In this document: positions 1-64,000 of the stretch, piece by piece
How positions within the stretch are numbered: the stretch's first letter is position 1
How the letters are laid out: the number at the start of each line of letters is the position of its first letter
Assembly: GCF_036227605.1 (NCBI RefSeq)
Contig: NZ_CP109487.1
Location: forward strand, 558,001-622,000
Length of the DNA: 64,000 bases
Source of the DNA: Streptomyces sp. NBC_01439
GTDB lineage: Bacteria; Actinomycetota; Actinomycetes; Streptomycetales; Streptomycetaceae
Direction: 5' to 3'
The notes under the pieces: generated by a model
The model's input: only the letters and a program-made list of their open reading frames with translations
Databases searched by the model: none
Told to the model about the DNA's origin: nothing
Made by a program: the position numbers and the translations under genes

Positions 1-288
1 GTCGCGGTAGTCCAGGAACTCCACCTCGGACACGCCGACGACCGCGGCGCTCGCCCGCTGCTCCGCCTCGCGCAGGGGGCCGCAGTCGGCGGGGGCGAGG
101 CTGTCGATGCCCGCCTCGCCGCGCGTGGCGAGGAGGTAGACGAACTCCCGGCCCCCGTCCGTCCAGTGCGCGATGGCCGCGGCGCACCCGTATTCCAGGT
201 CGTCGGGGTGGGCGACCACCGCGAGGGCGCGCGTCCAGTCGGTGGGCATGGGCTGCAAGGCGGGCTGCTGGTCAAGTTGTTCGGTCAT
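1..288 (-). CDS. PIG-L family deacetylase, N-terminal part (cut by window edge)
   Basis: The first 96 codons of a minus-strand gene that continues beyond position 1. PIG-L/LmbE-like proteins are zinc-dependent deacetylases acting on N-acetylglucosaminyl compounds; actinomycete relatives include the mycothiol enzyme MshB and many antibiotic-tailoring deacetylases. The zinc motif AHPDD is at residues 26-30, followed by the usual small-residue helix and the strand ending LLATRGEAG. The ATG at 286-288 opens the frame and lies only 18 bp from the divergent metallo-hydrolase start, so the two genes share a very short control region. The substrate cannot be told from this fragment. Confidence 0.85.
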
Positions 289-306
289 GTATCGCACCAT
301 AGGCGA

Positions 307-1098
307 ATGGATCGACAGGGGCGGGTGGTGGCGCTGCTCGACGCCACGGGCATCTTCTTCGAGCCGGCCCGTACCGCCTTCCCGGGGGCGAGCGGGGCCG
401 CGTGGGAGCGGGCCGGGCAGCTGGATCCGGGCGCGATCGGGCCGGACGGGAGCTGGGCGCTCGATTTCCGGTGCTTCGCGATCGCCCGGCCCGGCGGCCG
501 CTGGGTGCTGGTGGACGCCGGCGTCGGGCCGGCGCAGTCGCCCGCCGCCGCCTGGGCGCCGGTACCGGGGCGGCTGCCGGACGCGCTCGCGGCGGCCGGC
601 ATCGCTCCGGCCGACGTGGAGGCGGTGGTCCTGACCCACCTTCATGAGGACCACTCGGGCTGGTCGTCGGGGGCCGACGGGAAGCCGTTGTTCCCGGCGG
701 CCCGGTACGTGGTGCAGCGCGCGGAGGTGGCCTCGCTGGACCGGGCGGACCCGGTGTGGGGCTGGACGGTGGCGCCGTTGCGGGCGAGCGGGCAGCTGCA
801 CGAGGTCGACGGGGCCCACCGGCTGGCCCCCGGCATCACCTTGCTGCCGACGCCCGGGCACACCCCGGGGCACCAGTCGGTCCTGGTGGACCAGGGCGCC
901 GGGGCCCGGGACGTGGTGGTCACCGGGGACGTACTGGTGCACGCGGTGCAGCTGGCCGACCCGACGGTCCCCTACTCCCACGAGCGCGACCGGGAGGCCG
1001 CTCGGGCCTCGCGCGAGGACCTGCTGGCGCGGGCCCGACGGCGCGGCGCCCTGCTGGCCACGGCGCACCTGACCCGCGCCTTCGTGGAACCCGGCTGA
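307..1098 (+). CDS. MBL-fold metallo-hydrolase
   Basis: A 263-residue metallo-beta-lactamase-fold hydrolase. The dinuclear metal motif THLHEDH lies at about residues 110-116 and later metal-ligand regions read PTPGHTPGH and VTGDV, giving the complete canonical set. There is no signal peptide, so it should act in the cytoplasm. Family members hydrolyse thioesters, lactones or phosphodiesters; nothing here fixes the substrate. A related MBL enzyme often accompanies mycothiol-dependent formaldehyde dehydrogenase in actinomycetes, and that dehydrogenase lies about 1.5 kb away but in a separate unit. The ATG at 307 is the first good start; upstream codons would run into the divergent deacetylase start. 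Confidence 0.85.
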
Positions 1099-1115
1099 CT
1101 CGGGCCCCGGCCGGC

Positions 1116-2426
1116 TCAGGCCTCGTCGCGGACCAGGGACAGCAGGCGGTCCAGGACACGGGTACCACCGGCGCCGAGGCCGTCGTGCTCGAACTCGTCC
1201 GTCACCCAGGTCCGCAGGCCGCGGATGGACCGGGCCGTCTCCAGCGAGTGCGCGGTGTCCACGTACATGTCGTCGTGGTAGACGGCGGCCGCCACGGGCA
1301 CCTCGTTGGCGGCCAGGCGGGACGGGTCGTAGAGCGGCTGCCAGCCGGTGCGGGCGGCCAGCAGGTCCGCGGTCTCGCGCAGCGGGGCGAGGGACGGGTC
1401 GGTGGTGAAGTGCCAGGGGTGGATGGTCTCGCCGGTGAAGAGCAGCCACTCGTCGCCCGCGAGCGTCTTGTCGGCGTCGAAGCGGGGGTGGCCGGCACGC
1501 ACCCGTTCGGCGGCCCAGGCGGTGGGCGCGGCGGGGTCCTGGGCGTAGATCGCCTCGTGGACCAGCGCGTAGAGCGGGTGCCCGGCGAAGGAGAGCTGGG
1601 CGCGGACGTGCTCCAGGAAGGCGTCGGAGAGGGCGGGTCCCGCAGGGGTCGGTACGAAGGCGTCCTCCAGCAGGTAGTGGAGCTGGTGGCTGCCGTCGCC
1701 CCGGCCGAGGAGGATGCCGAGCGACTGGAAGCCCTCGACGGTGAGGCGGTGGCCGCCGGGGAGTTCGGCCGGGTGCTCCGCGAGGTGGGCGGCGATCCGG
1801 CGGGCGCGCTCGACGTCCATCGGGTACCGGGCGTAGTGGGCCAGGTTCTTGCGCTCGATGCGGGCGTACGCGGCCTCGTACACCTCGTCGGCGGTGGCGG
1901 TCAGGGAGGGGAGGCCACCCGTGATCAGGGCGGCGGTGAGGCCTTCGGGCGCGGTGGAGAGGTAGTGGGTCGTGCAGAAGCCGCCGAAGCTCTGGCCGAG
2001 CACGGTCCAGGGCGCGCCGCCGGTCAGGCCCGGGCGGATGGCCTCGGCATCGCGCACGATGGAGTCGGCGCGGAAGTGGGCGAGGTACTCCGCCTGCCGG
2101 GCGGGGATGCCGCGCAGGGGCAGGGTCTGCCGGTTCACCGGGGTGGAGCGGCCGGTCCCGCGCTGGTCGAGGAGCAGCACCCGGTACTCGGTCAGCGCGC
2201 GCTCCAGCCAGGCCTGGCGGCCGATGAAACGGCGGGCGCCGAAGCCCGGACCGCCCTCCAGGTAGAGCAGCCAGGGCAGCGCCTCGGGGTCCCTGCCGGC
2301 GGCCACGACCTCCCGGGCGTACAGCTCGATCCGCTCCCCGTCCGGGCGCGCGTGGTCCAGGGGGACGGAGAACCGGTGGTCGGTGAGGACCGTGCCGGGC
2401 TGGCGGTAGCTGTGTGCGGTGGTCAC
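1116..2426 (-). CDS. Alpha/beta hydrolase, proline iminopeptidase-like (S33)
   Basis: A 436-residue alpha/beta hydrolase. The nucleophile elbow GQSFGG puts the catalytic serine at residue 146. The oxyanion region LEGGPGFG is at residues 56-63 and DQRGTGRS at 87-94, which is the signature order of peptidase family S33 (prolyl aminopeptidase). No export signal is present, so an intracellular exopeptidase or esterase is likely. The gene converges on the MBL hydrolase with 17 bp between the stops. Members of this group are commonly annotated only as alpha/beta hydrolase; the proline preference is inferred. Confidence 0.85.
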
Positions 2427-2579
2427 GTACGGCCCCCAGGGGTACGAGGAGATGAAGGACCGCGCCCCGACCGGGTGGCGGCGGGGCGCGGGGGTGTGGC
2501 GGTCCGAGTCTAGGCAGGGCCGGACCCGACCGGACGGCCCGGCCCGGCCCGGCGTGACGGGCAGGGCCGGGCCGTGGTG

Positions 2580-3665
2580 TCAGAACTCGACGACCGAGCG
2601 GAGGACTTCGCCGCGTTCCATCCGGGCGAAGGCGTCCTCGACGCCGTCGAGCGGGATAGTCTCGGAGACGAAGGCGTCCAGGTCGAGCCGGCCCTGCAGG
2701 TAGAGGTCGATGAGCAGCGGGAAGTCGCGCTCGGGCAGGCAGTCCCCGTACCAGGAGGACTTCAGGGCCCCGCCGCGGCCGAAGACGTCGAGGAGCGGGA
2801 GTTCGAGCTTCATCTCCGGGGTCGGTACGCCTACCAGGACCACCGTCCCGGCCAGGTCCCGCGCGTAGAAGGCCTGCTGGTAGGTCTCGGGGCGGCCCAC
2901 GGCGTCGATGACCACGTCCGCGCCGTTTCCGCCGGTCAGGGCCTGGACGGCCTTGACCACGTCCTCCGTGCGCCCGTTGACGGTGTGGGTGGCGCCCAGG
3001 CCCCGGGCCCACTCCAGTTTCCGGTCGTCCAGGTCCACCGCGATGATCTTGGAGGCGCCCGCGAGGCGGGCTCCGGCCACGGCCGCGTTGCCCACTCCCC
3101 CGCAGCCGATGACGGCGACGGAGTCGCCCCGCCCGACGTTGCCGGTGTTCAGGGCGGCGCCGAGGCCGGCCATCACCCCGCAGCCGAGGAGTCCGGCGGC
3201 GGCCGGCGCGGCGGCCGGGTCCACCTTGGTGCACTGGCCGGCCGCGACCAGGGTCTTCTCGGCGAAGGAGCCGATGCCGAGGGCCGGGGAGAGCGGGGTG
3301 CCGTCCTCCAGGGTCATGGGCTGGGTGGCGTTGTGCGTGGCGAAGCAGTACCAGGGGCGTCCGCGCTTGCAGGCCCGACAGGTTCCGCACACCGCACGCC
3401 AGTTGAGGACCACGAAGTCGCCGGGGGCCACGGAGGTGACGTCGGGGCCGACGGACTCCACGATTCCGGCGGCCTCGTGGCCGAGCAGGAAGGGGAATTC
3501 GTCGTTGATGCCGCCCTCGCGGTAGTGCAGGTCGGTGTGGCAGACCCCGCAGGCCTGCACCCGGACGAGGGCCTCGCCGGGTCCCGGGTCGGGCACGAGG
3601 ATCGTCGTCGTCTCCACCGGTGCGCCCTTGCTCCGGGCGATGACTCCCCGTACGCGATGTGTCAC
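2580..3665 (-). CDS. S-(hydroxymethyl)mycothiol dehydrogenase
   Basis: Zinc-dependent medium-chain alcohol dehydrogenase that oxidises the formaldehyde-mycothiol adduct with NAD, the mycothiol counterpart of glutathione-dependent formaldehyde dehydrogenase. Catalytic zinc residues are visible in [15 protein letters not shown] and GHEAAG. The structural zinc loop has four cysteines ([15 protein letters not shown]), and the nucleotide site reads IGCGGVGN. I choose the GTG at 3663-3665: the protein is then 361 residues, the family's usual length, beginning [13 protein letters not shown], and an AGCGGGGT ribosome site sits just upstream. An ATG twelve codons earlier would add residues with no family counterpart. 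It appears monocistronic. Confidence 0.9.
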
Positions 3666-3753
3666 GTCGTACCCCGCTCTGATCGAATCCGTCTGGATCA
3701 ACGAACGTACACGGACGGCACGCGGTAAGGGAGTTGTGTCACGTTTCGGCGCG

Positions 3754-4704
3754 CTACCCGGCCAGATCCGGCGGTACGGCGGCCCGAAGTGCCGTGCCGA
3801 AGGCCGCCACGGCCGGGTGCGCCCCGGCTCCGCTGCGGAAGGCGAGGTTGGTGCGGCGCTCCATGAGCAGGCGGGTCAGGCGTACGGCCGGATCGGCCGG
3901 GCCGGTGACGCCGAGCTGCGGTACGACGGCCACGCCTTGGCCCGCCGCGACGAGGGCGAGCACGGTGGCGAACTCGTCGACCTGGTGGCGGACGCGCGGG
4001 GTGAAACCGGCGGCCTGGCAGGCCCGGACGGTCATGACGTGGCACAGGGTGCCGGGGGTGGCGGTGATCCAGGGCGCCCCGGCGTGCGCGCGCAGGACCG
4101 CGCCCTGGTCGGGGCCGCCGGACTCGGCGGCTCCCGGGGGCGGGGCGGGGGCCCCGGGAGCGGGTACGCCGGCGGCGGGAGCGGCCAGATACATCGCCTC
4201 GACGTAGAGCGGTTCGGTGGCCAGTCCCGGTTCGGGCTCGGCGGGTACGAAGTCGTACGCGTGCACCAGGGCCACGTCCAGGTCCCCGGCCCGCAGGGCG
4301 TGTGCCACCGCCGCCGGGTCCGTCTCCGAGACCATCGGCTCCAGCGCCGGGTGGCGCCGGGCGAGGGCGGTCAGCGCGGCCGGGACGATGGCCCGGGTGG
4401 CGGTGGGGAAGGCGCCGATCCGCAGGGCTCCGGCCAGGCCCCCGCGCGCTTCGGCGAGGTCGGCGTCGGCCCGTTCCAGCCGTTCCAGGACCGCCTCGGC
4501 GTGTCCGACCAGGTTCTGGCCGGCCGGGGTGAGGCGGACCCCGCGGCCGGTGCGCTCCAGCAGGGGCAGTCCGGCCTCCCGTTCGAGGACGCCGAGCTGT
4601 TGGGAGACCGCCGAAGGGCTGAAGCTCAGGGCCTCGGCGACGGCGGCGATGGTGCCGCGGCGGGCGAGTTCGCGCAGCAGGCGCAGGCGTCGTACATCGA
4701 GCAT
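3754..4704 (-). CDS. LysR family transcriptional regulator
   Basis: A 316-residue LysR-type regulator. The N-terminal winged helix runs through residues 1-60 ([37 protein letters not shown]), followed by a linker helix and a periplasmic-binding-protein-like effector domain. An Ala/Pro/Gly-rich insertion near residues 175-195 is longer than usual. It is divergent from the DapA-like aldolase/lyase gene with 71 bp between the starts and a good T-N11-A type palindrome in the gap, the standard arrangement in which the LysR protein controls both itself and the divergent gene. The inducer is unknown. Confidence 0.9.
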
Positions 4705-4712
4705 CGGCTCAG

Positions 4713-4729
4713 CTTACGGGTTGAGTAAG
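4713..4729. promoter_or_regulatory. Probable LysR operator
   Basis: The inverted repeat CTTAC-N7-GTAAG lies in the 71-bp divergent gap, 9 bp from the LysR start codon. It contains the T-N11-A pattern typical of LysR-protein boxes. The location next to the LysR start fits autorepression plus control of the DapA-like gene. It is read from symmetry only. Confidence 0.5.
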
Positions 4730-4775
4730 GAAAGCGAACTGGAATTGATGCTTCGGACGGGCAAGGCTCTGGGGC

Positions 4776-5684
4776 ATGGCACAGGACATCGCAAGGAACC
4801 TCCCGTTGCACGGGATCCACGTACCGCTGATCACCCCCTTCACCCGCACCGGGGACGTCGCGGCCGAGGCGCTGGAGGCGCTCGCCCACGAGGTGCTCGA
4901 CGCGGGCGCCCGCGGCATCGTCGCGCTCGGCACCACCGCGGAGGCGGCCGGCCTCGACGGGGCGGAGCGCGACCTCGTCACCACGGTGTGCGCCCGGGTC
5001 TGCGGGGAGCGGGGCGCACCACTGGCCGTCGGTGCGGGGGCCGGCGGCACCCGGGCCGCCGAGGCCTCGCTGGCCCGACTGACCCGGTGGCCCGAGGTGC
5101 GGGCGGCGCTGGTGACGGTGCCGCCGTTCGTCCGCCCCTCGGCCGCCGGGGTGCTGGCGCACTTCGCGCGACTGGCCGAGGTGAGCCCCGTACCGCTGAT
5201 CGTCTATCACATCCCGTACCGGACCGGGCAGCCCCTGGACGCGGCCGCACTGCGGGCGCTCGGAGCGCTGCCGGGGGTCGCCGGCGTGAAGTACGCGGGC
5301 GGCGGCATCGGCGAGGACGCGGTGGCGCTGCTCGGGGACCTGCCGGCCGGGTTCGAGGTGCTGGCCGGCGACGACGCCTACCTGTCCCCGCTGCTGGCGC
5401 TGGGAGCGGTGGGCGGGATCCTGGCCTCGGCACATCTGGCGACGGACCGCTTCGCGGAGCTCGACGCGGCCTGGCGGGCGGGTGACGTGGCCCGGGCGCG
5501 GCCGCTGGGGCACGCGCTGGCCCGGATGTCGGCGGCGGCCTTCGCCGAGCCCAATCCGGCGGTCCTCAAGGGCGTCCTGCACGCCCAGGGGCGGATCCCG
5601 ACCCCCGACGTCCGGCTGCCCCTGTTGCCGGCCTCGCGGGGGGCGGTGACGGCTGTGACGGCCGCCCTGGAGCGGCTGGCGTGA
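4776..5684 (+). CDS. Dihydrodipicolinate synthase family (DapA-like) lyase/aldolase
   Basis: A 302-residue class I aldolase of the DapA/NanA superfamily, which make or break C-C bonds of 2-oxo acids through a lysine Schiff base. The Schiff-base lysine is K172 (GVKYAGG), the proton-relay tyrosine is Y144 (VYHIPYRTG), and the 2-oxo-acid-binding motif GTTAEA is at residues 52-57 (GTTGE in true DapA). Departures from the DapA consensus, and the neighbouring LysR regulator rather than lysine genes, suggest a catabolic or tailoring aldolase and not the housekeeping enzyme. The ATG at 4776 follows a weak ribosome site. Confidence 0.85.
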   Translation: MAQDIARNLPLHGIHVPLITPFTRTGDVAAEALEALAHEVLDAGARGIVALGTTAEAAGLDGAERDLVTTVCARVCGERGAPLAVGAGAGGTRAAEASLARLTRWPEVRAALVTVPPFVRPSAAGVLAHFARLAEVSPVPLIVYHIPYRTGQPLDAAALRALGALPGVAGVKYAGGGIGEDAVALLGDLPAGFEVLAGDDAYLSPLLALGAVGGILASAHLATDRFAELDAAWRAGDVARARPLGHALARMSAAAFAEPNPAVLKGVLHAQGRIPTPDVRLPLLPASRGAVTAVTAALERLA

Positions 5685-5861
5685 CCCAGGGCTCACACCG
5701 GCCGAAAACCTGCCCGAAAGAGTCCTGAATGGGCGATTTAGCACCTATCGGCAGTTCGCCCGAATGAGGCACTTAGAGAGCGGACTTGCCCGTATTGGCC
5801 GTCCGGTCGACGACCCGTGATGTGAGCCACACCGAAAACGTCAACATCATTTCCGACAGAC

Positions 5862-5895
5862 AGCCGATTCCCTTTTCCCGGAAAGGGAATCGGCT
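5862..5895. terminator. Strong hairpin, probable terminator
   Basis: A perfect inverted repeat with 14-bp arms (AGCCGATTCCCTTT on the left) and a 6-base loop TCCCGG. There is no U-tract, as is usual for Streptomyces terminators. It lies 178 bp after the DapA-like stop and upstream of the LysM gene promoter, so it would insulate the two units. Confidence 0.6.
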
Positions 5896-5969
5896 ATTAC
5901 ACCGATACCCCTTCAAGGTCATTTACCCGATCGATAGCGAGATGTCGATCTATCGGTGGAATTCGGGTC

Positions 5970-5999
5970 TTGTTCCCGCGCGGCGAGCTCGCCTACGGT
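5970..5999 (+). promoter_or_regulatory. Possible promoter of the LysM/transglycosylase gene
   Basis: TTGTTC at 5970-5975 and TACGGT at 5994-5999 are separated by 18 bp, resembling a vegetative sigma-HrdB promoter. The implied leader is about 70 bases, ending in a GAGGAA ribosome site. It is read by eye only. Confidence 0.35.
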
Positions 6000-6077
6000 C
6001 ACCTCGTTCCTGGTGGTCAGCCGCCTAGTAGGGCCGCCACCCGGGATCTCCCGTCCCCCCACGTGAGGAATTCCGCC

Positions 6078-6803
6078 ATGCCTGCAAAGGGTAAGCACCG
6101 TCGGCCGAAGCACTACCGGATCACCCGCAAGCTGGCGCTCGCCGGTACGGGTGGCGCGGCCCTCACTCTCCCGCTGATCGGTGCGACCACCGCCGGGGCC
6201 GCGGAGACGGCCGCCGCTCCCACGACGTATTCCGTGGTCGCGGGCGACACCCTTTCGGAGATCGCAGCGACGCATTCCGTGAGCGGCGGCTGGCAGCAGC
6301 TCTACGCGGCGAACCGGAGCGTCGTCGGTGACAACCCGTCGATCATCCGGCCCGGCATCAAGTTGAAGCTCGGCACCCAGGCGGGGACCGACCGCGCGAG
6401 CAGGTCCGCTGCCCGGACCACCCTCACGCCCGCTGCCAAGCCCGCGGCCAAGCCCGCCGCCGCCAAGCCCGCCACCGCCTACCCGAACAATCTCGACGGG
6501 TGGATCCGCGAGTCCCTCGCCGTCATGGCCGAGCACGGAATTCCCGGCTCCTACAACGGAATCCACCGCAATGTGATGCGGGAGTCCTCGGGCAATCCGC
6601 TGGCGATCAACAACTGGGACATCAATGCCCGCAACGGCATCCCGTCCAAGGGGCTGCTCCAGGTCATCGATCCGACCTTCCGCGCCTACCACGTGCCCGG
6701 CACCTCGACGAACTCCTACGACCCGGTCGCGAACATCACCGCCGCCTGCAACTACGCGGCCGCGCGCTACGGCTCGATCGACAACGTCAACGGGGCCTAC
6801 TAG
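6078..6803 (+). CDS. Secreted LysM-domain soluble lytic transglycosylase
   Basis: A 241-residue exported cell-wall enzyme. A basic N-terminus (KGKHRRPKHYRITRK) and hydrophobic stretch to about residue 42 form the signal peptide. A LysM peptidoglycan-binding domain spans about residues 50-97 (YSVVAGDTLSEIAATHSV). After an Ala/Pro/Lys linker, a C-terminal SLT-like domain carries the catalytic glutamate in MRESSGNPLAIN and the SKGLLQVIDPTF motif. It would cleave peptidoglycan glycan strands during growth or germination. The ATG at 6078 has a GAGGAA site 7 bases upstream. It converges on the squalene-synthase-like gene. Confidence 0.9.
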   Translation: MPAKGKHRRPKHYRITRKLALAGTGGAALTLPLIGATTAGAAETAAAPTTYSVVAGDTLSEIAATHSVSGGWQQLYAANRSVVGDNPSIIRPGIKLKLGTQAGTDRASRSAARTTLTPAAKPAAKPAAAKPATAYPNNLDGWIRESLAVMAEHGIPGSYNGIHRNVMRESSGNPLAINNWDINARNGIPSKGLLQVIDPTFRAYHVPGTSTNSYDPVANITAACNYAAARYGSIDNVNGAY

Positions 6804-6827
6804 AAGCCGGGAAACCCCCGCGCCGGT

Positions 6828-7733
6828 TCACACCGGGCGACGCCGGGCGGCGCGGACGAGGATCCGCAGGGGCGCCGCCAGGCCGTAGCCGATGTCCCGG
6901 CGCAGGGCGGCGACCCCCGCCCGCTCCACGGCGGTCAGCTGGTGCGCCATCAGCTCCGTCATGGTCGCGATGACCGGACGCAGCCCGGGTTCGGCGAGGT
7001 CGCCGATGCCGTGGGCGGCGTCCAGGGCCGTGCGGGCCCGCCGGCACTCGGCGGCCAGGAGGGCGCGCACGGCCGGGGTGTCGCGGGCCCGTTCCAGGTC
7101 GGCGCGGGTGACGGAGTGCTCGTCGAGCCGGCTGCGCGGGATGCAGAGCCGGCCGTCCGCGAGGTCCCCGCAGAGGTCGGCGAGGAAGTCCACGCGCTGG
7201 GCGGCGTCGACGAACCGCCGCCAGCCCGCGGCCTGTTCCGGGTCGGGGCCGCCCTGGTACTGCAGTCCGGTGAAGACCAGCACCCCGGGCCACGCGTAGG
7301 CGTCGAGGTAGGCCTGGAAGTCCTCCTCCGCGGCGAAGCCGTCGAAGCCGGCCTCGGCCGTGGCGGCGCCCCGGAGGAAGCGGGAGACCCAGTGCGGCGG
7401 CAAGCCGCGGGAGTCCACCGCGTGCGCATAGGCCCGCAGGAGGGGATCGGGGCTGTCCCCGGACTCCAGGGCCGCCTCCACCCGCCCGGACAGCGCTGCG
7501 AGTCCGGCGGCCCGCTGCTGCGGGGTACCGGTCTCGGCGGTGTCGTCGACCAGGTTCATGAAGGCGAGACCCGCGGCGAGGGCGGGCACCAGCTGCGGCG
7601 CGGCGAGCAGCCGCAGCGCCAGGTACGGGGCGGGCTCGCGGCGGAGCACCCGGCGCGCGGCGCGGGTGTAGTCGTCGCGCAGCCGGGGGCCGGATATGCC
7701 GGCCCCCGTGAGGGTGGTGCGCCAACTGGGCAT
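6828..7733 (-). CDS. Squalene/phytoene synthase family protein
   Basis: A 301-residue trans-isoprenyl-diphosphate synthase of the squalene/phytoene type, which condense two prenyl diphosphates head to head. The first Asp-rich motif is NLVDDTAETG near residue 60, the second DFLADLCGDLADGRL near residue 182. Both are recognisable, so Mg-diphosphate binding is probably intact. No hopanoid or carotenoid genes surround it, which is unusual because these enzymes normally sit in hpn or crt operons. The upstream neighbour on the same strand is a Ser/Thr kinase 50 bp away. The substrate is unknown. Confidence 0.75.
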   Translation of the reverse strand: MPSWRTTLTGAGISGPRLRDDYTRAARRVLRREPAPYLALRLLAAPQLVPALAAGLAFMNLVDDTAETGTPQQRAAGLAALSGRVEAALESGDSPDPLLRAYAHAVDSRGLPPHWVSRFLRGAATAEAGFDGFAAEEDFQAYLDAYAWPGVLVFTGLQYQGGPDPEQAAGWRRFVDAAQRVDFLADLCGDLADGRLCIPRSRLDEHSVTRADLERARDTPAVRALLAAECRRARTALDAAHGIGDLAEPGLRPVIATMTELMAHQLTAVERAGVAALRRDIGYGLAAPLRILVRAARRRPV

Positions 7734-7783
7734 GGTCGTACTCCTGAACGCGTCGGACCGTACGTGCGTACGGGTAGACGATG

Positions 7784-9511
7784 TCAGAGCTTGGTGACCT
7801 TCTTGACCTTGCCGTCGATTCCGGCGAGCACGTAGCCGCCGCGACCGTACTCGTCACTGATGTAGGGCCGCATGCAGGGGACCTGGTCCATCATCCAGGG
7901 TTCGACGATCACGTAGGTCGAGGTCGGCTTCTCGACACCCAGGTCCTTCTTGGACTGCTCCAGCAGGCCGGGCAGCGCGTCCCAGTTGACGGCGGCCATG
8001 TCGATGAGCGGCTCGCCCTCCTCGACGGTGCCGTCCGGGCCCGTGCGCTTGGCGGCGCCGTCGCGGTACTGCCAGGCGTCGACGGTATCGGCGCCGGGGG
8101 CGGTGGGGATCGAGGCGAGGACGTAGCCCTCGTAGACCTTGAGGTCCACGAAGGTGGTGGTGCCGGTCTTCACCTTGAGCGCGTCCAGGGCGATCCGGAT
8201 GTTCTGCGGGGTGAGCATGTTGCCGCGGGCCGTGTCGGTCTTCGAGGTGCTCGCCTTCGCACCGGGGGTGGCGGCCGCGGTACCGCCCGGAGTGGCGACG
8301 GCGGGCCGGGTGGCGCGGGAGTCGGCCGCGTCGTCGTCCCCGGAGTTCCCGTCGGGCATCAACTGCACGATCCCGACGACCGCGGCCGCCAGCACCACGG
8401 TCAGCGCGGCGCCGATCAGGGCCGGGCGCCTGCGCGCCGCGGGCGTCAGCGCGACGGGCGTGGTGGAGGCCGCGTAGGGGGAGGCCCCCTGGCCGTACGG
8501 CGGCGGGGTGGGCGATCCGTACGGGCCGCCGTACGGGCCGTACTGACCCGGGACACCGGGCGCGGCCGGCGCGGAAACGGGAGGCACGGAGACCACCGGC
8601 ACGGAGACCACCGGCGCGGCGGCGACCGGCGCAGCGGCCACCGGCGCCGCGTAGCCGGATCCGAGAGCGGCGCTCGCGGCCCGGAGCAGTTGTTCCAGCT
8701 GAGCCCCGTCGGGCCGGGCGGCCGGGTCCCGTACGAGCAGCCGTTCCAGTACGGGCCCCAGCGGGCCGGAGCGCACGGGCGCCGGAATGGGCTCGTCGAG
8801 CACGGCGACGACCGTGGCCAGGCTGGTGGCCCGGCGCAGCGGGTTGGTCCCCTCGGCGGCCACGTAGAGGAGCATGCCGAGCGACCACAGGTCAGAGGCG
8901 GCCAACCCCTCCTCCCCGCGGACCCGCTCGGGTGCGATGTACTCCGGGGAGCCGATCAGCACACCGGTCGCGGTGAGTCCGGTGGAGTCGTGGAGCGCGG
9001 CGATGCCGAAGTCGGTCAGCACGGCCGACCCGTCGGGGCGGAGCAACACGTTGGCGGGCTTCACGTCGCGGTGGAGGATCCCCTCGGCGTGGGCGGCGCG
9101 CAGCGCGGACAGCACGTCGAGACCGAGCCGCACCACCTCGGCGGGCGGCATGGGGCCGGACTCGAGGCGGTCGTAGAGGGAACCGCCGCGGACCATCTCC
9201 ATGACGATCCACGGGTGCCCGTCCGTGCCCTCCGCGGGCTCGACGATGTGGTGGATCGTCACCACGTGGGGGTGGGCGAGACGGGCGAGGGCGCGGGCCT
9301 CGCGGACGGCGCGTTCGCGCATCTGGTCCGCGAGGCCGGGCTGTGCGGCGGCGGTCGCCGGGTCCGGCGGGCGCACCTCCTTGAGCGCGACCTCACGATG
9401 GAGGGCGATGTCGCGAGCGCGCCACACCGTACCCATGCCCCCGCTGCCCAGGGGGGCGACCAGCTCGAAACGGCCGTCGATCAGCTGTCTGCCGGCCTCA
9501 CTCGTATCCAT
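7784..9511 (-). CDS. Membrane-anchored Ser/Thr protein kinase
   Basis: A 575-residue eukaryotic-type kinase. The Gly loop LGSGGMGTVW is at residues 21-30, ATP-lysine K44, catalytic loop HRDVKPAN at 147-154, DFG at 167-169 and the activation region SPEYIAPERVRG follows; all key residues are present. A Val/Pro/Ala repeat (PVVSVPPVSAP) and Gly/Tyr/Pro linker precede one membrane helix (about residues 360-382). The C-terminal 190 residues are extracytoplasmic and carry no PASTA repeats. That outer domain (KTGTTTFVDLKVYEGYVLAS) matches no sensor I recognise. It lies upstream of the squalene-synthase-like gene. Confidence 0.92.
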   Translation of the reverse strand: MDTSEAGRQLIDGRFELVAPLGSGGMGTVWRARDIALHREVALKEVRPPDPATAAAQPGLADQMRERAVREARALARLAHPHVVTIHHIVEPAEGTDGHPWIVMEMVRGGSLYDRLESGPMPPAEVVRLGLDVLSALRAAHAEGILHRDVKPANVLLRPDGSAVLTDFGIAALHDSTGLTATGVLIGSPEYIAPERVRGEEGLAASDLWSLGMLLYVAAEGTNPLRRATSLATVVAVLDEPIPAPVRSGPLGPVLERLLVRDPAARPDGAQLEQLLRAASAALGSGYAAPVAAAPVAAAPVVSVPVVSVPPVSAPAAPGVPGQYGPYGGPYGSPTPPPYGQGASPYAASTTPVALTPAARRRPALIGAALTVVLAAAVVGIVQLMPDGNSGDDDAADSRATRPAVATPGGTAAATPGAKASTSKTDTARGNMLTPQNIRIALDALKVKTGTTTFVDLKVYEGYVLASIPTAPGADTVDAWQYRDGAAKRTGPDGTVEEGEPLIDMAAVNWDALPGLLEQSKKDLGVEKPTSTYVIVEPWMMDQVPCMRPYISDEYGRGGYVLAGIDGKVKKVTKL

Positions 9512-9538
9512 GGCCGCTCATCGTAGGGGGCGGCCGGA

Positions 9539-11167
9539 TCAGCAGTGTCGGCGGTCCACCGTGAGCGCGCCCTGGGCGGTGGCCACCGTCCGGTCGTAAC
9601 ACCCGCCCGGGGCTGCGGAACCGTACAACCGGTAGCGGGCGGACGTGGTGGCGACGGCGTGCCGCTGGTCGCGCGGGACGTTAGCGGTGTAGGTGGCGTC
9701 GCCCGTGTACCGGTCGTCGAGCCGGGAGCCGTCGACGGGCTTGCCGCCCCGCAGGGTGACGGTGTCGGCGCGGTCGCCGAGCGAGAGGACGGTGCGCAGC
9801 CGGTCGCCGGCGCCGAGGGTGGTCTCGCCGTCCATCGTGTAGGTGCGGTCGGTCCGCGTGGTGGTCGGCCCCCGCGTCACGCTCTCCTCGTCGGTCCAGG
9901 TGGCGGTGAGCGCGTCCTGGTTCTCGCCGTCGGTCCAGCGGTGCACGGAAGTGCCCCGGACGACGCGGGTGACGGTGGTGGCCACGCGACCGTGGGAGGT
10001 GTTCAGGTGTCCGGCGACCGTGAGCCGGTGTCCGCCCTCGGTGTCCAGGCGGTGCTGCGCGCCGGGGGCCGCGGGCGTCCAGCGGGAGCGGCCGGTCGGA
10101 TCGCCCGGCTCGTACCGGGTCAGGGCGCCGGTGACGACCTCCCGGGCCTCGTCCTGCCAGAGCAGGAGGTTGGTGGGGGTGCTCCAACCGCTCTGTCCGG
10201 CGGGGACCCCGACGACGGAGACCTCGATGCGGTGCGGCCGGCCGTCGTTGAGGAGGGCGGCGTAGGGGGTGAGGTCGTAGCGGATCGGCTGGACGTCGAA
10301 GGCGCGCGGGCCGGGGGTGACGTACCAGAGGAAGGGGTTGGACCAGCCGCCGGTCCAGACGGTGGGGAACGGCGCGGCGATGCCGGCGAGCCGTCCGTCG
10401 ACGGAGATCTGCACCTCGCGGTACGGGCCGTCGGCTGCCTTGCAGGAGTACGGGGCCGCGTCGGGGGTGGTCATGTACCAGTACTCCTCGCAGCCGCCGC
10501 CCGAGCCGGTGGCGTACACCTCGGCGAGGAGGCGCTCCGTGTTGCGCGGCGTGGTGACCGACGGGGAGGTGAGGGGCAGGACGCGGTCGGGGGTGTCCGG
10601 GGCCGGGTTGCGGCCGTCGGCAGCGTAGAAGGTCAGGGTCACCTTGACGTCGATGACGCCGGTGTACGTGTCGTTCACGACGTTGCCGATGAGCATCTCG
10701 ACGGGCTGCGGGCGGGCGAGGGTATCGCGGTAGCGGGTGACGTCCTTCTGGACGGACCAGGTGATGCCGTCGGGCGAGGGCTGCGGGGTGGACGTGCGCA
10801 GGATCTCGACCCCGCCGAGGGAGAGGTGACCGAGCCGGTCGTACTGGCGGCCCTTGACCTTGCCGTCGAGGCGCAGGACCACCTTGGCCCAGCCGGTCGC
10901 GCCGCAGGCGGCGGGCGGTGCGTAACTGCCCCGGTAGGGCGTGAAGTCGCGGAACTGTGCCTCCGCGAGGGTCACCCGGCAGGACCGGGTCGCGGGCCGG
11001 GCGACGGGTGGGGCGGCCGTGAGGGGGTCGTGCCAGTCGGTGCCGAACTCGGCGGGCGGCGGGTCCGCGGCCGGGGTCCCGGCGGCGTACGCGGGTCCCG
11101 CGGCGGCCAGGGTGGCGGCGGTCAGCGCGATCGCGCCGAGCAGGCCGGTGATCCTGTGTCGTCTCAT
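9539..11167 (-). CDS. Secreted peptide-N4-asparagine amidase A-like protein
   Basis: A 542-residue exported protein with a signal peptide through about residue 29 (LLGAIALTAATLAAAGPAYA). The body matches the PNGase A type seen in plants and actinomycetes: conserved segments include WHDP, an early cysteine pair, GRQYDRLGHLSLGGVEILRT, and LIGNVVNDTYTGV. Such enzymes release N-linked glycans from glycoproteins, so it would help degrade plant or fungal glycoprotein outside the cell. Other secreted glycan enzymes in this window (GH20, GH18) fit that lifestyle. The activity is inferred from family resemblance. Confidence 0.75.
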   Translation of the reverse strand: MRRHRITGLLGAIALTAATLAAAGPAYAAGTPAADPPPAEFGTDWHDPLTAAPPVARPATRSCRVTLAEAQFRDFTPYRGSYAPPAACGATGWAKVVLRLDGKVKGRQYDRLGHLSLGGVEILRTSTPQPSPDGITWSVQKDVTRYRDTLARPQPVEMLIGNVVNDTYTGVIDVKVTLTFYAADGRNPAPDTPDRVLPLTSPSVTTPRNTERLLAEVYATGSGGGCEEYWYMTTPDAAPYSCKAADGPYREVQISVDGRLAGIAAPFPTVWTGGWSNPFLWYVTPGPRAFDVQPIRYDLTPYAALLNDGRPHRIEVSVVGVPAGQSGWSTPTNLLLWQDEAREVVTGALTRYEPGDPTGRSRWTPAAPGAQHRLDTEGGHRLTVAGHLNTSHGRVATTVTRVVRGTSVHRWTDGENQDALTATWTDEESVTRGPTTTRTDRTYTMDGETTLGAGDRLRTVLSLGDRADTVTLRGGKPVDGSRLDDRYTGDATYTANVPRDQRHAVATTSARYRLYGSAAPGGCYDRTVATAQGALTVDRRHC

Positions 11168-11200
11168 GGGCCCGCAGTGAAACCCGGCCCGCCGGGGCCG

Positions 11201-11228
11201 GGCCAGGGCCGGTGCTCCGCCCCTGGCC
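11201..11228. terminator. Hairpin downstream of the RraA gene
   Basis: GGCCAGGG and CCCTGGCC arms (8 bp) with a 12-base GC-rich loop, lying 52 bp after the RraA stop and 34 bp before the amidase start. It is a plausible rho-independent terminator for the RraA transcript. Confidence 0.4.
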
Positions 11229-11279
11229 GGTTCTGGACCGCACCGGGCCCCGCCGGATTCGCCGGCTCCGGTCAGGACG

Positions 11280-11759
11280 TCAGCGGGGCAGGACGTCCAC
11301 GCCGTCGTCGTCCGCGTGGACGGTGTCCCCGGCGCGGAAAGTGACGTCGCCGATGGTCACGGGCTCGTCGACCGCGCCGTCACCGGTCTTGCCGCTCTTG
11401 CGGGGAACCGTGCCGAGCGCCTTGATGCCGAGGTCGAGCCCGCCGAGGGCGACGCTGTCGCGGACCGAGCCATTGACGATCAGGCCGGCCCAGCCGTTGG
11501 CCTCGGCCGCGCCCGCGATGAGGTCGCCGACGAGGGCGGTGCGGGGCAAACCGCCGCCGTCCACGACGAGGACAGCGCCCTCCCCCGGCGTGTGGAGGAG
11601 GGTGCGCAGCAGCGCGTTGTCCTCGTGGCAGCGCACGGTCCGTACGGGACCGGCGAACAGCCTGCGGCCGCCGAACTGGCGGAACCCGGTGGCGCAGATG
11701 GCCAGGAACTCGCCGTACTCGTCGTACAAGTCGGCTGTGGGGACGGGGGTGACGCTCAT
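11280..11759 (-). CDS. rraA: RraA-type protein (RNase E regulator / aldolase fold)
   Basis: A 159-residue RraA homologue of the usual length. Members bind and inhibit RNase E in E. coli or act as 4-hydroxy-4-methyl-2-oxoglutarate/oxaloacetate aldolases elsewhere. The aldolase signature GDLIAGAAEANGWAGLIVNG and the VRD motif (Arg/Asp pair that binds metal and substrate) are present at about residues 78-102. The C-terminus VHADDDGVDVLP is typical. It lies alone between hairpins. Sequence alone cannot choose between the regulatory and aldolase roles. Confidence 0.85.
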   Translation of the reverse strand: MSVTPVPTADLYDEYGEFLAICATGFRQFGGRRLFAGPVRTVRCHEDNALLRTLLHTPGEGAVLVVDGGGLPRTALVGDLIAGAAEANGWAGLIVNGSVRDSVALGGLDLGIKALGTVPRKSGKTGDGAVDEPVTIGDVTFRAGDTVHADDDGVDVLPR

Positions 11760-11949
11760 CTGGCTACCGGTTTCCTCGCTGCTCGTGCGCGTACGTCGCG
11801 GTGGTGCGGCCAGCGTAATCCGCCGGTGGTCCGGCGCGGCGGGGCGTCTCGCACCTGCGGTGCGGGCGGCCCGAATCGGCTGGAACGTGCCGGGCTGGCG
11901 GGCGGCTCCGGGTGGTGGTGGGGACCGGACCGGACCGCGTGCGGCCGGG

Positions 11950-12216
11950 TCAGTTCCGGGAGTTGCCGAAGAGGATGCGGTAGCCGATCAGCAGGACCAG
12001 TGAGCCCGCGATGGCGGAGCCCCAGGTGGCGAGGTCGAAGAACTCGGTCTGAATAGGCTTGTCCAGGACCTTCGCCGACAGCCAGCCGCCGATGAAGGCG
12101 CCGGCGACGCCGATGAGGGTGGTCCCGATCAGGCCACCGGGGTCACGGCCGGGCAGCAGGACCTTGGCGATGCCCCCGGCCAGCAGTCCCAGGATGATCC
12201 AGCTGACGATCCCCAT
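11950..12216 (-). CDS. GlsB/YeaQ/YmgE family stress membrane protein
   Basis: An 88-residue transglycosylase-associated-type small membrane protein with three hydrophobic helices. The glycine-rich core GRDPGGLIGTTLIGVAGAFIGGWL (residues 24-47) is diagnostic. These proteins are induced by osmotic or acid stress; their biochemical role is unsettled. It is a single gene, with 76 bp separating it from the next stop on the same strand. Confidence 0.88.
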   Translation of the reverse strand: MGIVSWIILGLLAGGIAKVLLPGRDPGGLIGTTLIGVAGAFIGGWLSAKVLDKPIQTEFFDLATWGSAIAGSLVLLIGYRILFGNSRN

Positions 12217-12292
12217 GTCCAGTCACTCCGCTTCGGTCGTTCGGGTGTTCTCCTGGGAGGACGCGCCCGCCGGCGGATCGGTTCACCGCCGC

Positions 12293-13183
12293 TCAGACCG
12301 CCACGCGGCCGGCCGCTACGGGGAGCTCGGCGCCCGTGACGGGGCCGGTGCCCGGACCCGCGCCGGCGGAGGGCGTCCGGGTGAGCAGGACCACCCCGCG
12401 CGCCGCCAGGAAGGCTCCGGCGCCGGCCAGCAGCAGTCCCGGCACTCCGCCCTGCAGTCGTTCGCCGAGCAGGACCATGCCGATGGCGGCCGCGGCCAGC
12501 GGGTTGGCGAGGTTCACCACGGCCAGCGGGGCGCCGAGACCGCCGCGGTAGGCCCGTTGTGACAGGAGCATCCCGCCGACGGCGAACACCATGACGAGCA
12601 GGGCCACGGAGACGACCCGGACGCTGAGCAGGGCTCCGCCGCGACCGGCCGCCACGGCCACCGTCTGGGTCAGGGCGGAGGCCGCCGCGGAGGCCAGCCC
12701 GGAGGCGGTCGCGTGGCGCAGCCCCGAGCGCGGGTCCTTGTCCGCGGTCAGCATCATGATCACGGCGAGGGTCGCGCCGGAGACGGCCAGCGCCTCGATC
12801 AGCGTGAGGGTGTCGTCGGGGGCCGGTCCGGAGGCCGGGAGCAGCAGCAGGCCGAGACCGGCGACGGTGGCCAGGGTGCCCCGCCATTCGGTGGCCGCCA
12901 CCCGGCGGCCGGACCGCCGCGCCCCCAGCGGGACGGCGGCCACCAGGGTGAGCGCGCCGAGCGGCTGCACGAGGGTGAGGGGGCCGTAGCGCAGGGCCGC
13001 CGCGTGCAGCAGCGCGGCGGCGGCGTTCAGCCCCGCCGACCACCACCAAGCCCCGGAGCCCAGCAGGGCCTTGGCGGTGCGCGCGACGGCGGCCCGGGCG
13101 AGCCGTTCCTGGGCGACGGCGGCGGCTGCGTAGGCCACGGCCGAAGCCAGGCAGAGCCCGACGGCGAGGGTGGTGTCGTTCAT
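12293..13183 (-). CDS. DMT-family (EamA-like) transporter
   Basis: A 296-residue integral membrane protein with about ten predicted helices arranged as two internal repeats, typical of drug/metabolite transporters. The ATG at 13181-13183 overlaps the stop of the upstream PAP2 gene by four bases (ATGA), so the two are translationally coupled and very likely one operon. Co-expression with a lipid-phosphatase-like protein and a TetR-controlled triple operator suggests export or handling of a lipid or hydrophobic compound. The substrate is unknown. Confidence 0.85.
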   Translation of the reverse strand: MNDTTLAVGLCLASAVAYAAAAVAQERLARAAVARTAKALLGSGAWWWSAGLNAAAALLHAAALRYGPLTLVQPLGALTLVAAVPLGARRSGRRVAATEWRGTLATVAGLGLLLLPASGPAPDDTLTLIEALAVSGATLAVIMMLTADKDPRSGLRHATASGLASAAASALTQTVAVAAGRGGALLSVRVVSVALLVMVFAVGGMLLSQRAYRGGLGAPLAVVNLANPLAAAAIGMVLLGERLQGGVPGLLLAGAGAFLAARGVVLLTRTPSAGAGPGTGPVTGAELPVAAGRVAV

Positions 13184-14031
13184 CGTCGGGCTCCTACGGC
13201 CGAGTCCGCGCTCCGCGGGCGCGGCAGGCTTCGTACGGGGACGTCCTGGTCGGGCTCCGGACCCGTTCGCGCGTCCGGGCCCCGGCCCCGGTCCGGATCG
13301 GGATCGCTCGTGCGCGGCTTGGGGACGAGCAGCAGGGCCGCCCACAGCAGGAGGGCGGCCACGACGGCGTCGAGCCAGTAGTGGTTGGCGGTGCCGACTA
13401 TCACGAGCAGGGTCAGCAGCGGGTGCAGCAGCCACAGGAAGCGCCACCGCGAGGAGGTGGCGGCGATCACGCCGAGCGCCAGCATCAGCGCCCAGCCGAA
13501 GTGCAGTGAGGGCATGGCGGCGAACTGGTTCGCCAGGGTGTCCTCGGCCGGTGCGGCCTTGTAGACGGTGGGCCCGTAGACCTGGGCGGTGTCGATGAGC
13601 CCCGCGGCGTCGAGGAGTCGCGGGGGCGCGAGCGGGAAGGCCAGGTGCAGGACGAGGGCGGCACCGGTGAGTCCGGCGAGTACGCGGCGCGTCCACAGGT
13701 AGTGGGCGGGGCGCCGGACGTAGAGCCAGATCAGGAAGAGCGCGGTCGCGGGGAAGTGGACGACCGCGTAGTAGGTGTTCGCGGTGGTGACGAGGGCGTC
13801 CCCGTGCAGCAGCAACCGCTGTACCGCGCCCTCGCCGGGCAGGTGCAGGAAGCGCTCGGCGTCCCAGGTGCGCGCCGCGTTGCGGAAGGCCTCGTCCGTG
13901 CGGTCGGTCGAGAGCAACCGGCCCGCCTTGTAGACGGCGAAGAAGCCCACGACGAGCAGCAGCTCGCGTATGAGGCGGCGCGCGGCTCTCGGTCCGGCTG
14001 CCGGCCCGGCAGGTGTGGTGTGGGAGCTCAT
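13180..14031 (-). CDS. PAP2-superfamily membrane phosphatase/phosphotransferase
   Basis: A 283-residue membrane protein with six or so helices. The active-site motifs are AMPSLHFGWAL (PSxH, second PAP2 motif) and TANHYWLDAV (third motif, His and Asp). The KX6RP first motif is not clear, as in inositol-phosphorylceramide-synthase-like members. It probably removes or transfers phosphate on lipids at the membrane. The hydrophilic C-terminal tail is Asp/Pro/Arg-rich. I chose the ATG at 14029-14031 (MSSHTTP); longer frames run through the operator region. It is the first gene of an operon with the DMT transporter and is divergent from TetR. Confidence 0.85.
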   Translation of the reverse strand: MSSHTTPAGPAAGPRAARRLIRELLLVVGFFAVYKAGRLLSTDRTDEAFRNAARTWDAERFLHLPGEGAVQRLLLHGDALVTTANTYYAVVHFPATALFLIWLYVRRPAHYLWTRRVLAGLTGAALVLHLAFPLAPPRLLDAAGLIDTAQVYGPTVYKAAPAEDTLANQFAAMPSLHFGWALMLALGVIAATSSRWRFLWLLHPLLTLLVIVGTANHYWLDAVVAALLLWAALLLVPKPRTSDPDPDRGRGPDARTGPEPDQDVPVRSLPRPRSADSAVGARR

Positions 14032-14075
14032 CCCCCGGTCTCTCTTCCTGTTTACGCGCACAGCGACACGCCAGT

Positions 14076-14117
14076 GTATCGATACATTGGCGTATCGATA
14101 CGCTGGTGTACCGATAC
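14076..14117. promoter_or_regulatory. Triple palindromic operator, 16-bp period
   Basis: Three 10-bp palindromes, GTATCGATAC at 14076-14085, GTATCGATAC at 14092-14101 and GTACCGATAC at 14108-14117, start exactly 16 bp apart in the 152-bp gap between the PAP2 and TetR genes. Flanking bases extend the symmetry of the first copy (CCAGT...ATTGG). This is the expected binding region of the adjacent TetR protein, controlling both directions. Confidence 0.75.
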
Positions 14118-14183
14118 GGTCGCGTTCCCGTACACTTCCGTAGTGGAACCCGCAGCCGAGGCGCCCCGAGGAGAGCCGCATCC

Positions 14184-14816
14184 ATGACGTCGACGCCGCC
14201 CCCCGCCCGCCGCTCCAAGATCACCCCGGAGCGTGAGCAGGAGTTCTACGACGCCGTCCTGGAGCAGCTGCGCGAGTACGGCTACGAGGCCCTGACCATG
14301 GAGGGCGTTGCCGCCCGGGCCAGCTGCGGCAAGTCGACGCTCTACCGGCAGTGGAAGACCAAGCCCCAGCTCGTCGCCGCCGCCCTGCGCGCGGGCCGCC
14401 GCGGCACCCTCGTCGCCGTGGACACCGGGTCACTGGCCGGCGACCTGCGCGAGGCGGCCCGGATCGCGGCCGGCACCTCCGGCAGGGACACCCGACTGAC
14501 ACAGGCCCTCGGGCACGCCGTGCTCAGCGACGAGGAACTCCAGGCCGCGCTGCGCGAGGCACTGGTCGAGCCGGAGCTGGCCGCGTTCGCCGAGATGGTC
14601 GGACGGGCCGTGGCGCGCGGTGAGATCGCCGCGGACCATCCGGCCGTGGAGTTCCTGCCCGCCCAGCTGATGGGCGTCCTGCGGATCCGGCCGGTACTGG
14701 AGGGGCGGTACGCGGACGCCGACTACCTGGTCCGGTTCGTGGACGCCGTGATGCTCCCGTCCCTGGGCCTCGCACCGTCCCGCCCCACCGGCCCCCCGGC
14801 CGAGCGGACCCCCTGA
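14184..14816 (+). CDS. TetR family transcriptional regulator
   Basis: A 210-residue TetR-type repressor. The helix-turn-helix is at residues 30-60 (ALTMEGVAARASCGKSTLYRQWKTKPQLV). The C-terminal helical domain matches the TetR_C-type ligand pocket (ALREALVEPELAAFAEMV). The ATG at 14184 follows a GAGGAGAG ribosome site. It is divergent from the PAP2-DMT operon, with the triple palindrome between them, so it most likely represses that operon and itself until a hydrophobic ligand binds. Confidence 0.9.
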   Translation: MTSTPPPARRSKITPEREQEFYDAVLEQLREYGYEALTMEGVAARASCGKSTLYRQWKTKPQLVAAALRAGRRGTLVAVDTGSLAGDLREAARIAAGTSGRDTRLTQALGHAVLSDEELQAALREALVEPELAAFAEMVGRAVARGEIAADHPAVEFLPAQLMGVLRIRPVLEGRYADADYLVRFVDAVMLPSLGLAPSRPTGPPAERTP

Positions 14817-14902
14817 ACCGGCGGGCCGCCGTCCTGATGACCTGACGGCGACCTGCCCGCGCTGCCTCGTGGGGACGGCGGCAGCGCGCCACCCGGACCG
14901 GG

Positions 14903-14933
14903 CGGCGGCCACTCACCCCAGGAGTGGCCGCCG
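14903..14933. terminator. Bidirectional hairpin between TetR and TerD genes
   Basis: Perfect 12-bp arms (CGGCGGCCACTC / GAGTGGCCGCCG) around a 7-base loop, centred in the 157-bp gap of two convergent genes. It has no U-tract, as is usual in high-GC actinomycetes. Confidence 0.65.
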
Positions 14934-14973
14934 TCCGATCCGTGCGGCTCCGCACCGGCCCGGACGGCCGACT

Positions 14974-15516
14974 TCAGCGGGGCGCGCCCATGGTCCGGGC
15001 GAACGCCTCCGGGTCGGCTTCGAAGCCGTGCAGTCGCAGGTCGAAGGACCAGGGCCCCGAGGCGTCTCGGGTGAATTCGGCGACGGTGGCCGCGGTGGCG
15101 GCGGTCACGGCCGCGAAGTCGCCCTGGGCGAGATCGGTGTGGCCCTCGCGGATCCGGAACCCGGCGCCGCCGATGTCGGCGAAGGTCTTCACGGGGCCCG
15201 CGCCGCCGGCTTCGGCGTTCTGGATGACCACGCCGACCACCACTCGGCTCGACCCCGGCGCGATCCGGTGCAGCTCGATGGTCATCACCTCGTCGAAGCC
15301 GAAGCCCTGGCCGGTGTGGCTGTCCCGGTTCAAGGTGATGGTCCCGTCCGGCGACCGGCTGCCGAAGTGCACGAGCTGGACGGGCGTCCCGTGGAGGTCA
15401 CCGGCGCCGTAGACCGCGGCGACTATGTCGAGGTCGTTCGCGGGCGTGCCCGTCGGGCTCGGGTCCCACCGCAGGGCGAACTCCACCTTGGCCAGGCCCT
15501 TGCGTACACCGGTCAC
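14974..15516 (-). CDS. TerD family protein
   Basis: A 180-residue TerD/TerE-type calcium-binding stress protein. Family hallmarks are LRWDPSP near the start, the pair DLDIVAAVYGAG, NRDSHTGQGFGFDE and the central VVGVVIQNAEAGG. Ter proteins are linked to tellurite resistance, and in Streptomyces to calcium signalling and differentiation. I start it at the GTG (15514-15516), which has GGGGGAG upstream; the open frame extends farther but shows low coding character there. No other ter genes are adjacent. Confidence 0.85.
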   Translation of the reverse strand: MTGVRKGLAKVEFALRWDPSPTGTPANDLDIVAAVYGAGDLHGTPVQLVHFGSRSPDGTITLNRDSHTGQGFGFDEVMTIELHRIAPGSSRVVVGVVIQNAEAGGAGPVKTFADIGGAGFRIREGHTDLAQGDFAAVTAATAATVAEFTRDASGPWSFDLRLHGFEADPEAFARTMGAPR

Positions 15517-16007
15517 CGAACTCCCCCTTCGTTCACGGGCATTGCCCGTCCATGATCCCACGACCCCTCCGGCCCGGCCCGAACAACCGCACGCTTCCGG
15601 CCATTTCGGCCGGTTCGGCGATCCGGTCCGGCCGCCGTCGCCCACCCTCGCGCCGAAAGGGAGATTCCCCCGGTCGGACGGAAGCGCGTGCATACCGGAT
15701 TCGGACAGCCCACACGGTACGGACAAAAGGGATTTGCACCCTTTCGCCCCATAGCGACGCATTGCCGTCCCGTCACTCCGGACCCGTTTTCGCGCCGCCC
15801 CTTTCCCCCGTTGCGACCTGCACCAACCGCACGATCGACGACTGTCCGGATCGTTATCCTCAAGTTTTGCTCAAATCTAGTGACGATAAGCCGTTCTGCT
15901 TCCTAGCTTCCTCGTACACGCGTCCAGACGTCCCCCACGTTCGCGCGGTTCCAGGCGCCATCGGCAATCCCGTGACGCGTCCCGCGTTCCCCAGGAAAGA
16001 GTGCAGC
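15517..16007. other. Divergent non-coding region
   Basis: 491 bp between the TerD and binding-protein starts, with no supported gene. An AT-richer patch at about 15850-15905 (TTATCC, 16 bp, TCTAGT) may hold the binding-protein promoter, giving a leader of roughly 110 bases. The TerD promoter presumably lies around 15600-15750. No clear operator was seen. Confidence 0.5.
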
Positions 16008-16829
16008 ATGAAGGTTCCCCAGGCCGGTGCGGTCGCCGCAGTGATCGCGATCGCCCTGACCGCCTCCGGGTGCGGCGTCTTCGACGATGGGGACCAGGGG
16101 GACGGGACCCTCGCCATCGGCATCAAGTTCGACCAGCCCGGCATAGGCCTGCGGGAGACCGACGGCACCTACTCCGGATTCGACGTCGACGTCGCCACCT
16201 ATGTGGCCAAGGAGCTCGGCTACAAGTCGGACAAGATCGAATTCAAGCAGGTCTACAGCAACGACCGCGAACTGCTGCTCCAGTACAACGAGGTCAAGTT
16301 CGTCGTCGCGAGCTATTCGATCAACGAGAAGCGCAAGGAGAAGGTCGACTTCGCGGGCCCGTACTTCGTCGCGCACCAGGACCTGATGACGCGCGCCGGC
16401 GACGCTTCGATCACCAAGGCCGAGGACCTCAATACGAAGAGCCTGTGCTCGGTCTCCGGCTCCACCTCGGCCGAGAACCTCCGCAAGAACCTCGCCCCCA
16501 AGGCGGGCCTGCTGGAAATGGGCGGCTACTCGGACTGCGTCGTCGCGCTCCAGGAGAGCCGCGTGGACGCCATGACCACCGACAACTCCATCCTGGCCGG
16601 GTACGCCGCCCGGAAGGGCAACGAGAACAAGTTCAAGCTCCTCGGCCAGAGCCTGAGCAACGAGAACTACGGCATCGGCGTCAAGAAGGGCAACAAGGAG
16701 CTCCAGGGCAAGATCAACGACGCGCTGAAGAAGATGGTCGCCGACGGCTCCTGGGAGGCGGCCGTGAAGAAAAACTTCGGCGAGAACTACCGGTACGAGC
16801 CGGCTCCGGCGATCATCCCCGTGAGCTGA
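16008..16829 (+). CDS. Glutamate/amino-acid ABC transporter substrate-binding lipoprotein
   Basis: A 273-residue extracytoplasmic solute-binding protein of family 3 (SBP_bac_3). The lipobox TASGC puts the lipidated cysteine near residue 23. The body is typical: GTYSGFDVDVATYVAKELGY, ELLLQYNEVKFVVASYSIN, KVDFAGPYF and a C-terminal DGSWEAAVKKNFG. It resembles GluB-type glutamate binders. No permease or ATPase gene flanks it, so it must work with a transporter elsewhere or act as a sensor. The ATG at 16008 follows AGGAAAG. Confidence 0.88.
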   Translation: MKVPQAGAVAAVIAIALTASGCGVFDDGDQGDGTLAIGIKFDQPGIGLRETDGTYSGFDVDVATYVAKELGYKSDKIEFKQVYSNDRELLLQYNEVKFVVASYSINEKRKEKVDFAGPYFVAHQDLMTRAGDASITKAEDLNTKSLCSVSGSTSAENLRKNLAPKAGLLEMGGYSDCVVALQESRVDAMTTDNSILAGYAARKGNENKFKLLGQSLSNENYGIGVKKGNKELQGKINDALKKMVADGSWEAAVKKNFGENYRYEPAPAIIPVS

Positions 16830-16850
16830 CGCCCGCCGACACGACCCGAC

Positions 16851-16880
16851 GGCCGTGACCCCTCGTAGGGGGTCACGGCC
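16851..16880. terminator. Bidirectional terminator hairpin
   Basis: Perfect 12-bp arms GGCCGTGACCCC / GGGGTCACGGCC with a 6-base loop, lying between the convergent stops at 16829 and 16904. It serves both genes. Confidence 0.75.
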
Positions 16881-16903
16881 GCCCGTGTGATCCGTGATCC
16901 GGC

Positions 16904-17470
16904 TCAGGCCACCGGGGCCTTGCCGCGCAGCACCGTCAGGAACTCCCGCATCCAACGGGAGTGGTCGGGCCAGGCCCGGGCCGAGACCAGGGTGCCGTCG
17001 ACAACGGTCTCGGAGTCCTCGAACTCGGCCCCGGCCGCCTTCATGTCCAGTTCCAGCGCCGGGTACGCGGTCACCCGGCGGCCGGCCAGGCCCCCGGCCG
17101 CGGCCGTGATGAGCGGGCCGTGGCAGATCTGGGCGATCGGCCTGTCGGACTCCGCGAAGGCGGCCAGGATCCGGCGCACTTCGGGGTCGTTGCGCAGGTA
17201 CTCCGGCGCCCGGCCGCCCGGGACGACCAGGGCCGCGTAGTCGTCGGTGACGACGTCGGCGAAGGCCAGGTCGGCGGGCCAGGTGTAGCCGGGCTTCTCG
17301 GTGTAGGTGTCGAAGCCCTCCTCGAAGTCGTGGACCACGAACCGCAACTTCTTCACCTGCGGCGCCGCGATGTGGACCTCGTACCCCTCCTCGCGCAGGC
17401 GCTGGTACGGATACAGGACCTCCAGCGATTCGGCCGCGTCGCCGGTCACGATGAGGATCTTCACTGCCAT
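16904..17470 (-). CDS. DJ-1/PfpI family protein
   Basis: A 188-residue class I glutamine-amidotransferase-like protein. The nucleophile elbow QICHGPL contains the reactive cysteine C116, preceded by the conserved strand LVVPGGRAPEYLR. Members act as proteases, deglycases or chaperones of oxidised or glycated proteins. The ATG at 17468-17470 (MAVKILIVTGDAAES) gives the usual length. It is probably cytoplasmic and expressed alone. Confidence 0.88.
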   Translation of the reverse strand: MAVKILIVTGDAAESLEVLYPYQRLREEGYEVHIAAPQVKKLRFVVHDFEEGFDTYTEKPGYTWPADLAFADVVTDDYAALVVPGGRAPEYLRNDPEVRRILAAFAESDRPIAQICHGPLITAAAGGLAGRRVTAYPALELDMKAAGAEFEDSETVVDGTLVSARAWPDHSRWMREFLTVLRGKAPVA

Positions 17471-17688
17471 GGGCTGCTCCAGATGGGGCTGGTCACGGTC
17501 GCTGCGGCCCCGCCGGGGGCCACCGCTACCCTGCCCGCGGCGCGCGGCCGGCACACACGAAGATCACCCAGTCCCGACACATGGTCTTCATCTGTTCGGC
17601 ACATGACAATGTGACCCTCGCACTGCCACTGACACTCCGCCAATTCCCCGGGCGGGGACGGTGCGTATGGAGAGGTACCCCCCACCCG

Positions 17689-18507
17689 ATGAGAATCTCG
17701 CGCCTGACCCCCTGGGCTGCCGGCCTCGCCGCCGTCGCCCTGGTCGCCGTACCGGCGGCCGCGTCCGCCGGCCAGCAGCGCCCGGCCACCCCGCAGAACC
17801 CGACGGTCGCCGCGGCGGACCCGTACGCGGACTACTACGCCGGCGCCCAGGGCAAGACCGGGCCCGCGCTGAAGACCGCCCTGCACGACATCATCAAGAC
17901 CCAGTCCAAGGTGACCTACGAGGGCGTGTGGAACGCCCTGAAGGTCACCGACGAGGACCCGGCGAACCCCAACAACGTCATCCTGGTCTACTCCGGCCGC
18001 TCCCAGTCCAAGGCGACGAACGGCGGCGGGGTCAACGACTGGAACCGCGAGCACGTCTGGGCCAAGAGCCACGGCGACTTCGGCACCGCCACCGGCCCGG
18101 GCACCGACCTGCACCACCTGCGCCCGGAGGACGTCACCGTCAACAGCACCCGGGGCAACAAGGACTTCGACAAGGGCGGCAGCCCGGTCGGCGAGGCGCC
18201 CGGCAGCCTGACCGACGCCAACTCCTTCGAGCCGCGCGACGCGGTCAAGGGCGACGTGGCGCGGATGCTGCTGTACATGGCCGTCCGCTACGACGGTGGT
18301 GACGGCTTCGCGAACCTGGAGCTGAACGACAAGGTCAACAACGGTTCCGCTCCCGCGATGGGCCGGATCAGCCTGCTGAAGCAGTGGAACCAGATGGACC
18401 CGCCGGACGCCTTCGAGCAGCGCCGCAACCAGGTCATATTCGACCGGTACCAGCACAACCGCAACCCGTTCATCGACCACCCGGAGTGGGTCAACTCCAT
18501 CTGGTGA
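17689..18507 (+). CDS. Secreted endonuclease I family nuclease
   Basis: A 272-residue exported nuclease of the EndA/NucM type (His-Me finger). The signal peptide occupies about residues 1-28 (AAGLAAVALVAVPAAASAG). The catalytic region reads NREHVWAKSHGDFG and TDLHHLRPEDVTVNSTRGNKDF, with the metal-binding and general-base histidines intact. It would degrade extracellular DNA/RNA for nutrients. The ATG at 17689 starts a clean signal peptide. The 218 bp upstream separate it from the divergent DJ-1 gene. Confidence 0.9.
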   Translation: MRISRLTPWAAGLAAVALVAVPAAASAGQQRPATPQNPTVAAADPYADYYAGAQGKTGPALKTALHDIIKTQSKVTYEGVWNALKVTDEDPANPNNVILVYSGRSQSKATNGGGVNDWNREHVWAKSHGDFGTATGPGTDLHHLRPEDVTVNSTRGNKDFDKGGSPVGEAPGSLTDANSFEPRDAVKGDVARMLLYMAVRYDGGDGFANLELNDKVNNGSAPAMGRISLLKQWNQMDPPDAFEQRRNQVIFDRYQHNRNPFIDHPEWVNSIW

Positions 18508-18618
18508 CCGGGGCCCGCAGTCACGGCGTCCTCCGGGGTTGGGCCGCGTCAGGCAGGGTATTCCCCTGGCCAGAGGCTGCGACCCGCGCCCGACGGCAGC
18601 AGCCGGCGGAGGTACGCC

Positions 18619-18933
18619 GTGATGGACGGAGCCGGACTCTCCGATCGCGAGCAGCGCGCCCTCTCCGCGATCGAGGCCGAACTCAAGGGTGACCGTTCCC
18701 TCGACCGGATCCTGCGGTCCGCCACGTCCCACCGGCGTCACCGCACCGTGGCCGCCTGGCTGCTCGGTGCGGCGGCGGCGGTGCTGTTCGTGGCGGCCTC
18801 GGTCACCGTCTCCCGGCTTTTGATCTGGGTCTTCGCCGCCGTCTGGACGTCTGCGGTGATCCTGGCGCTGCCGCTGGTCGGTCAGTGGCTCCGGCGCCGA
18901 CGTGCGCGCGTCGACCGCACGGGGCGGCCGTAG
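18619..18933 (+). CDS. DUF3040 membrane protein
   Basis: A 104-residue actinobacterial DUF3040 protein. LSDREQRALSAIEAEL at the N-terminus is diagnostic, followed by two closely spaced membrane helices and a basic tail (RRRRARVDRTGRP). The function is unknown; the family is restricted to actinobacteria and linked loosely to sporulation. Adjacent GTG (18619) and ATG (18622) codons could both start it; GGAGG lies at 18608-18612. It converges on the GH20 gene with 6 bp between the stops. Confidence 0.85.
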   Translation: MMDGAGLSDREQRALSAIEAELKGDRSLDRILRSATSHRRHRTVAAWLLGAAAAVLFVAASVTVSRLLIWVFAAVWTSAVILALPLVGQWLRRRRARVDRTGRP

Positions 18934-18939
18934 GACCGG

Positions 18940-20574
18940 TCAGAGCCGGTCGGCGAGGGCCTTGAAGTCGGACCAGGGCAGCTGGGGCGTCCGCGCGTCC
19001 CACACCTTCTGGGAGAGCGCGGCCAGCGGAGCCTGGATGCCCGCGGCCACCTGGGCCTGGGTCTGGGCGCCCGCCAGGTCGCTCCAGACGGCGAGGCGAC
19101 CGCCCAGGATCTGCGGCCCGTACGAGGCCGGGACGGGAGTCGTGCCGCGCAGTACGAGCGGGGTCCACTGCTCGTAGATCCGCTTCCCCGTGGGGTACGT
19201 GAACTGGTTGGGCTCCCCCAGCACGTAGTAGAGGTACTCGTCGTTGAGGTTGACGAGCTTGCGGCCCTCGCGCAGGTACTCCAGCGGCGGCCGGGCGCCG
19301 TTCTCCTTGCCGGTCCAGTACTCGACTTGGATGTCCTTGGCGGCGCTCGTCACCCCGCCCGCGAAGAACCCGTCGTTCCAGGCCTTGAGCGCCTTCCCCG
19401 ACGGCCGGACCACGGCGGCGCGGTCGTTCAGCCAGCCCGTCGCCAGGTCCTGGACCCGCGCCGAGGGCCCGTACCGCTGCTGGGCGGCGCGGGCGAGCTG
19501 GGGGAAGGAGGCCTGCGGGTCCCGGTAGACCAGCGCCTGGTACTCGTCGGCGCCCAGGTGCCAGGCCCCGCCGGGGAAGAGCGGAAGGTACTCGCGCAGC
19601 AGGTCGTCGACCAGCTTGGCGGAGGCCGGGTTGGATATGTCCACGGCGCCCTTGACCGCCCGCCCCTGCGTGTCGCGCAGCTGCAGGTCGGGGTGGGCGC
19701 GCAGGACCGCGCCGAGGTGACCGGGCGAATCGATCTCGGGAACCACCGTGATGTGCAGCCGGGCGGCGAGCGCGTTGATCTCGCGGACCTGGGCCTTGGT
19801 CAGGTGCGGGGTGGAGACGATCTCGGGGTGCGTGTCGGACTGGATGCGGAAGGCCTGGTCGTCGGAGAAGTGCAGGCCGAGCTGGTTGAGCTTGAGGTCG
19901 GCCATTTCGCGCAGTCGGTCCTCGATCCAGTCCGGGCTGAAGTGCTTGCGGGCTATGTCGAGGTTGAGGCCGCGCTGCGGTTTGGCGGGGGCGTCGCGCA
20001 CGGTGCCCTCGGGAGCCGAACCGGCGCCCTTCACCGCCTGCTTGAGGGTGCGGGTGCCGTAGAAGACCCCGGCCTGGTCGGGGCCGTTGATCCGGACGCG
20101 GCCGTCCTTGACGACCATGGTGTACGACTCGGGTCCACCCGGGGCCCCCGCGTCCAGGGACAGTTCCACGTCACCGGCGCGCGGCGCCGCCGACGCCCCG
20201 TACCCGATGCGCAGTTCACCGGCGAGCAGCTCGGCCTCGTCGGAGAGCGCTGCGGTGTCGTCCGGGGCGACGACCACGCGGGCATCGGGGGTGGGCTTCC
20301 AGCCGGGCCCGCGGGCGGGCTCGTGCTCCCGTACCGCCGGGATGGTGCGCGGGGCCGTGGACAGGGGGTGGGACGGGGTCGGAGCGGGGGTGGGGGCGGC
20401 CTCGGCCGGGACCGCCGCCGTCGTGGCGGGGCCGGTGGAGGAACCCGGGGCACTGGGGGCGCGCGCCTCGTCGGAGGCCGCCGTACAGCCCGGGAGGGCA
20501 AGGGTGACCAGCGCGGCGACCGTTGCCGTCGCGATGGTGCGGAACCTCTCATGCCGTCTCGGTGTGCTCATCAT
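18940..20574 (-). CDS. Beta-N-acetylhexosaminidase lipoprotein (GH20)
   Basis: A 544-residue glycoside hydrolase family 20 enzyme removing terminal N-acetylglucosamine from chitin oligomers or glycans. The lipobox is LPGC (about residue 29), so the enzyme is probably tethered outside the membrane, after which comes a long Ala/Pro/Thr linker. The GH20b helper domain precedes the catalytic barrel, in which RGLNLDIARKHF, DSPGHLGA and the catalytic Asp-Glu pair in HLGADEYQ are visible. Two consecutive ATGs (20572 and 20569) are available. It fits with the chitinase at 46 kb in chitin utilisation. Confidence 0.9.
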   Translation of the reverse strand: MMSTPRRHERFRTIATATVAALVTLALPGCTAASDEARAPSAPGSSTGPATTAAVPAEAAPTPAPTPSHPLSTAPRTIPAVREHEPARGPGWKPTPDARVVVAPDDTAALSDEAELLAGELRIGYGASAAPRAGDVELSLDAGAPGGPESYTMVVKDGRVRINGPDQAGVFYGTRTLKQAVKGAGSAPEGTVRDAPAKPQRGLNLDIARKHFSPDWIEDRLREMADLKLNQLGLHFSDDQAFRIQSDTHPEIVSTPHLTKAQVREINALAARLHITVVPEIDSPGHLGAVLRAHPDLQLRDTQGRAVKGAVDISNPASAKLVDDLLREYLPLFPGGAWHLGADEYQALVYRDPQASFPQLARAAQQRYGPSARVQDLATGWLNDRAAVVRPSGKALKAWNDGFFAGGVTSAAKDIQVEYWTGKENGARPPLEYLREGRKLVNLNDEYLYYVLGEPNQFTYPTGKRIYEQWTPLVLRGTTPVPASYGPQILGGRLAVWSDLAGAQTQAQVAAGIQAPLAALSQKVWDARTPQLPWSDFKALADRL

Positions 20575-20688
20575 GTGCCCGTGTCCCCCGTACCAACGTG
20601 GCACGGAGGACACGGACGCGCGACCCGACGGCCCAAGGCCGGACCCGGCGCTCTCGGACGGGTGCCTGCGCACGGGGCAGGGGGCGGA

Positions 20689-21921
20689 TCAGTGGTGGGC
20701 GGGGACGGCCGTGGTCGCCTCGGGTGCGCCGGCCGCCACGACCGTGCCCCGGTCGCCGTGGGTCGCGCGCCGTGCCGTACGGCGCTCCAGCGCGCCGGAG
20801 GCGAGGGCGAGCACCAGCGCGGAGGCGGCCAGCGCCGCGCCGACCCAGTTGGGGGCGGTCCAGCCGAGGCCGGCGGCGATCACCAGCCCGCCGAGCCAGG
20901 CGGCGAGGGCGTTGCCGAGGTTGAAGGCGCCGATGTTGACGGCCGAGGCCAGGGTGGGCGCCCCGGCGGCCTGGTCCAGGACGCGCTTTTGGAGCGGCGG
21001 GACGGTGGCGAAGCCGAGGGCGCCGATCAGTACGAGGGTGAGCGCCGCGCCGGCCTTGGTGTGGGCGGTGAGGGTGAAGACGGCGAGCGTGACGGCCAGG
21101 GCGCCCAGGGCCACGTACAGCATCGGCATCAGCGCGCGGTCGGCGTACCGGCCGCCGATGAGGTTGCCGGCGACCATGCCCAGACCGAAGAGGACGAGGA
21201 GCCAGGTGACGGAGGTATCGGCGAAGCCGGCGACGTCGGTCATCATCGGGGTGATGTAGGTGATCGCGGCGAAGACGCCGCCGAAGCCGAGGACGGTCAT
21301 CGCCATCGCGAGCAGCACCTGGACGTTGCGGAAGGCTGCGAGCTCGCGGCGGATCCGCACCCCGCCCTCGGGTCGGGGCAGCTCGGGTACCAGCCGGGCG
21401 ATGCCGAGCAGACCGACGACGCCGAGCGCGGCGACGATCAGGAAGGTGACGCGCCAGCCGAGGGTCTGGCCGACGAACGTACCGAGGGGGACGCCGACGA
21501 CGTTGGCGACCGTCAGTCCGGTGAACATCATGGCGATCGCGCCGGCCTTCTTCTCGGGGGCGACGAGTTCGGCGGCGACGACGGCGCCGATGCCGAAGAA
21601 GGCGCCGTGGGCGAGTGAGGCGACGACGCGGCCGGCGAGCATGACGCCGAAGACGGGGGCGAGGGCGGAGAGCACGTTGCCCGCGATGAAGAGGCCCATG
21701 AGCAGCATCAGCATGCGCTTGCGGGGAATGCGGGTGCCGAGCACGGTCATGAGGGGCGCGCCGAGGACGACGCCGAGGGCGTAGCCGGTGACCAGGAAGC
21801 CCGCGGTGGGGATCGAGACCCCGTACGTGCCGGCGACCTCGGGGAGCAGGCCCATGATCACGAATTCGGTGGTGCCGATCCCGAAGGCCCCGACGGCGAG
21901 GGCGAGGAGTGCGAGGGGCAT
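20689..21921 (-). CDS. MFS transporter (arabinose-efflux/CmlA-like)
   Basis: A 410-residue major-facilitator protein with 12 predicted helices. It begins LALLALAVGAFGIGTTEFVIMGLLPEVA, the signature of the AraJ/CmlA drug-efflux subgroup, with the loop motif GTRIPRKRML. It probably exports drugs or sugars. It is divergent from the MarR-type regulator, the usual repressor-efflux pairing, and a direct-repeat motif lies in between. Confidence 0.9.
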   Translation of the reverse strand: MPLALLALAVGAFGIGTTEFVIMGLLPEVAGTYGVSIPTAGFLVTGYALGVVLGAPLMTVLGTRIPRKRMLMLLMGLFIAGNVLSALAPVFGVMLAGRVVASLAHGAFFGIGAVVAAELVAPEKKAGAIAMMFTGLTVANVVGVPLGTFVGQTLGWRVTFLIVAALGVVGLLGIARLVPELPRPEGGVRIRRELAAFRNVQVLLAMAMTVLGFGGVFAAITYITPMMTDVAGFADTSVTWLLVLFGLGMVAGNLIGGRYADRALMPMLYVALGALAVTLAVFTLTAHTKAGAALTLVLIGALGFATVPPLQKRVLDQAAGAPTLASAVNIGAFNLGNALAAWLGGLVIAAGLGWTAPNWVGAALAASALVLALASGALERRTARRATHGDRGTVVAAGAPEATTAVPAHH

Positions 21922-22031
21922 GGGAGAGGTGTCTTTCAGGGGAGGAGGTGGTGCCGGGTGCGGCAGTACGACGGCTTGATCGCGATCGGGGGCGATTGAT
22001 GCAGTCGCCGCTTTCGTGCGTCCAACGTTAA

Positions 22032-22065
22032 TTGCAGACGCGGGATATTTGCAAGCGCGGGCTAT
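22032..22065. promoter_or_regulatory. 17-bp direct repeat in MFS/MarR intergenic region
   Basis: Two adjoining copies, TTGCAGACGCGGGATAT (22032-22048) and TTGCAAGCGCGGGCTAT (22049-22065), identical at 14 of 17 positions, are followed by a partial third TGC start. They lie about 62 bp before the MarR start and 110 bp before the MFS start, so they are candidate binding sites for the MarR protein. Confidence 0.4.
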
Positions 22066-22126
22066 TGCGCACGTGGACTATCCTGGTGGTCCCACACCCA
22101 GCCCCGGACGCTTCGACGGAGGAGCC

Positions 22127-22579
22127 ATGACGGCCACGGACAGCGCGCTCACTGCCCTTTCCCAGGGCTGGTGCGCCCTCTCCCTCCTGCACGGGCGGAT
22201 CGAGGCGCACATCGAACGGGCCCTGCAGGCCGGCCACGGCCTGAGCGTGCGCGAGTACTCGCTGCTCGACGTCCTCAGCCGCCAGCACAACGGCCCGGGC
22301 GGTCACCTGCGGATGCACCAGGTCGCCGACTCGGTGGTGCTCAGCCAGAGCGCGACAACCCGGCTGGTGAGCAGGTTGGAGGACCGCGGCCTGCTGAACC
22401 GCTACATCTGCGCCACCGACCGGCGGGGCATCTACACCGATGTCAGTGAGGCGGGCCTGACCCTGCTGGCCGCGGCCCGCCCCACCAACGACAGCGCCCT
22501 GCGCGAGGCCCTGGACGAGGCCTCGCACATCCCTGAACTCGCCCCGCTGGTCACGGCGGTGGAGAACCTCCGGGGCTGA
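22127..22579 (+). CDS. MarR family transcriptional regulator
   Basis: A 150-residue MarR-type winged-helix regulator. The DNA-binding core is LRMHQVADSVVLSQSATTRLVSRLEDRGLLNR (about residues 64-95), followed by the wing CATDRRGIYTDVSEAG. MarR proteins usually repress a divergent efflux pump and release DNA on binding phenolic ligands; the divergent MFS gene fits this. The ATG at 22127 has an ideal GGAGGAG site. Confidence 0.9.
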   Translation: MTATDSALTALSQGWCALSLLHGRIEAHIERALQAGHGLSVREYSLLDVLSRQHNGPGGHLRMHQVADSVVLSQSATTRLVSRLEDRGLLNRYICATDRRGIYTDVSEAGLTLLAAARPTNDSALREALDEASHIPELAPLVTAVENLRG

Positions 22580-22600
22580 CCGGCGGCCCCGCCGGACGGC

Positions 22601-23104
22601 TCAGCGCGGGGTGGGGCTCGGCGGGGGCGAGGAGGTGACGATGCCTCCCCGCGCGGCGGACGGGCTCGCCGACGGGGGCTCCGACCCAGATGCCCGGGGC
22701 GAGGCCGGGACCGACGGGGACGGGCTGACCGACCCGGTGGGGGGCGAGGACACGGACGGGGTCCGCCGCCCGGATGCGGAGGGCTGCGGGGCGGGTGACG
22801 TCGGGTCCTGCGGGGACGGGCCCGGGGCCGTGATCCGCGGCGGGGTGGCCGGCAGCCCCGGCCCGGGCGGCGGATCCGGGGCGAGCAGGAGGTACCCGAT
22901 CCCGGCGGCCGCTGCCGCCGCCAGGCCCGCCAGCGGCAGCGCGAACCGCCGCAGCCCGGCCATCGGCAGCCGTCCCGGGTGCGTCCCCGGCGGCTCCGCG
23001 GGCCGCAGGCTGCGGACGTCGATGCTGTCCGCGCGCGCGTCGAGGGCCTGCCGCAGCCGGCGCTCGACGGGGCGCTCGGCGAGCCGTTCGCCGTCACACG
23101 TCAT
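22601..23104 (-). CDS. Small membrane protein, possible anti-sigma factor of the ECF operon
   Basis: A 167-residue protein with a charged N-terminal 50 residues, one membrane helix (about 51-72, FALPLAGLAAAAAAGIGYLLLA) and a long Pro/Ser-rich extracellular tail. The start ATG (23102-23104) overlaps the sigma-factor stop by four bases (ATGA) behind GGAGGGA, so it is translationally coupled to the sigma gene. A cytoplasmic-TM-extracellular layout directly after an ECF gene is what a membrane anti-sigma looks like. No zinc-binding HxxxCxxC motif is present, so the role is inferred. Confidence 0.65.
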   Translation of the reverse strand: MTCDGERLAERPVERRLRQALDARADSIDVRSLRPAEPPGTHPGRLPMAGLRRFALPLAGLAAAAAAGIGYLLLAPDPPPGPGLPATPPRITAPGPSPQDPTSPAPQPSASGRRTPSVSSPPTGSVSPSPSVPASPRASGSEPPSASPSAARGGIVTSSPPPSPTPR

Positions 23105-23781
23105 ATCCGTCCCTCCAGAATCCGTTCCAGGGCGTCCAGGCCGCGGCTCGCGTTGGACTTCACCGCTCCCCGGCTGATCCCGAGGGTGGCCGCGATCTCC
23201 GCTTCGCTGAGATCGGCCCAATACCGCAGCACCAGCACCTGACGGCGGCGCGGCGTGAGCCGGCCGAGGGCCGCGAGCACCTCGCGGTACGCCTCGTCCA
23301 GGACCACGTGGTCCTCTGCGGACGGTATGTCGGCAGCCGCGGGCGGGGTCCAGGCCCGGACGGTGCGCCGACGGCGCAGCACCGAGCGCGAGGTGTTGAC
23401 CACCGCGGTGCGCAGGTAGCCCAACGCGTTGTCGACCTCGGTGATCTGCTCCCCGTGCCGCCGGTAGAGGGCGGTGAAGGCGTCCTGGACCACGTCCTCG
23501 GCGGTGGCCAGGTCGTCGACGAGCAGCACCGCGAGCCGGACCATCCGCAAACGGTGCGCGTGGTAGAGCTCGCTGACGGTGGGCGGCCGCTGGTCGCCGT
23601 GGCCCGTGCGGTCATGGGGCCAGGGCGACGAGGAGCCGTACGGGGACCCGTACGAGGAGTCGTACGACCGCGGGGAGGCCGGCGGGGCGGAACGTTCCCG
23701 GCGCAGCAACGACCAAAGGCCCCGCCACGCCCGGCCGAAGCCGGGCGTGAGGGGGCCGACGGGTGGAGCGAGTTGGAGCAC
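23101..23781 (-). CDS. ECF RNA polymerase sigma factor (SigE/SigM-like)
   Basis: A 226-residue group IV sigma factor. Region 2 reads LLVDDLATAEDVVQDAFTALYRR, the hallmark VVQDAF -10 recognition helix. Region 4 carries the -35-reading HTH (LSEAEIAATLGISRGAVKSNASRGLDALE). An unusual 65-residue N-terminal extension rich in Ser/Tyr/Pro (SYDSSYGSPYGSSS) precedes region 2. The GTG start at 23779-23781 has an AGGAA site and lies 8 bp after the stop of the sortase-substrate gene. It probably responds to envelope stress. Confidence 0.88.
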   Translation of the reverse strand: MLQLAPPVGPLTPGFGRAWRGLWSLLRRERSAPPASPRSYDSSYGSPYGSSSPWPHDRTGHGDQRPPTVSELYHAHRLRMVRLAVLLVDDLATAEDVVQDAFTALYRRHGEQITEVDNALGYLRTAVVNTSRSVLRRRRTVRAWTPPAAADIPSAEDHVVLDEAYREVLAALGRLTPRRRQVLVLRYWADLSEAEIAATLGISRGAVKSNASRGLDALERILEGRI

Positions 23782-23789
23782 GGGGTTCC

Positions 23790-24251
23790 TCAGCTGTTCG
23801 CGCGGCGCCGCACGGCGTACAGGGCTCCCGCGCCGGCGAGGACCAGAACCGTGGCCCCCGCCCCCATGGCGATGGTCGTCGCCGAGGAGCCAGTATGCGC
23901 GAGCTCCGCCGCGCCGGGTGCGGCCGGTGCGGCAGGTGCGGCGCCGGGCTCGGAGGGGGAAGCGCTGGGCCGGGCGTCCGAGGGAGCCGACGGACGGGCG
24001 CTGGGCGCGGCGCTCGGGGACGCGCTCGGCGCGTCCGAGCCCGCGCTCGGCGGGGTGCTCACCGAGGGGGAGGGCTTGGGACCGCCCGCGGTGGGCGACG
24101 CACTGGCCGGCACGCTGACCGACGGGGAGGGCGCGGCCGAGCCGCCGCTCGCGGCGAAGGCGGGACCGGCGAGGGCGACGGCCAGCACGGCGGCGGCAGT
24201 GGTGACGGCCGTCCGACGGAAGGCCGGGGGGACGCGCTTGGGGTTCTTCAC
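23790..24251 (-). CDS. Ser/Pro-rich surface protein with LAXTG sortase signal
   Basis: A 153-residue exported protein. The signal peptide is at residues 1-32 (TTAAAVLAVALAGPAFAA). A low-complexity Pro/Ser/Ala region fills the middle. The C-terminus has LAHTG followed by a hydrophobic helix and RRRANS, the arrangement recognised by class E sortases (LAXTG) of Streptomyces. It would be covalently anchored to peptidoglycan. The GTG start at 24249-24251 has GGAGAA upstream. It is first in an apparent operon with the ECF sigma and its presumed anti-sigma, 43 bp after the MocR gene stop. Confidence 0.8.
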   Translation of the reverse strand: MKNPKRVPPAFRRTAVTTAAAVLAVALAGPAFAASGGSAAPSPSVSVPASASPTAGGPKPSPSVSTPPSAGSDAPSASPSAAPSARPSAPSDARPSASPSEPGAAPAAPAAPGAAELAHTGSSATTIAMGAGATVLVLAGAGALYAVRRRANS

Positions 24252-24294
24252 GGTGGTTCTCCACGGTCGGGTCGAGGACGCGGTTCTGCGCCCT

Positions 24295-25824
24295 TCACCC
24301 CCGCACGACGCGCGACCCCCCGGGAGGTTGCCGCCGTTCCGGAAAAACTTTCCGACCGGTTTCCGGCGGCCCGTCCGGGACCCCATTCAGGGCCGTGGCC
24401 AGGGTGGCGATGCCCTCTTCGATCTCTCCGGCCGAGCCCGCCGCGTAGCCGAGGATCAGGCCCGGCGGGCCGGGCCGGACCCGGTGCCAGGACAGCGGGT
24501 GGGTCTTGACCCCCAGGGCCAGGGCCGCCGAGGCCAGGGCCGTGTCGTCGAAGCCGGCGCCGTCGAAGGTGACCATCAGGTGCAGACCGGCCGCTGCGCC
24601 GTGCACCCGGGCGCCGGGCAACAGCTCGGCGATGGCCCGGAGCATGGCGTCGCGGCGGCGACGGTGGCGGCGCCGGACGAAGCGCAGGTGCCGTTCCAGT
24701 TCGCCCGAGTCCATCAGTCGGGCGAGGACCAACTGGGCGAGGACCGGATTGCCGAGGTCGGCGTAGCGCTTGGCGGCGGTCACGGCGTCGCGCAGGCGCG
24801 GCGGGACCAGCAGCCAGCCCAGGCGCAGGGCGGGGGCGAGCAGCTTGGACACGCTGCCGGCGTAGCAGACCGCCTCGGGCAGCAGGGCGCGCAGCGCGGG
24901 GACGGGGGCCCGGTCGTAGCGGTGCTCGGCGTCGTAGTCGTCCTCGATGACCAGTCCCCCGGCGGCCGCCCAGCCGAGCAGGTCGCGGCGGCGTTCGCCG
25001 TCGAGGACGACCCCGGTCGGGAACTGGTGCGCCGGGGTGAGCAGGACGGCCCCCGCCCCGCTCGCCCGCAGTGCGGCCACGTCCAGCCCGGCCTCGTCCA
25101 CCGGTACGGGAACCGTTTCCATTCGCCCGTACTCCAGTTGCTGCCGGGCACCGAGCGAGCCCGGGTCCTCCACCGCGATCCGGTGGACGCCTTCCTCCCG
25201 CAGGACGTGTGCCAGCAGCGCCAGCGCCTGGGCGACGCCCGCGACGACGACCACCTCGTCGGGGTCGGCCCGGATCCCCCGGTTCCGGGCCAGCCAGCCG
25301 ACGACCGCCCCGCGCAGTGCGGACGCGCCCTGGGGGTTCCCGTATCCGAAGTCGGCCGGGGTGAGCGAGGCGAGGACCCGGCGCTCTGCCTGTAGCCAAG
25401 CCGTGCGCGGGAAGGCGGTGAGGTCGGGGACCCCGGGTGACAGGTCGATCCGGCACGACACGGCGCGCAGGGCGTCGACGAGCCCGCCGCGCTCCGGTGG
25501 GCGGGAGGCAGTGGCCACCGGTAGTGGGGCGGCGACGACCACGGTGCCGCCGCGGCCCCGGCCGCTGACCTGGCCGGTCTCGGCGAGCCGCTGGTAGGCC
25601 TCGGTGACGAGCCCCCGGGAGACGCGCAGTTCGGCGGCGAGGACCCGGCTGGCCGGGAGCCGGCTGCCGATCGGAAGGGTGCCGTCGGCGATGGCTGCGC
25701 GGAGCCGGCCCGCCAGCCATTCGGTGCGGCCGCCCGGCGGGGCCTGGCCGACGTCGAGCTGGAGGAAGTCCGAGCCGCTCGGGCTTTTGGACCCCTGGGT
25801 ATCGCCTTCATTGGACCTGCTCAT
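24295..25824 (-). CDS. MocR/PdxR-type regulator (GntR HTH fused to aminotransferase fold)
   Basis: A 509-residue fusion. A GntR winged helix is at about residues 30-100 (LRAAIADGTLPIGSRLPASRVLAAELRVSRGLVTEAYQRL). It is followed by a class I aminotransferase-like domain holding the PLP lysine in SVSKLLAPALRLGW and the DYDAEHRYDR motif. MocR proteins sense PLP or amino-acid adducts and regulate vitamin B6, GABA or transporter genes. The divergent EamA transporter begins 29 bp away, so it is the probable target. Confidence 0.92.
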   Translation of the reverse strand: MSRSNEGDTQGSKSPSGSDFLQLDVGQAPPGGRTEWLAGRLRAAIADGTLPIGSRLPASRVLAAELRVSRGLVTEAYQRLAETGQVSGRGRGGTVVVAAPLPVATASRPPERGGLVDALRAVSCRIDLSPGVPDLTAFPRTAWLQAERRVLASLTPADFGYGNPQGASALRGAVVGWLARNRGIRADPDEVVVVAGVAQALALLAHVLREEGVHRIAVEDPGSLGARQQLEYGRMETVPVPVDEAGLDVAALRASGAGAVLLTPAHQFPTGVVLDGERRRDLLGWAAAGGLVIEDDYDAEHRYDRAPVPALRALLPEAVCYAGSVSKLLAPALRLGWLLVPPRLRDAVTAAKRYADLGNPVLAQLVLARLMDSGELERHLRFVRRRHRRRRDAMLRAIAELLPGARVHGAAAGLHLMVTFDGAGFDDTALASAALALGVKTHPLSWHRVRPGPPGLILGYAAGSAGEIEEGIATLATALNGVPDGPPETGRKVFPERRQPPGGSRVVRG

Positions 25825-25853
25825 GGGGCCATTGTGGGGTCACGCTGGATCTC

Positions 25854-26861
25854 ATGCAGACACGGCCCGCTTCCAACGCCGCCCCTTCGCCCGCTTCGAC
25901 CACGGCCTCCGCCTCGACCACCGCCTCTGCCCCTCCCGCCGGATCCACCGGGTTCCGTGACCTGGTTCCGGGAATCGTCGGGATGGCACTGGTCGGTAGT
26001 AGCGTCACGGTCTCGCGGGCGCTCGTCGACGCCCCGCTGTTCGCCACCCAGGCCGTCCGGTACGCGGCCGCCGCGCTGCTGCTGTTCGGTCTGGCCCGGG
26101 TCGCCCGCGTGCCGATCCACCGGCCGCGGGGACGGGAGTGGCTGTGGCTGGCGGGGATCGCGGCGACCGGGCTGGTGCTGTTCAACGTGGCCGTGGTCCG
26201 CGGGGTCGCGCACGCCGAACCGGCCGTCATCGCCGTCGCGGTGGCCTCCGTACCGATCCTGTTGGGTCTGCTCGGACCCGTCCTGGAAGGGCGGCGGCCC
26301 AGCCGTCGGGTGCTGCTGGCGGCTCCGGTGGTGGTGGCCGGAGCCGTCCTGGTCGAGGGAACGGGGCGGACGGACGCCGCGGGAGTGGCCTGGGCGACCC
26401 TCGCGCTGGGCTGCGAGGCCGCCTTCACCCTGCTCGCGGTGCCGGTGCTGCGCCGGCACAGGGCGTGGGGGGTGTCCGTGCACGCGGTGTGGTTGGGCGC
26501 GCTGATGCTGGCGGGGCTCGCGGTCGTCTTCGATGGCCCGGCCGGGCCGTTCTCGCTGGGGCGGGCCCAGTGGGCGGCCGTCGGCTACCTCGCCGTCATG
26601 GTGACGGCGGTGGCCTTCCTGCTCTGGTACCGCACGGTGGCCGCCGTCGGCGCCGGCCGCGCCGGCCTGTTGGCCGGGATCGCACCCCTGGCCGCGGCCG
26701 GCGCGGGGGTCCTCACGGGCAGCGGGGTCCCGGGCCCGGCCGTGTGGCTCGGCCTGCTGGTGGTGATCGTGGGGCTGGCCGCGGGCCTGCGGCCCGACCG
26801 CGCCCCGCAGTCGGGCGCACGGGCACCGCGGCGCAGCCGGGACCGCTCCGGCAGGCCCTGA
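25854..26861 (+). CDS. EamA/DMT family transporter
   Basis: A 335-residue ten-helix transporter with two EamA repeats (for example FATQAVRYAAAALLLFGLARV; AEPAVIAVAVASVPILLGLL). A Ser/Thr/Ala-rich cytoplasmic head of about 37 residues precedes the first helix. It probably exports amino acids or metabolites. The divergent neighbour is the MocR regulator. Only 29 bp separate the starts and no ribosome site is obvious before the ATG at 25854, so a leaderless transcript is possible. Confidence 0.88.
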   Translation: MQTRPASNAAPSPASTTASASTTASAPPAGSTGFRDLVPGIVGMALVGSSVTVSRALVDAPLFATQAVRYAAAALLLFGLARVARVPIHRPRGREWLWLAGIAATGLVLFNVAVVRGVAHAEPAVIAVAVASVPILLGLLGPVLEGRRPSRRVLLAAPVVVAGAVLVEGTGRTDAAGVAWATLALGCEAAFTLLAVPVLRRHRAWGVSVHAVWLGALMLAGLAVVFDGPAGPFSLGRAQWAAVGYLAVMVTAVAFLLWYRTVAAVGAGRAGLLAGIAPLAAAGAGVLTGSGVPGPAVWLGLLVVIVGLAAGLRPDRAPQSGARAPRRSRDRSGRP

Positions 26862-26891
26862 GCACGACCCTGCGGTGCAGGCCCGTCCGCC

Positions 26892-26917
26892 GGCGGCCCG
26901 GCCGCGCCCGGGCCGCC
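26892..26917. terminator. Hairpin between convergent genes
   Basis: 10-bp perfect arms GGCGGCCCGG / CCGGGCCGCC with a 6-base loop, in the 109-bp gap between the EamA stop and the stop of the minus-strand gene at 26971. Confidence 0.55.
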
Positions 26918-26970
26918 TCCTTCGGATCGTGCCGGGCCCGCGACTCCCGACGGGATCCGGCAGGGACGAC

Positions 26971-27363
26971 CTACGCCGCCGGCGTGAAGTCCGCGGTCAG
27001 CAGCTCCAGCTCGCGCACCGCGGCTTCGACGTCGTAGGTCCGCAGGACGGGCTCGCGTGACGGGTCCTGCGGCCAGACGTCCCAAACCCAGTACTCCGGC
27101 CTCCGGTCCGGGGCCTTGAAGTCGTCGTAGCAGTACACGATGCAAGGGCCCAGGGTTTCGGCGGTCTCGAAATCGGAGCTCGTCCGCAGGCGCAGGGAGT
27201 TGTGGCTGGAGAAGGGGAAGAAGCGCGCGAGCGTACTGGCCCGGGCCGTGCGCCACAGCAGTTCCACGACCGGAGGAACCCAGGAGTTGATGGACCGGCA
27301 ATGGCTGTCGGTCCGCGACGCGTGCCGGATGCGCACGTCCCACGCGGGGGCCGGCTCCGTCAT
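26971..27363 (-). CDS. Hypothetical protein, DUF6193-like
   Basis: A 130-residue protein without signal or membrane segments. The central stretch STLARFFPFSSHNSLRLRTSS resembles the short actinobacterial family annotated DUF6193 (ALYPFTSH...LRFS pattern), whose role is unknown; this is from memory of the pattern and uncertain. Its ATG overlaps the methyltransferase stop at 27360-27363 only as a frame junction (ATGA), but both genes read the same way. The methyltransferase lies upstream, so the hypothetical is translated second and coupled to it. Confidence 0.6.
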   Translation of the reverse strand: MTEPAPAWDVRIRHASRTDSHCRSINSWVPPVVELLWRTARASTLARFFPFSSHNSLRLRTSSDFETAETLGPCIVYCYDDFKAPDRRPEYWVWDVWPQDPSREPVLRTYDVEAAVRELELLTADFTPAA

Positions 27364-27995
27364 GAACCCACGCTCCGGCGCGCGTAACAGAAGAGGTGCT
27401 CCTCCGGGACCGCCCGGGCGTCGGCGGGCTGGAAGTGCGCGGTGTGGTGGTGCAGCACCTCCAGGCCCAGGTCGGCGAGCCGGGCCAGGTGGTCCGCCGT
27501 GGAGAGGCTGCTAACGGTGACCTCGTGGCCCATCCACTCGATGTCCAGGCCCCGGATGTCCCCCGGCACCGTGGCCATCACGAAGTACCCGCCGGGCGCG
27601 ACCCAGGACGCCATGCGGTCCAGTGCCCCCGCGACCTCCGGCTGGTCCATCACCAGCAGCGGGAAGAAGGAGCAGACCGCGTCGAAGCCGGCCCGCTCGG
27701 GCGTGTAGGTCCGTACGTCGGCCTGCTCGAAGCGGGCCTGCGGGACTCGGGCGCGGGCCAGTTCGACCATGGCCGACGAGACGTCGATGCCGGTGACGGC
27801 GCAGCCGGCCCGCACCAGCGCCTCGGCGGTGGGCCGTCCCGTACCGCTTCCGACGTCCAACACCCGTGCCCCGGAAGGCAGTCGGCCGGTGAGCCAGTCA
27901 AGGGCCGCCAGTTGGCCGGGAACCCGCCCGAACACCTCCTCGTAGCGCTCCCCCAGCGCGTCGAACACCTCTGCCGCCGACTTGCGTTGACTCAT
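27360..27995 (-). CDS. Class I SAM-dependent methyltransferase
   Basis: A 211-residue methyltransferase. The SAM-binding glycine loop VLDVGSGTGRPT is at about residues 43-54, the acidic residue ending strand 2 is in VTGIDVSSAMV, and motif post-I is FEQADVRTY. It is a stand-alone small-molecule type, with substrate unknown. I prefer the ATG at 27993-27995 (SQRKSAAEVF), which has GAAGGGGC upstream, over one 10 codons earlier. It is coupled to the downstream hypothetical gene by a 4-bp overlap. Confidence 0.88.
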   Translation of the reverse strand: MSQRKSAAEVFDALGERYEEVFGRVPGQLAALDWLTGRLPSGARVLDVGSGTGRPTAEALVRAGCAVTGIDVSSAMVELARARVPQARFEQADVRTYTPERAGFDAVCSFFPLLVMDQPEVAGALDRMASWVAPGGYFVMATVPGDIRGLDIEWMGHEVTVSSLSTADHLARLADLGLEVLHHHTAHFQPADARAVPEEHLFCYARRSVGS

Positions 27996-28098
27996 CGGGC
28001 CGCCCCTTCGTCTTCGGAGCACCACCGTACTGGCGCGGTGCCGTGACGGGCGACGTCCCCCGTTAGGATCTGAGGCCAGTGATCACCAAGGGAGCCCC

Positions 28099-29916
28099 AT
28101 GTCCAACACCGACGACGCCGTGCTGAGACCGCTCGGTCCGGAGGATCCGCAGGAGATTTCCGGGTACCGGCTGCTCGCGAAGATCGGCGAAGGCGGTATG
28201 GGTTCCGTCTACCTCTCGCGGACCCGGGGGAACCAGCCGGTCGCCCTGAAGGTCATCCGCCGCGAGTTCGCCCAGGAACAGGACTTCCGGGTCCGCTTCG
28301 AACGCGAGGTGCAGGCCGCCCGCCGCGTGCAGGGCTACCACATCGTGCCGGTGCTCGACCACGACACCAGTGGTGAACAGCCTTGGCTGGCGACCGCGTT
28401 CGTGCCGGGCCTGGCGCTCGACGACGCTCTCGCCGCGCACGGCCCGCTGCCGCTGCCCGCGGTGTTCCAGCTGATCGGCTGCACGGCGCAGGCCCTGCAC
28501 TCCGTCCACGCCGCCTCGGTGGTGCACCGCGACCTCAAGCCGAGCAACATCCTGCTCGGTTCGAACGGCCCGTGGGTGATCGACTTCGGTATCGCGCGGG
28601 CCACCGACACCACCCAGCTGACGCGCAACGGCGGGTTCGTCGGGACCCCGCAGTACATGTCCCCCGAGCACGCGCTCGGCCGGACGGTCACGCCGGCGAC
28701 CGACGTCTTCGCACTGGGTCTGATCGCGGCGGTCGTGGCCACCGGCCGCCACCCGTACGGCGACGGCGCGGGCCTCTCGATCGCCGCCGCGATAGCCAAC
28801 ACCCCGCAGCAGGCCCCGGACCTGAGCGGCTACCCGGAGCCCCTGCGCCAACTGCTGGAGCGCTGCCTGCACTCCGATGCCGCGCAGCGACCCGGCCCGG
28901 CCGAGCTCGCCGAGTGGTGCGGCCGCGTCGCGGGCCGGGCACTGCGCGACTTCGACGGCTGGCTTCCCGAGCCGCTGACCGAGGAGATCGCGCGGCGCGA
29001 GCGGTCGGCCGAGGCCCAAGCCCAGGCCCAGGTTCCGACTCCCTCCCGGGCGCCTGCGCAGGCCCCGCCCCCGCCGGCCTACACACCGACCGTGGCTCCG
29101 GGGCCCACCCCGCCCGCGTACGCGCCCGCGCAGGCGCCCGCGCAGGCGCCCGGGCCGGTTGCCATGGCGTACGCGCCGACCCAGGGACCGGTGGGCGGCC
29201 ACCCGGGGTACGGCGCGCCCGCCGCCCCCGCCCCGGCCCCCGCCTACGCCGCGGCGGCCGCGCCCGCCGCGCCCTCCCCCGCGCGCCGGAGCCGCGTGCC
29301 CCTGGCCGTCGGCGCGGGCGTCCTGGCGGTCGCTCTCGCCGCGGGCGGTACCTGGTACGTCACGCGCGAGGACGGCAAGGGCGACGACCGGCAGACCGCG
29401 GGCGGGAGCAAGGAGAAGACGGCGGAGGCGCCGAAGGACGTGGCCCCGGCGGCGCAGGGCGGCGGCGCCACCCCCACACCCCAGGCGTCCGGCCGCACCT
29501 ACACCGTGGTGTTCAAGGACAAGCCCGTCAAGTTCCTGGCGCCCAGGGAATTCGGCAAGATCAACGTGGTCGACCTCGACTTCCCCAAGGTGGCTCCGTT
29601 CGCCGACATCGGCTACAACGACCGGGAGCTGGCCATGGGCTACGACGACGTCCAGAGCGGAACCCCGTTCGGCAAGAGCAAGGGCGCGACCCCCGAGCAG
29701 TGCGAGACCGGGGCCGCCACCGATCCGATTCCGGAAAGGCTGCCGCAGTCGGACCTCGGCGGCGCGGACAGCGCCATCGTCCAGGGCGACCTGCTGTGCA
29801 CCGTCACCACGAAGGGCAATCTCGCCATGGTCAAGATCGTCAGTGTCGAGCCCTCGACGGACAGGGTCTACAAGGTCCCGACGTACCTCACCGAAGTGAC
29901 CCTCTGGAAGCGGTAG
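28099..29916 (+). CDS. Membrane-anchored Ser/Thr protein kinase
   Basis: A 605-residue kinase. The Gly loop IGEGGMGSVY is at residues 29-38, ATP lysine K51, HRDLKPSN at 143-150, DFG at 162-164 and GTPQYMSPEHA follows; all catalytic residues are intact. A very long Pro/Ala/Gln linker (about residues 290-395, repeats such as PAQAPAQAPG) leads to one membrane helix (about 397-417). The roughly 190-residue outer domain has two cysteines and no PASTA repeats. Its overall architecture parallels the kinase at 7784-9511. The outer-domain ligand is unknown. Confidence 0.92.
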   Translation: MSNTDDAVLRPLGPEDPQEISGYRLLAKIGEGGMGSVYLSRTRGNQPVALKVIRREFAQEQDFRVRFEREVQAARRVQGYHIVPVLDHDTSGEQPWLATAFVPGLALDDALAAHGPLPLPAVFQLIGCTAQALHSVHAASVVHRDLKPSNILLGSNGPWVIDFGIARATDTTQLTRNGGFVGTPQYMSPEHALGRTVTPATDVFALGLIAAVVATGRHPYGDGAGLSIAAAIANTPQQAPDLSGYPEPLRQLLERCLHSDAAQRPGPAELAEWCGRVAGRALRDFDGWLPEPLTEEIARRERSAEAQAQAQVPTPSRAPAQAPPPPAYTPTVAPGPTPPAYAPAQAPAQAPGPVAMAYAPTQGPVGGHPGYGAPAAPAPAPAYAAAAAPAAPSPARRSRVPLAVGAGVLAVALAAGGTWYVTREDGKGDDRQTAGGSKEKTAEAPKDVAPAAQGGGATPTPQASGRTYTVVFKDKPVKFLAPREFGKINVVDLDFPKVAPFADIGYNDRELAMGYDDVQSGTPFGKSKGATPEQCETGAATDPIPERLPQSDLGGADSAIVQGDLLCTVTTKGNLAMVKIVSVEPSTDRVYKVPTYLTEVTLWKR

Positions 29917-29986
29917 GCGCGACCGCGGGCTCGGCGTGAGCACGACGGGCCGGACCAGCTCACCGACAGCGGCGCTCCTTCACACT

Positions 29987-30487
29987 TCACACGGAACGTT
30001 CCATGCAGACCAGCCGGTCCCGTTCGTCCCAGGACCCGGTGACGGTGAATCCGAGTCGTTCGTACAGGGCGATCGCACCGGCCCGCCACTGCCACACCGA
30101 GAGCCGCACCGCGCTGAGGCCGCTCTCCTCGGCATGGGCCAGCGCAGCGCCGACGAGACGGCGGGCGATGCCCAGCCCGCGGAACTCCGGGTCCGTCCAG
30201 AGCCGCTTGACCTCGGACCGGCCGTCCACGGAGGCCGCCATCACCAGGCAGCCCACCGCGGCGTCCCGGACCGAGGCTAGGAACACGGCGTCGCCGGCGA
30301 AGGCCACCTGCGGATCCGTGATCTCCGTGCGGTAGCGGTCGGGCAGCCCCTCCACGCCGGCTACGGACTCGCCCTTCTCCTCCTGCGTGCGCAGGTGGTA
30401 GGCGGCCAGCAGTTCGGCCAGCCCGTCCCGGGCGGAGAGGGCGCGCCCCGGCCGGCGGAGGACGACGACCTCGTGTGGTTCGGTCAT
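29987..30487 (-). CDS. GNAT family N-acetyltransferase
   Basis: A 166-residue GNAT acetyltransferase. The acetyl-CoA pyrophosphate-binding motif A reads FRGLGIARRLVGAAL (about residues 99-113) and motif B ALYERLGFTVTG closes the fold. Substrates of such orphan members are unknown. The ATG at 30485-30487 is the first good start; the preceding DNA is a C/G-only run with no coding character. Confidence 0.88.
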   Translation of the reverse strand: MTEPHEVVVLRRPGRALSARDGLAELLAAYHLRTQEEKGESVAGVEGLPDRYRTEITDPQVAFAGDAVFLASVRDAAVGCLVMAASVDGRSEVKRLWTDPEFRGLGIARRLVGAALAHAEESGLSAVRLSVWQWRAGAIALYERLGFTVTGSWDERDRLVCMERSV

Positions 30488-30557
30488 GCAGGCAGCATCG
30501 CATCCCGGGGCGCGGCCCGGGCGGCCGGGGCGGGAGGGGCGGCCGGGGCGGGAGGAG

Positions 30558-30932
30558 TCAGGTCGAGGCGGGGACGAGCACCACGGCCGTTCCGTACGCA
30601 CACACCTCGGTCCCGACGTCCTGGGCGTCGGTGACGTCGAAGCGCATCATCAGCACGGCGTTGCCGCCGCGTGCCTTCGCCTGTTCGATGAGCCGGTCCA
30701 TGGCCTGGTTCCGGGTCTCCACCAGGGTCTTGGTGAGGCCCTTCAGTTCACCGCCGATCATCGACTTCAGGCCCGCGCCGATCTGGCTGCCCAGGTGGCG
30801 GGAGCGGACGGTGAGGCCGAAGACCTCGCCGATGACGCGCTCGACCCGGTAGCCGGGGACGTCGTTGGTCGTCACGACGAGGACGCCCGTCTCGTGCGCG
30901 CCGGCGCCGCCGCCGTAGTCATCGATACCCAT
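30558..30932 (-). CDS. YbjQ/UPF0145 family protein
   Basis: A 124-residue heavy-metal-binding-domain-like protein (UPF0145, YbjQ). Diagnostic stretches are VLVVTTNDVPGYRVERVIGEVFGLTVRS and the C-terminal GGNAVLMMRFDVTD with a late TEVCAYGTAV. These small proteins form pentameric assemblies of unknown role. The start ATG at 30930-30932 gives the usual length. Confidence 0.85.
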   Translation of the reverse strand: MGIDDYGGGAGAHETGVLVVTTNDVPGYRVERVIGEVFGLTVRSRHLGSQIGAGLKSMIGGELKGLTKTLVETRNQAMDRLIEQAKARGGNAVLMMRFDVTDAQDVGTEVCAYGTAVVLVPAST

Positions 30933-31513
30933 GGCACCCACTGTCGCCCGGGCCGCCACCGCCCGCACCCCGGGCCGCGCGAGCGGGGCGCGAGCCGGGC
31001 GCGAGCCGGGCGCGGGGGCGGGTTCGGGCGGGCGCCCGGGCGTGTCTCCTCACCGGGGAAGCCGCCGCGCCACACGATCTCGCCGAGCACCGGAAGCCTG
31101 CACGGATCCGGGCCGGCGCCGGACGTGTACCCACGTACACCCACGTACGCCCACGCGCACATCAACCCCCTGCGTACCTATCAGGTTGTACGGCGCCACC
31201 TACCTGAGTGGTACTCCGGCCTCATCCCCTGGATGGGCGCGGGCGGTGACGGCGGGCCCGTAGATTTTCCTCCGCCGGCTCAGCCGCCGGCACCGCCCTG
31301 TCCCCCCCGGGGCCCGCTGCGCGGCCGCGCCCGTTCGGGGGCGGGCACGGCCGTGCACTCCACTCGGGCAAATTGGTCATATTGGGTTAAACGGCGGTGA
31401 GCCACCGGGGCTACGCGCCCCGCCCTCGTCATAGTCGTCCCTGGCAACCGCCTGGTTGCCGCCCCGTGCCGCGCGTCGCGGCCGGGTGGATGTCTTCGTA
31501 GAGGAGCCGGCTC
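30933..31513. other. Large non-coding gap with short repeats
   Basis: 581 bp without a supported gene. The left part is extremely GC-rich and repetitive (GCGAGCCGGGC twice near 30990-31012). A 10-bp tandem repeat lies at 31130-31159. An AT-rich island at 31366-31392 (AAATTGGTCATATTGGG core) is the best candidate promoter for the secreted SH3-like protein, leaving a leader of about 110 bases. Confidence 0.5.
31130..31159. repeat. 10-bp tandem repeat, three units
   Basis: CCCACGTACA, CCCACGTACG and CCCACGCGCA follow one another at 31130, 31140 and 31150. The period is one DNA turn. It lies in a long gap about 360 bp before the SH3-like gene; no function is assigned. Confidence 0.5.
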
Positions 31514-31960
31514 ATGCTGAAGCCCACCAGAACCACCCTCGCTCTCGCCACCGGCAGCCTGGTTCTCGGTCTGGCCGGAGCGGGCGCCGCCGTCGCCGAC
31601 GACGGTCCGGAGAACCTGCCGCCGCGGGAGATCGTCGTCGGCGGAGGGTCCGCGGAGCCCGGTGTGTATCCCGAGAAGTACGTCACCGGCAAGGTCGTCT
31701 CGAAGGGCCCGCTGACGGTCCGCAGCAAGCCGACGACCCGCTCACAGTCCCTCGGCCACGTGTACCCGCACAGCAAGGTCGAGATCGAGTGCAAGAAGTA
31801 CGGTGAAAAGGTCGACGGCAACCGCATCTGGTACCGCCTGGCCGACAAGAACGGCAGCTGGGAGCACGACGCCGCGGCGCCCAAGCGCGCGTACGACAAG
31901 GAGCGTTGGGTCTCCGCCCGCTACGTCAAGAACCTCTCCGAGGTCAAGTACTGCCGCTGA
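31514..31960 (+). CDS. Secreted SH3-like (SH3b) protein
   Basis: A 148-residue exported protein. The signal peptide is at residues 1-29 (LALATGSLVLGLAGAGAAVA). The mature part has the SH3b pattern GPLTVRSKPTTRSQSLGHV...VEIECKKYGEKVDGNRIWYRLAD...WVSARYVKN, used in bacteria to bind cell-wall peptides. Two cysteines may form a disulfide. The ATG at 31514 follows GAGGAG. It stands alone with a long upstream control region. Confidence 0.82.
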   Translation: MLKPTRTTLALATGSLVLGLAGAGAAVADDGPENLPPREIVVGGGSAEPGVYPEKYVTGKVVSKGPLTVRSKPTTRSQSLGHVYPHSKVEIECKKYGEKVDGNRIWYRLADKNGSWEHDAAAPKRAYDKERWVSARYVKNLSEVKYCR

Positions 31961-32006
31961 CCCCGCCCCGGTCTGCCAGCCGCTGGGCCGGCAGACCGGT
32001 CAGCAG

Positions 32007-32366
32007 TCAGTCCACCGGGCGTACGGCACGCGGGCCCACGCACTCCACGCCGTACGCCCGGACCCGTTCGCGCAGTTCGCGGTCGGCCGTGACCACGACA
32101 CAGCCGCTCTCCGCGTACGCGGCGGCCAGTTCCACGATCCGGTCGTCGCCGCTCCCCGGCGCCGGGTCCACCCGGACGCCCGGAACGGACTCGACGCCCC
32201 GGGCGGCGCCTTCCACGACGAGAACGACCTCCTCGTCCCCGCCCCGGTCGGCCAGCAGGTCGCGCAGCCGGACGGCCGCGCCCCGCCGGTCCCGCCACCA
32301 GCCGTCCGGCACCGAGCCGACGACGTTCGCGCCGTCCACGATCAGCACCCTCCGTACAGCGTCCAC
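32007..32366 (-). CDS. NYN/PIN-like domain protein
   Basis: A 119-residue protein with the NYN (YacP-like) nuclease fold pattern: LIVDGANVVG at the N-terminus with the first acidic residue, a central GSGDDRIVELAAAY with paired Asp, and VVTADRELRERV with the third acidic position. NYN/PIN folds cleave RNA with metal. Some databases call this actinobacterial family NTP pyrophosphohydrolase, so the catalytic role is uncertain. The GTG start (32364-32366) is 13 bp after the stop of the RNA kinase-phosphatase gene, placing it third in an RNA-repair operon. Confidence 0.7.
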   Translation of the reverse strand: MDAVRRVLIVDGANVVGSVPDGWWRDRRGAAVRLRDLLADRGGDEEVVLVVEGAARGVESVPGVRVDPAPGSGDDRIVELAAAYAESGCVVVTADRELRERVRAYGVECVGPRAVRPVD

Positions 32367-32379
32367 GGCGGCCGGGCCC

Positions 32380-33432
32380 TCAGAAGTCGCCGTAGTTGAC
32401 CTGCCAGGTGGGCAGGCCCATCCGACGCCAGATCGCGACCACCCGGTCCCGGTCGTCGAGCGAGACGCGCACCGCGTACCGGTGGCGCACATGCCGGTCG
32501 AACAGCTCGGCCTTCACCACGTCGTCGCGGCGCGTGTCGCCCGCCGCGCGCATCCACAGCTCGTCGTACGGCACCTCGTGGCGCCGCAGCCAGGACTCCG
32601 TCTGCTGGCGGTACTCCTCGCCGCGCCCCGACAGCAGCACGATCGAGTCGCCGTCGGCGCGCCGGAAGGCGTCGAGCGCGTGCCGTACCGACTCGTTCAG
32701 CCGGTCGAGCTCGCAGCGCGAGAAGTCGTACGGGCCCCGGTCGCCGATCAGCGCGAGCGTGCCGTCGATGTCGCACATCACCGCGGCCGGCAGGGCCGGG
32801 TCGGGGACGTACTCCGTCACGGGCGGCGCGGCCACCCCGCTCGACCCGCCGTTCATCCACTCCGACGTCAGCCGCCAGCCGCCCCGCCGCGCCTTCTCGT
32901 TCTTCTCGGCCAGGATGCGGATGATCTCCTCACCGACCTGACGCTCGCGCGCGGCGTCCCGGCGCAGGCACTCCTCCAGCGGAACGTCGGTGAAGTCGTG
33001 CACGACGAAGGTCGAGAGACCGCCGACCGCCGCCTTGAGCCGCTTGGGGATGTTCTTGGTCAGGTGGGTGTTGTCGACGACCACGTCGAAGCCGCCGTCG
33101 ACCGCCGCACGGACCGCCGCGTCCTGGACGGCCAGCACCGTCTGCTCGTGCTTGAAGCTGCGGCCCCGCGCGGGGTCCGGGAGGTCGAGCATGAGCCGCA
33201 GGTCGTCGAGGTTGACGCGGCGCATGCGGCCACCGGCCTCGGCCTGCAGGGCGCGCGCGGCCGTCGTCTTGCCGGAGGCCGGCAGGCCCGTCATGACGTG
33301 CACGACGGGCAGCGGGGCCTCCTCGGCGGCGGCCACAGCCACCGCCGCGGTCGCAGTCGCAGTCTCAGTCGCAGTCGCGTCCGTGCTCACAGCCGTGTTC
33401 ACGTCCGTGTGCGTGGGTGTGTCTTCGGACAC
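32380..33432 (-). CDS. Polynucleotide kinase-phosphatase (Pnkp-like, P-loop + HAD)
   Basis: A 350-residue two-domain end-healing enzyme. The 5'-kinase P-loop GLPASGKTT is at residues 49-57 with the following LDDLR and VVVDNTHLTK elements. The 3'-phosphatase HAD domain starts with CDIDGTLAL (nucleophile D221, DxDGT motif), then LLSGRGEEYRQQT and SLDDRDRVV. This is the T4 Pnkp arrangement, preparing broken RNA ends for ligation. It is 3 bp downstream of the RNA ligase gene, so they are coupled. Residues 11-38 are low-complexity Ala/Thr encoded by CAGTCG-type repeats, so the true start could be later. Confidence 0.85.
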   Translation of the reverse strand: MSEDTPTHTDVNTAVSTDATATETATATAAVAVAAAEEAPLPVVHVMTGLPASGKTTAARALQAEAGGRMRRVNLDDLRLMLDLPDPARGRSFKHEQTVLAVQDAAVRAAVDGGFDVVVDNTHLTKNIPKRLKAAVGGLSTFVVHDFTDVPLEECLRRDAARERQVGEEIIRILAEKNEKARRGGWRLTSEWMNGGSSGVAAPPVTEYVPDPALPAAVMCDIDGTLALIGDRGPYDFSRCELDRLNESVRHALDAFRRADGDSIVLLSGRGEEYRQQTESWLRRHEVPYDELWMRAAGDTRRDDVVKAELFDRHVRHRYAVRVSLDDRDRVVAIWRRMGLPTWQVNYGDF

Positions 33433-33435
33433 GGG

Positions 33436-34644
33436 TCAGCTCTCCTCGTCGTTCGTGAAGGGGTCGGACGTCTCCGGCCGCACGTTGCGCCATACGGCCA
33501 GTTCCGTGGACCGACCGTCCAGGCGCAGGAACATCGCGGCCCTGACCTCCCGATCGGGCAGTGCCTTCACCGCCCGGGCGAAGGCCCCCCGGTCGGCGGC
33601 CAGGTGCGCGAGACCCGCGTACGCCTCGTCGATGGCGCGTTCGCGGCGCGCGGCCTCGCCCTCGAGGCGCTCGATCACCTCGCTCACCCAGGCGTCGAAC
33701 TCGTCGGGCACCTGGTCGAGCAGCGCGTCGAGTGGCTTGCCGCCCGTGGCCTCGATCTCGGCGACCGTGGTACCGAGTCCCTGGGCGAGTTGCTTGAGGG
33801 GCAGTCCGGCGAACCGCTGGATGCCGTGGGCGCGCCAGATGTCCCGCTCGGTGGCCTTGGTCAGCAGGCGGTGGAGGCGTACGTACTCGGCCAGCTTGGC
33901 CTTCGCGCGCACACCGGAGGCGAAGCGCAGTACGAAGCCCTCCGCCTGGGTGCCGGTCGCCGAGGCGCCGCCGGGCAGGGTGTTGGACTCGGTGAGCGCG
34001 ATCAGCTCGTCGATGGGCATGGCGGGCCAGACCGTGACGACGGAACCGATCCCCTCCCAGTGGGTCGCGGCCTCGACGAGCGGGACCTCGGTGCCGCCCT
34101 GGCCGAAGGCCGCGAGGAGGACGAGGTCCCGGCGGTCGCCGTAGTCCACGACGATGCGGTTCTGCGGGTACAGGATCTCGGCGAGGTAGGTGGTGCCGGG
34201 GCGCAGGGCCGCGGTGTCCCGGCCGTCGAGCAGGCGCTGCGCCCAGGTCGCCTGGGCGCTGATGAAGGACCCCTTGGAGGCGACCCGCCAGCGGTCCGCG
34301 TAGTGGAAGACGACGGCGAGGCTGCCGTCGACCTTGTCGTAGACCTCGAACGGCTCGTCCGGGAGGGCGGGGGCGTACGGTTGACCCGACTCGTGCTCGC
34401 CGACGTTGAAGAACTTCGGCAGCGGCAACGCGACGATCGCCCCGGTGGTGTCGTCGGCGACGAGTCCGCGACAGCGGGTGGTGACGTCGTTCCAGACGCG
34501 CTCGTACTGGGCAGTCCGCGTGTAGGTGTATATGGACAGCGGCAGTTCGGGGTGCGACTTGCGGGTCACGTACCCGGCGTCGATCGAGTCCGCCAGCGCC
34601 TGTGCGGGCACCAGGTCATGCAGAGTCAGGGTCTCCTGGCTCAT
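33436..34644 (-). CDS. RNA ligase (T4 Rnl1-like)
   Basis: A 402-residue nucleotidyltransferase. The AMP-accepting lysine lies in motif I DKVDGSL (K104), motif III-like YLAEILYP follows at 153-160, motif IV EGFVLRF at 235-241 and motif V lysines K248/K250 (RAKAKLAEY). The C-terminal 140 residues are helical, as in Rnl1-type tRNA ligases. With the downstream kinase-phosphatase this makes a complete seal-and-heal kit for cleaved tRNA, comparable in logic to phage T4 repair. It is first in its operon; ATG at 34642-34644 with GGAGG upstream. Confidence 0.88.
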   Translation of the reverse strand: MSQETLTLHDLVPAQALADSIDAGYVTRKSHPELPLSIYTYTRTAQYERVWNDVTTRCRGLVADDTTGAIVALPLPKFFNVGEHESGQPYAPALPDEPFEVYDKVDGSLAVVFHYADRWRVASKGSFISAQATWAQRLLDGRDTAALRPGTTYLAEILYPQNRIVVDYGDRRDLVLLAAFGQGGTEVPLVEAATHWEGIGSVVTVWPAMPIDELIALTESNTLPGGASATGTQAEGFVLRFASGVRAKAKLAEYVRLHRLLTKATERDIWRAHGIQRFAGLPLKQLAQGLGTTVAEIEATGGKPLDALLDQVPDEFDAWVSEVIERLEGEAARRERAIDEAYAGLAHLAADRGAFARAVKALPDREVRAAMFLRLDGRSTELAVWRNVRPETSDPFTNDEES

Positions 34645-34701
34645 GGGGTCCTCCCGGTTTGAGATGGCTCATTCTCACGTGCGGGAGGGTGTGCCCGGTA
34701 A

Positions 34702-35388
34702 TCAATTATGCCTGGTCGGTGCAGTGCCCAGGCGGTTGATGTCGGCGGGCCGCAGGACGTGGCCGGGGATCTCGGTGCCGGGCGAGGCGACGGCGATCAT
34801 GGCCCGGCCGAAGGCCTCGGAGGTGATCACCAGGTTCGGGGCGACCTTCCGCACGAGGGGGACGAGGGGGCCGAGGACGGCGTAGAACACCCGGGACAGG
34901 CGGGCCTTGGAGGGCACCCCGCGCACCGGCTGGACGATGCCGGGGCGGAACATGTAGGCGCGGAAGGGCAGTTCGAGCAGGTCGTTCTCGGTCTTCCCCT
35001 TGATCCGGGCCCACATGGAGCGGCCCTGCTCGGTGCTGTCCGTACCCTCGCCGGAGACGTAGACGAAGGTCATGCCGGGATGGGCGGCGGCCAGCGGCCG
35101 GGCCACGGCGAGCGTCAGGTCGTAGGTGACGCGCCGGTACTCCTCTTCCTTCATGCCGACGGAGGAGACCCCGAGGCAGTAGAAGCAGGCGTCGTACGCG
35201 GCCGGGTCGATCCCGGCGGCGGCCAGGTCGGACGGATCGCCCTGGACGCACTCGCGCAGCTTGGGGTGGCTGACGCCGAGCGGGGTGCGTCCGACGGCGA
35301 CGACGCTCTCGACCGCATCGCTGCGCAGGCATTCGCGCAGGACGCCCCGGCCGAGCATGCCGGTCGCACCGAAGAGGAGGACGTTCAC
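34702..35388 (-). CDS. NAD(P)-binding Rossmann oxidoreductase/epimerase-like protein
   Basis: A 228-residue atypical short-chain protein. The N-terminal GATGMLGRGVLRECL (GxxGxxG) binds the nucleotide. The HTATIP2-like features YCLGVSSVGMKEEEYRRV and FVYVSGEGTDS are present; the canonical YxxxK active site is absent, replaced by the K of RIKGKTEN. It may be a regulatory or NmrA-like sensor instead of a working dehydrogenase. It reads the same way as the RNA-repair genes but is 57 bp upstream and probably separate. Confidence 0.8.
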   Translation of the reverse strand: MNVLLFGATGMLGRGVLRECLRSDAVESVVAVGRTPLGVSHPKLRECVQGDPSDLAAAGIDPAAYDACFYCLGVSSVGMKEEEYRRVTYDLTLAVARPLAAAHPGMTFVYVSGEGTDSTEQGRSMWARIKGKTENDLLELPFRAYMFRPGIVQPVRGVPSKARLSRVFYAVLGPLVPLVRKVAPNLVITSEAFGRAMIAVASPGTEIPGHVLRPADINRLGTAPTRHN

Positions 35389-35440
35389 GGAGGGCAGTCT
35401 AGGCGGTGTCCTGGGGTTGGGGCCGGATCAGGGCGCGGCG

Positions 35441-35641
35441 CTACGGCTGAACGCACCGCGCCGGCTCGCCGTACTTCATGCCGCTGGAGTAGAGGCGCCC
35501 GTTGTGGTCGTGACCCATGAATTTGATGCCGTGGACGCGCCGCTCCACAAGGGTCAGCCGAAGGATCTGGGTCTCGGACCCCATCGAGAACTCAAGGAGG
35601 TCACCGGGCTGGAGGTCTTCGGCAAGGACATCAACGGTCAT
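35441..35641 (-). CDS. Small conserved-looking hypothetical protein
   Basis: A 66-residue protein with good third-position GC and an all-beta look: DLQPGDLLEFSMGSETQILRLTLVERRVHGI then KFMGHDHNGRLYSSGMKYGEPARCV. The spacing of hydrophobic and glycine residues suggests a small barrel (Hedgehog/intein- or KOW-like), but I cannot assign a family. It lies 52 bp upstream of the oxidoreductase gene, same strand. Confidence 0.6.
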   Translation of the reverse strand: MTVDVLAEDLQPGDLLEFSMGSETQILRLTLVERRVHGIKFMGHDHNGRLYSSGMKYGEPARCVQP

Positions 35642-35962
35642 GGTGGGGATGGTATGACGTGATCGTGGTACGGATCGGTGAGGGCTCCCCGTACGGGCGG
35701 CCCGAGAGGAGCGGTCGCGGGTGGGATGACCTTCGCGGCGATGACGGGATGGCGGCGGCCGAGCCGTCCTGGACAGCCCTGTGCACCGGACTCGACCCGC
35801 GGGCCTTCGGGAAGCGGCCGACGGTTCGGCGGGACTGAGGGTGCGGACCGGTCCGCACGGGCCGCCGGTGGCGTCTTCCGCGGCTCGCTGGACGCGGTCT
35901 CGGTGACTCGGTGTTGGACCGACATCTCGCCGCCGCTCCCCGGTCCGGGCGGCCCCGGCAGC
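35642..35962. other. Gap with weak coding signal
   Basis: 321 bp between two minus-strand genes. The only coding hint is a short plus-strand frame at 35659-35838, listed separately. No hairpin or operator stands out. Confidence 0.4.
35659..35838 (+). pseudogene. Possible 59-codon ORF, WhiB-like N-terminal remnant
   Basis: GTG at 35659 to TGA at 35838. The segment PSWTALCTGLDPRAFGKRP resembles the start of WhiB-like iron-sulfur regulators (W..A.C...DP..FFP), but only one cysteine is present and the frame stops before the CxxCxxxxxC part. It could be a decayed wbl gene or chance. Third positions are GC-rich, as is the whole region, so this is weak evidence. Confidence 0.25.
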
Positions 35963-36595
35963 TCAGCGTGCGGCGGGCTCGTACAGGAAGCCGGTCAGCG
36001 GTGCGAGGACCTTCCAGTCGAGGGTTTCGTAGAGCGCCCGGCCTTGGACGGTCGCGCCCAGGATGCCGGTGGTCGCACCGTTCTCGACGGCCGCCCCGGT
36101 GAGTGCACCCATCACGACCGTCCCGAGGCCGAGGCGTTGGTGAGCCTCCTCGGTGATGATCTGGTCGAAGACGCAGGCGGTACCCGTCAGACCGGTTTGG
36201 CCGCGCGCGGCGAGCTCCCCGTCGGCCGCCAGAACGCGCACGCTGACGACATCGCCGTCCCTCTCGGCGGTGACCGTGTAACCGTCGGGCGCGCGCACGA
36301 CGGACGGACGCAGGTCGACGGCCATCAGGAAGCCGGGATCGGTCGCCTCCCACTCGGGTGAGAACCACGGCTCCATGACGTCCGGTTCCAGGAAGGCCTT
36401 GATGCAGGTGGTCGGTTCGGTGACCGCGTCGATGAGCCGGCGTGCGGTCTCGACATCGGCGTCGAGCAGGACGTGCCGGACCGCTTGGCCCGGCAGCCCC
36501 ACCTGGATGCTCAGCCCCCACGGCACGTCCACCGGCCGCGGTGCCCTCCGCGAGACGGTCCATCCGTCGACCCACGAGCGCGCGAGCTCCCACAT
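35963..36595 (-). CDS. GNAT-like N-acetyltransferase
   Basis: A 210-residue protein whose C-terminal part has the acetyl-CoA-binding pattern QRLGLGTVVMGALTGAAVENGATTGILGA followed by ALYETLDWKV. The N-terminal 90 residues (WELARSWVDGWTVSRR) are less conserved. The ATG at 36593-36595 has GGAGGGG upstream. Substrate unknown. The MITE-like repeat begins 86 bp upstream of it. Confidence 0.75.
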   Translation of the reverse strand: MWELARSWVDGWTVSRRAPRPVDVPWGLSIQVGLPGQAVRHVLLDADVETARRLIDAVTEPTTCIKAFLEPDVMEPWFSPEWEATDPGFLMAVDLRPSVVRAPDGYTVTAERDGDVVSVRVLAADGELAARGQTGLTGTACVFDQIITEEAHQRLGLGTVVMGALTGAAVENGATTGILGATVQGRALYETLDWKVLAPLTGFLYEPAAR

Positions 36596-36680
36596 CCGGA
36601 CACCCCTCCGAGTAATGACTGCGATCGGAGTGCGGATGTTACACAGGTGCACTGACGGTCGAGCCCTCCCGCTCGATCGT

Positions 36681-36849
36681 CTAAGGGCTGTCCCGTAATC
36701 CGCGGCGGGTCAGCGCGCGGCGTCAGATGCGGTGCATCGCAAGGCGGAGGGGCGTCCTCATACTGGGCGTATTCGGGCGATCCCGACAACGCGGCGAGGT
36801 GCCGTAGCTGGCGCCGCGCGCCCGCCGGGGATTACGGGACAACCCTTAG
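36681..36849. mobile_element. MITE-like element with 21-bp terminal inverted repeats
   Basis: A 169-bp non-coding unit. The left end CTAAGGGCTGTCCCGTAATC is mirrored at the right end by GATTACGGGACAACCCTTAG, with one mismatch over 21 bp. Internal GC-rich segments (GCGCGCGGCG / CGCCGCGCGC) add further symmetry. No transposase is encoded, so it would be mobilised in trans. No target duplication is obvious beyond the CTAA/TTAG ends. The right terminus contains the TAA stop of the neighbouring VOC gene. Confidence 0.7.
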
Positions 36850-37280
36850 TGGGAGACGCAGAGTTCGTTGCCCTCCGGATCGGCGAGGGTCGTCCATGCG
36901 CTGGGGCCCATCCGGCCCTCGTGGAGGTGCTTGGCACCGTTGGCGATGAGGCGTTCGACCAGCGCCTTGGGGTCGTCGGAGCCGGTGCGGACGTCGAAAT
37001 GGGCCCGGTTCTTGACCGTCTTGGGTTCGGGGACGAACTGGAAGAGGACACGGGGTGCGCGCTCCAAGCCCTCCGGGTGGCGGATCGCGGCTCCCACCTT
37101 CCAGACGAGGGTGCCCCGGTGGATCTTGGTGTCGTCCTCGCTCGCGCGGCCCGCCTCGATCAGGCCGCGGATGAACTGTTCGTCGCTCGGCTCCACTTCC
37201 CAACCGAGCGCCTCGGCCCACCAGTCGGCGAGCGTGTGCGGATCGGTCGAGTCGATGGTCACCTGGAACGTGTATGCCAT
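36846..37280 (-). CDS. VOC/glyoxalase-like domain protein
   Basis: A 144-residue vicinal-oxygen-chelate fold protein (Glyoxalase_6 type): FQVTIDSTDPHTLADWWAEALGWEV begins the first module and RAHFDVRTGSDDPKALVERLIANGA the second, ending WTTLADPEGNELCVSH. Actinomycetes have many such proteins of unknown substrate, some binding bleomycin-like drugs. Its TAA stop lies inside the terminal inverted repeat of the MITE-like element, so the native C-terminus may have been altered. Confidence 0.85.
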   Translation of the reverse strand: MAYTFQVTIDSTDPHTLADWWAEALGWEVEPSDEQFIRGLIEAGRASEDDTKIHRGTLVWKVGAAIRHPEGLERAPRVLFQFVPEPKTVKNRAHFDVRTGSDDPKALVERLIANGAKHLHEGRMGPSAWTTLADPEGNELCVSH

Positions 37281-37367
37281 GCCAGGACCCTACTGAGGGG
37301 GCGCCGCCCGTCGCCACACGGCGCGAGCGGGTGTGGGGTTCGGGCTGCGGTGCGCTCAGCGCGGGCG

Positions 37368-38324
37368 TCATCGGCCGCTCGCCCCGCTCCCTGCGGTGAG
37401 GTGCGAGGCGATCAGCGCGGCGAAGGTCAGCAGCCAGGCGCCCACGGCGATCCAGAGCAGGACCTCGCCGAGCGTGCGCAGCCAGGCGATGCCGGCCGGT
37501 TCCGCCACGGACAGGCAGGCGGTCGCCGTCATGCCGAGCGGGAAGACGGTGGCCCAGCGCCGGATGTCGTAGCGCGGCCGCGGGTGGCGCAGTTCGGCGG
37601 CGAGGAGGACGACGTACCAGATGAGGGACAGGGCGAGCAGGGCGAGCGTGACGGTACGCAGCGTGGTGTGTGCCGAACCGGTCCATACGGGTGATGCCGT
37701 GAGCTTGGATCCGGCCAGGGCGGAGATGGAGAGCGCGCCGCCCGCCACCCAGTGGTCGCCCTTTCCGCCCACCACCTCGCGCGGGTCGAAGCGGAAGAGG
37801 GCCGCCAGGTAGAGCAGCAGGCCGAGGCAGAAGGCGGCCATCGCCGCCCGCGCCAGCAGGTCCTGGTGGTCGGCGTCGGCCAGGGAGGCGGCGAGGAGGG
37901 AGAGCCCCTGGGTCGCCACGCAGCCGAGGAAGGCCGCTCCCGGCATGCGCCGCCGCCAGTGCCGCAGGACGTTGAAGAGCAGCCCGGGCCAGAGCACCGC
38001 CGCCAGCACGAGCAGCACGGCGGCCGCCGTCTGCCAGCCCTGCTGCGAGAGCCGGGCTCCGATGACGGTGGTGGCGGCTACGGCCGTCAGCGCGGCCGGT
38101 GTGTCGGCCTCGGCGCGGAACCGCCCGCGGTCGCCCAGCAGCCGGGAGGTGAAGTCGGCGGCGAGTACGAGCCACAGTGCCCCGGCGACGACCAGCGTGG
38201 CGAGTGACGCCGTCGGGTGCCCGGTCAGGTGCAGGCCGACGGAAATGATGCCGGTGGCCATGACGGCGGCTCCCGCCGCGGGCGGGAGCCCGGTCCACCA
38301 GTCACGGCCGGGGAGGATGCTCAC
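37368..38324 (-). CDS. TDT/TehA-like (SLAC1-family) transporter
   Basis: A 318-residue ten-helix membrane protein of the tellurite-resistance/dicarboxylate transporter family. PAAGAAVMATGIISVGLHLTGH is the typical first helix (P..GAAVMATGI). These carry anions such as malate or sulfite. I start at the GTG (38322-38324, SILPGRDWWTGL); the open frame upstream encodes a Pro/Arg-rich stretch lacking family similarity. Single gene. Confidence 0.82.
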   Translation of the reverse strand: MSILPGRDWWTGLPPAAGAAVMATGIISVGLHLTGHPTASLATLVVAGALWLVLAADFTSRLLGDRGRFRAEADTPAALTAVAATTVIGARLSQQGWQTAAAVLLVLAAVLWPGLLFNVLRHWRRRMPGAAFLGCVATQGLSLLAASLADADHQDLLARAAMAAFCLGLLLYLAALFRFDPREVVGGKGDHWVAGGALSISALAGSKLTASPVWTGSAHTTLRTVTLALLALSLIWYVVLLAAELRHPRPRYDIRRWATVFPLGMTATACLSVAEPAGIAWLRTLGEVLLWIAVGAWLLTFAALIASHLTAGSGASGR

Positions 38325-38770
38325 GCGTCCAGCGGACCCCACGGGTCGGCCGGCTCCCGGCGGACGGGGCCGACGCGCCGCGGGAACCACACGGCCGGAC
38401 GCGAAACCTCCTGCACGCAAGATCAAGCAAACCTGCGCGCGATGCACAGGCGGGGATCCGGGCCGGTCCTAGGCTCGGACCCGGACGCGGACCTGCCGGT
38501 CCGTCACAGGGGAGCGGACCGGCGGGTTCCCGATCCCTCGCACGGGGACGTCGACCTTGCCCGGGACCGGGCGGCTGCCGCTGAGGAGGGAACTCCGCGC
38601 GCGCCACCGGCGCGGCGTTGCAGGTGCGGGGGTAGCGTCGACTCCCCCGGTGGGGTGGCCGGAACTCGCGCTTGCCGGCCCGGTTAGGCCTACCTAACCT
38701 ATGGCTCACCCACGCTCGAGAACGTCGGCACGACTTCGGGACCCGTCCCCAACCGAAGGAGCCTCCCCCC
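38325..38770. other. Non-coding control region upstream of DoxX gene
   Basis: 446 bp between the divergent TDT and DoxX genes. It contains several GC-rich inverted segments around 38480-38540 and, near its right end, the iron-box-like palindrome annotated separately. No gene is supported. Confidence 0.5.
38682..38699. promoter_or_regulatory. Iron-box-like palindrome (DmdR/IdeR type)
   Basis: GGTTAGG-CCTA-CCTAACC, perfect 7-bp arms with a 4-bp centre, 72 bp before the DoxX start. It matches 12 of 15 central positions of the actinomycete DmdR/IdeR box TTAGGTTAGGCTAACCTAA. A TA-rich CTATGG follows, so the box probably overlaps the promoter and would give iron-dependent repression. Confidence 0.5.
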
Positions 38771-39226
38771 ATGAACGCACGTCTCGACCATGCCCGGCCC
38801 TACGCCCTCGGCCTGTTCCGGATCGTCACCGGACTACTCTTCGCCTCGCACGGCGCCGCTTCCCTCTTCGGTGTCCTCGGCGGTGCGCACGGCGGCGGAA
38901 CCGTCGCCACCGGCACCTGGCCCGGCTGGTACGCCGCCGCCATCCAGCTCGTCGCCGGTGCCCTGGTCCTGCTGGGTCTCGGGACCCGGGCGGCCGCCTT
39001 CGTCGCCTCCGGTTCGATGGCGTACGCGTACTTCACCGTGCACCAGCCCGGTGCACTGTGGCCGCTGCAGAACGGGGGCGAGGCCTCGGCGATGTTCTGC
39101 TGGGCCTTCCTCCTGCTGGTGTTCACCGGTCCCGGGGCCCTGGCGGTGGACGGGCTGTTCTCCTCGCGTTCGGCGGACTCCGCCGGGCGGCGGGACCAGA
39201 ACCGCCCGGAGGCCGTCACCGCCTGA
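38771..39226 (+). CDS. DoxX family membrane protein
   Basis: A 151-residue four-helix DoxX protein: RPYALGLFRIVTGLLFASHGAASLFG, then LGLGTRAAAFVASGSMAYAYFTVHQP and AMFCWAFLLLVFTGPGALAVDG, the standard pattern. DoxX proteins take part in membrane redox and oxidative-stress complexes (with SodA and SseA in mycobacteria). The ATG at 38771 follows AAGGAG. The upstream iron-box-like palindrome suggests iron-linked control. Confidence 0.88.
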   Translation: MNARLDHARPYALGLFRIVTGLLFASHGAASLFGVLGGAHGGGTVATGTWPGWYAAAIQLVAGALVLLGLGTRAAAFVASGSMAYAYFTVHQPGALWPLQNGGEASAMFCWAFLLLVFTGPGALAVDGLFSSRSADSAGRRDQNRPEAVTA

Positions 39227-39327
39227 GGAATCGATTCAGCGCCACTCGATTCGACCCCGTACCCGCCTGCACCGCACGCGCCGGCACCGCACGCGTCCGT
39301 GCCGCTCGCGCCCCGACGCCCGGGCCC

Positions 39328-40044
39328 TCAGCAGGACGGCGCGACCAGCCCCATCTCGTAGGCGATGATGACGAGTTGGACCCGGTCCCGGGCGTCGAGC
39401 TTGGTGAACAGGCGCGAGACGTGCGATTTGGCCGTGGCCTCGGAGATGAACAGCTCCTCGCCTATCTCACCGTTCGAACGGCCCCGCCCCACCAGGGTCA
39501 GCACCTCCCGCTCGCGCTCGGTGATCCCCGCGTCGGGCCGCAGCGCACGCGCCTCGGGCACCCCGAGACCGGATGCCGCCGGACCGGGCGCCACCGGACC
39601 GGGCACGCGCGCGAAGTCCGCGATCAGCCTGCGGGTGACGGCCGGTGCGATCAGGGCGTCCCCCGCGGCGATCACCCGGATCGCCGCGAGGATCTCCTCC
39701 ACGGCCATGTCCTTGACGACGAAACCGCTCGCACCGGCGCGCAGCGCCCCGTAGACGTGGTCGTCCTCGTCGAAGGTGGTCAGCACGAGCACCTTGACCG
39801 CCTCCGTCCCGGTGGTGATCAGCCCGGTGGCCTCGATGCCGTCCATGCCCGGCATCCGGATGTCCATCACCACCACGTCGGGGCGGAGTTCGGCGGCGAG
39901 GCGGACACCCTCGGTGCCCGTACCCGCCTCGCCGACGACCTCCAGGTCGGCGGTGTCGGCCATCAGCACCCGCAGACCGGACCTGACCAGCGGCTGGTCG
40001 TCCACGAGCAGGACGCGGGTCGCCCGCGCGGGAGCGACGGTCAT
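39328..40044 (-). CDS. NarL/LuxR-type response regulator
   Basis: A 238-residue two-component regulator. The receiver domain has the acidic pair D15-D16, phospho-acceptor D61 (VVVMDIRMPGMDG), the T of VLTTFDEDD and K of GFVVKD. After a Pro/Ala-rich linker comes a LuxR helix-turn-helix (ITEREREVLTLVGRGRSNGEIGEELFISEATAKSHVSRLFTKL). The start ATG (40042-40044) overlaps the kinase stop by 4 bp, so kinase and regulator are coupled. Confidence 0.93.
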   Translation of the reverse strand: MTVAPARATRVLLVDDQPLVRSGLRVLMADTADLEVVGEAGTGTEGVRLAAELRPDVVVMDIRMPGMDGIEATGLITTGTEAVKVLVLTTFDEDDHVYGALRAGASGFVVKDMAVEEILAAIRVIAAGDALIAPAVTRRLIADFARVPGPVAPGPAASGLGVPEARALRPDAGITEREREVLTLVGRGRSNGEIGEELFISEATAKSHVSRLFTKLDARDRVQLVIIAYEMGLVAPSC

Positions 40045-41174
40045 CGGACCCCCTCCGCGGCCACCGCGGCCAGGGGCAGCGGCAACGCCGCTTCGACCCG
40101 GAAGCCGCCCCCGGCCCGGGGACCGGCACTGAAACGGCCGTGCAGCAGACTGACCCGCTCGCGCATGCCCGTGATGCCGAATCCCGTACTTCCGATGCCG
40201 TCGGGCGCACCGCGCCCGTCGTCGACGACCTCCACGGTCAACTCCTGTTCCCCGTATCCGATGGTGACCCGGCAGTGCCCGGTGCCCGCGTGGCGGACCA
40301 CGTTGGTCAGCGCCTCCTGCACGATGCGGTACGCCGACAGGTCCGTCTCGGGCGGCAGTTGACCCCGCTCCCCCTCCCACCGTACGTCGACCCGCACCCC
40401 GGCGTCGGCGGTGGTGGCCACCAGCGCGTCGAGGTCCGAGAGCCCGGGTGCGGGCCCGAGCGGCGCCTGCCCCCGGGTACCGTCCGGCTGGGCCCGGCGC
40501 AGCGCGACCAGCGTACGGCGAAGGCCGGAGAGGGTCTCGCGGCTGGTGGCCTCGATGGCCCGCAGGGCGGCGCGGGCCTCCTCCGGCTGGGTGTCGATGA
40601 CCCTGCTGCCGACACCGGCCTGGATGGCGATCACCCCGATGCTGTGCGCGACCATGTCGTGCAACTCGCGTGCGATGCGCAGCCGTTCGGCGGTCACGGC
40701 CTCGGCCACCTGCCGCGTGCGCAGTTCGGTCGTGTACTCCCGGCGCTCGCGGAACCGCAGGCCGGTCATGTAGACGGCGCCCAGCGACAGGAAGGCGATC
40801 AGGCTCGTGCTCATCAGGTCGTACGGTCCGGAGGCCACCAACGCGACCGCCGGGAGTTCCACGACGAGCACCATGGCGAGGGCGATAACCGCGTCCCGCC
40901 GGGGGCGCGTGGCGACGAGGAGTCCGAGGACGAGGTCCGGGGCGAGGAAGACGAGGAACCGGCCCGGACTGTGGTTCTGGGCGGACCCCGCGACGAGCGT
41001 GCCGCCGGGGAGCGTCAGGGCCAGTGCCGCCAGGGGCCGGTGCCGCAGCAGCGGGACGAGCGGGGTCACGGCCAGCAGCGTCACGACCCCGAGGAGCGGC
41101 CCGGCGGCGTACGGGACGCCGCCGATCAGCAGGCCCAGGACGAGGACGTAGAGGCCCGCGCCGCCCCAGGCCAT
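40041..41174 (-). CDS. Membrane histidine kinase (HisKA_3 type)
   Basis: A 377-residue sensor kinase. Five to six membrane helices fill residues 5-140 with no sizeable outer loop, so it senses the membrane or small lipophilic signals. The dimerisation helix carries H172 in ELHDMVAHSIGV and the HATPase domain has SAYRIVQEALTNVVRHAG and VVDDGRGAP. I chose ATG 41172-41174 with a GGAG site; a TTG 13 codons earlier is possible. It is cognate to the overlapping regulator; the divergent ABC ATPase gene may be the target. Confidence 0.9.
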   Translation of the reverse strand: MAWGGAGLYVLVLGLLIGGVPYAAGPLLGVVTLLAVTPLVPLLRHRPLAALALTLPGGTLVAGSAQNHSPGRFLVFLAPDLVLGLLVATRPRRDAVIALAMVLVVELPAVALVASGPYDLMSTSLIAFLSLGAVYMTGLRFRERREYTTELRTRQVAEAVTAERLRIARELHDMVAHSIGVIAIQAGVGSRVIDTQPEEARAALRAIEATSRETLSGLRRTLVALRRAQPDGTRGQAPLGPAPGLSDLDALVATTADAGVRVDVRWEGERGQLPPETDLSAYRIVQEALTNVVRHAGTGHCRVTIGYGEQELTVEVVDDGRGAPDGIGSTGFGITGMRERVSLLHGRFSAGPRAGGGFRVEAALPLPLAAVAAEGVR

Positions 41175-41408
41175 GCGGGCCGCTCCGGGCCCTGATGCAG
41201 AACCCCCCCGCAACCTGCGCGAACTTGGGGGTCTTCGCGGACTTCGGTGTCGTCGAACTCTTCGGTGGGTTGTCCATGGCGTGACCGTAGCCAGCCGTCA
41301 TCGGCCCGGGCATCGGCCCCCGGGCTTACGCCCCGGGGGCGAGGCCGCCGGGCGCCTTCCGCCGGCGGTCCGATGTCCACGGGCCGGGCGCCCGGCAGGG
41401 TGGGCCGG

Positions 41409-42341
41409 GTGATCGAGGTCAAGGAACTCACCAGGACGCACGGCGACCGGACGGCCGTAGACCGGCTCTCCCTCACGGCCCGGCCCGGCGCGGTCACCGC
41501 GTTCCTCGGCGCCGCCGGGGCCGGCAAGACCAGCGCGCTCCGGCTGATCCTGGGGCTGGACTCCCCGACCGCGGGCACGGTCGCCGTGTGCGGATTCCCG
41601 CTGCGCGGCCGCCCGCGCAGCCCGCACCAGGTCGGGGCCCTGCCCGATCCGGCCGGGTTGCACGGTCGGCGGACCGCCGGGGCGGTGCTGGGGGCACTGG
41701 CCCGCGCGCACGGCATCGGGGCGGGCCGGGTGACCGAGGTGCTGGCGGAAACGGGGCTGGCGCAGGAGCCGCGGCGGCGCGTGGGGACGTACTCCCCCGC
41801 GATGCGGCAGCGGCTGCGCATCGCGGGGGCGCTGCTCGGCGATCCACCCGTGCTGCTGCTGGACGAGCCGCTGGCCGGGCTGGACGCCGAGGGGGTGCGG
41901 TGGGCCCGCCGGCTGCTGCGCGCACTGGCCGCGCAGGGACGTACGGTCGCGATCACCGGTGACCGTGCGGCGGGGATGGCCGAGACGGCCGACCGGATCG
42001 TCGTCCTCGACCGGGGCCGAACGGTGCTCACGCAGTCCGCGGCCGAGTTCACCGCCCGGAGCGCCGCGCCCCGGGTCGTCGTGGGCACTCCGCACCACGC
42101 CGAGCTGGCCGCCGTACTGGCGGGCAGGGGCGCGACGGTGGTCCGGGCCCGGCTGTCGGGGCCGGGCCGGCTCGCCGTGACCGGGATGACGGCGGCGCGC
42201 GTCGGCGCCCTGGCCACCGAGCACGGGATCGTGATCCTCGAACTCGACACCCGCAGGCCCACGTTGGAGGAGGTACTGGGTGAACTGTGCGCCGGTTCCA
42301 GGGCCGTGTCGGCCGGGCCCCGTCCGGACGGCGGGCGATAG
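41409..42341 (+). CDS. ABC transporter ATP-binding protein with degenerate signature motif
   Basis: A 310-residue ATPase. Walker A GAAGAGKT is at residues 34-41 and Walker B VLLLDEPLAGLD at 148-159, both intact. The signature, normally LSGGQ, reads YSPAMRQ (128-134). The C-terminal 100 residues match the long tails of antibiotic-export ATPases (DrrA-like). The GTG start at 41409 gives a native N-terminus (IEVKELTRTHGDRTAVD). No permease gene follows; the next gene is unrelated. It is divergent from the two-component system. Confidence 0.85.
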   Translation: MIEVKELTRTHGDRTAVDRLSLTARPGAVTAFLGAAGAGKTSALRLILGLDSPTAGTVAVCGFPLRGRPRSPHQVGALPDPAGLHGRRTAGAVLGALARAHGIGAGRVTEVLAETGLAQEPRRRVGTYSPAMRQRLRIAGALLGDPPVLLLDEPLAGLDAEGVRWARRLLRALAAQGRTVAITGDRAAGMAETADRIVVLDRGRTVLTQSAAEFTARSAAPRVVVGTPHHAELAAVLAGRGATVVRARLSGPGRLAVTGMTAARVGALATEHGIVILELDTRRPTLEEVLGELCAGSRAVSAGPRPDGGR

Positions 42342-42350
42342 CCTGGGCGC

Positions 42351-42929
42351 ATGGAGGAACTGGGTGGGGTGGAGGTCATCGCCTTCACGGACGCCGAAGC
42401 GTTCGAGAGCTGGCTGGCCGAGCACCACACGCGCCACGAGGGCGTGTGGATCAAGCTGGCCAAGAAGAGGTCCGGGATCGCATCGGTCACCGATGACGAG
42501 CTGGTCGACATCGGGCTGTGCTACGGCTGGGTCTCCGGGCAACGGCGCGCCCTCGACGAGCGGTACTACCTGCAGAAGTACGTGCCGCGCCGGCCCAAGA
42601 GCCTGTGGTCACAGGTGAACGTGGACAAGGTCGCGGAGCTGAGCTCCGCGGGGCGGATGCGTGAGCCCGGGCTCGCCGAAGTGCGCAGGGCGCAGGCGGA
42701 CGGGCGGTGGACGCACGCCTACGAGTCCCAGCGAACGGCGGCGGTGCCACCGGACCTCGCGGCGGCCTTCGAGGCGGATCCGGTGGCCGCGCGGGCGTTC
42801 GAGGCGCTCGATCGCACCGGGCGCTACCAGGTGATCCTGCCGTTGTTGCAGGCGCTCACCCCGGAGACCAGGCGGGCCCGGCTCGACCGGGCGGTGCGGC
42901 TGCTGGGGGGAGACGGGGCTGCCGGCTGA
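42351..42929 (+). CDS. YdeI/OmpD-associated family protein
   Basis: A 192-residue cytoplasmic protein of the YdeI (DUF1801-like/OmdA) group: FESWLAEHHTRHEGVWIKLAKKRSG, LVDIGLCYGWVSGQRRALDE, YVPRRPKSLWSQVNVDKVAELSSAGRM are typical. The family is linked to cationic peptide resistance in Gram-negatives; its role in Streptomyces is unknown. It starts 9 bp after the ABC ATPase stop, so they may be co-transcribed. Confidence 0.85.
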   Translation: MEELGGVEVIAFTDAEAFESWLAEHHTRHEGVWIKLAKKRSGIASVTDDELVDIGLCYGWVSGQRRALDERYYLQKYVPRRPKSLWSQVNVDKVAELSSAGRMREPGLAEVRRAQADGRWTHAYESQRTAAVPPDLAAAFEADPVAARAFEALDRTGRYQVILPLLQALTPETRRARLDRAVRLLGGDGAAG

Positions 42930-42952
42930 TCCGGCCGGTCTCCCGCGAGCGC

Positions 42953-42978
42953 AGGGGCGTAGGGGGCGCAGGGGGCGT
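42953..42978. repeat. Short GC-rich tandem repeat
   Basis: AGGGGCGT, AGGGGGCGC and AGGGGGCGT follow each other just after the YdeI-like gene. It is three units of 8-9 bp, with no assigned role. Confidence 0.35.
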
Positions 42979-43060
42979 AGGGACCGGGCGGTCCCTTCCC
43001 GATCTTGCCGGGCCCGCGGCGTCCGGCACCGCACCCGGTCGCGTTGTCGGGGAAAGCGTC

Positions 43061-43092
43061 AGGCCTGGCCTCCCCACGGGGAGACCAGGCCT
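43061..43092 (-). terminator. Terminator of the DUF5997 gene
   Basis: 15-bp arms (AGGCCTGGCCTCCCC / GGGGAGACCAGGCCT) around a 2-base ACG-type loop. The single non-Watson-Crick position becomes a G-U pair in the minus-strand transcript, which favours termination of the minus-strand gene ending at 43117. Confidence 0.65.
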
Positions 43093-43116
43093 GTCGTAAG
43101 GCGGAGTCGCAGCAGG

Positions 43117-43530
43117 TCAGGAGTGCTGGCCGCGGGCCTTCTCGGCCTTCTCAGCCTTCTCGGCGTTCTTCTCCTTGATGCGGACCGTTTCCTTGCGGAC
43201 CTCGGCCTGGGTGGCGCGCTCACGCTTGAGCCACTCGGGGTCCTCCTGCTTCAGTGCTTCGATCTGCTCCGTGGTGAGGGGCTCGGTGACCCCGCCGCGG
43301 GCGAGGCCGGCGATGGACACGCCGAGCTTGGCCGCCACCACCGGTCGCGGGTGCGGACCGTTGGCGCGCAGCTCCTTCAGCCACTGGGGCGGATCGGCCT
43401 GGAGCGCACTCAATTCGCTGCGCGAGACGACACCCTCCTGGAACTCTGCGGGGGTGGCCTCGAGGTACACGCCCAGCTTCTTCGCCGCGGTCGCGGGCTT
43501 CATCGTCTGGGTGTTCTGGTGCGACGTCAT
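43117..43530 (-). CDS. DUF5997 family protein
   Basis: A 137-residue actinobacterial protein: MKPATAAKKLGVYLEATPAEFQ, then two similar halves containing DPPQWLKELRANGPHPRPVVAAKLGVSIAGLARGG and DPEWLKRERATQAEVRKET, ending in a Lys/Ala/Glu coiled segment (EKNAEKAEKAEKARG). It is probably DNA- or protein-binding with unknown function. It is divergent (58 bp) from a LysR-substrate-domain gene, a neighbour pairing I recall from other Streptomyces. Confidence 0.8.
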   Translation of the reverse strand: MTSHQNTQTMKPATAAKKLGVYLEATPAEFQEGVVSRSELSALQADPPQWLKELRANGPHPRPVVAAKLGVSIAGLARGGVTEPLTTEQIEALKQEDPEWLKRERATQAEVRKETVRIKEKNAEKAEKAEKARGQHS

Positions 43531-43588
43531 GGTGTCAAGAGTATCGAGCGTGTGCGCTACCTCCGACCACGACCGGTAACCTTGCGGG

Positions 43589-44410
43589 GTGACAGGCTCG
43601 GAAGTACCCCATTCGTTCCGGCTCGCTTATGTCCCGGGGGTCACACCCAGCAAGTGGGTGCGCATCTGGAACGAGCGGCTGCCCGACGTCCCGCTGACCT
43701 TGGTCGCGGTGTCCCCGATCGAGGCGTACGGCGTGCTGCGGGCGGGCGGCGCCGATGCCGGGTTCGTACGGTTGCCGGTCGACCGCGACGACCTCAGCGC
43801 GATCCCCCTCTACACGGAGACCACGGTGGTCGTGGTCCCCAAGGACCACCTCGTGGCCGCTGCGGAAGAGGTGTCCACCGAGGACCTCGCCGACGAGATC
43901 GTGTTCCACCCGCTCGACGACACCCTGGACTGGGAGCAGCTGCCGGGCAAGCCGGCGATCGCGCGGCCCGAGACGACGGCGGACGCGATCGAGCTGGTGG
44001 CCGCCGGGGTGGGCGTACTCGTCGTCCCGCAGTCGCTCGCCCGCCTGCACCACCGCAAGGACCTGACCTACCGGCCGGTGTCCGACGCGCCCGCCTCGCG
44101 GGTCGCGCTGTCGTGGCCGCAGGAGGAGACCACCGATCTGGTGGAGGAGTTCATCGGGATCGTCCGCGGCCGGACCGTGAACAGCACGCGGGGGCGCGCC
44201 CCGACCCCGCCGCAGCCCAAGGCGAAGCGCAAGCGCCCGGACGCGGGTACGGGTGGTGGCGGTGGCGGGGGCGCCCAGCGCAAGTCGGGGACCGGGAAGT
44301 CCTCGTCCGGAAAGCCGGCGGGCAAGAACCCCCGCGGGGCCTCCGGCGGCCCCAAGGGCGGAAAGGGTGCGAAGGGCGGCAAGGGCGGTAGGACCGGCCG
44401 TCGCCCGTAA
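43589..44410 (+). CDS. LysR-substrate-binding-domain protein without HTH
   Basis: A 273-residue protein consisting of a type 2 periplasmic-binding fold like the effector domain of LysR regulators (FRLAYVPGVTPSKWVRIWNERLP, VAAGVGVLVVPQSLARL), but lacking any helix-turn-helix. From about residue 195 it has a strongly basic, Gly/Lys/Ser-rich tail (KAKRKRPDAGTGGGGGGG; KGGKGAKGGKGGRTGRRP) that could bind nucleic acid instead. The GTG start is at 43589. The tail's end is encoded by the 19-bp tandem repeat, and the TAA stop lies within repeat unit 2. Confidence 0.8.
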   Translation: MTGSEVPHSFRLAYVPGVTPSKWVRIWNERLPDVPLTLVAVSPIEAYGVLRAGGADAGFVRLPVDRDDLSAIPLYTETTVVVVPKDHLVAAAEEVSTEDLADEIVFHPLDDTLDWEQLPGKPAIARPETTADAIELVAAGVGVLVVPQSLARLHHRKDLTYRPVSDAPASRVALSWPQEETTDLVEEFIGIVRGRTVNSTRGRAPTPPQPKAKRKRPDAGTGGGGGGGAQRKSGTGKSSSGKPAGKNPRGASGGPKGGKGAKGGKGGRTGRRP

Positions 44411-44483
44411 GACCGGCCGTCGCCCGTAAGACCGGCCAGGGCTCGTAGGACCGGCCGGGGCTCGTAGGACCGGCCGGGCCGCC
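44389..44483. repeat. 19-bp tandem repeat, five units
   Basis: Units start at 44389, 44408, 44427, 44446 and 44465 with consensus TARGACCGGCCGKSGCYCG. Units 1-2 overlap the end of the LysR-like gene; units 3-5 lie downstream. Each unit carries the GACCGGCC core. Confidence 0.85.
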
Positions 44484-44536
44484 TGCGACGGCCTGGCTTC
44501 GGGGATCCGGGTCACCGCGCGGTGTATGCAGGAGGA

Positions 44537-45646
44537 ATGGATCTCCGGCCGCCGTCGCACTCCCGTCACCTCCGGTCCCCCCAGGTGAGCCACGCGCAGT
44601 TGGCGGTCCCGTTCGCGCTGATCGCCCTGGTGACGTTGGTCGACGTGCTCGCTCCGCCCGAGGTGCACCTCGGCCCGTTCCTGGCCGCCGCACCCGCGGT
44701 GACCGCGTCGTTCGCGGGGCCCCGGATGACGGCCTTCGTCGGTCTGGTCGCCGTACTGGCCCAGGTGGTGGTCGCGACGGCCCGCACCAGCCTGACCGAC
44801 CTGAACCACACCTTCCAGATCATCGCGCTCGTGATGATCTCCGTGTTCGTGACCTTCTTCGCCCACCTGCGCGAGGTGCACGAGAAGGAGCTGACCCAGC
44901 TGCGCTCGGTGGCGGAGACCGCCCAGGAGGTGGTCCTGCGGCCGCTGCCCGACCGGATCGGCCCGCTGGGCGTCGCCTCCGTGTACCTGGCCGCCGCGGC
45001 CGAGGCCCAGATCGGCGGCGATCTGTACGCCGCCGCCCGGACGGCCACCGGCACACGGCTGATCATCGGCGACGTCCGGGGCAAGGGGCTGGAAGCGGTC
45101 GGAGACGCCGCGCTCGTCCTGGGCGCCTTCCGGGCCTCCGCCCACCAGGAGACCGGGCTGCCGGGCCTGGTGGACTACCTCGAGGCGGCGGTCTCCGGGG
45201 ACCTGGACGGCGCCGGGGACGAGGGCGAGAGCTTCGTGACCGCGGCCGTCCTGGAGATCCCCGACGCCGAGCCGGTGCTGCACCTCGTCAGCTGCGGCCA
45301 TCCGCCGCCGCTGCTCGTGCTGCGCGCCGGCGGCGCCGAGCAGCTGGAGGTGGACCGGCCCGCGCCGCCGCTGGGGCTCGCCGGGCTCGTGGCGTCGGCG
45401 GTCACCGCGCAGACCTTCGCCTTCGCCGAGGGTGACGTCCTCCTGCTGTACACGGACGGCGTCCTGGAGGCGCGCGACGGGGCGGGCGCCTTCTACCCGC
45501 TGGCGCGACGCGTGACCGCATGGTCGGGACTGCGCCCGCAGGCGCTGTTGGACCTGCTGTGCCAGGACCTGCTCGCACACGCGGCCGGTCACACCCTGGA
45601 CGACGACGCGGCGATGGTCGCGATCGAGCGGCCCTCGACGCCTTAG
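44537..45646 (+). CDS. Membrane PP2C-type phosphatase (SpoIIE/RsbU-like)
   Basis: A 369-residue protein. Four membrane helices occupy about residues 25-115, then a SpoIIE-type Ser/Thr phosphatase domain: QIGGDLYAAARTATGTRLIIGDVRGKGLEAVG (metal-binding Asp), HLVSCGHPPPLLV, LLLYTDGVLEARD and LDDDAAMVAIER. It would dephosphorylate an anti-anti-sigma factor. GGAGGA directly abuts the ATG at 44537, which is too close; a GTG at 44522 or 44585 may be the real start. Confidence 0.88.
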   Translation: MDLRPPSHSRHLRSPQVSHAQLAVPFALIALVTLVDVLAPPEVHLGPFLAAAPAVTASFAGPRMTAFVGLVAVLAQVVVATARTSLTDLNHTFQIIALVMISVFVTFFAHLREVHEKELTQLRSVAETAQEVVLRPLPDRIGPLGVASVYLAAAAEAQIGGDLYAAARTATGTRLIIGDVRGKGLEAVGDAALVLGAFRASAHQETGLPGLVDYLEAAVSGDLDGAGDEGESFVTAAVLEIPDAEPVLHLVSCGHPPPLLVLRAGGAEQLEVDRPAPPLGLAGLVASAVTAQTFAFAEGDVLLLYTDGVLEARDGAGAFYPLARRVTAWSGLRPQALLDLLCQDLLAHAAGHTLDDDAAMVAIERPSTP

Positions 45647-45687
45647 GGCGTGCCGCCCGGCCGGTCCGGGTTTGCCAGAATCGGATC

Positions 45688-46059
45688 ATGCTGACCCTCG
45701 GAACTATCGTCATGGGAGCCGCGGACGTGCGGCGGGCCGCGGAATTCTGGAGCCGGGCGCTGGGGTACGTACCCCGTGACGGCCAGGTGGACGACGGCTG
45801 GACGGTCCTGGTCCCGGCCGGCGGCAGCGGGCCGGGCCTGGCGCTGGGCCGCAGCGTCACTCCCGTACAGGAGCGGCCGCGCGTCCACCTCGACCTGTAC
45901 GCGGCGGACGCCGCGGAACAGGCGGCGGAGGTGGAGCGGCTGGTCTCGCTTGGCGCCCGGCACGTCGACTGGGATTCCTACCCGGAGGACCCGGATTTCG
46001 TGGTGCTGGCCGACCCCGAGGGCAACCGCTTCTGCGTCATCGACGCCACACACGGCTGA
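45688..46059 (+). CDS. VOC/glyoxalase-like protein
   Basis: A 123-residue glyoxalase-fold protein: GTIVMGAADVRRAAEFWSRALGYVP at the start, RPRVHLDLYAADAAEQAAEVERLVSLGA and FVVLADPEGNRFCVID at the end. It forms half of a metal-binding dimer; substrate unknown. It lies 41 bp after the phosphatase, same strand. Not closely similar to the VOC protein at 36.8 kb. Confidence 0.85.
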   Translation: MLTLGTIVMGAADVRRAAEFWSRALGYVPRDGQVDDGWTVLVPAGGSGPGLALGRSVTPVQERPRVHLDLYAADAAEQAAEVERLVSLGARHVDWDSYPEDPDFVVLADPEGNRFCVIDATHG

Positions 46060-46150
46060 GCCCGCGGGCCGCGGGAGCAGGACGCACGTCCTCGACACCC
46101 TTGGCCGGTCCTTACCGCCACCTTAAGCGGAACCTAAGACTCATCAGGGT

Positions 46151-46184
46151 CGCACCGAAACGGCCGAATGTCCGTTTCGGTGCG
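46151..46184. promoter_or_regulatory. 13-bp-arm inverted repeat before chitinase gene
   Basis: CGCACCGAAACGG - 8 bases - CCGTTTCGGTGCG, ending 54 bp before the chitinase ATG and next to a TAGCGT -10-like hexamer. It may be an operator of the chitinase promoter or the terminator of the VOC gene. The known 12-bp direct repeats of Streptomyces chitinase promoters were not seen. Confidence 0.5.
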
Positions 46185-46238
46185 GCTAGCGTGCTGCCGG
46201 ATCCCCCAACTCCCCAGTAACACAGAGGTAGGCACGCG

Positions 46239-47729
46239 ATGGGCAGCACAGTCGGGCACCGGCGCACGACGGGCCGTAGGGCGAAGGTCACCGGCGCGGT
46301 CGTGGCGGCGGCGGTGATCGGTGGAGCGGCCTTCGCCTTCACCGGGACCGCGCAGGCGACCTCCGTCGGAGCCGTCTACACGAAGTCCAGCACCTGGAGC
46401 GGCGGTTACACCGGCCAGTACGTCATCACCAACGGCACGGGCACGGCGCAGTCGGACTGGACCCTCCAGTTCGACCTGCCGCCGGGCACGAAGATCGACT
46501 CGCTCTGGAACGGCACCCACACGGTCTCCGACCGCCGCGTGACCGTGAAGCCCGCGAGCTGGAACGGACAGCTGGCGGCCGGGGCTTCCGTCACCGTCGG
46601 CTTCGTCGCGAGCGGCACCGGCACCCTCGGCAACCCCACCGGGTGCCGGATCAACGGAGTGAAGTGCTCGGTGGACCAGGGCGCAACGGCCCAGCCCAGC
46701 GGGCGCCCCACTGCCCGACCCACCGTCACGGCGAGCCCGGCCCCGACCGCGCCCACCACGTCCGCCAAGCCCACCGGGACCACCTCGCCCTCCCCCACGG
46801 CGACCACCCCCACCAGCACTCCCGCCCCCGGGGGCACCGGCGCGCGCTTCGCCCCGTACGTGGACACCTCCCTGTACCCCGCCTACGACCTGCTCGACAC
46901 CGCGGCGAAGACGGGCGTGAAGGAGTTCCACCTGGCCTTCGTCACCTCCGGCGGCGGCTGCGCCCCGCTGTGGGGTGGTGTCACGGATCTCGCGAGCGAC
47001 AAGGTCGCCGCCCAGATCGGTGCGCTGCGCGCGAAGGGCGGCGACGTACGGGTGTCGTTCGGCGGGGCCGCCGGTCACGAACTGGCGCTGAACTGCGCCA
47101 CCGTGGACGAGCTGGCCGCCGCGTACGGGAAGGTCGTCGACCAGTACCGGCTCACCAAGGTCGACTTCGACATCGAGGGCGCGGCCCTGCCGGACACGGC
47201 GGCCAACGCGCGCCGCGCGCAGGCCATCGCCCGGCTGCAAAAGTCCCACCCGGGCCTGGACGTCGCCTTCACCCTGCCCGTGATGCCCGAGGGGCTGACC
47301 CAGCCGGGTGTGGCGCTGCTGGCCGACGCCAAGAAGAACGGGGTGCGCGTCGACGCCGTCAACATCATGGCGATGGACTACGGACCGGCGTACAGCGGGG
47401 ACATGGGGCAGTACGCGATCCAGGCCGCGACGGCCACGCAGGCACAGATCAAGGGCGTGCTCGGGCTGTCCGACGCGGCGGCGTGGAAGGCCGTGGCCGT
47501 CACGCCGATGATCGGCGTGAACGACGTCGCGAGCGAGGTCTTCACGGTGGAGGACGCGACGCAGCTCGTGCAGTTCGCCGCGTCGAAGGGGATCGGCCGG
47601 CTGGCCATGTGGTCCTCCACGCGGGACAAGCAGTGCGCGGCCGGAGCCGTCAACCACGCCGATGCGACGTGCAGTTCGATCCTCCAGCAGCCGCTGGCCT
47701 TCACCAAGGCGTTCGCCGCGCTCAAGTAG
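46239..47729 (+). CDS. Secreted chitinase, CBM2 + GH18
   Basis: A 496-residue enzyme. A signal peptide (residues 1-40, VVAAAVIGGAAFAFTGTAQA) is followed by a family 2 carbohydrate-binding module (about 41-145, STWSGGYTGQYVITNGTG, cysteine pair near its end) and a Thr/Pro linker. The GH18 domain contains VRVSFGGAAGHE and VDFDIEG, with Glu as the acid catalyst, and MAMDYGPA. The DxxDxE motif is present in the reduced form VDFDIE seen in the ChiC-like subgroup. It hydrolyses chitin outside the cell. Confidence 0.9.
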   Translation: MGSTVGHRRTTGRRAKVTGAVVAAAVIGGAAFAFTGTAQATSVGAVYTKSSTWSGGYTGQYVITNGTGTAQSDWTLQFDLPPGTKIDSLWNGTHTVSDRRVTVKPASWNGQLAAGASVTVGFVASGTGTLGNPTGCRINGVKCSVDQGATAQPSGRPTARPTVTASPAPTAPTTSAKPTGTTSPSPTATTPTSTPAPGGTGARFAPYVDTSLYPAYDLLDTAAKTGVKEFHLAFVTSGGGCAPLWGGVTDLASDKVAAQIGALRAKGGDVRVSFGGAAGHELALNCATVDELAAAYGKVVDQYRLTKVDFDIEGAALPDTAANARRAQAIARLQKSHPGLDVAFTLPVMPEGLTQPGVALLADAKKNGVRVDAVNIMAMDYGPAYSGDMGQYAIQAATATQAQIKGVLGLSDAAAWKAVAVTPMIGVNDVASEVFTVEDATQLVQFAASKGIGRLAMWSSTRDKQCAAGAVNHADATCSSILQQPLAFTKAFAALK

Positions 47730-47757
47730 TCGCGCGAAGCCCGAACGGGGGACGACC

Positions 47758-47800
47758 GACGGGCCCGGGCCCCGCGCACATGGCGTGGGCCGGGCCCGTC
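47758..47800. terminator. Bidirectional terminator
   Basis: 11-bp perfect arms GACGGGCCCGG / CCGGGCCCGTC with a further GGG/CCC pairing inside, located in the 81-bp gap of the convergent chitinase and hypothetical genes. Confidence 0.65.
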
Positions 47801-47810
47801 GGCCGTGGCC

Positions 47811-48461
47811 CTACACGAGGATGCCCGCGCGGGCGGCGAGGTCGAGTGCCGCGTCGAGGCGCGGGGCCGGGCGGCCTTCGGTGTGGGCCGCCGCCAGCAG
47901 CGCCACCACGGCGTCCGCGTCGGCCTTCCGTTCCCGTGCCAGTGCCGCGAACCTGGCGACCGCCTCGGTCAGGCTCCGCTCCAGCGCGTACGGGGCGTCG
48001 AACGAGGACACGGTGAGACCGAGGAACTCCTCCTCGTCCGGGCCCACCCAGGCGGCGGCCCCCTCCAGTCCGTCCTCGCGCACCTCGTCCGGGTACGGGA
48101 TGCGGTGCCACGCGCCGTTCTCCCACCAGTAGACGAAGCCGAAGAGATTGCCGGCGGCGTCGTCGCGCAGGAGGTCCCAGGGCAGCCAGTCGGGGCCGCC
48201 CGCGAGGAAGTCGATCTGATCTCCGCCGACGTGGGTGTGGCTGCCGTCGGGGTCCTGGCCGCAGAACACCGCGCGCCCGCCCTCCGCCATGGTCAGGCGC
48301 CACCAGCCGTCCCCGCCGGTGGAGTGGCACCACAGGCCGTCGTCGTCGAGGGCGAACTCGGTGCTCGTCGAGCACGCGGTGTCCACCATGGCCATGGTCA
48401 CCGCCCTGGCCCAGAGCAGTTCGGGGTGTTCTAGGTCTTCCGGCCGGCTCGGCGCGTGCAT
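47811..48461 (-). CDS. Hypothetical protein
   Basis: A 216-residue soluble protein of no family I recognise. It is Trp/Asp-rich in the first half (FALDDDGLWCHSTGGDGWWRLTMAEGG, GSHTHVGGDQIDFLAGGPDWLPW) and helical at the C-terminus (LERSLTEAVARFAALARERKADADAVVALL). The ATG at 48459-48461 follows a strong GGAGGAG site, and third-position GC is normal, so the gene is real. Nothing in the neighbourhood suggests a role. Confidence 0.7.
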   Translation of the reverse strand: MHAPSRPEDLEHPELLWARAVTMAMVDTACSTSTEFALDDDGLWCHSTGGDGWWRLTMAEGGRAVFCGQDPDGSHTHVGGDQIDFLAGGPDWLPWDLLRDDAAGNLFGFVYWWENGAWHRIPYPDEVREDGLEGAAAWVGPDEEEFLGLTVSSFDAPYALERSLTEAVARFAALARERKADADAVVALLAAAHTEGRPAPRLDAALDLAARAGILV

Positions 48462-48734
48462 CGTGTGTCTCCTCCCGGGTGTCGGGCAAGCCTCGCACGC
48501 GCGACCGGGTCGGCTGAAATGCCGATGGTCGAACGGGCCGGGCAGTTGGGAGGCCGGGAGGCCGTGGACTCGGCCGGGGCAGCGTGCGGCAACTGGCCTC
48601 GTCCGTGACCGTACGGCCCACCGCGCCGGGAAGTCCGTACGGGCGCACCGTACGCACCCTGGCCTGACGGTGGTGCCGCGTGCGGGCCCATCCCGGCCGA
48701 GCCTCCGACCGGGATGGGCCACGGTTCACAGCCG

Positions 48735-48974
48735 TCAGGCGTTGACGCAGACGTTGCCGGCGGCCGGGTTGAGCGCGCCGATCACGTTGATGCTGTTGCC
48801 GCACAGGTTGATCGGAATGTGGATCGGGATCTGGATCACGTTACCCGAAAGCACGCCGGGCGAGCCGACCGCGATGCCCTCCGCGTTGGCGTCCGCAGAC
48901 GCCGAGGACGCACCGCCGATGACCGCCAGGCCGAGCACCAGGGCAAGACCCGCACTCTTCAGAACACGCGACAC
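48735..48974 (-). CDS. Short chaplin (surface amyloid protein)
   Basis: A 79-residue chaplin. The signal peptide ends at about ASSASA (residues 22-27). The mature chaplin domain reads GIAVGSPGVLSGNVIQIPIHIPINLCGNSINVIGALNPAAGNVCVN, with the two conserved cysteines that form a disulfide. Chaplins coat aerial hyphae and lower surface tension. The GTG start at 48972-48974 has an AAGGAG site 7 bases upstream. Short-form, non-anchored (ChpD-H type). It is transcribed away from the biosynthetic cluster. Confidence 0.93.
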   Translation of the reverse strand: MSRVLKSAGLALVLGLAVIGGASSASADANAEGIAVGSPGVLSGNVIQIPIHIPINLCGNSINVIGALNPAAGNVCVNA

Positions 48975-49343
48975 GTGACATCTCCTTGTAACCGGACAGC
49001 GGTGCCGGAGCACCGCACGGCCCCGAGCGGGGTCGTCGCCCTTTACTTCGGCAGCTGATGGCCTCCTGGCCTGGTTCCGGCCGCCCGGTTCCCTCGAATA
49101 GGTGGACCCGCGCCTCCGTTCGGAGGTACAGGTCCGCCGTCGAGCCCGGCCGAATCAGACTGATTGTCCGACCATCCGACCGCCTTCGTTCAGGTCACCC
49201 GACCGGCTCCCCGCCCCTGCGCCCCTCCCCCGCCCGAGATTCCCCAGTCGACGGGACAAGTTCCCCTATCGATCGGGAACCGCGGAAATCTAGCCTCGCT
49301 ACTGCCCGTCCGCGAGTCGGATCTCTGTGATCGAGGGGGAAGC
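48975..49343. other. Divergent control region: chaplin promoter and cluster promoter
   Basis: 369 bp with no gene. The left part should carry the chaplin promoter, although no clear -10/-35 was picked out. The right part (49240-49296) carries the cluster promoter with twin boxes, annotated separately. The BGC most likely begins here. Confidence 0.6.
49240..49296 (+). promoter_or_regulatory. Cluster promoter 1 with twin TTCCC...GGGA boxes
   Basis: Box 1 TTCCCCAGTCGACGGGA at 49240-49256 and box 2 TTCCCCTATCGATCGGGAA at 49261-49279, starts 21 bp apart. TAGCCT at 49291-49296 is a -10 candidate, so box 2 covers the -35 region as expected for an activator site. The same layout occurs at 63704-63761 with the same 30-bp distance from box 2 to TAGCCT. 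A leader of about 40 bases leads to the first cluster gene. Confidence 0.65.
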
Positions 49344-50627
49344 GTGACCGAGCGGGAAGTCGATGTTCTGGCGATCGGTGCGGGTCCGGCCAATCTGGCC
49401 CTGGCAGCCGCCATCGAGGAATCCGGATCAGCCGAATTGGCGGACGGCACACTCCTACTGGAACAAAGCCCCGACATCACCTGGCAACGCGACCTCCTGA
49501 TGCCCTGGGCACGCAGCCAAGTCTCCTTCCTCAAAGACCTCGTCACCCTCCGCAACCCGAGCAGCCGGTTCACCTTCCTGAACTTCCTCCACGCACAAGG
49601 CCGACTCGACGAATTCGTCAACCTCGGCACCTTCCACCCCTTCCGCTGGGAATTCTCCGACTACCTCCAATGGGTCGCCACCTCCCTGGAACACGTCACC
49701 ATCCGCTACGACGCCCGCGCCACCCACGTCGACCCCGTACACACCACCGACCGCACCCTCACCGGCTGGACCGTACACCTCACCGACGGCGACACCATCC
49801 ACTGCCGCGACCTCGTCATCGGCGGCGGCCGCGACCCCCGAATACCAGAAACCTTCACCACCCTCCCCCCGGACCGCCTCATCCACAGCGCCCAATACCG
49901 CACCAAAATCACCCGAATACCAAAAGACCAACCCCTCCGCATCGCCGTCGTGGGCGGCGCCCAAAGCGCCGCCGAAATGTTCTACGCCCTCCACGAAAAC
50001 CTACCGGCCAGCCACATCACCATGCTGGTCCGCTCCATCGGACTACAAAACTACCAATCCAGCAAATTCGTCAACGAACTCTTCTTCCCATCATTCGTCG
50101 ACGAGTTCTACGACAGCCCCACCGAAGTCCGCGCACAAATCCTCGACGAAATGCGATTCACCAACTACGCCGGACTCGCACCCCCCTTCCTCGACGAGCT
50201 CTACACCATGCTCTACCGCCAGAAAACCGTCGGGCCCCAACGCTCCGAGGTGCGGGCAATGACGGAGGTGGTGGGGGCCCGCCTCGACGGCGACGAAGTG
50301 GTGCTCGACCTCCGCGACCGACTCAGCGGCAAAACCGAACCCCTCCGCTGCGACCTCGTCGTACTCGGAACCGGCTACGACCCCCGCAAACCCACCCTCG
50401 TCCGAGAACTCGCCACACGCATCGGCCTCGACGACGTCACCGTCAGCCGCAACTACCGCGTCGACCTCGGCACACCCACCCGCGGAGCCCTCTACCTCCA
50501 AGGCGTCAACGAAAAAACCCACGGCATCGCCGACTCCCTCATCAGCGTCCTCGCCCACCGCTCCCACGACATCCTCACCGACCTCCTCACCCGCCGCACC
50601 ACCACCCAACCCAGGAGCACACGATGA
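49330..50627 (+). repeat. 1.3-kb direct repeat, copy 1
   Basis: Matches 55835-57132 at offset 6505 with 13 mismatches in 1298 bp by eye. It spans exactly from the ribosome-binding region (ATCGAGGGGGAAG) to the ATGA junction with the next gene. The repeats flank 5.2 kb containing four cluster genes. Confidence 0.9.
49344..50627 (+). CDS. Lysine/ornithine N-monooxygenase (SidA/IucD family), copy 1
   Basis: A 427-residue FAD/NADPH N-hydroxylase of the family that turns L-lysine or L-ornithine into the N-hydroxy derivative. FAD-binding GAGPANL is at residues 12-18, the NADPH site VVGGAQSAAEM near 207, and the late GTGYDPRKP closes the fold. In this context the likely product is N6-hydroxylysine, one half of a hydrazine. 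It is the first gene of the operon and its stop overlaps the MetRS-like start (ATGA). Wobble positions are strongly C/A with few G, unlike its neighbours. GTG start with AGGGGGAAG upstream. Confidence 0.92.
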   Translation: MTEREVDVLAIGAGPANLALAAAIEESGSAELADGTLLLEQSPDITWQRDLLMPWARSQVSFLKDLVTLRNPSSRFTFLNFLHAQGRLDEFVNLGTFHPFRWEFSDYLQWVATSLEHVTIRYDARATHVDPVHTTDRTLTGWTVHLTDGDTIHCRDLVIGGGRDPRIPETFTTLPPDRLIHSAQYRTKITRIPKDQPLRIAVVGGAQSAAEMFYALHENLPASHITMLVRSIGLQNYQSSKFVNELFFPSFVDEFYDSPTEVRAQILDEMRFTNYAGLAPPFLDELYTMLYRQKTVGPQRSEVRAMTEVVGARLDGDEVVLDLRDRLSGKTEPLRCDLVVLGTGYDPRKPTLVRELATRIGLDDVTVSRNYRVDLGTPTRGALYLQGVNEKTHGIADSLISVLAHRSHDILTDLLTRRTTTQPRSTR

Positions 50628-52159
50628 AGCGGACGTTGGTGATAGCCCCCGGCCCGACCGCGAACGGCGATCTGCACCTGGGGCACCTGGCCGGCCCGTT
50701 CCTCGCTGCGGACGTCTGCACGAGGTACGCGCGTTCCACCGGACAGGACGTGCTGTTCGGTACGGGCGTGCACTTCACGCAGAACTACATCGTGACCACC
50801 GCCCGAAGGCTGGGGGTCCCGCCCGAGGAGCTGCGCGTGCGCTCGGCCGCGCAGGTCGAGGACACCCTGGCGGCCGTCGGGATCGACCCGGACGGCTTCG
50901 TCCGGTTCGACGACCGGTACGTGAAGACGGTCCGGCACTTCTTCGAGCGCCTGCACGGTACGGGAAAGTTGCGGCTGCGGGCCGTGAAGTTCCCGTACGC
51001 GCCGCACACCGGCGCGTACCTCACGGACGCCTACGTACGCGGAGGCTGCCCGGTGTGCCTGGCCGAGGGCTGCGCCGGACTGTGCGAGAACTGCGGGCAC
51101 TGGATCGCCTCCGCCGACCTCATCGCACCGCGCTCGACCCTGGACCCGGACGGTCCGGTCGAACTGCGGGAGCAGCAGGTCCTGGTGCTCCCGCTGGAGG
51201 AGCACCGCGAGGCGCTCGTGGAGTACTTCGCCGGGCGCGCAGCGACGATGCGTCCGCGGCTGGCCCAGATGATCGAGGAGATCCTGTCCCGGCCGCTCCC
51301 GGACTATCCCGTCACTCTGCCGATCTCCTGGGGCATCCCGGCGCCGTTCCCGGAGGTCGCCGGTCAGGTGATCTACGCGGATGCCGAGACCATCGCCTGG
51401 AGCATGCACTGCACCGCGCTCGCGGCCGAGCGGCGCGGGGCGGTGCTCGGCGCCGACGACGAGCTGTGGTTCTCCGACGCCGGCACGCAGGTGGCGTACT
51501 TCTTCGGCTCCGACGCCGGTTTCGCCTTCGCGGTGGTCGGGGCCGCGATGCTGCTGGCGCTGGGGGGCTACACGCTGCCCGAACACTTCGTCACGAACGA
51601 GTTCTACGAGCTGGACCACGACAAGTTCTCCACCAGCCGGGGTCATGTTGTGACGGGGCGGGAGCTGGCCGCAGAGGTGCCGAGGGACCTGGTGCGGTTC
51701 TATCTCGCGGCGACCGGGCCGGACTTCCAGCGCACCAACTTCAACCGCGCGGCCCTGGAGCACGTGACCGGCACCCGGCTCGTCCGGCCCTGGAACCGGG
51801 TGGTGGACAAGGTCGCCGCGTGGACGGGCCGGGGACCGCTGCCGGTGTCCGAGCGGTCCAGGGCGGCGGCCGGGCTGATGCTGGAGCGGTTCGCCGCCGC
51901 CTACGACGTGCGCCGGTTCAGTCTGACCGCGGTGGCCTTCACCCTGTCCGAGCAACTGGCGCGACTCGACCGGTGGGAGGTGGGTCCCGGCGACGCGGGC
52001 GACTTCTGCCACGAGGTGGAGGTGTTCCTGCGCTGTGCGGCGCCGGTCCTGATCGACCTGGCCGGGCAGGCGCTGCCAGAGCGAACGGTCCCCGCCCGGC
52101 CGGACACCGTGCAGGTCACGCCCGTACGGTTGCCACGGCTGGCGGAGACGGGGTCGTGA
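50624..52159 (+). CDS. Methionyl-tRNA synthetase-like protein, probable half of a hydrazine synthetase
   Basis: A 511-residue class I synthetase-fold protein. The HIGH motif is HLGH (18-21), a zinc knuckle uses C142, C145, C154 and C157, and the KMSKS loop reads KFSTS (334-338) with the second lysine replaced by Thr. In known pathways a MetRS-like domain fused to a cupin activates an amino acid and esterifies it to N6-hydroxylysine before N-N bond formation. No cupin is fused here; a separate cupin-type gene starts at 63813. Overlaps flank it on both sides. A resistant MetRS is a less likely alternative. Confidence 0.82.
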   Translation: MKRTLVIAPGPTANGDLHLGHLAGPFLAADVCTRYARSTGQDVLFGTGVHFTQNYIVTTARRLGVPPEELRVRSAAQVEDTLAAVGIDPDGFVRFDDRYVKTVRHFFERLHGTGKLRLRAVKFPYAPHTGAYLTDAYVRGGCPVCLAEGCAGLCENCGHWIASADLIAPRSTLDPDGPVELREQQVLVLPLEEHREALVEYFAGRAATMRPRLAQMIEEILSRPLPDYPVTLPISWGIPAPFPEVAGQVIYADAETIAWSMHCTALAAERRGAVLGADDELWFSDAGTQVAYFFGSDAGFAFAVVGAAMLLALGGYTLPEHFVTNEFYELDHDKFSTSRGHVVTGRELAAEVPRDLVRFYLAATGPDFQRTNFNRAALEHVTGTRLVRPWNRVVDKVAAWTGRGPLPVSERSRAAAGLMLERFAAAYDVRRFSLTAVAFTLSEQLARLDRWEVGPGDAGDFCHEVEVFLRCAAPVLIDLAGQALPERTVPARPDTVQVTPVRLPRLAETGS

Positions 52160-53223
52160 GGGCGGCGGTCGCCGCCCGGCGGGTGGTCGTCGTGGGAGCG
52201 GGCGTCACCGGGTTGCTGACCGCGGTGGAGTGCGCGCTCGCGGGCCACCACGTGACCGTGCTGGACAGGGGCCCGATCCCGAACCCGGCGTCGAGCTCCT
52301 GCGACCAGCACCGGGTCATCCGTACCCTTGACGCGGACGATGCGCAGGCCACCGGGCAGATGGTCGCCGCCCACCGGCGGTGGCTGGAGCTGGAGGGCCT
52401 GCTGGGCACCGGCTTCTTCCGGCGCGTGGGGGTGGTCACCGCCTGGCCCCGGGAGCGCCTCGCCTCGGTGACCGCGGCGGCCGCCACCGCGGGTGTGCCC
52501 GTGCGGACGGTGGAGCCGCGGCGCCTGCCGCACCTGAGGTTCCCGGCCGGTTCGGCGGCCGTGCTGGAGGCCGACGGCGGCGTACTGCTCGCCGACCGGG
52601 TGCTGCGGGCCGCGGTCCGGTGGCTCGCCGGGCATCCGGCGGTGACGGTGCGGCCGTACAGCCCGGTGGCGTGGATCGACGTGGACGGCGCGCACGTCCT
52701 GCTGGCCGACGGCGAGGAGCTCGGCGCCGACCTGGTGCTGGTCGCGGCCGGCCCGTGGACCCGGGACCTGGTGGGGCATCCGGTCGTGCTGCACCGACAG
52801 ACGATGGTCTACCTGCGGCCGCCGGCGAACGCGGCGCGGTGGTGGGGAACGGCTCCCGCCGCGGGCGGAATCGGCGCGGACGGGCGGGCCTGGGCGATGC
52901 CGCCGGGCGGCGGCGCGCTCTTGAAGATCAGCTCGGACGCCGTGTCCCGGGAAGTGGACGCCACCGCGGGTGCCGCGGAGGAGGACCAGGCGCCCTGGGT
53001 GGCGCGGCTGGCCGAGGCGGCACCGCTGTCCGGCCTGGAGCGCTACACGGTGGCGGCGGTCAAGCAGTGCCACTACGCGAGCGCCGCGGACACGGGCGGC
53101 GCCTTGCTCGCCCGCGTGGGTCCCGCCGTGTGGTCGCGGGCGGCCTGCGGCGGTTCCGGATTCAGCCAGGCTCCGCTCGTCGCGGGGCGGATCGTCGATG
53201 CCTTGACGAAGGGAGCGGCATGA
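52156..53223 (+). CDS. DAO-type FAD-dependent amino-acid oxidase
   Basis: A 355-residue flavoprotein of the D-amino-acid/glycine/sarcosine oxidase group. The dinucleotide site VVVVGAGVTGLLTAVECALAGHHVTVLDRG is at residues 10-39 and the C-terminal ACGGSGFSQAPLVAGRIVD resembles the usual FAD-closing segment. In hydrazine pathways such an enzyme oxidises the N6-hydroxylysine-derived hydrazine adduct, releasing a hydrazino acid and the lysine-derived semialdehyde. The GTG at 52156 overlaps the MetRS-like stop (GTGA). Confidence 0.85.
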   Translation: MRAAVAARRVVVVGAGVTGLLTAVECALAGHHVTVLDRGPIPNPASSSCDQHRVIRTLDADDAQATGQMVAAHRRWLELEGLLGTGFFRRVGVVTAWPRERLASVTAAAATAGVPVRTVEPRRLPHLRFPAGSAAVLEADGGVLLADRVLRAAVRWLAGHPAVTVRPYSPVAWIDVDGAHVLLADGEELGADLVLVAAGPWTRDLVGHPVVLHRQTMVYLRPPANAARWWGTAPAAGGIGADGRAWAMPPGGGALLKISSDAVSREVDATAGAAEEDQAPWVARLAEAAPLSGLERYTVAAVKQCHYASAADTGGALLARVGPAVWSRAACGGSGFSQAPLVAGRIVDALTKGAA

Positions 53224-54581
53224 AGGAGGAGGAGACTCCGATCGGCGTGTTCGAGGCGCTGAAGGCGACCCCGACCCCGGTGCGCTATCTGCTCGGTGGC
53301 GTGCTGATCAACCAGCTCGGCGCGTTCGTCCAGACGTTCCTCGTGCTGTACCTGACCTTCCGCGGCATGTCGGTCGCCGCCGCGGGTCTGGCCCTCGGCG
53401 CCTACAGCGTGGGGTCGATCTTCGGCACGATGCTGGGTGCCGAGTTCACCCAGCGGTTCGGTCCGCGGGCCACGATCGTGACGGCCATGGCGGGGTCCGC
53501 CCCGCTGGTGGCGGCGATCTCGTGGCTGAGCGGGCCGGGCAGGCTGTGGCAACTGCTCGTCGTCGTCGGGCTCGCGGGCCTGTTCACCCAGGCCTACCGG
53601 CCGGCGGCCGCCGTGATGCTGAGCGACCTGATGCCGGACCGATACCAGGTGATGGCGTTCTCGATGATGCGGATCGCCCTGAACATCGGTGCGGCCCTGG
53701 CGCCGCTGATCGCCGCCGGACTCATCCTGGTCGACTGGGACCTACTGTTCTGGATCGACGGCGGTACCGCACTCGTCTACTCGCTGCTGGCCTTCGCCCT
53801 GCTGCCGAAGAAGACCGTGCCGCAGGAGCCCGAGGCCGGGTCCGGGCCCGCGGACGGAAGCGAACCGTCCGACGGGGCGGCGCCGGGGGCGACGGCTGCG
53901 GCCGGGGAGCCAGCCGCCGACGGCGAGCCAGCCGGGCGCGTCGCCTCGGGCTACACCGCGATGCTGCGCGACCGGAAGTACGTCTTCTACCTGGCCGCCG
54001 TGCTGCTCGGCTCGCTCACCTACGCCCAGGGCCACATCGCCCTGCCGTTGGAACTGGCCGCCGACCACTACCCGACCAGCTTCTACAGCACGGTGCTCAC
54101 GGTGTCGTCCGTCGTGCTCATCACGTGCGAGCTCAAGGTCACGGCGTATCTCAGCAGACTGCCGAAGCACGTCCGCGTCATCACCGGCCATCTGGTGGAG
54201 GCCGTCGGCCTCGCCGTCTACGGTCTGTCCTCGCGGTCCGGGGCGTTCACGATCGCGGGCGTCGTCCTGGTCGTGGCGGGGATCATGATCGCTGCCCCGA
54301 GCATGTTCGCCCACCCGGCGACCTTCCCCCAGGCGGTGAAGGCCCGCTACATCGGCACGATGCAGGCGGTGGGCGGCGCGGCCGGGGCCCTTGCCCCGCT
54401 GTTCGGCGTGTACGCCTGGACCCGGCTCGGCAGCGGCTTCTGGCTGCTGTGCGGTGTGGTCACCGCGGTCGCCGGACTGCTCGCCCTGGCGGGCGTGCGA
54501 CAACCGCCCGAGCCGGCTCCCGCCACCGGTCCGGGGGCGGACCCCGCCGGGAAGACGGAAGCCGTCGGGGGTGCCGCGTGA
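53220..54581 (+). CDS. MFS exporter of the cluster
   Basis: A 453-residue major-facilitator protein with 12 predicted helices, closest in pattern to DHA1-type peptide/drug exporters (LGAYSVGSIFGTMLGAEFTQRFGPR loop motif; FTQAYRPAAAVMLSDLMP). The central cytoplasmic loop carries a Gly/Ala/Pro/Glu insertion of about 40 residues. It probably exports the product and gives self-protection. Start and stop overlap both neighbours by four bases. Confidence 0.88.
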   Translation: MKEEETPIGVFEALKATPTPVRYLLGGVLINQLGAFVQTFLVLYLTFRGMSVAAAGLALGAYSVGSIFGTMLGAEFTQRFGPRATIVTAMAGSAPLVAAISWLSGPGRLWQLLVVVGLAGLFTQAYRPAAAVMLSDLMPDRYQVMAFSMMRIALNIGAALAPLIAAGLILVDWDLLFWIDGGTALVYSLLAFALLPKKTVPQEPEAGSGPADGSEPSDGAAPGATAAAGEPAADGEPAGRVASGYTAMLRDRKYVFYLAAVLLGSLTYAQGHIALPLELAADHYPTSFYSTVLTVSSVVLITCELKVTAYLSRLPKHVRVITGHLVEAVGLAVYGLSSRSGAFTIAGVVLVVAGIMIAAPSMFAHPATFPQAVKARYIGTMQAVGGAAGALAPLFGVYAWTRLGSGFWLLCGVVTAVAGLLALAGVRQPPEPAPATGPGADPAGKTEAVGGAA

Positions 54582-55852
54582 CCGGGCGGCGGCCCGGCGC
54601 GGGCCGGCCGGTCCTGGTGATCGGTTTCGTGGGTGTCACGGTCGCCGCGATCGGGGCCTTCCAGCCGGACGACTCGGTGATCTACGTGGAGGAGCCGGAC
54701 GTCGTGCGCAAGCGGCGGGTGCACGAGCAGATCGAAGGAGTGGCCTTCGTCCGCGGCCTCATCGAGTGGGAGTACCACCTCGCGGGGAAGGCCGACGAGT
54801 TCTTCAACGCCCACCCGGACCTGGACCCCGCCGCGGTCGTCCCGGCCATCGAGTACGCCACGCCCTTCGCCGCCCGGCTCGCGGAACGCTACGGTCTGCC
54901 GGGCGCCGGTCTCGGCGCCGCGCAGATCCTGCGGGACAAGGCGCTGCTGCGGCGGGTGAGCGCGGCCGTCGGCATCGCGAACCCGGTGAGCGTGCCCGTA
55001 CGGGGTCCGGACGACGTGCTGGCCTTCCTGCGGGGCCGGTCGGGACCCGTCGTGCTCAAGCCGGCGAACCGTCAGGCGTCCGTGGGCACCCAGGTGATCC
55101 GCGATGCGTCCGAGGTCGAACGGGCGTGGGCCAACTGCCTCGTCCAGGACGAGGACGTCTTCGTGCCCGACCGGCCCATGGAGCTGTCCATGCTGGCCGA
55201 ACAGCACGTCGAGGGTCCCGAGTTCAGCGTCGAGATGCTGGTGAGGGACGGTGCCGCGCTGTTCGTCAACGTCACGGGGAAGCAGCTGTTCCCGGGGCCC
55301 CACCCGGTGGAGCTGGCCCACACCGTGCCGGCGGACATACCGGTGGACCTCGCGCGGCTGCTCGGTGCGCGGACCGAGCGCCTCGTCGAAGCCGTCGGCT
55401 TCCGCGACGGGATCGTCCACTGCGAGTGGATCGTCTCGGCGGGCATTCCGTACCTGGTGGAGTGCGCGGGCCGGCTGCCCGGCGGGGGCATTCTCGACAC
55501 CATCCAACTCGCCTATCCGGTCGAGCTGTTGCGCAGCTACTACGCGGTGTTGAAGGGCGAGGAGCTGCCGGGCGAACTGCCCCGGCGGGCGAAGGGCGGG
55601 GCGGCCGTGCGGTTCATCGCGGCCGCGGCGGGCCGGGTGGTCGCCGTACGCGGCGTCGGGGCCGCCCGGCAGGCGGAAGGCGTGTTCCTGGCCGCGGTCA
55701 CCGTGGAGCCGGGCCAGACGGTCGGCGAGGTGCGCCATTCCTGGCACCGGGCGGGCATCGTCATGGCCACCGCGGACAGCTCGACCGAGGCGCTCCGGCG
55801 GGCCGAGGCGGCCGCCGGCATGGTCCGAATCGACATCGAGGGGGAAGAGTGA
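54578..55852 (+). CDS. ATP-grasp amino-acid ligase 1
   Basis: A 424-residue ATP-grasp enzyme of the biotin-carboxylase-like group that forms amide bonds via acyl phosphates. LGAAQILRDKALLRRVSAAVGIANP begins the central domain, GPVVLKPANRQASVGTQVI is the ATP-grasp lysine loop, and VEGPEFSVEMLV with ECAGRLPGGGILDTIQL provides the metal-binding Glu/Asn-equivalent residues. Preceding MFS and following N-hydroxylase overlap by four bases. It probably couples the hydrazino acid or another amino acid. Partner substrates are unknown. Confidence 0.85.
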   Translation: MTGRRPGAGRPVLVIGFVGVTVAAIGAFQPDDSVIYVEEPDVVRKRRVHEQIEGVAFVRGLIEWEYHLAGKADEFFNAHPDLDPAAVVPAIEYATPFAARLAERYGLPGAGLGAAQILRDKALLRRVSAAVGIANPVSVPVRGPDDVLAFLRGRSGPVVLKPANRQASVGTQVIRDASEVERAWANCLVQDEDVFVPDRPMELSMLAEQHVEGPEFSVEMLVRDGAALFVNVTGKQLFPGPHPVELAHTVPADIPVDLARLLGARTERLVEAVGFRDGIVHCEWIVSAGIPYLVECAGRLPGGGILDTIQLAYPVELLRSYYAVLKGEELPGELPRRAKGGAAVRFIAAAAGRVVAVRGVGAARQAEGVFLAAVTVEPGQTVGEVRHSWHRAGIVMATADSSTEALRRAEAAAGMVRIDIEGEE

Positions 55853-57132
55853 CCGAGCGGGAAGTCGATGTTCTGGCGATCGGTGCGGGTCCGGCCAATC
55901 TGGCCCTGGCAGCCGCCATCGAGGAATCCGGATCAGCCGAATTGGCGGACGGCACACTCCTACTGGAACAAAGCCCCGACATCACCTGGCAACGCGACCT
56001 CCTGATGCCCTGGGCACGCAGCCAAGTCTCCTTCCTCAAAGACCTCGTCACCCTCCGCAACCCGAGCAGCCGGTTCACCTTCCTGAACTTCCTCCACGCA
56101 CAAAACCGACTCGACGAATTCGTCAACCTCGGCACCTTCCACCCCTTCCGCTGGGAATTCTCCGACTACCTCCAATGGGTCGCCACCTCCCTGGAACACG
56201 TCACCATCCGCTACGACGCCCGCGCCACCCACGTCGACCCCGTACACACCACCGACCGCACCCTCACCGGCTGGACCGTACACCTCACCGACGGCGACAC
56301 CATCCACTGCCGCGACCTCGTCATCGGCGGCGGCCGCGACCCCCGAATACCAGAAACCTTCACCACCCTCCCCCCGGACCGCCTCATCCACAGCGCCCAA
56401 TACCGCACCAAAATCACCCGAATACCAAAAGACCAACCCCTCCGCATCGCCGTCGTGGGCGGCGCCCAAAGCGCCGCCGAAATGTTCTACGCCCTCCACG
56501 AAAACCTACCGGCCAGCCACATCACCATGCTGGTCCGCTCCATCGGACTACAAAACTACCAATCCAGCAAATTCGTCAACGAACTCTTCTTCCCATCATT
56601 CGTCGACGAGTTCTACGACAGCCCCACCGAAGTCCGCGCACAAATCCTCGACGAAATGCGATTCACCAACTACGCCGGACTCGCACCCCCCTTCCTCAAC
56701 GAGCTCTACACCATGCTCTACCGCCAGAAAACCGTCGGGCCCCAACGCTCCGAAGTCCGAGCCATGACCGAAGTCGTCGGAGCCCGCCTCGACGGCGACG
56801 AAGTGGTGCTCGACCTCCGCGACCGACTCAGCGGCAAAACCGAACCCCTCCGCTGCGACCTCGTCGTACTCGGAACCGGCTACGACCCCCGCAAACCCAC
56901 CCTCGTCCGAGAACTCGCCACACGCATCGGCCTCGACGACGTCACCGTCAGCCGCAACTACCGCGTCGACCTCGGCACACCCACCCGCGGAGCCCTCTAC
57001 CTCCAAGGCGTCAACGAAAAAACCCACGGCATCGCCGACTCCCTCATCAGCGTCCTCGCCCACCGCTCCCACGACATCCTCACCGACCTCCTCACCCGCC
57101 GCACCACCACCCAACCCAGGAGCACACGATGA
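55835..57132 (+). repeat. 1.3-kb direct repeat, copy 2
   Basis: Second copy of the block at 49330-50627, 6505 bp downstream, same orientation. The boundaries sit at equivalent translational junctions, so the copied unit is one ribosome-site-plus-ORF cassette. The two copies differ by 13 bp. Confidence 0.9.
55849..57132 (+). CDS. Lysine/ornithine N-monooxygenase, copy 2
   Basis: A 427-residue near twin of the first operon gene; only residues 86 (Gly to Asn) and 284 (Asp to Asn) differ. All cofactor motifs are kept, so both copies should be active or specialised slightly. The GTG overlaps the ATP-grasp stop (GTGA) and the end overlaps the next ATP-grasp start (ATGA). Nine wobble bases in the stretch after codon 301 differ from copy 1. 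Recent duplication or gene conversion is likely. Confidence 0.92.
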   Translation: MTEREVDVLAIGAGPANLALAAAIEESGSAELADGTLLLEQSPDITWQRDLLMPWARSQVSFLKDLVTLRNPSSRFTFLNFLHAQNRLDEFVNLGTFHPFRWEFSDYLQWVATSLEHVTIRYDARATHVDPVHTTDRTLTGWTVHLTDGDTIHCRDLVIGGGRDPRIPETFTTLPPDRLIHSAQYRTKITRIPKDQPLRIAVVGGAQSAAEMFYALHENLPASHITMLVRSIGLQNYQSSKFVNELFFPSFVDEFYDSPTEVRAQILDEMRFTNYAGLAPPFLNELYTMLYRQKTVGPQRSEVRAMTEVVGARLDGDEVVLDLRDRLSGKTEPLRCDLVVLGTGYDPRKPTLVRELATRIGLDDVTVSRNYRVDLGTPTRGALYLQGVNEKTHGIADSLISVLAHRSHDILTDLLTRRTTTQPRSTR

Positions 57133-58427
57133 GCGCGGGCCGGGGCACGCTGCTGGTCATCGGGAGCGGCCTGAAGGTGTACCGGGAGTACCTGATAGCG
57201 CCGATCCGCCGCCGCGCCCGAGCGGCGGGTCTGGACATGGTGCTGCTCAACAATCTGAAGCCCACCTGGCAGCGTGACTACTTCGACGAGATCACCGTCG
57301 CCAACGTGTTCGACTCCGGGGCGATGGGCGCGGCGGCCCGGGAAGTCGCCTCCCGGCGCCGCATCGTCGGCCTGATGTGCTGGGACGAGCCGCTCGTCCT
57401 GGATGCCGGCCTGCTCGCCGCCGAGTTCGGCGTGCCGGGTCTGTCCGTACCGGGCGTGCGCGGCTGCCGCGACAAGGAGCGCACCCGGGCCGAACTCACC
57501 GCGGCGGGCATCCACCAGCCGGGCTTCGAGCTGACCACCACGGTCGAGCAGGCCAGAGCGGCGGCCGACCGGATCGGCTATCCCGTCGTGATCAAGCCCC
57601 GGGCGATGGGGGCGAGCATCGGGGTCGTGTTCGCGGCCGGTGCGACCGAGGTGGAGGCGGCGTTCCGGATCGCCCTGGCCGCGAGCGAGGTCGATCCGGG
57701 GCCCTACCGTGCGAGCGCCCTGGTCGAGGGGTACGCGCCCGGCCCGGAGATCAGCGTCGACGGCGCCGTCCACAAGGGCGAGTACCTGCCGATGTTCCTG
57801 GCCCGCAAGCACAGCAGCGACCAGCCCTACTTCGAGGAGGTCGGGCACCTGGTCGACGCGGGCGACCCGCTGATGGCGGACGAGGAGCTGATGAGCACCC
57901 TGGCGCGGGCCCACCGCGCGCTCGGCATCGAGGACGGCATCACCCACAGCGAGCTGCGCCTGACCGCACGCGGGCCCCTCGTCATCGAGATCAACGGCCG
58001 CCTCGGCGGGGACCTGATCCCCTTCCTCGGCAGGACCGCGACCGGTATCGAGCCCGGTGAGGTGTTGTTCGACGTGGCCACCGGACAGCGTCCCGACACC
58101 AGGCCCACCCGGCGGGCGGTGGCCGGCATCCGGTTCGGCTATCCGGAGCAGGACTGTCTGCTGCGCTCGGTGCGCGTACCGGTCGAGGCACCCGGCCTGG
58201 TCACGGCCGCGCCGATGGCCGAACCGGGTACCACCCTGCGGCTGCCTCCGGGCGGCTACCTGGCCCGCCACTCCTTCGTGGTGTGCGAGGCCGACGACGT
58301 ACGGACCTGCCTCGACCGTCTGGACGCGGCCGCGAGGCTGGTCGAGCTGGAGGCCGAACCGATCGGCCCGCCGGACCCGGACGCTCCGTTCGAGATGCCC
58401 GCCGGACTGCTCGACGTGGACGCATGA
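57129..58427 (+). CDS. ATP-grasp amino-acid ligase 2
   Basis: A 432-residue ATP-grasp enzyme, not closely similar to ligase 1. VRGCRDKERTRAELTAAGI opens the ATP-grasp region, GYPVVIKPRAMGASIGVVFA is the nucleotide loop, and HSELRLTARGPLVIEINGRLGGDLIPFLG carries the metal-binding E-x-N motif. A C-terminal domain resembles those of dapdiamide/bacilysin-type ligases. Two ligases imply a product of at least three joined units or two alternative couplings. It overlaps its upstream neighbour by four bases. Confidence 0.87.
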   Translation: MSAGRGTLLVIGSGLKVYREYLIAPIRRRARAAGLDMVLLNNLKPTWQRDYFDEITVANVFDSGAMGAAAREVASRRRIVGLMCWDEPLVLDAGLLAAEFGVPGLSVPGVRGCRDKERTRAELTAAGIHQPGFELTTTVEQARAAADRIGYPVVIKPRAMGASIGVVFAAGATEVEAAFRIALAASEVDPGPYRASALVEGYAPGPEISVDGAVHKGEYLPMFLARKHSSDQPYFEEVGHLVDAGDPLMADEELMSTLARAHRALGIEDGITHSELRLTARGPLVIEINGRLGGDLIPFLGRTATGIEPGEVLFDVATGQRPDTRPTRRAVAGIRFGYPEQDCLLRSVRVPVEAPGLVTAAPMAEPGTTLRLPPGGYLARHSFVVCEADDVRTCLDRLDAAARLVELEAEPIGPPDPDAPFEMPAGLLDVDA

Positions 58428-58492
58428 CCGCCACCGCGGAGCCGGACCGGACCGTGGCGGACCGCAGCACGCCATCACCCGAGGGGGAACGC

Positions 58493-59707
58493 ATGAGCAC
58501 GACCCGGAACCCGGGCACCGAAGCACCCACGACCGCCGAAGAGATCCTCGCGCGGGCCAAGGCACTGGCCCCGCGGCTGCGGGAACGGTCGGCGGAGATC
58601 GAACAGGCCCGGCAGCTCCCAGCGGACGTGGTGGACCTGCTGCGCGACACCGGAGTGTTCCGGATGTGCTTCGGCCCCGAGTGGGGCGGACCCGAGCTGA
58701 CGTCGATGCAGCAGGCCGAAGTGGTGGAGACGTTGGCCTACGGGGACGCCTCGGCCGGCTGGTGCGCGGCGATCGGCGCGATGACCGGGGCGATCAGCAA
58801 CTTCTTGGATCCGGCCGTGGTCAAGGAGGTGTTCCCGAGCCTCGACATGATCACCGCCGGGCTGATCGCGCCGGCCGGGCACGCCGAGCGCGTGCCCGGC
58901 GGCTTCCGGCTCTCCGGCCGGTGGTCGTTCGGCAGCGGGATCACCCATTGCGACTGGGTGACCTCGGGTGCGTTCATCTACCAGGACGGCAAGCCGTGGG
59001 CGAGCCCGGACGGCAGCAACGCGCACGCGTCGCGCCAGTTCCTTGTGCCGGCGCACGAGGTGGGGGTCGTCGGGAACTGGGACACCACCGGCCTGTGCGG
59101 CAGCGGGAGCAGTGACTACACGATCACCGACGTGTTCGTGCCCGAGGAGCACACCTACACCTTCTACAAGGTGCGGGGCCGCACGGACACCCCGATCGCC
59201 CAGCCGGACTCCTTCATGCGCAGCCTGTGCGCGGTCCCGCTCGGGGTGGCCAGGGCCGCCCTGGACCACGCGCGGGAAACCGCGCTCACCCGGGTGGACA
59301 AGATGACCAACACGCCGTGGGCGGACACCTTCCGCGTACAGGTGACCCTCGCCGAGTGCGAGGCGGAGTTCAACGCCGCCCGCAGCGGGGTCTACAGCAG
59401 CTCGCAGCGGCACTGGGACGTACTGGCCGGTGGCGGCACGTTGGACGATCTGACCGCCACCGAGCGGGCCGCGTCCTCGCTGGCCTGGGTGCACGCCTTC
59501 CGCACCTCGCGGGCGATCGTGAACCGGCTCTACGACCTACTGCAGGCCTGGTCGATCAACCGGTCCTCGCCGATGGACCGCTGGATGCGCGACACCGCGA
59601 CCATGTGCCAGCACGTCGCCGCCTCGGATCTGATCCTCGAATCAGGCGGCGCCTACCTGCTGGGCCGGCCGCCCAAGTTCCGGATGAGCCTCGGCATCGT
59701 CAAGTAG
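58493..59707 (+). CDS. Acyl-CoA-dehydrogenase-fold flavoprotein 1
   Basis: A 404-residue protein of the ACAD superfamily resembling flavin-dependent hydroxylase/monooxygenase members more than fatty-acyl dehydrogenases: LRERSAEIEQARQLPADVVDLLRDTGVFRM, GDASAGWC, RWSFGSGITHCDWVTSGAFIY and the C-terminal WVHAFRTSRAIVNRLYDLL. The catalytic glutamate of true dehydrogenases is not evident. Relatives include N-oxidising nitrososynthases, so N- or C-oxidation of the hydrazine product is plausible. ATG 58493 matches its paralogue's start; an upstream ATG at 58424 overlaps the ligase stop and may couple translation. Confidence 0.83.
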   Translation: MSTTRNPGTEAPTTAEEILARAKALAPRLRERSAEIEQARQLPADVVDLLRDTGVFRMCFGPEWGGPELTSMQQAEVVETLAYGDASAGWCAAIGAMTGAISNFLDPAVVKEVFPSLDMITAGLIAPAGHAERVPGGFRLSGRWSFGSGITHCDWVTSGAFIYQDGKPWASPDGSNAHASRQFLVPAHEVGVVGNWDTTGLCGSGSSDYTITDVFVPEEHTYTFYKVRGRTDTPIAQPDSFMRSLCAVPLGVARAALDHARETALTRVDKMTNTPWADTFRVQVTLAECEAEFNAARSGVYSSSQRHWDVLAGGGTLDDLTATERAASSLAWVHAFRTSRAIVNRLYDLLQAWSINRSSPMDRWMRDTATMCQHVAASDLILESGGAYLLGRPPKFRMSLGIVK

Positions 59708-59728
59708 GGCCAAGTGAAGGGCGATCAC

Positions 59729-60943
59729 ATGAGCATGACCCGGAACCCGAGGGTCCAGGTGCCCGCCGCCACCGCGGCGGAGCTCCTCGCCCGTGCGAAG
59801 GAGCTGGCTCCACTGCTGCGGGAGCGGTCGGCGGAGATCGAGGAGGCGCGGCGGCTGCCGGCGGACGTGGTGGACCTACTGCGCGGCGCCGGGGTGTTCC
59901 GGATGGCCTTCGGCCGTGAGCTGGGCGGCCTGGCGCTGACCACGATGGAGCAGACCGAGGTCGTCGAGACCCTTGCGCACGGGGACGCCTCCGCGGCCTG
60001 GTGCGCGGTGATGGGCGCGAGCAGCGGGATCTTCAGCGCCTTCCTCGACGAGAGGGTGGCCAAGGAGGTCTTCCCGACCCCGGACACGATCATGGCCGGG
60101 CTGCTGCAGCCGACGGGGCACGCCGAGCGGGTGCCCGGCGGTTTCCGGCTCTCCGGCCGGTGGTCGTTCGGCAGCGGGATCACCCATTGCGACTGGGTGA
60201 CCTCGGGTGCGTTCGTCTACGCGGACGGCAAGCCGTACGCGAGCCCCGACGGCAGCAATCCGCACGAGTCGAGGCAGTTCCTGGTGCCCCGGGCGCAGGT
60301 GGAGGTCATCGACAACTGGCACACCATGGGCATGCGCGGCACCGGCAGTTGCGACTACACGATGGCCGATGTCTTCGTGCCCGAGGAACACACGTACAGC
60401 TTCGGCAAGGTGCGCGGCCGGCCCGGCCCGCTCGCCCAGCCGGACGCCTTCACGCGCAGTATGTGCGGCGTTGCGCTGGGGGTGGCCAGGGCCGCCCTGG
60501 ACCACGCCCGGGAGATCGCCCGGACCCGGGTCGACCGGATGACCGGGGTGGCGTGGAAGGACCACTTCCGGGCGCAGGTCACGCTCGCCGAGTGCGAGGC
60601 GGACCTCCTCGCCACTCGGAGCGGGGTCTACGGGAGCCAGCGGCGCCAGTGGGCGGTGTTGGCCGCCGGGGGCACGCTGGACGACCTCACCCCCGAGGAG
60701 CGCGCCGCGTCGCCGATCGCCTGGGTGCACGCCTTCCGCACCTCGCGGTCGATCGTCAGCCGGCTCTGCGACCTGCTGCAGACCTGGTCGATCCACCAGT
60801 CGTCGCCGATGGACCGCTGGATGCGCGACACCACCACCATGTGCCAGCACGCCACCGCCCAGGACCGCATCCTCCAGTCGGCCGGCGCCTATCTGCTGGG
60901 CGGGAAGCCCGAGTTCGGGATCTGCCTCGGCATCGTCAGATGA
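59729..60943 (+). CDS. Acyl-CoA-dehydrogenase-fold flavoprotein 2
   Basis: A 404-residue paralogue of the preceding gene, equal in length and roughly 70 percent identical by eye, with long identical blocks such as RVPGGFRLSGRWSFGSGI. Changes cluster around the substrate region (MAGLLQPTG versus TAGLIAPAG; MGMRGTGSCDYT versus TGLCGSGSSDYT). The pair probably arose by tandem duplication and may form a heteromer or do two successive oxidations. The start ATG at 59729 lies 21 bp after the first gene's stop. Confidence 0.85.
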   Translation: MSMTRNPRVQVPAATAAELLARAKELAPLLRERSAEIEEARRLPADVVDLLRGAGVFRMAFGRELGGLALTTMEQTEVVETLAHGDASAAWCAVMGASSGIFSAFLDERVAKEVFPTPDTIMAGLLQPTGHAERVPGGFRLSGRWSFGSGITHCDWVTSGAFVYADGKPYASPDGSNPHESRQFLVPRAQVEVIDNWHTMGMRGTGSCDYTMADVFVPEEHTYSFGKVRGRPGPLAQPDAFTRSMCGVALGVARAALDHAREIARTRVDRMTGVAWKDHFRAQVTLAECEADLLATRSGVYGSQRRQWAVLAAGGTLDDLTPEERAASPIAWVHAFRTSRSIVSRLCDLLQTWSIHQSSPMDRWMRDTTTMCQHATAQDRILQSAGAYLLGGKPEFGICLGIVR

Positions 60944-60984
60944 CGCGAATCGCCTGCGTGCAGGCCAGGGGGGGAGAAAGTCCG

Positions 60985-62709
60985 ATGGGCCGAGGCCTGG
61001 TGCTTTTGGTCAATCCCAACAAGGTGCACCCACCGATCGCTCCCTATGCGCTCGATGTGCTCACGACCTCGTTGGAAGCCGCCGACTTCGAGGTCGAGGT
61101 GGTCGACCTCACGTTCCACCGGGAGGACTGGAAGACCTGCCTCTCCGACTACTTCGGGACGCGCAGCCCGGTCCTCGTCGGTGTCACCATCCGCAATACC
61201 GACACCGTCTACGCCTTCGAACAGCGCCCTTTCGTCGGCGAACACAAGGAGATCATCACCGAGATCAGACGGCTGACGGACGCGCCGATCGTCGGCGGCG
61301 GCATCGGCTTCTCCTCCATGCCCTTCGCGCTGGTCGACTACTTCGGCATCGATTTCGGCGTCAAGGGGCCGGGTGAGCAGATCATCTGCGACCTCGCCGA
61401 CGCGCTGCTCACCGGGCGCGGCACGGACACGGTCAGCGGGCTCATCCGCAACACCCCGGAAGGGGTGACCAGGGTGCCGCCGCCGGCACTCGCCCCGTCG
61501 GCCCGCCGTACGGTGGCGGCGCCGCTGCCCGCCGGGCAGTTCGAGGACCGGACCTGGCAGGTGGACCGCTCCGGAATGTACGTCCGCCGCTCCGGCGCGC
61601 CGCACAAGGTGGACAACCTGTTGTACTACCAGCGCGGCGGGTTGGCCGGCATCCTCACCAAGAACGGCTGCACCTACCGCTGTTCGCACTGCGTGGAGCC
61701 GGACGCCAAGGGCATCCGGACGGGCCGGCGCGATGTCGCGGCCGTGGTCGACGAGATGCAGTCCCTGGCTGAGCAGGGGATCCTCGACCAACACACCACC
61801 GACAGCGAGTTCAACCTGGCGATATCCCACGCCAAGAACCTGTTGCGGGAGATCGTCCGGCGCAAGCACGCCGATCCCGGCAACCCGCTGAACGACTTGC
61901 GGCTGTGGGTCTACTGCCAGCCCTCGCCGTTCGACGAGGAGTTCGCCGGGCTGCTCGCCGCCGCGGGCTGTCGCGGGGTGAACGTCGGCTCGGACCACGT
62001 GCGCGCCGAGATGCTGAACGGCTGGAAGATCACGCAGAAGGGCACCACGTACTACACCTTCGCCGATACCGAGCGCCTGGTCCGGCTCTGCCACGCCAAC
62101 GGCATGCTGACCATGGTCGAGGCGCTCTTCGGGATGCCGGGCGAGACACCCCGGAGCATGCGCGAATGCGTAGACGCGTTCATGGCGCTGGACGCCACCG
62201 TGACCGGCTTCTCGCTGGGGTTGCGGCTCTTCCCCCACACGCCGCTGGGCATCGCGATGGCCGAGCGGTGCGACGGTGTCCGGACGGTAGCGGGACTGCA
62301 GTCCAACACGGCGACCGGGCCGATCGTGCTGAAACCCCTGTCCAAGTGCTCCGGGCCGGTGGAGTACGAGCGGCAATTCATGTTCGACGAATCGGGCAAC
62401 TTCCGTCTGGTCTGCTACTTTTCCCCGGATCTGCTGGAGGGGACCGAAACGGTCACCGATCCCTCCGGGCGCTGGAGCCGGTCCGTGGATCTCCTGTGGG
62501 AGCTCGTCGATCCGTCGGACTACCACCGGGTGATGCTGCCGACGCTGGCAGGCTCCAGTGAGCACGACAACAACTACGCGGACAATCCGTTCCTGACGAG
62601 TCTGGGAGGGCTCGGATACACCGGCGCATTCTGGGCGCACTGGCGTGATCGGGAAGCGATCCTGCGCCGCGCGCAGGACGTCGGAGCGGTTGGACCGGCG
62701 GGTACGTGA
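60985..62709 (+). CDS. Cobalamin-binding radical SAM enzyme
   Basis: A 574-residue class B-type radical SAM protein. The N-terminal Rossmann cobalamin-binding domain spans about 1-165 (VLLVNPNKVHPPIAPYALDVL, VGVTIRNTDTVYAF, GIGFSSMPFALVDYFGIDFGVKGPGE). The 4Fe-4S motif is CTYRCSHC (C229, C233, C236), with the GGDE-like region replaced by TTDSEFNLA. Such enzymes methylate unactivated carbons, or do ring contractions. The ATG at 60985 has GGGGGAG; a 60940 ATG overlaps the flavoprotein stop. It ends the operon. Confidence 0.88.
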   Translation: MGRGLVLLVNPNKVHPPIAPYALDVLTTSLEAADFEVEVVDLTFHREDWKTCLSDYFGTRSPVLVGVTIRNTDTVYAFEQRPFVGEHKEIITEIRRLTDAPIVGGGIGFSSMPFALVDYFGIDFGVKGPGEQIICDLADALLTGRGTDTVSGLIRNTPEGVTRVPPPALAPSARRTVAAPLPAGQFEDRTWQVDRSGMYVRRSGAPHKVDNLLYYQRGGLAGILTKNGCTYRCSHCVEPDAKGIRTGRRDVAAVVDEMQSLAEQGILDQHTTDSEFNLAISHAKNLLREIVRRKHADPGNPLNDLRLWVYCQPSPFDEEFAGLLAAAGCRGVNVGSDHVRAEMLNGWKITQKGTTYYTFADTERLVRLCHANGMLTMVEALFGMPGETPRSMRECVDAFMALDATVTGFSLGLRLFPHTPLGIAMAERCDGVRTVAGLQSNTATGPIVLKPLSKCSGPVEYERQFMFDESGNFRLVCYFSPDLLEGTETVTDPSGRWSRSVDLLWELVDPSDYHRVMLPTLAGSSEHDNNYADNPFLTSLGGLGYTGAFWAHWRDREAILRRAQDVGAVGPAGT

Positions 62710-62904
62710 GTTTGCCGGATTTCAATTGTCGATGCATGTGCGAAGGCCGTGAAATAGGGCGCGAATAGTGATGCCTTCGTCGACATAACTATCACGTTTC
62801 TTCTCGCACTCCTCACCGTTGCGGTGGGCCGGACCTCTGGACCATTCTGGGATCCGGCCGATCAGCATGGACCGTGTTTCACCGTCGAGTGGGGGAAGGT
62901 ACGA

Positions 62905-63672
62905 ATGAACCAGAAAACCGACACCATGAGATTACTCTGGCCACTCGCGCCACATAATGATCCACGAAGAGACGGGGTGGTCCTTCGGCCCGACGAAGAC
63001 CTCCCGGCCACCCACCGGGCCCCCGCCTCGGTCACCGTCGTCCTCGCCGACACCCAGCCCGCAATTCGTCACGGTGTCCGTTCCGTTCTCGAACGGTCCG
63101 AGGGAATTTCGGTCGTCGGAGAGGCCGCCACGGCGGACGAGGTGATCGAGGAAATGTGCCGCTGGAGACCCGTTGTGCTCGTGCTCGACCCGCTGATGGA
63201 CGGATCCTCCGGAACGCAGGTCATCCCTGAGGTCCTGAGGTCCTGGCCCGACACGGGCATCCTGGTCTTCAGTGCCGTGGACGACGACCGGGCCATCACC
63301 TCGGCACTCCAGGCGGGTGCCCGCGGCTACCTGTTCAAGCGGGCCGACGCGGACCAGATCCTGCGCGGGATCCAGGCCGTGGCGGCCGGCGAGGCGATCA
63401 TCGACAAATCGATCGCCGGACGACTCGGCGCCCTCATGCGCGCCACCTCCGGTCAGCAGTATTACTACCCGTTCCCGCAATTGACCAACCGGGAAAGGGA
63501 CGTTCTGGAACGCATCGCCGCGGGCAAATCGAATACCATCATCGCCCGTGAACTCGTGCTCGCCTCGAAGACCGTCAGCAACCGCGTTTCCGTGATATTC
63601 GGCAAGCTCGGCGTGGCGGATCGCTCGCAGGCCATCGTGCTGGCCCGGGACGCCGGTCTCGGACACGGCTGA
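62905..63672 (+). CDS. NarL/LuxR-type regulator with atypical receiver and a TTA codon
   Basis: A 255-residue regulator. The receiver keeps the acceptor aspartate D95 (LVLDPLMDG) and K145, but the usual acidic pair reads D49-T50. The LuxR HTH is at 193-244 (LTNRERDVLERIAAGKSNTIIARELVLASKTVSNRVSV). A 43-residue unconserved N-terminal extension precedes it. Codon 10 (62932-62934) is TTA, so synthesis should need the bldA leucyl-tRNA. No kinase is nearby. It may bind the twin boxes in front of both cluster operons. 195 bp of leader separates it from the radical SAM gene. Confidence 0.88.
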   Translation: MNQKTDTMRLLWPLAPHNDPRRDGVVLRPDEDLPATHRAPASVTVVLADTQPAIRHGVRSVLERSEGISVVGEAATADEVIEEMCRWRPVVLVLDPLMDGSSGTQVIPEVLRSWPDTGILVFSAVDDDRAITSALQAGARGYLFKRADADQILRGIQAVAAGEAIIDKSIAGRLGALMRATSGQQYYYPFPQLTNRERDVLERIAAGKSNTIIARELVLASKTVSNRVSVIFGKLGVADRSQAIVLARDAGLGHG

Positions 63673-63703
63673 TCCGCCGGTCCGTGATCCCCCGCACCAC
63701 CGA

Positions 63704-63761
63704 TTCCCTCCCGACCAGGGAACAATTCCCCTGTCGAAAGGGAGCAGTCGGCTTCTAGCCT
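63704..63761 (+). promoter_or_regulatory. Cluster promoter 2 with twin TTCCC...GGGA boxes
   Basis: Box 1 TTCCCTCCCGACCAGGGAA at 63704-63722 and box 2 TTCCCCTGTCGAAAGGGAG at 63726-63744, starts 22 bp apart; TAGCCT at 63756-63761. Spacing from box 2 to TAGCCT is 30 bp, identical to promoter 1. It drives the cupin-type gene beginning at 63813. Confidence 0.65.
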
Positions 63762-63812
63762 GAACGACGTCGCGCGCCGCCGGAAAATGAGGACGTCGAT
63801 CGGAGTGGGACG

Positions 63813-64000
63813 TTGACCGACCAGGAAAAACCCGATGTGATCATCCGCAGAAGAGAGCCGGATAACCTGACCCGGGCTCACGGACTGGATCTCGGACTCC
63901 TCCATCCGTGGCCCGGGTTGGAAACTCCATTTCGTGGAGCCTGGTGCGTCCTGCGCCCCGGTGACGTGACGGATGCGCACGCCCATCACGAACGCGAGCT
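63813..64000 (+). CDS. Cupin-domain protein, N-terminal part (cut by window edge)
   Basis: The first 62 codons of a gene running off the right edge. G50-x5-H56-x-H58-x3-E62 matches cupin motif 1, G(X)5HXH(X)3-4E, exactly; the segment reads RPGDVTDAHAHHERE. In hydrazine synthetases a zinc cupin domain performs the N-N-forming step on the ester made by a MetRS-like domain. Here the cupin starts its own transcript. The TTG start at 63813 follows GGAG; other nearby codons lack a ribosome site. Whether a second MetRS-like domain is fused beyond the window is unknown. Confidence 0.75.
   Translation, partial: MTDQEKPDVIIRRREPDNLTRAHGLDLGLLHPWPGLETPFRGAWCVLRPGDVTDAHAHHERE

What the first reader, a model, noticed from the sequence alone, without database searches (positions are those of the whole stretch)
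49344..64000. Hydrazine (N-N bond) biosynthetic gene cluster of a new arrangement
Seen: N-hydroxylase x2, MetRS-like protein with HIGH/KMSKS-type motifs, DAO-type FAD oxidase, two ATP-grasp ligases, exporter, two ACAD-fold flavoproteins, cobalamin radical SAM enzyme, LuxR regulator and a cupin gene, nearly all joined by 4-bp overlaps. Known: lysine N6-hydroxylase + cupin/MetRS hydrazine synthetase + FAD oxidase make hydrazinoacetic acid in the s56-p1 and triacsin pathways (as I recall, Spb38-40 and Tri26-28). Inferred: the same core here feeds ATP-grasp peptide-type assembly, with no NRPS or PKS visible, which I cannot match to a described product.
Basis: partly seen in the sequence, partly recalled or inferred. 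Interest (0 to 1): 0.93.

Follow-up and report, generated by a model that had tools for sequence, protein, structure and literature searches.

The report
Tryptophan-linked nitrogen–nitrogen bond gene cluster
A bacterium carries a gene set that very probably builds a small, unidentified peptide-like molecule with a nitrogen-nitrogen bond and a methylated tryptophan, and the nitrogen-joining enzyme has an unusual substrate pocket that points to new chemistry.

Summary
Window 49344-64000 holds a hydrazine (N-N) biosynthetic cluster that runs about 1.9 kb past the window end. The MetRS-like protein sides with hydrazine-synthetase-type proteins, not genuine MetRS. The separate cupin has the zinc-site residues studied in PyrN and RHS1. 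The cupin unit and the main operon share a tandem operator whose best site occurs only at these two places in the 9.58 Mb genome, so cupin and MetRS very probably form one system 11.7 kb apart. (1) The cobalamin radical SAM protein is a tryptophan 2-C-methyltransferase (TsrM type); the one PDB sequence it matches (6WTE/6WTF) is encoded inside the same cluster type in another genome. (2) The two ACAD-fold proteins resemble two-component flavin monooxygenases, possibly indole-oxidising. (3) The MetRS-like pocket lacks the Asp and Trp (E. coli D52, W253) kept in all 23 sequences outside its group. Split pairs, and ATP-grasp genes beside them, are already published, and the DAO is not similar to an azaserine-type DAO. 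Verdict: a new variant of a known kind, found in nine actinomycete genera, product unknown, probably a hydrazine joined to (2-methyl)tryptophan by ATP-grasp ligases.

The parts
49240..49278 (+). tandem operator of main operon (two palindrome-like sites 21 bp apart), followed by TAGCCT at 49291-49296
   Evidence: the second site (pattern TTCCCCTRTCGANNGGGA) occurs only twice in the genome at up to 1 mismatch
49344..50627 (+). flavin-dependent amino acid N-hydroxylase, copy 1
   Evidence: PF13434 305 bits; best PDB 3s5w ornithine 5-monooxygenase
50624..52159 (+). MetRS-like half of a split hydrazine synthetase
   Evidence: PF09334 206 bits; tree; pocket H50/D253 instead of D52/W253
52156..53223 (+). 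DAO-type FAD amine oxidase (N-methyltryptophan/sarcosine oxidase-like)
   Evidence: PF01266; NF008425 93.5 bits, below its cut-off of 257
53220..54581 (+). MFS exporter
   Evidence: PF07690
54578..55852 (+). ATP-grasp L-amino acid ligase 1
   Evidence: PF18603 + PF13535
55849..57132 (+). N-hydroxylase, copy 2 (99.1% identical to copy 1)
57129..58427 (+). ATP-grasp L-amino acid ligase 2; a relative is present in 33 of 33 gene-called loci of this MetRS group that reach that part (a fragment in L027; L014 and L016 end before it)
   Evidence: PF13535 + PF18603; best PDB BL00235, BacD
58493..59707 (+). ACAD-fold flavin monooxygenase 1 (HsaA/IacA-like)
59714..60943 (+). ACAD-fold flavin monooxygenase 2 (80.5% nt identity to 1)
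60985..62709 (+). cobalamin-dependent tryptophan 2-C-methyltransferase (TsrM type)
   Evidence: TIGR04428 1015.7 bits, cut-off 500; 75.5% identical to PDB 6WTE chain; R69, E273 and CX3CX2C kept
62977..63672 (+). LuxR-type response regulator, candidate regulator of both units
   Evidence: PF00072 + PF00196; role inferred
63705..63743 (+). tandem operator of cupin unit, same geometry as at 49240-49278, TAGCCT at 63756-63761
63813..64000 (+). zinc cupin, N-N-forming half of the synthetase (cut by window end; whole gene L010:1813-2241)
   Evidence: PF07883; H56, H58, E62, H96; PDB matches 4mv2 and 5uqp, 5UQP being RHS1 (PMC8664883)

Best explanation
The cluster makes a peptide-like natural product that carries an N-N bond and a tryptophan-derived unit. 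Inferred pathway: (1) either N-hydroxylase copy oxidises the side-chain amine of lysine or ornithine. (2) The MetRS-like protein adenylates a second amino acid and esterifies it onto the hydroxylamine. (3) The zinc cupin rearranges the unstable ester to the N-N bond. (4) The DAO oxidase cleaves a C-N bond next to the hydrazine and frees a smaller hydrazino acid. (5) TsrM methylates tryptophan at indole C2, and the two ACAD-fold monooxygenases, with reduced flavin from elsewhere, oxidise the indole. (6) The ATP-grasp ligases join hydrazino acid, (2-methyl)tryptophan unit and perhaps a third amino acid; the berberine-type oxidase makes a late oxidation and the MFS protein exports. A shared tandem operator switches on both transcription units. 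Shown by computation: homology of each enzyme, zinc-site and TsrM active-site residues, the shared operator, conservation as a set. Inferred: the substrates, step order, the joining of the two halves, and the product. Because the pocket has lost the usual Asp and Trp, the amino acid in step 2 is probably not glycine.
For: The tree separates 46 synthetase-type sequences from the two genuine MetRS (0.96); the window protein lies in a 41-member group (1.0); BLASTP: 197 bits to the azaserine-type protein, 124 and 115 to own and E. coli MetRS. The cupin keeps the metal set; 19 of 20 cupins scanned have the exact spacing, the 20th one residue more. Alanine variants of these residues inactivate RHS1; in PyrN E56A and H52A do so, H50A and H90A only in part (PMC8664883, passages). 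RHS1 (5UQP) is a PDB match at 8.8e-8. Operators of equal geometry precede N-hydroxylase 1 and cupin; the core site is found nowhere else in 9.58 Mb, reversed control 0. TsrM: 1015.7 bits, cut-off 500. In one genus 13 of 14 TsrM-bearing genomes have a MetRS-like gene of at least 72% identity within 11 kb (one partial, one with an in-frame stop), against 0 of 56 without TsrM. Sister clusters hold other candidate indole genes: a VioC-like oxygenase (L133, 170 bits, cut-off 760) and a tryptophan-dioxygenase-like protein (L026, over Pfam's cut-off). 8 of the 120 listed ACAD relatives are labelled indole-3-acetate monooxygenase and one is fused to a flavin reductase.
Against: No product or activity is known. 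No flavin reductase was found among the cluster genes scanned, although sister clusters have one. More ACAD relatives are labelled AidB-like acyl-CoA dehydrogenase than indole-3-acetate monooxygenase, and the best NCBIfam match is HsaA, below cut-off. L029, L030 and L035, of the Q-type form, show no ACAD gene in the stretch held, so an indole partner is not evident for the whole group. The pocket change could mean that the protein no longer takes an alpha-amino acid, which would alter steps 2-4. That the tryptophan and hydrazine halves are joined rests on co-localisation and ATP-grasp genes alone. In the 80 genomes of a third genus the MetRS-like gene (21 genomes at 58% identity or more) and TsrM (6 genomes) never meet, so TsrM is optional tailoring.
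Confidence: 0.68

Rival explanations
1. The split hydrazine synthetase acts on tryptophan (or 2-methyltryptophan) itself, so the N-N bond is on the alpha nitrogen of tryptophan, giving an alpha-hydrazino-tryptophan that ATP-grasp enzymes then join to other amino acids.
For: The pocket looks opened: the L13 position is G or A here and P or T in the other synthetase-type sequences, and W253 is D, H, N or F, in 25 of 25 group members compared. Tyrosine-accepting synthetases exist (PMC8664883 section 12, PMC11705231 section 15). Candidate indole-modifying genes recur in sister clusters.
Against: The residue that binds the alpha-amine in MetRS (D52; role recalled) is lost, which is odd for any free alpha-amino acid. 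Pocket type does not track TsrM: the five H-H loci called have none.
Confidence: 0.18
2. An ordinary hydrazinoacetic-acid pathway (glycine plus N6-hydroxylysine) as in s56-p1 and triacsin; the pocket changes are neutral and the tryptophan genes only decorate the partner.
For: Same three core families; a PEP-mutase/isocitrate-lyase-like gene beside some sister clusters could feed glyoxylate and glycine; azaserine's cluster has an isocitrate lyase (PMC10445470, passages).
Against: D52 and W253 are kept in 23 of 23 outside sequences, including the azaserine-type reference and genuine MetRS, and lost in 25 of 25 here. The DAO is not similar to the azaserine-type DAO (E 0.36).
Confidence: 0.17
3. 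The MetRS-like protein is a peptide or ester ligase and the cupin does other chemistry, so no N-N bond forms (the Met-Lys dipeptide idea of Iyer et al. 2010).
For: That paper proposed it for this whole gene group (PMC2922099 section 7).
Against: Later biochemistry of the group showed N-N formation needing the zinc cupin (PMC8664883); those residues are kept here.
Confidence: 0.06
4. A genuine or antibiotic-resistant methionyl-tRNA synthetase in a chance neighbourhood.
For: Pfam and NCBIfam models name it tRNA ligase, but far below NCBI's cut-offs (203 bits against 553).
Against: Tree, pocket, cupin, conserved gene set and a separate true MetRS elsewhere in the genome.
Confidence: 0.01

Closest known systems
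Split cupin/MetRS hydrazine synthetases (RHS1 with its MetRS-like partner in Rhodococcus jostii; Afn8/Afn9 of albofungin; pairs listed in PMC11705231)
   Same: Separate MetRS-like and zinc-cupin genes with an amino acid N-hydroxylase; same metal-site spacing as RHS1 and PyrN
   Different: Cupin lies in a second transcription unit 11.7 kb away under a copy of the same operator; MetRS-like pocket lacks the D52 and W253 equivalents (the Rhodococcus and albofungin MetRS-like proteins themselves were not on hand to compare)
Fused synthetases and their DAO partners in s56-p1, triacsin and azaserine (Spb38-40, Tri26-28, AzsL-M-N)
   Same: N-hydroxylase, MetRS-like, cupin and an FAD oxidase together
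   Different: 28-32% identity to an azaserine-type locus, no fusion, DAO not detectably similar, and no NRPS, carrier protein or acyl-CoA ligase among the genes scanned
MetRS-paralog/cupin/lysine-monooxygenase neighbourhoods of Iyer et al. 2010 (PMC2922099)
   Same: The general gene neighbourhood, including ATP-grasp enzymes, periplasmic peptide-binding proteins and a dimethylargininase in some, was described there
   Different: Its main text has 0 occurrences of 'radical SAM'; tryptophan-modifying genes are not in the passages read
TsrM / PDB 6WTE-6WTF tryptophan 2-C-methyltransferase
   Same: 75.5% identity, R69, E273 and CX3CX2C kept; an identical copy of the solved protein's gene lies in this cluster type
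   Different: The thiostrepton TsrM serves a thiopeptide; YcaO and TfuA genes, which stand beside TsrM in L097 and L138, were not found among the cluster genes scanned here
Deinococcus ficus pDFI1 locus (L041) and Pantoea ananatis pOC5aB locus (L040)
   Same: N-hydroxylase, cupin, MetRS-like, DAO, ATP-grasp and substrate-binding protein; D. ficus also has counterparts of both ATP-grasp ligases (46%, 41%)
   Different: No TsrM or ACAD gene annotated in the stretch; ordinary D/W pocket

Membership tests
Cupin/MetRS hydrazine synthetase | MetRS-like protein outside genuine MetRS and with synthetase-type proteins | tested here: met
   48-sequence tree, rooted on two genuine MetRS: 46 others apart at 0.96, 45 without the azaserine-type protein at 1.0. 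The reference locus is named from gene order; no biochemically proven MetRS half was on hand
Cupin/MetRS hydrazine synthetase | Adenylation motifs (HIGH, KMSKS) intact | tested here: met
   HLGH 18-21, KFSTS from 334
Cupin/MetRS hydrazine synthetase | Partner cupin with zinc ligands and catalytic Glu | tested here: met
   H56, H58, E62, H96 of the 142-aa protein, same spacing as PyrN H50/H52/E56/H90 (PMC8664883)
Cupin/MetRS hydrazine synthetase | Amino acid N-hydroxylase in the cluster | tested here: met
   PF13434, two copies
Cupin/MetRS hydrazine synthetase | Substrate pocket shared by other members (D52, W253 equivalents) | tested here: not met
   H50 and D253; lost in 25 of 25 of its group, kept in 23 of 23 others. 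A shared trait, not a published membership rule; lowers confidence about substrate, not about fold or partner
Cupin/MetRS hydrazine synthetase | Makes an N-N bond | not testable with these tools
   needs biochemistry
Spb38-40 / Tri26-28 hydrazinoacetic acid cassette | Fused cupin-MetRS | tested here: not met
   511-aa MetRS-like protein, separate 142-aa cupin
Spb38-40 / Tri26-28 hydrazinoacetic acid cassette | Orthologous DAO (Spb39/Tri27/AzsM) | tested here: not met
   best BLASTP to the azaserine-type DAO E 0.36; Spb39 and Tri27 themselves were not on hand
TsrM tryptophan 2-C-methyltransferase | NCBIfam TIGR04428 above its cut-off | tested here: met
   1015.7 bits, cut-off 500
TsrM tryptophan 2-C-methyltransferase | Arg69, Glu273, CX3CX2C | tested here: met
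   roles from PMC8992657 passages
IacA-type two-component indole monooxygenase | ACAD-fold oxygenase acting on indole with a flavin reductase | tested here: inconclusive
   HsaA/Rv3094c-like family; 8 of 120 listed relatives so labelled, more labelled AidB-like; one reductase fusion; no reductase gene found here, no assay
L-amino acid ligase (ATP-grasp, BacD/BL00235 type) | ATP-grasp_4 plus LAL_C2 domains above Pfam cut-offs | tested here: met
   both proteins
Genuine or resistance methionyl-tRNA synthetase | Groups with MetRS, exceeds an NCBI equivalog cut-off | tested here: not met
   203 of 553 bits; tree; no resistance MetRS was included in the tree

The most novel reading that the evidence does not exclude
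The MetRS-like proteins of this group (loci in nine named actinomycete genera) are a new functional class of hydrazine synthetase that activates a substrate outside the known Gly/Ala/Ser/Glu/Tyr set. The substrate could be tryptophan or an acid without a free alpha-amine. They would build a new family of indole-hydrazine natural products, and the structurally solved TsrM enzyme would belong to this pathway rather than to a thiopeptide.
Probability: 0.4. Interest if true: 0.82.

Novelty: new variant of a known kind. Interest (0 to 1): 0.68.

Why it matters
N-N bond enzymes are few and sought after as catalysts, and the reviewed ATP-dependent ones take five amino acids (PMC11705231). A group of more than a hundred relatives with a rebuilt pocket is a ready source of new specificities. 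The cluster also gives a structurally solved enzyme (the 6WTE/6WTF tryptophan methyltransferase) a pathway that differs from thiopeptide biosynthesis. It predicts a product class joining hydrazine and indole chemistry without NRPS or PKS, in many sequenced strains.

Tried and rejected
Genuine or resistance MetRS: rejected. Idea that the pocket change follows TsrM: rejected, the five H-H loci called lack TsrM. Idea of a DNA-alkylating product with repair-gene self-resistance: only suggestive; Ada/AlkA genes sit beside L031, L033, L037 and L140, and the blast found none in the window or L010. sp107 as an enzyme: the model is confident (pLDDT 96) but the best fold matches are avidin-type barrels at E about 1e-3, so no function is assigned. 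Dimethylargininase-type gene as ornithine supplier: an idea only; the blast found none in the window or L010. Negamycin, fosfazinomycin and kinamycin: different N-N enzyme (heme, KinJ family; PMC12154649 passages). Literature: ten searches of the open library listed no paper joining hydrazine synthetase and 2-methyltryptophan; some listings showed only part of the hits (for example 30 of 94, 25 of 1,980, 20 of 42). Subscription papers, among them the phylogeny-guided survey cited as ref 82 in PMC11705231, were not available, so Kit1-Kit2 of Kitasatospora gansuensis listed there could be a member. MIBiG could not be queried.

Papers: seen as passages only: PMC10445470, PMC8992657, PMC7225977, PMC13061610, PMC12154649, PMC13274452. 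Passages plus more: PMC11705231 (section 15, first part), PMC8664883 (abstract and section 12), PMC2922099 (section 7, first part). All others: search listings only.

Full report
Observation. Gene calling and domain scans confirm the listed genes from 49344 on. The first six junctions are 4-bp overlaps, the next four are not. The window (G000:C1:558001-622000 of a 9,578,283-base single contig) ends inside the cupin gene. In the continuing sequence the cupin is followed, with 4-bp overlaps, by a 107-aa protein (sp107) and a berberine-bridge-type FAD oxidase.

Hydrazine synthetase. The genome has four proteins with strong PF09334 matches. One is the true MetRS, and the other three sit beside a cupin and an amino acid N-hydroxylase, so this strain has three such loci (families there named from similarity). 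In a 48-sequence tree rooted on E. coli MetG and the own MetRS, the window protein lies with the 45 others that are not genuine MetRS (0.96). These include the cupin-MetRS-carrier protein of an azaserine-type locus on the S. lavendulae plasmid pSA3239, named from its gene order as compared with the azs table in PMC10445470. Without that protein the group has support 1.0, so the place of the azaserine-type protein relative to genuine MetRS rests on the 0.96 node alone. By BLASTP the window protein scores 197 bits with it and 124 and 115 with the two genuine MetRS. No biochemically proven MetRS half was on hand. The cupin keeps the two histidines, glutamate and third histidine at the spacing of PyrN (H50, H52, E56, H90) and RHS1 (D63, H65, E69, H103). 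All four alanine variants of RHS1 were inactive; in PyrN E56A abolished and H52A nearly abolished activity, while H50A and H90A kept about 82% and 27% (PMC8664883, passages). In my scan 19 of 20 cupins have that exact pattern; the twentieth (L093) has one extra residue before the last histidine.

Shared operator. Upstream of N-hydroxylase 1 and of the cupin lie tandem palindrome-like sites 21 bp apart (49240/49261 and 63705/63726). In both cases TAGCCT starts 30 bp after the start of the second site. With up to two mismatches the window has 6 matches against 0.92 expected, none of 100 shuffles reaching 6; the two perfect ones are these, and two of the six lie elsewhere (5923, 62879). In the whole genome TTCCCCTRTCGANNGGGA with up to one mismatch occurs only at the two second sites, and its reversed control nowhere. 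Similar pairs stand upstream of the same genes in L095 and L096, and upstream of the first gene in L015, L017 and L018. Against this, the scan found no good site in L026, L028, L033 or L036, and upstream of the cupin in L093 and L024 none is visible, so the operator is a feature of part of the family. It ties the distant cupin to the MetRS-like gene here. That the LuxR protein binds there is inference.

Altered pocket. By alignment to E. coli MetG, the residue equivalent to D52 is H50 and that of W253 is D253 in the window protein. All 25 members of its group in that alignment lack both (His-Asp, His-His, Gln-Asn or Gln-Phe), while all 23 other sequences keep Asp and Trp, including the azaserine-type synthetase, D. 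ficus, Pantoea, two further own-genome loci and two genuine MetRS. The node that joins the 25 has support of only 0.26; the 15 His-type sequences have 1.0 and the 10 Gln-type 0.63, so the change may have arisen more than once. The 120 relatives listed (best of 735) also lack both; they are the nearest by selection. In MetRS these residues line the methionine pocket, D52 near the alpha-amine (recalled, not from a call). I conclude that the acyl donor probably differs from known ones; which it is stays open.

Tryptophan side. The cobalamin radical SAM protein scores 1015.7 bits against the tryptophan 2-C-methyltransferase model (cut-off 500) and is 75.5% identical to the PDB 6WTE chain, the only distinct PDB sequence matched at E 1e-20, with R69, E273 and CX3CX2C kept (residue roles from PMC8992657 passages). 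The 6WTE chain is identical over 563 residues to a gene in G278, a genome with an 8,783,278-base contig; I recall the enzyme as KsTsrM of Kitasatospora setae and the length as that strain's chromosome, but no call names it. That gene lies inside the same cluster: dimethylargininase, BBE, sp107, cupin, LuxR, TsrM, two ACAD, two ATP-grasp, MFS, DAO, MetRS-like, N-hydroxylase. In contrast TsrM in L138 and L097 stands beside YcaO and TfuA genes, with a lantibiotic dehydratase in L138, as in thiopeptide-like RiPP clusters. Passages of PMC7225977 show that IacA, an ACAD-family flavin oxygenase, hydroxylates indole C2. Of the 120 listed relatives of the window's second ACAD protein (best of 733), 8 carry that enzyme's name and more are called AidB-like acyl-CoA dehydrogenase; one is fused to a flavin reductase domain. 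The best NCBIfam match is HsaA, below its cut-off. Five sister loci without TsrM (L133-L137) have a 434-aa gene beside the DAO; the one scanned, in L133, is best matched to VioC (170 bits, cut-off 760). Kutzneria L026, which has TsrM, also has a tryptophan-dioxygenase-like gene. L029, L030 and L035 show no ACAD gene in the stretch held.

Distribution. A scan of genome contigs gave 26 loci, all actinomycetes; 24 belong to this group, in nine named genera (Streptomyces, Kitasatospora, Actinacidiphila, Kutzneria, Dactylosporangium, Micromonospora, Actinokineospora, Pseudosporangium, Amycolatopsis). In the own genus 3 of 246 genomes have TsrM over cut-off; two of the three (the window's and G199) have it within 11 kb of the MetRS-like gene and one (G066) has no such neighbour. 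In the genus of L021, 14 of 70 have TsrM and 13 of these have a MetRS-like gene of at least 72% identity within 11 kb (one copy partial, one with an in-frame stop); of the 56 others the best identity is 62%. In the genus of L033, 21 of 80 have a MetRS-like gene of at least 58% identity and 6 of 80 have a TsrM relative (57-78% identity), never both. In 396 genomes drawn across the phylum only the window's own has TsrM at E 1e-150. Related genomes are not independent samples. Three cluster forms result: H-D with TsrM (all loci of that pocket that reach it); H-H without TsrM, with the 434-aa gene (L133-L137); Q-type without TsrM, most with a peptide-binding protein and a flavin reductase (L028, L031, L032, L033, L037, L140), L099 with the reductase, L029, L030 and L035 with neither. 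N-hydroxylase, cupin, MetRS-like, DAO, ATP-grasp 2 and sp107 occur in all three forms; sp107 was not called in L035, and several contigs end before the cupin.

What is known. Iyer et al. 2010 (PMC2922099, section 7) described the MetRS paralog with cupin and lysine monooxygenase, often with ATP-grasp ligases, binding proteins and dimethylargininase. PMC8664883 proved the N-N chemistry and noted standalone pairs. PMC11705231 lists Gly, Ala, Ser, Glu and Tyr as accepted amino acids. So the general kind is known. The tryptophan methyltransferase, the operator-linked remote cupin, and the rebuilt pocket are the new variant. None of the papers listed by ten searches of the open library describes it, as far as their titles, abstracts and the passages read show.

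Smaller points. The two N-hydroxylase copies are more alike within a genome (99.1, 92.8, 94.8 and 99.2% in four genomes; 88.4% in L017, where my called genes are incomplete) than between genomes (73-85%; L017 to L015 87-91%), which suggests gene conversion; L017 does not add to it. The DAO family match is N-methyltryptophan/sarcosine oxidase, below any cut-off. Lysine versus ornithine as substrate is open: 3s5w (ornithine) 268, MbtG (lysine) 245, KtzI 231 bits.

Judgement. N-N formation by this cluster I hold at about 0.85, 2-methyltryptophan as an intermediate at about 0.9, their union in one product at about 0.65, and a non-glycine donor at about 0.7.

Noticed in passing
L011 (C1:4880001-4900000), genes 3321-14545: Second hydrazine-type locus of the same genome: N-hydroxylase, cupin, MetRS-like, MFS, ATP-grasp, dimethylargininase (another copy beyond), sp107 relative, peptide-binding protein, no DAO called; a gene that reads as an O6-methylguanine methyltransferase lies beside it (name from reading the sequence, not scanned).
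   Followed up: partly
L013 (C1:8105001-8125000), genes 8492-16845: Third hydrazine-type locus: FAD monooxygenase-like, cupin, MetRS-like, a PanD-like small protein, N-hydroxylase, DAO, condensation-like protein (several names from reading the sequence).
   Followed up: partly
L031:3128-5367, L033, L037, L140: Ada-AlkA DNA-alkylation-repair gene and a PEP-mutase/isocitrate-lyase-like gene directly beside Q-type clusters; possible self-protection against an alkylating product.
   Followed up: partly
window 49344-50627 and 55849-57132: Two N-hydroxylase copies differ at 12 of 1284 nt, 9 of them packed at nt 906-933; within-genome copies stay alike in other strains, suggesting gene conversion.
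   Followed up: yes
L010:2238-2561: sp107, a 107-aa protein found in all three cluster forms and in locus L011; confident all-beta model with weak avidin-like fold matches (Foldseek E about 1e-3), no Pfam or NCBIfam family, function unknown.
   Followed up: partly
L097, L138, L139: TsrM genes in apparent thiopeptide-like RiPP clusters (YcaO and TfuA scanned in L097 and L138), in genomes without a match to this MetRS-like gene at the thresholds used.
   Followed up: no
L098 (Kutzneria genome G251): A second TsrM relative (72-73% identity) in the genome of L026, in a cluster whose neighbours read as ketosynthase and carrier proteins (not scanned).
   Followed up: no
L041 (Deinococcus ficus pDFI1), L040 (Pantoea ananatis pOC5aB): Plasmid-borne hydrazine/ATP-grasp loci with ordinary D/W pocket, showing that the wider class travels on plasmids beyond actinomycetes.
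   Followed up: partly
window 48735-48974 (-): Small secreted chaplin-like protein just upstream of the cluster (judged from its sequence only).
   Followed up: no
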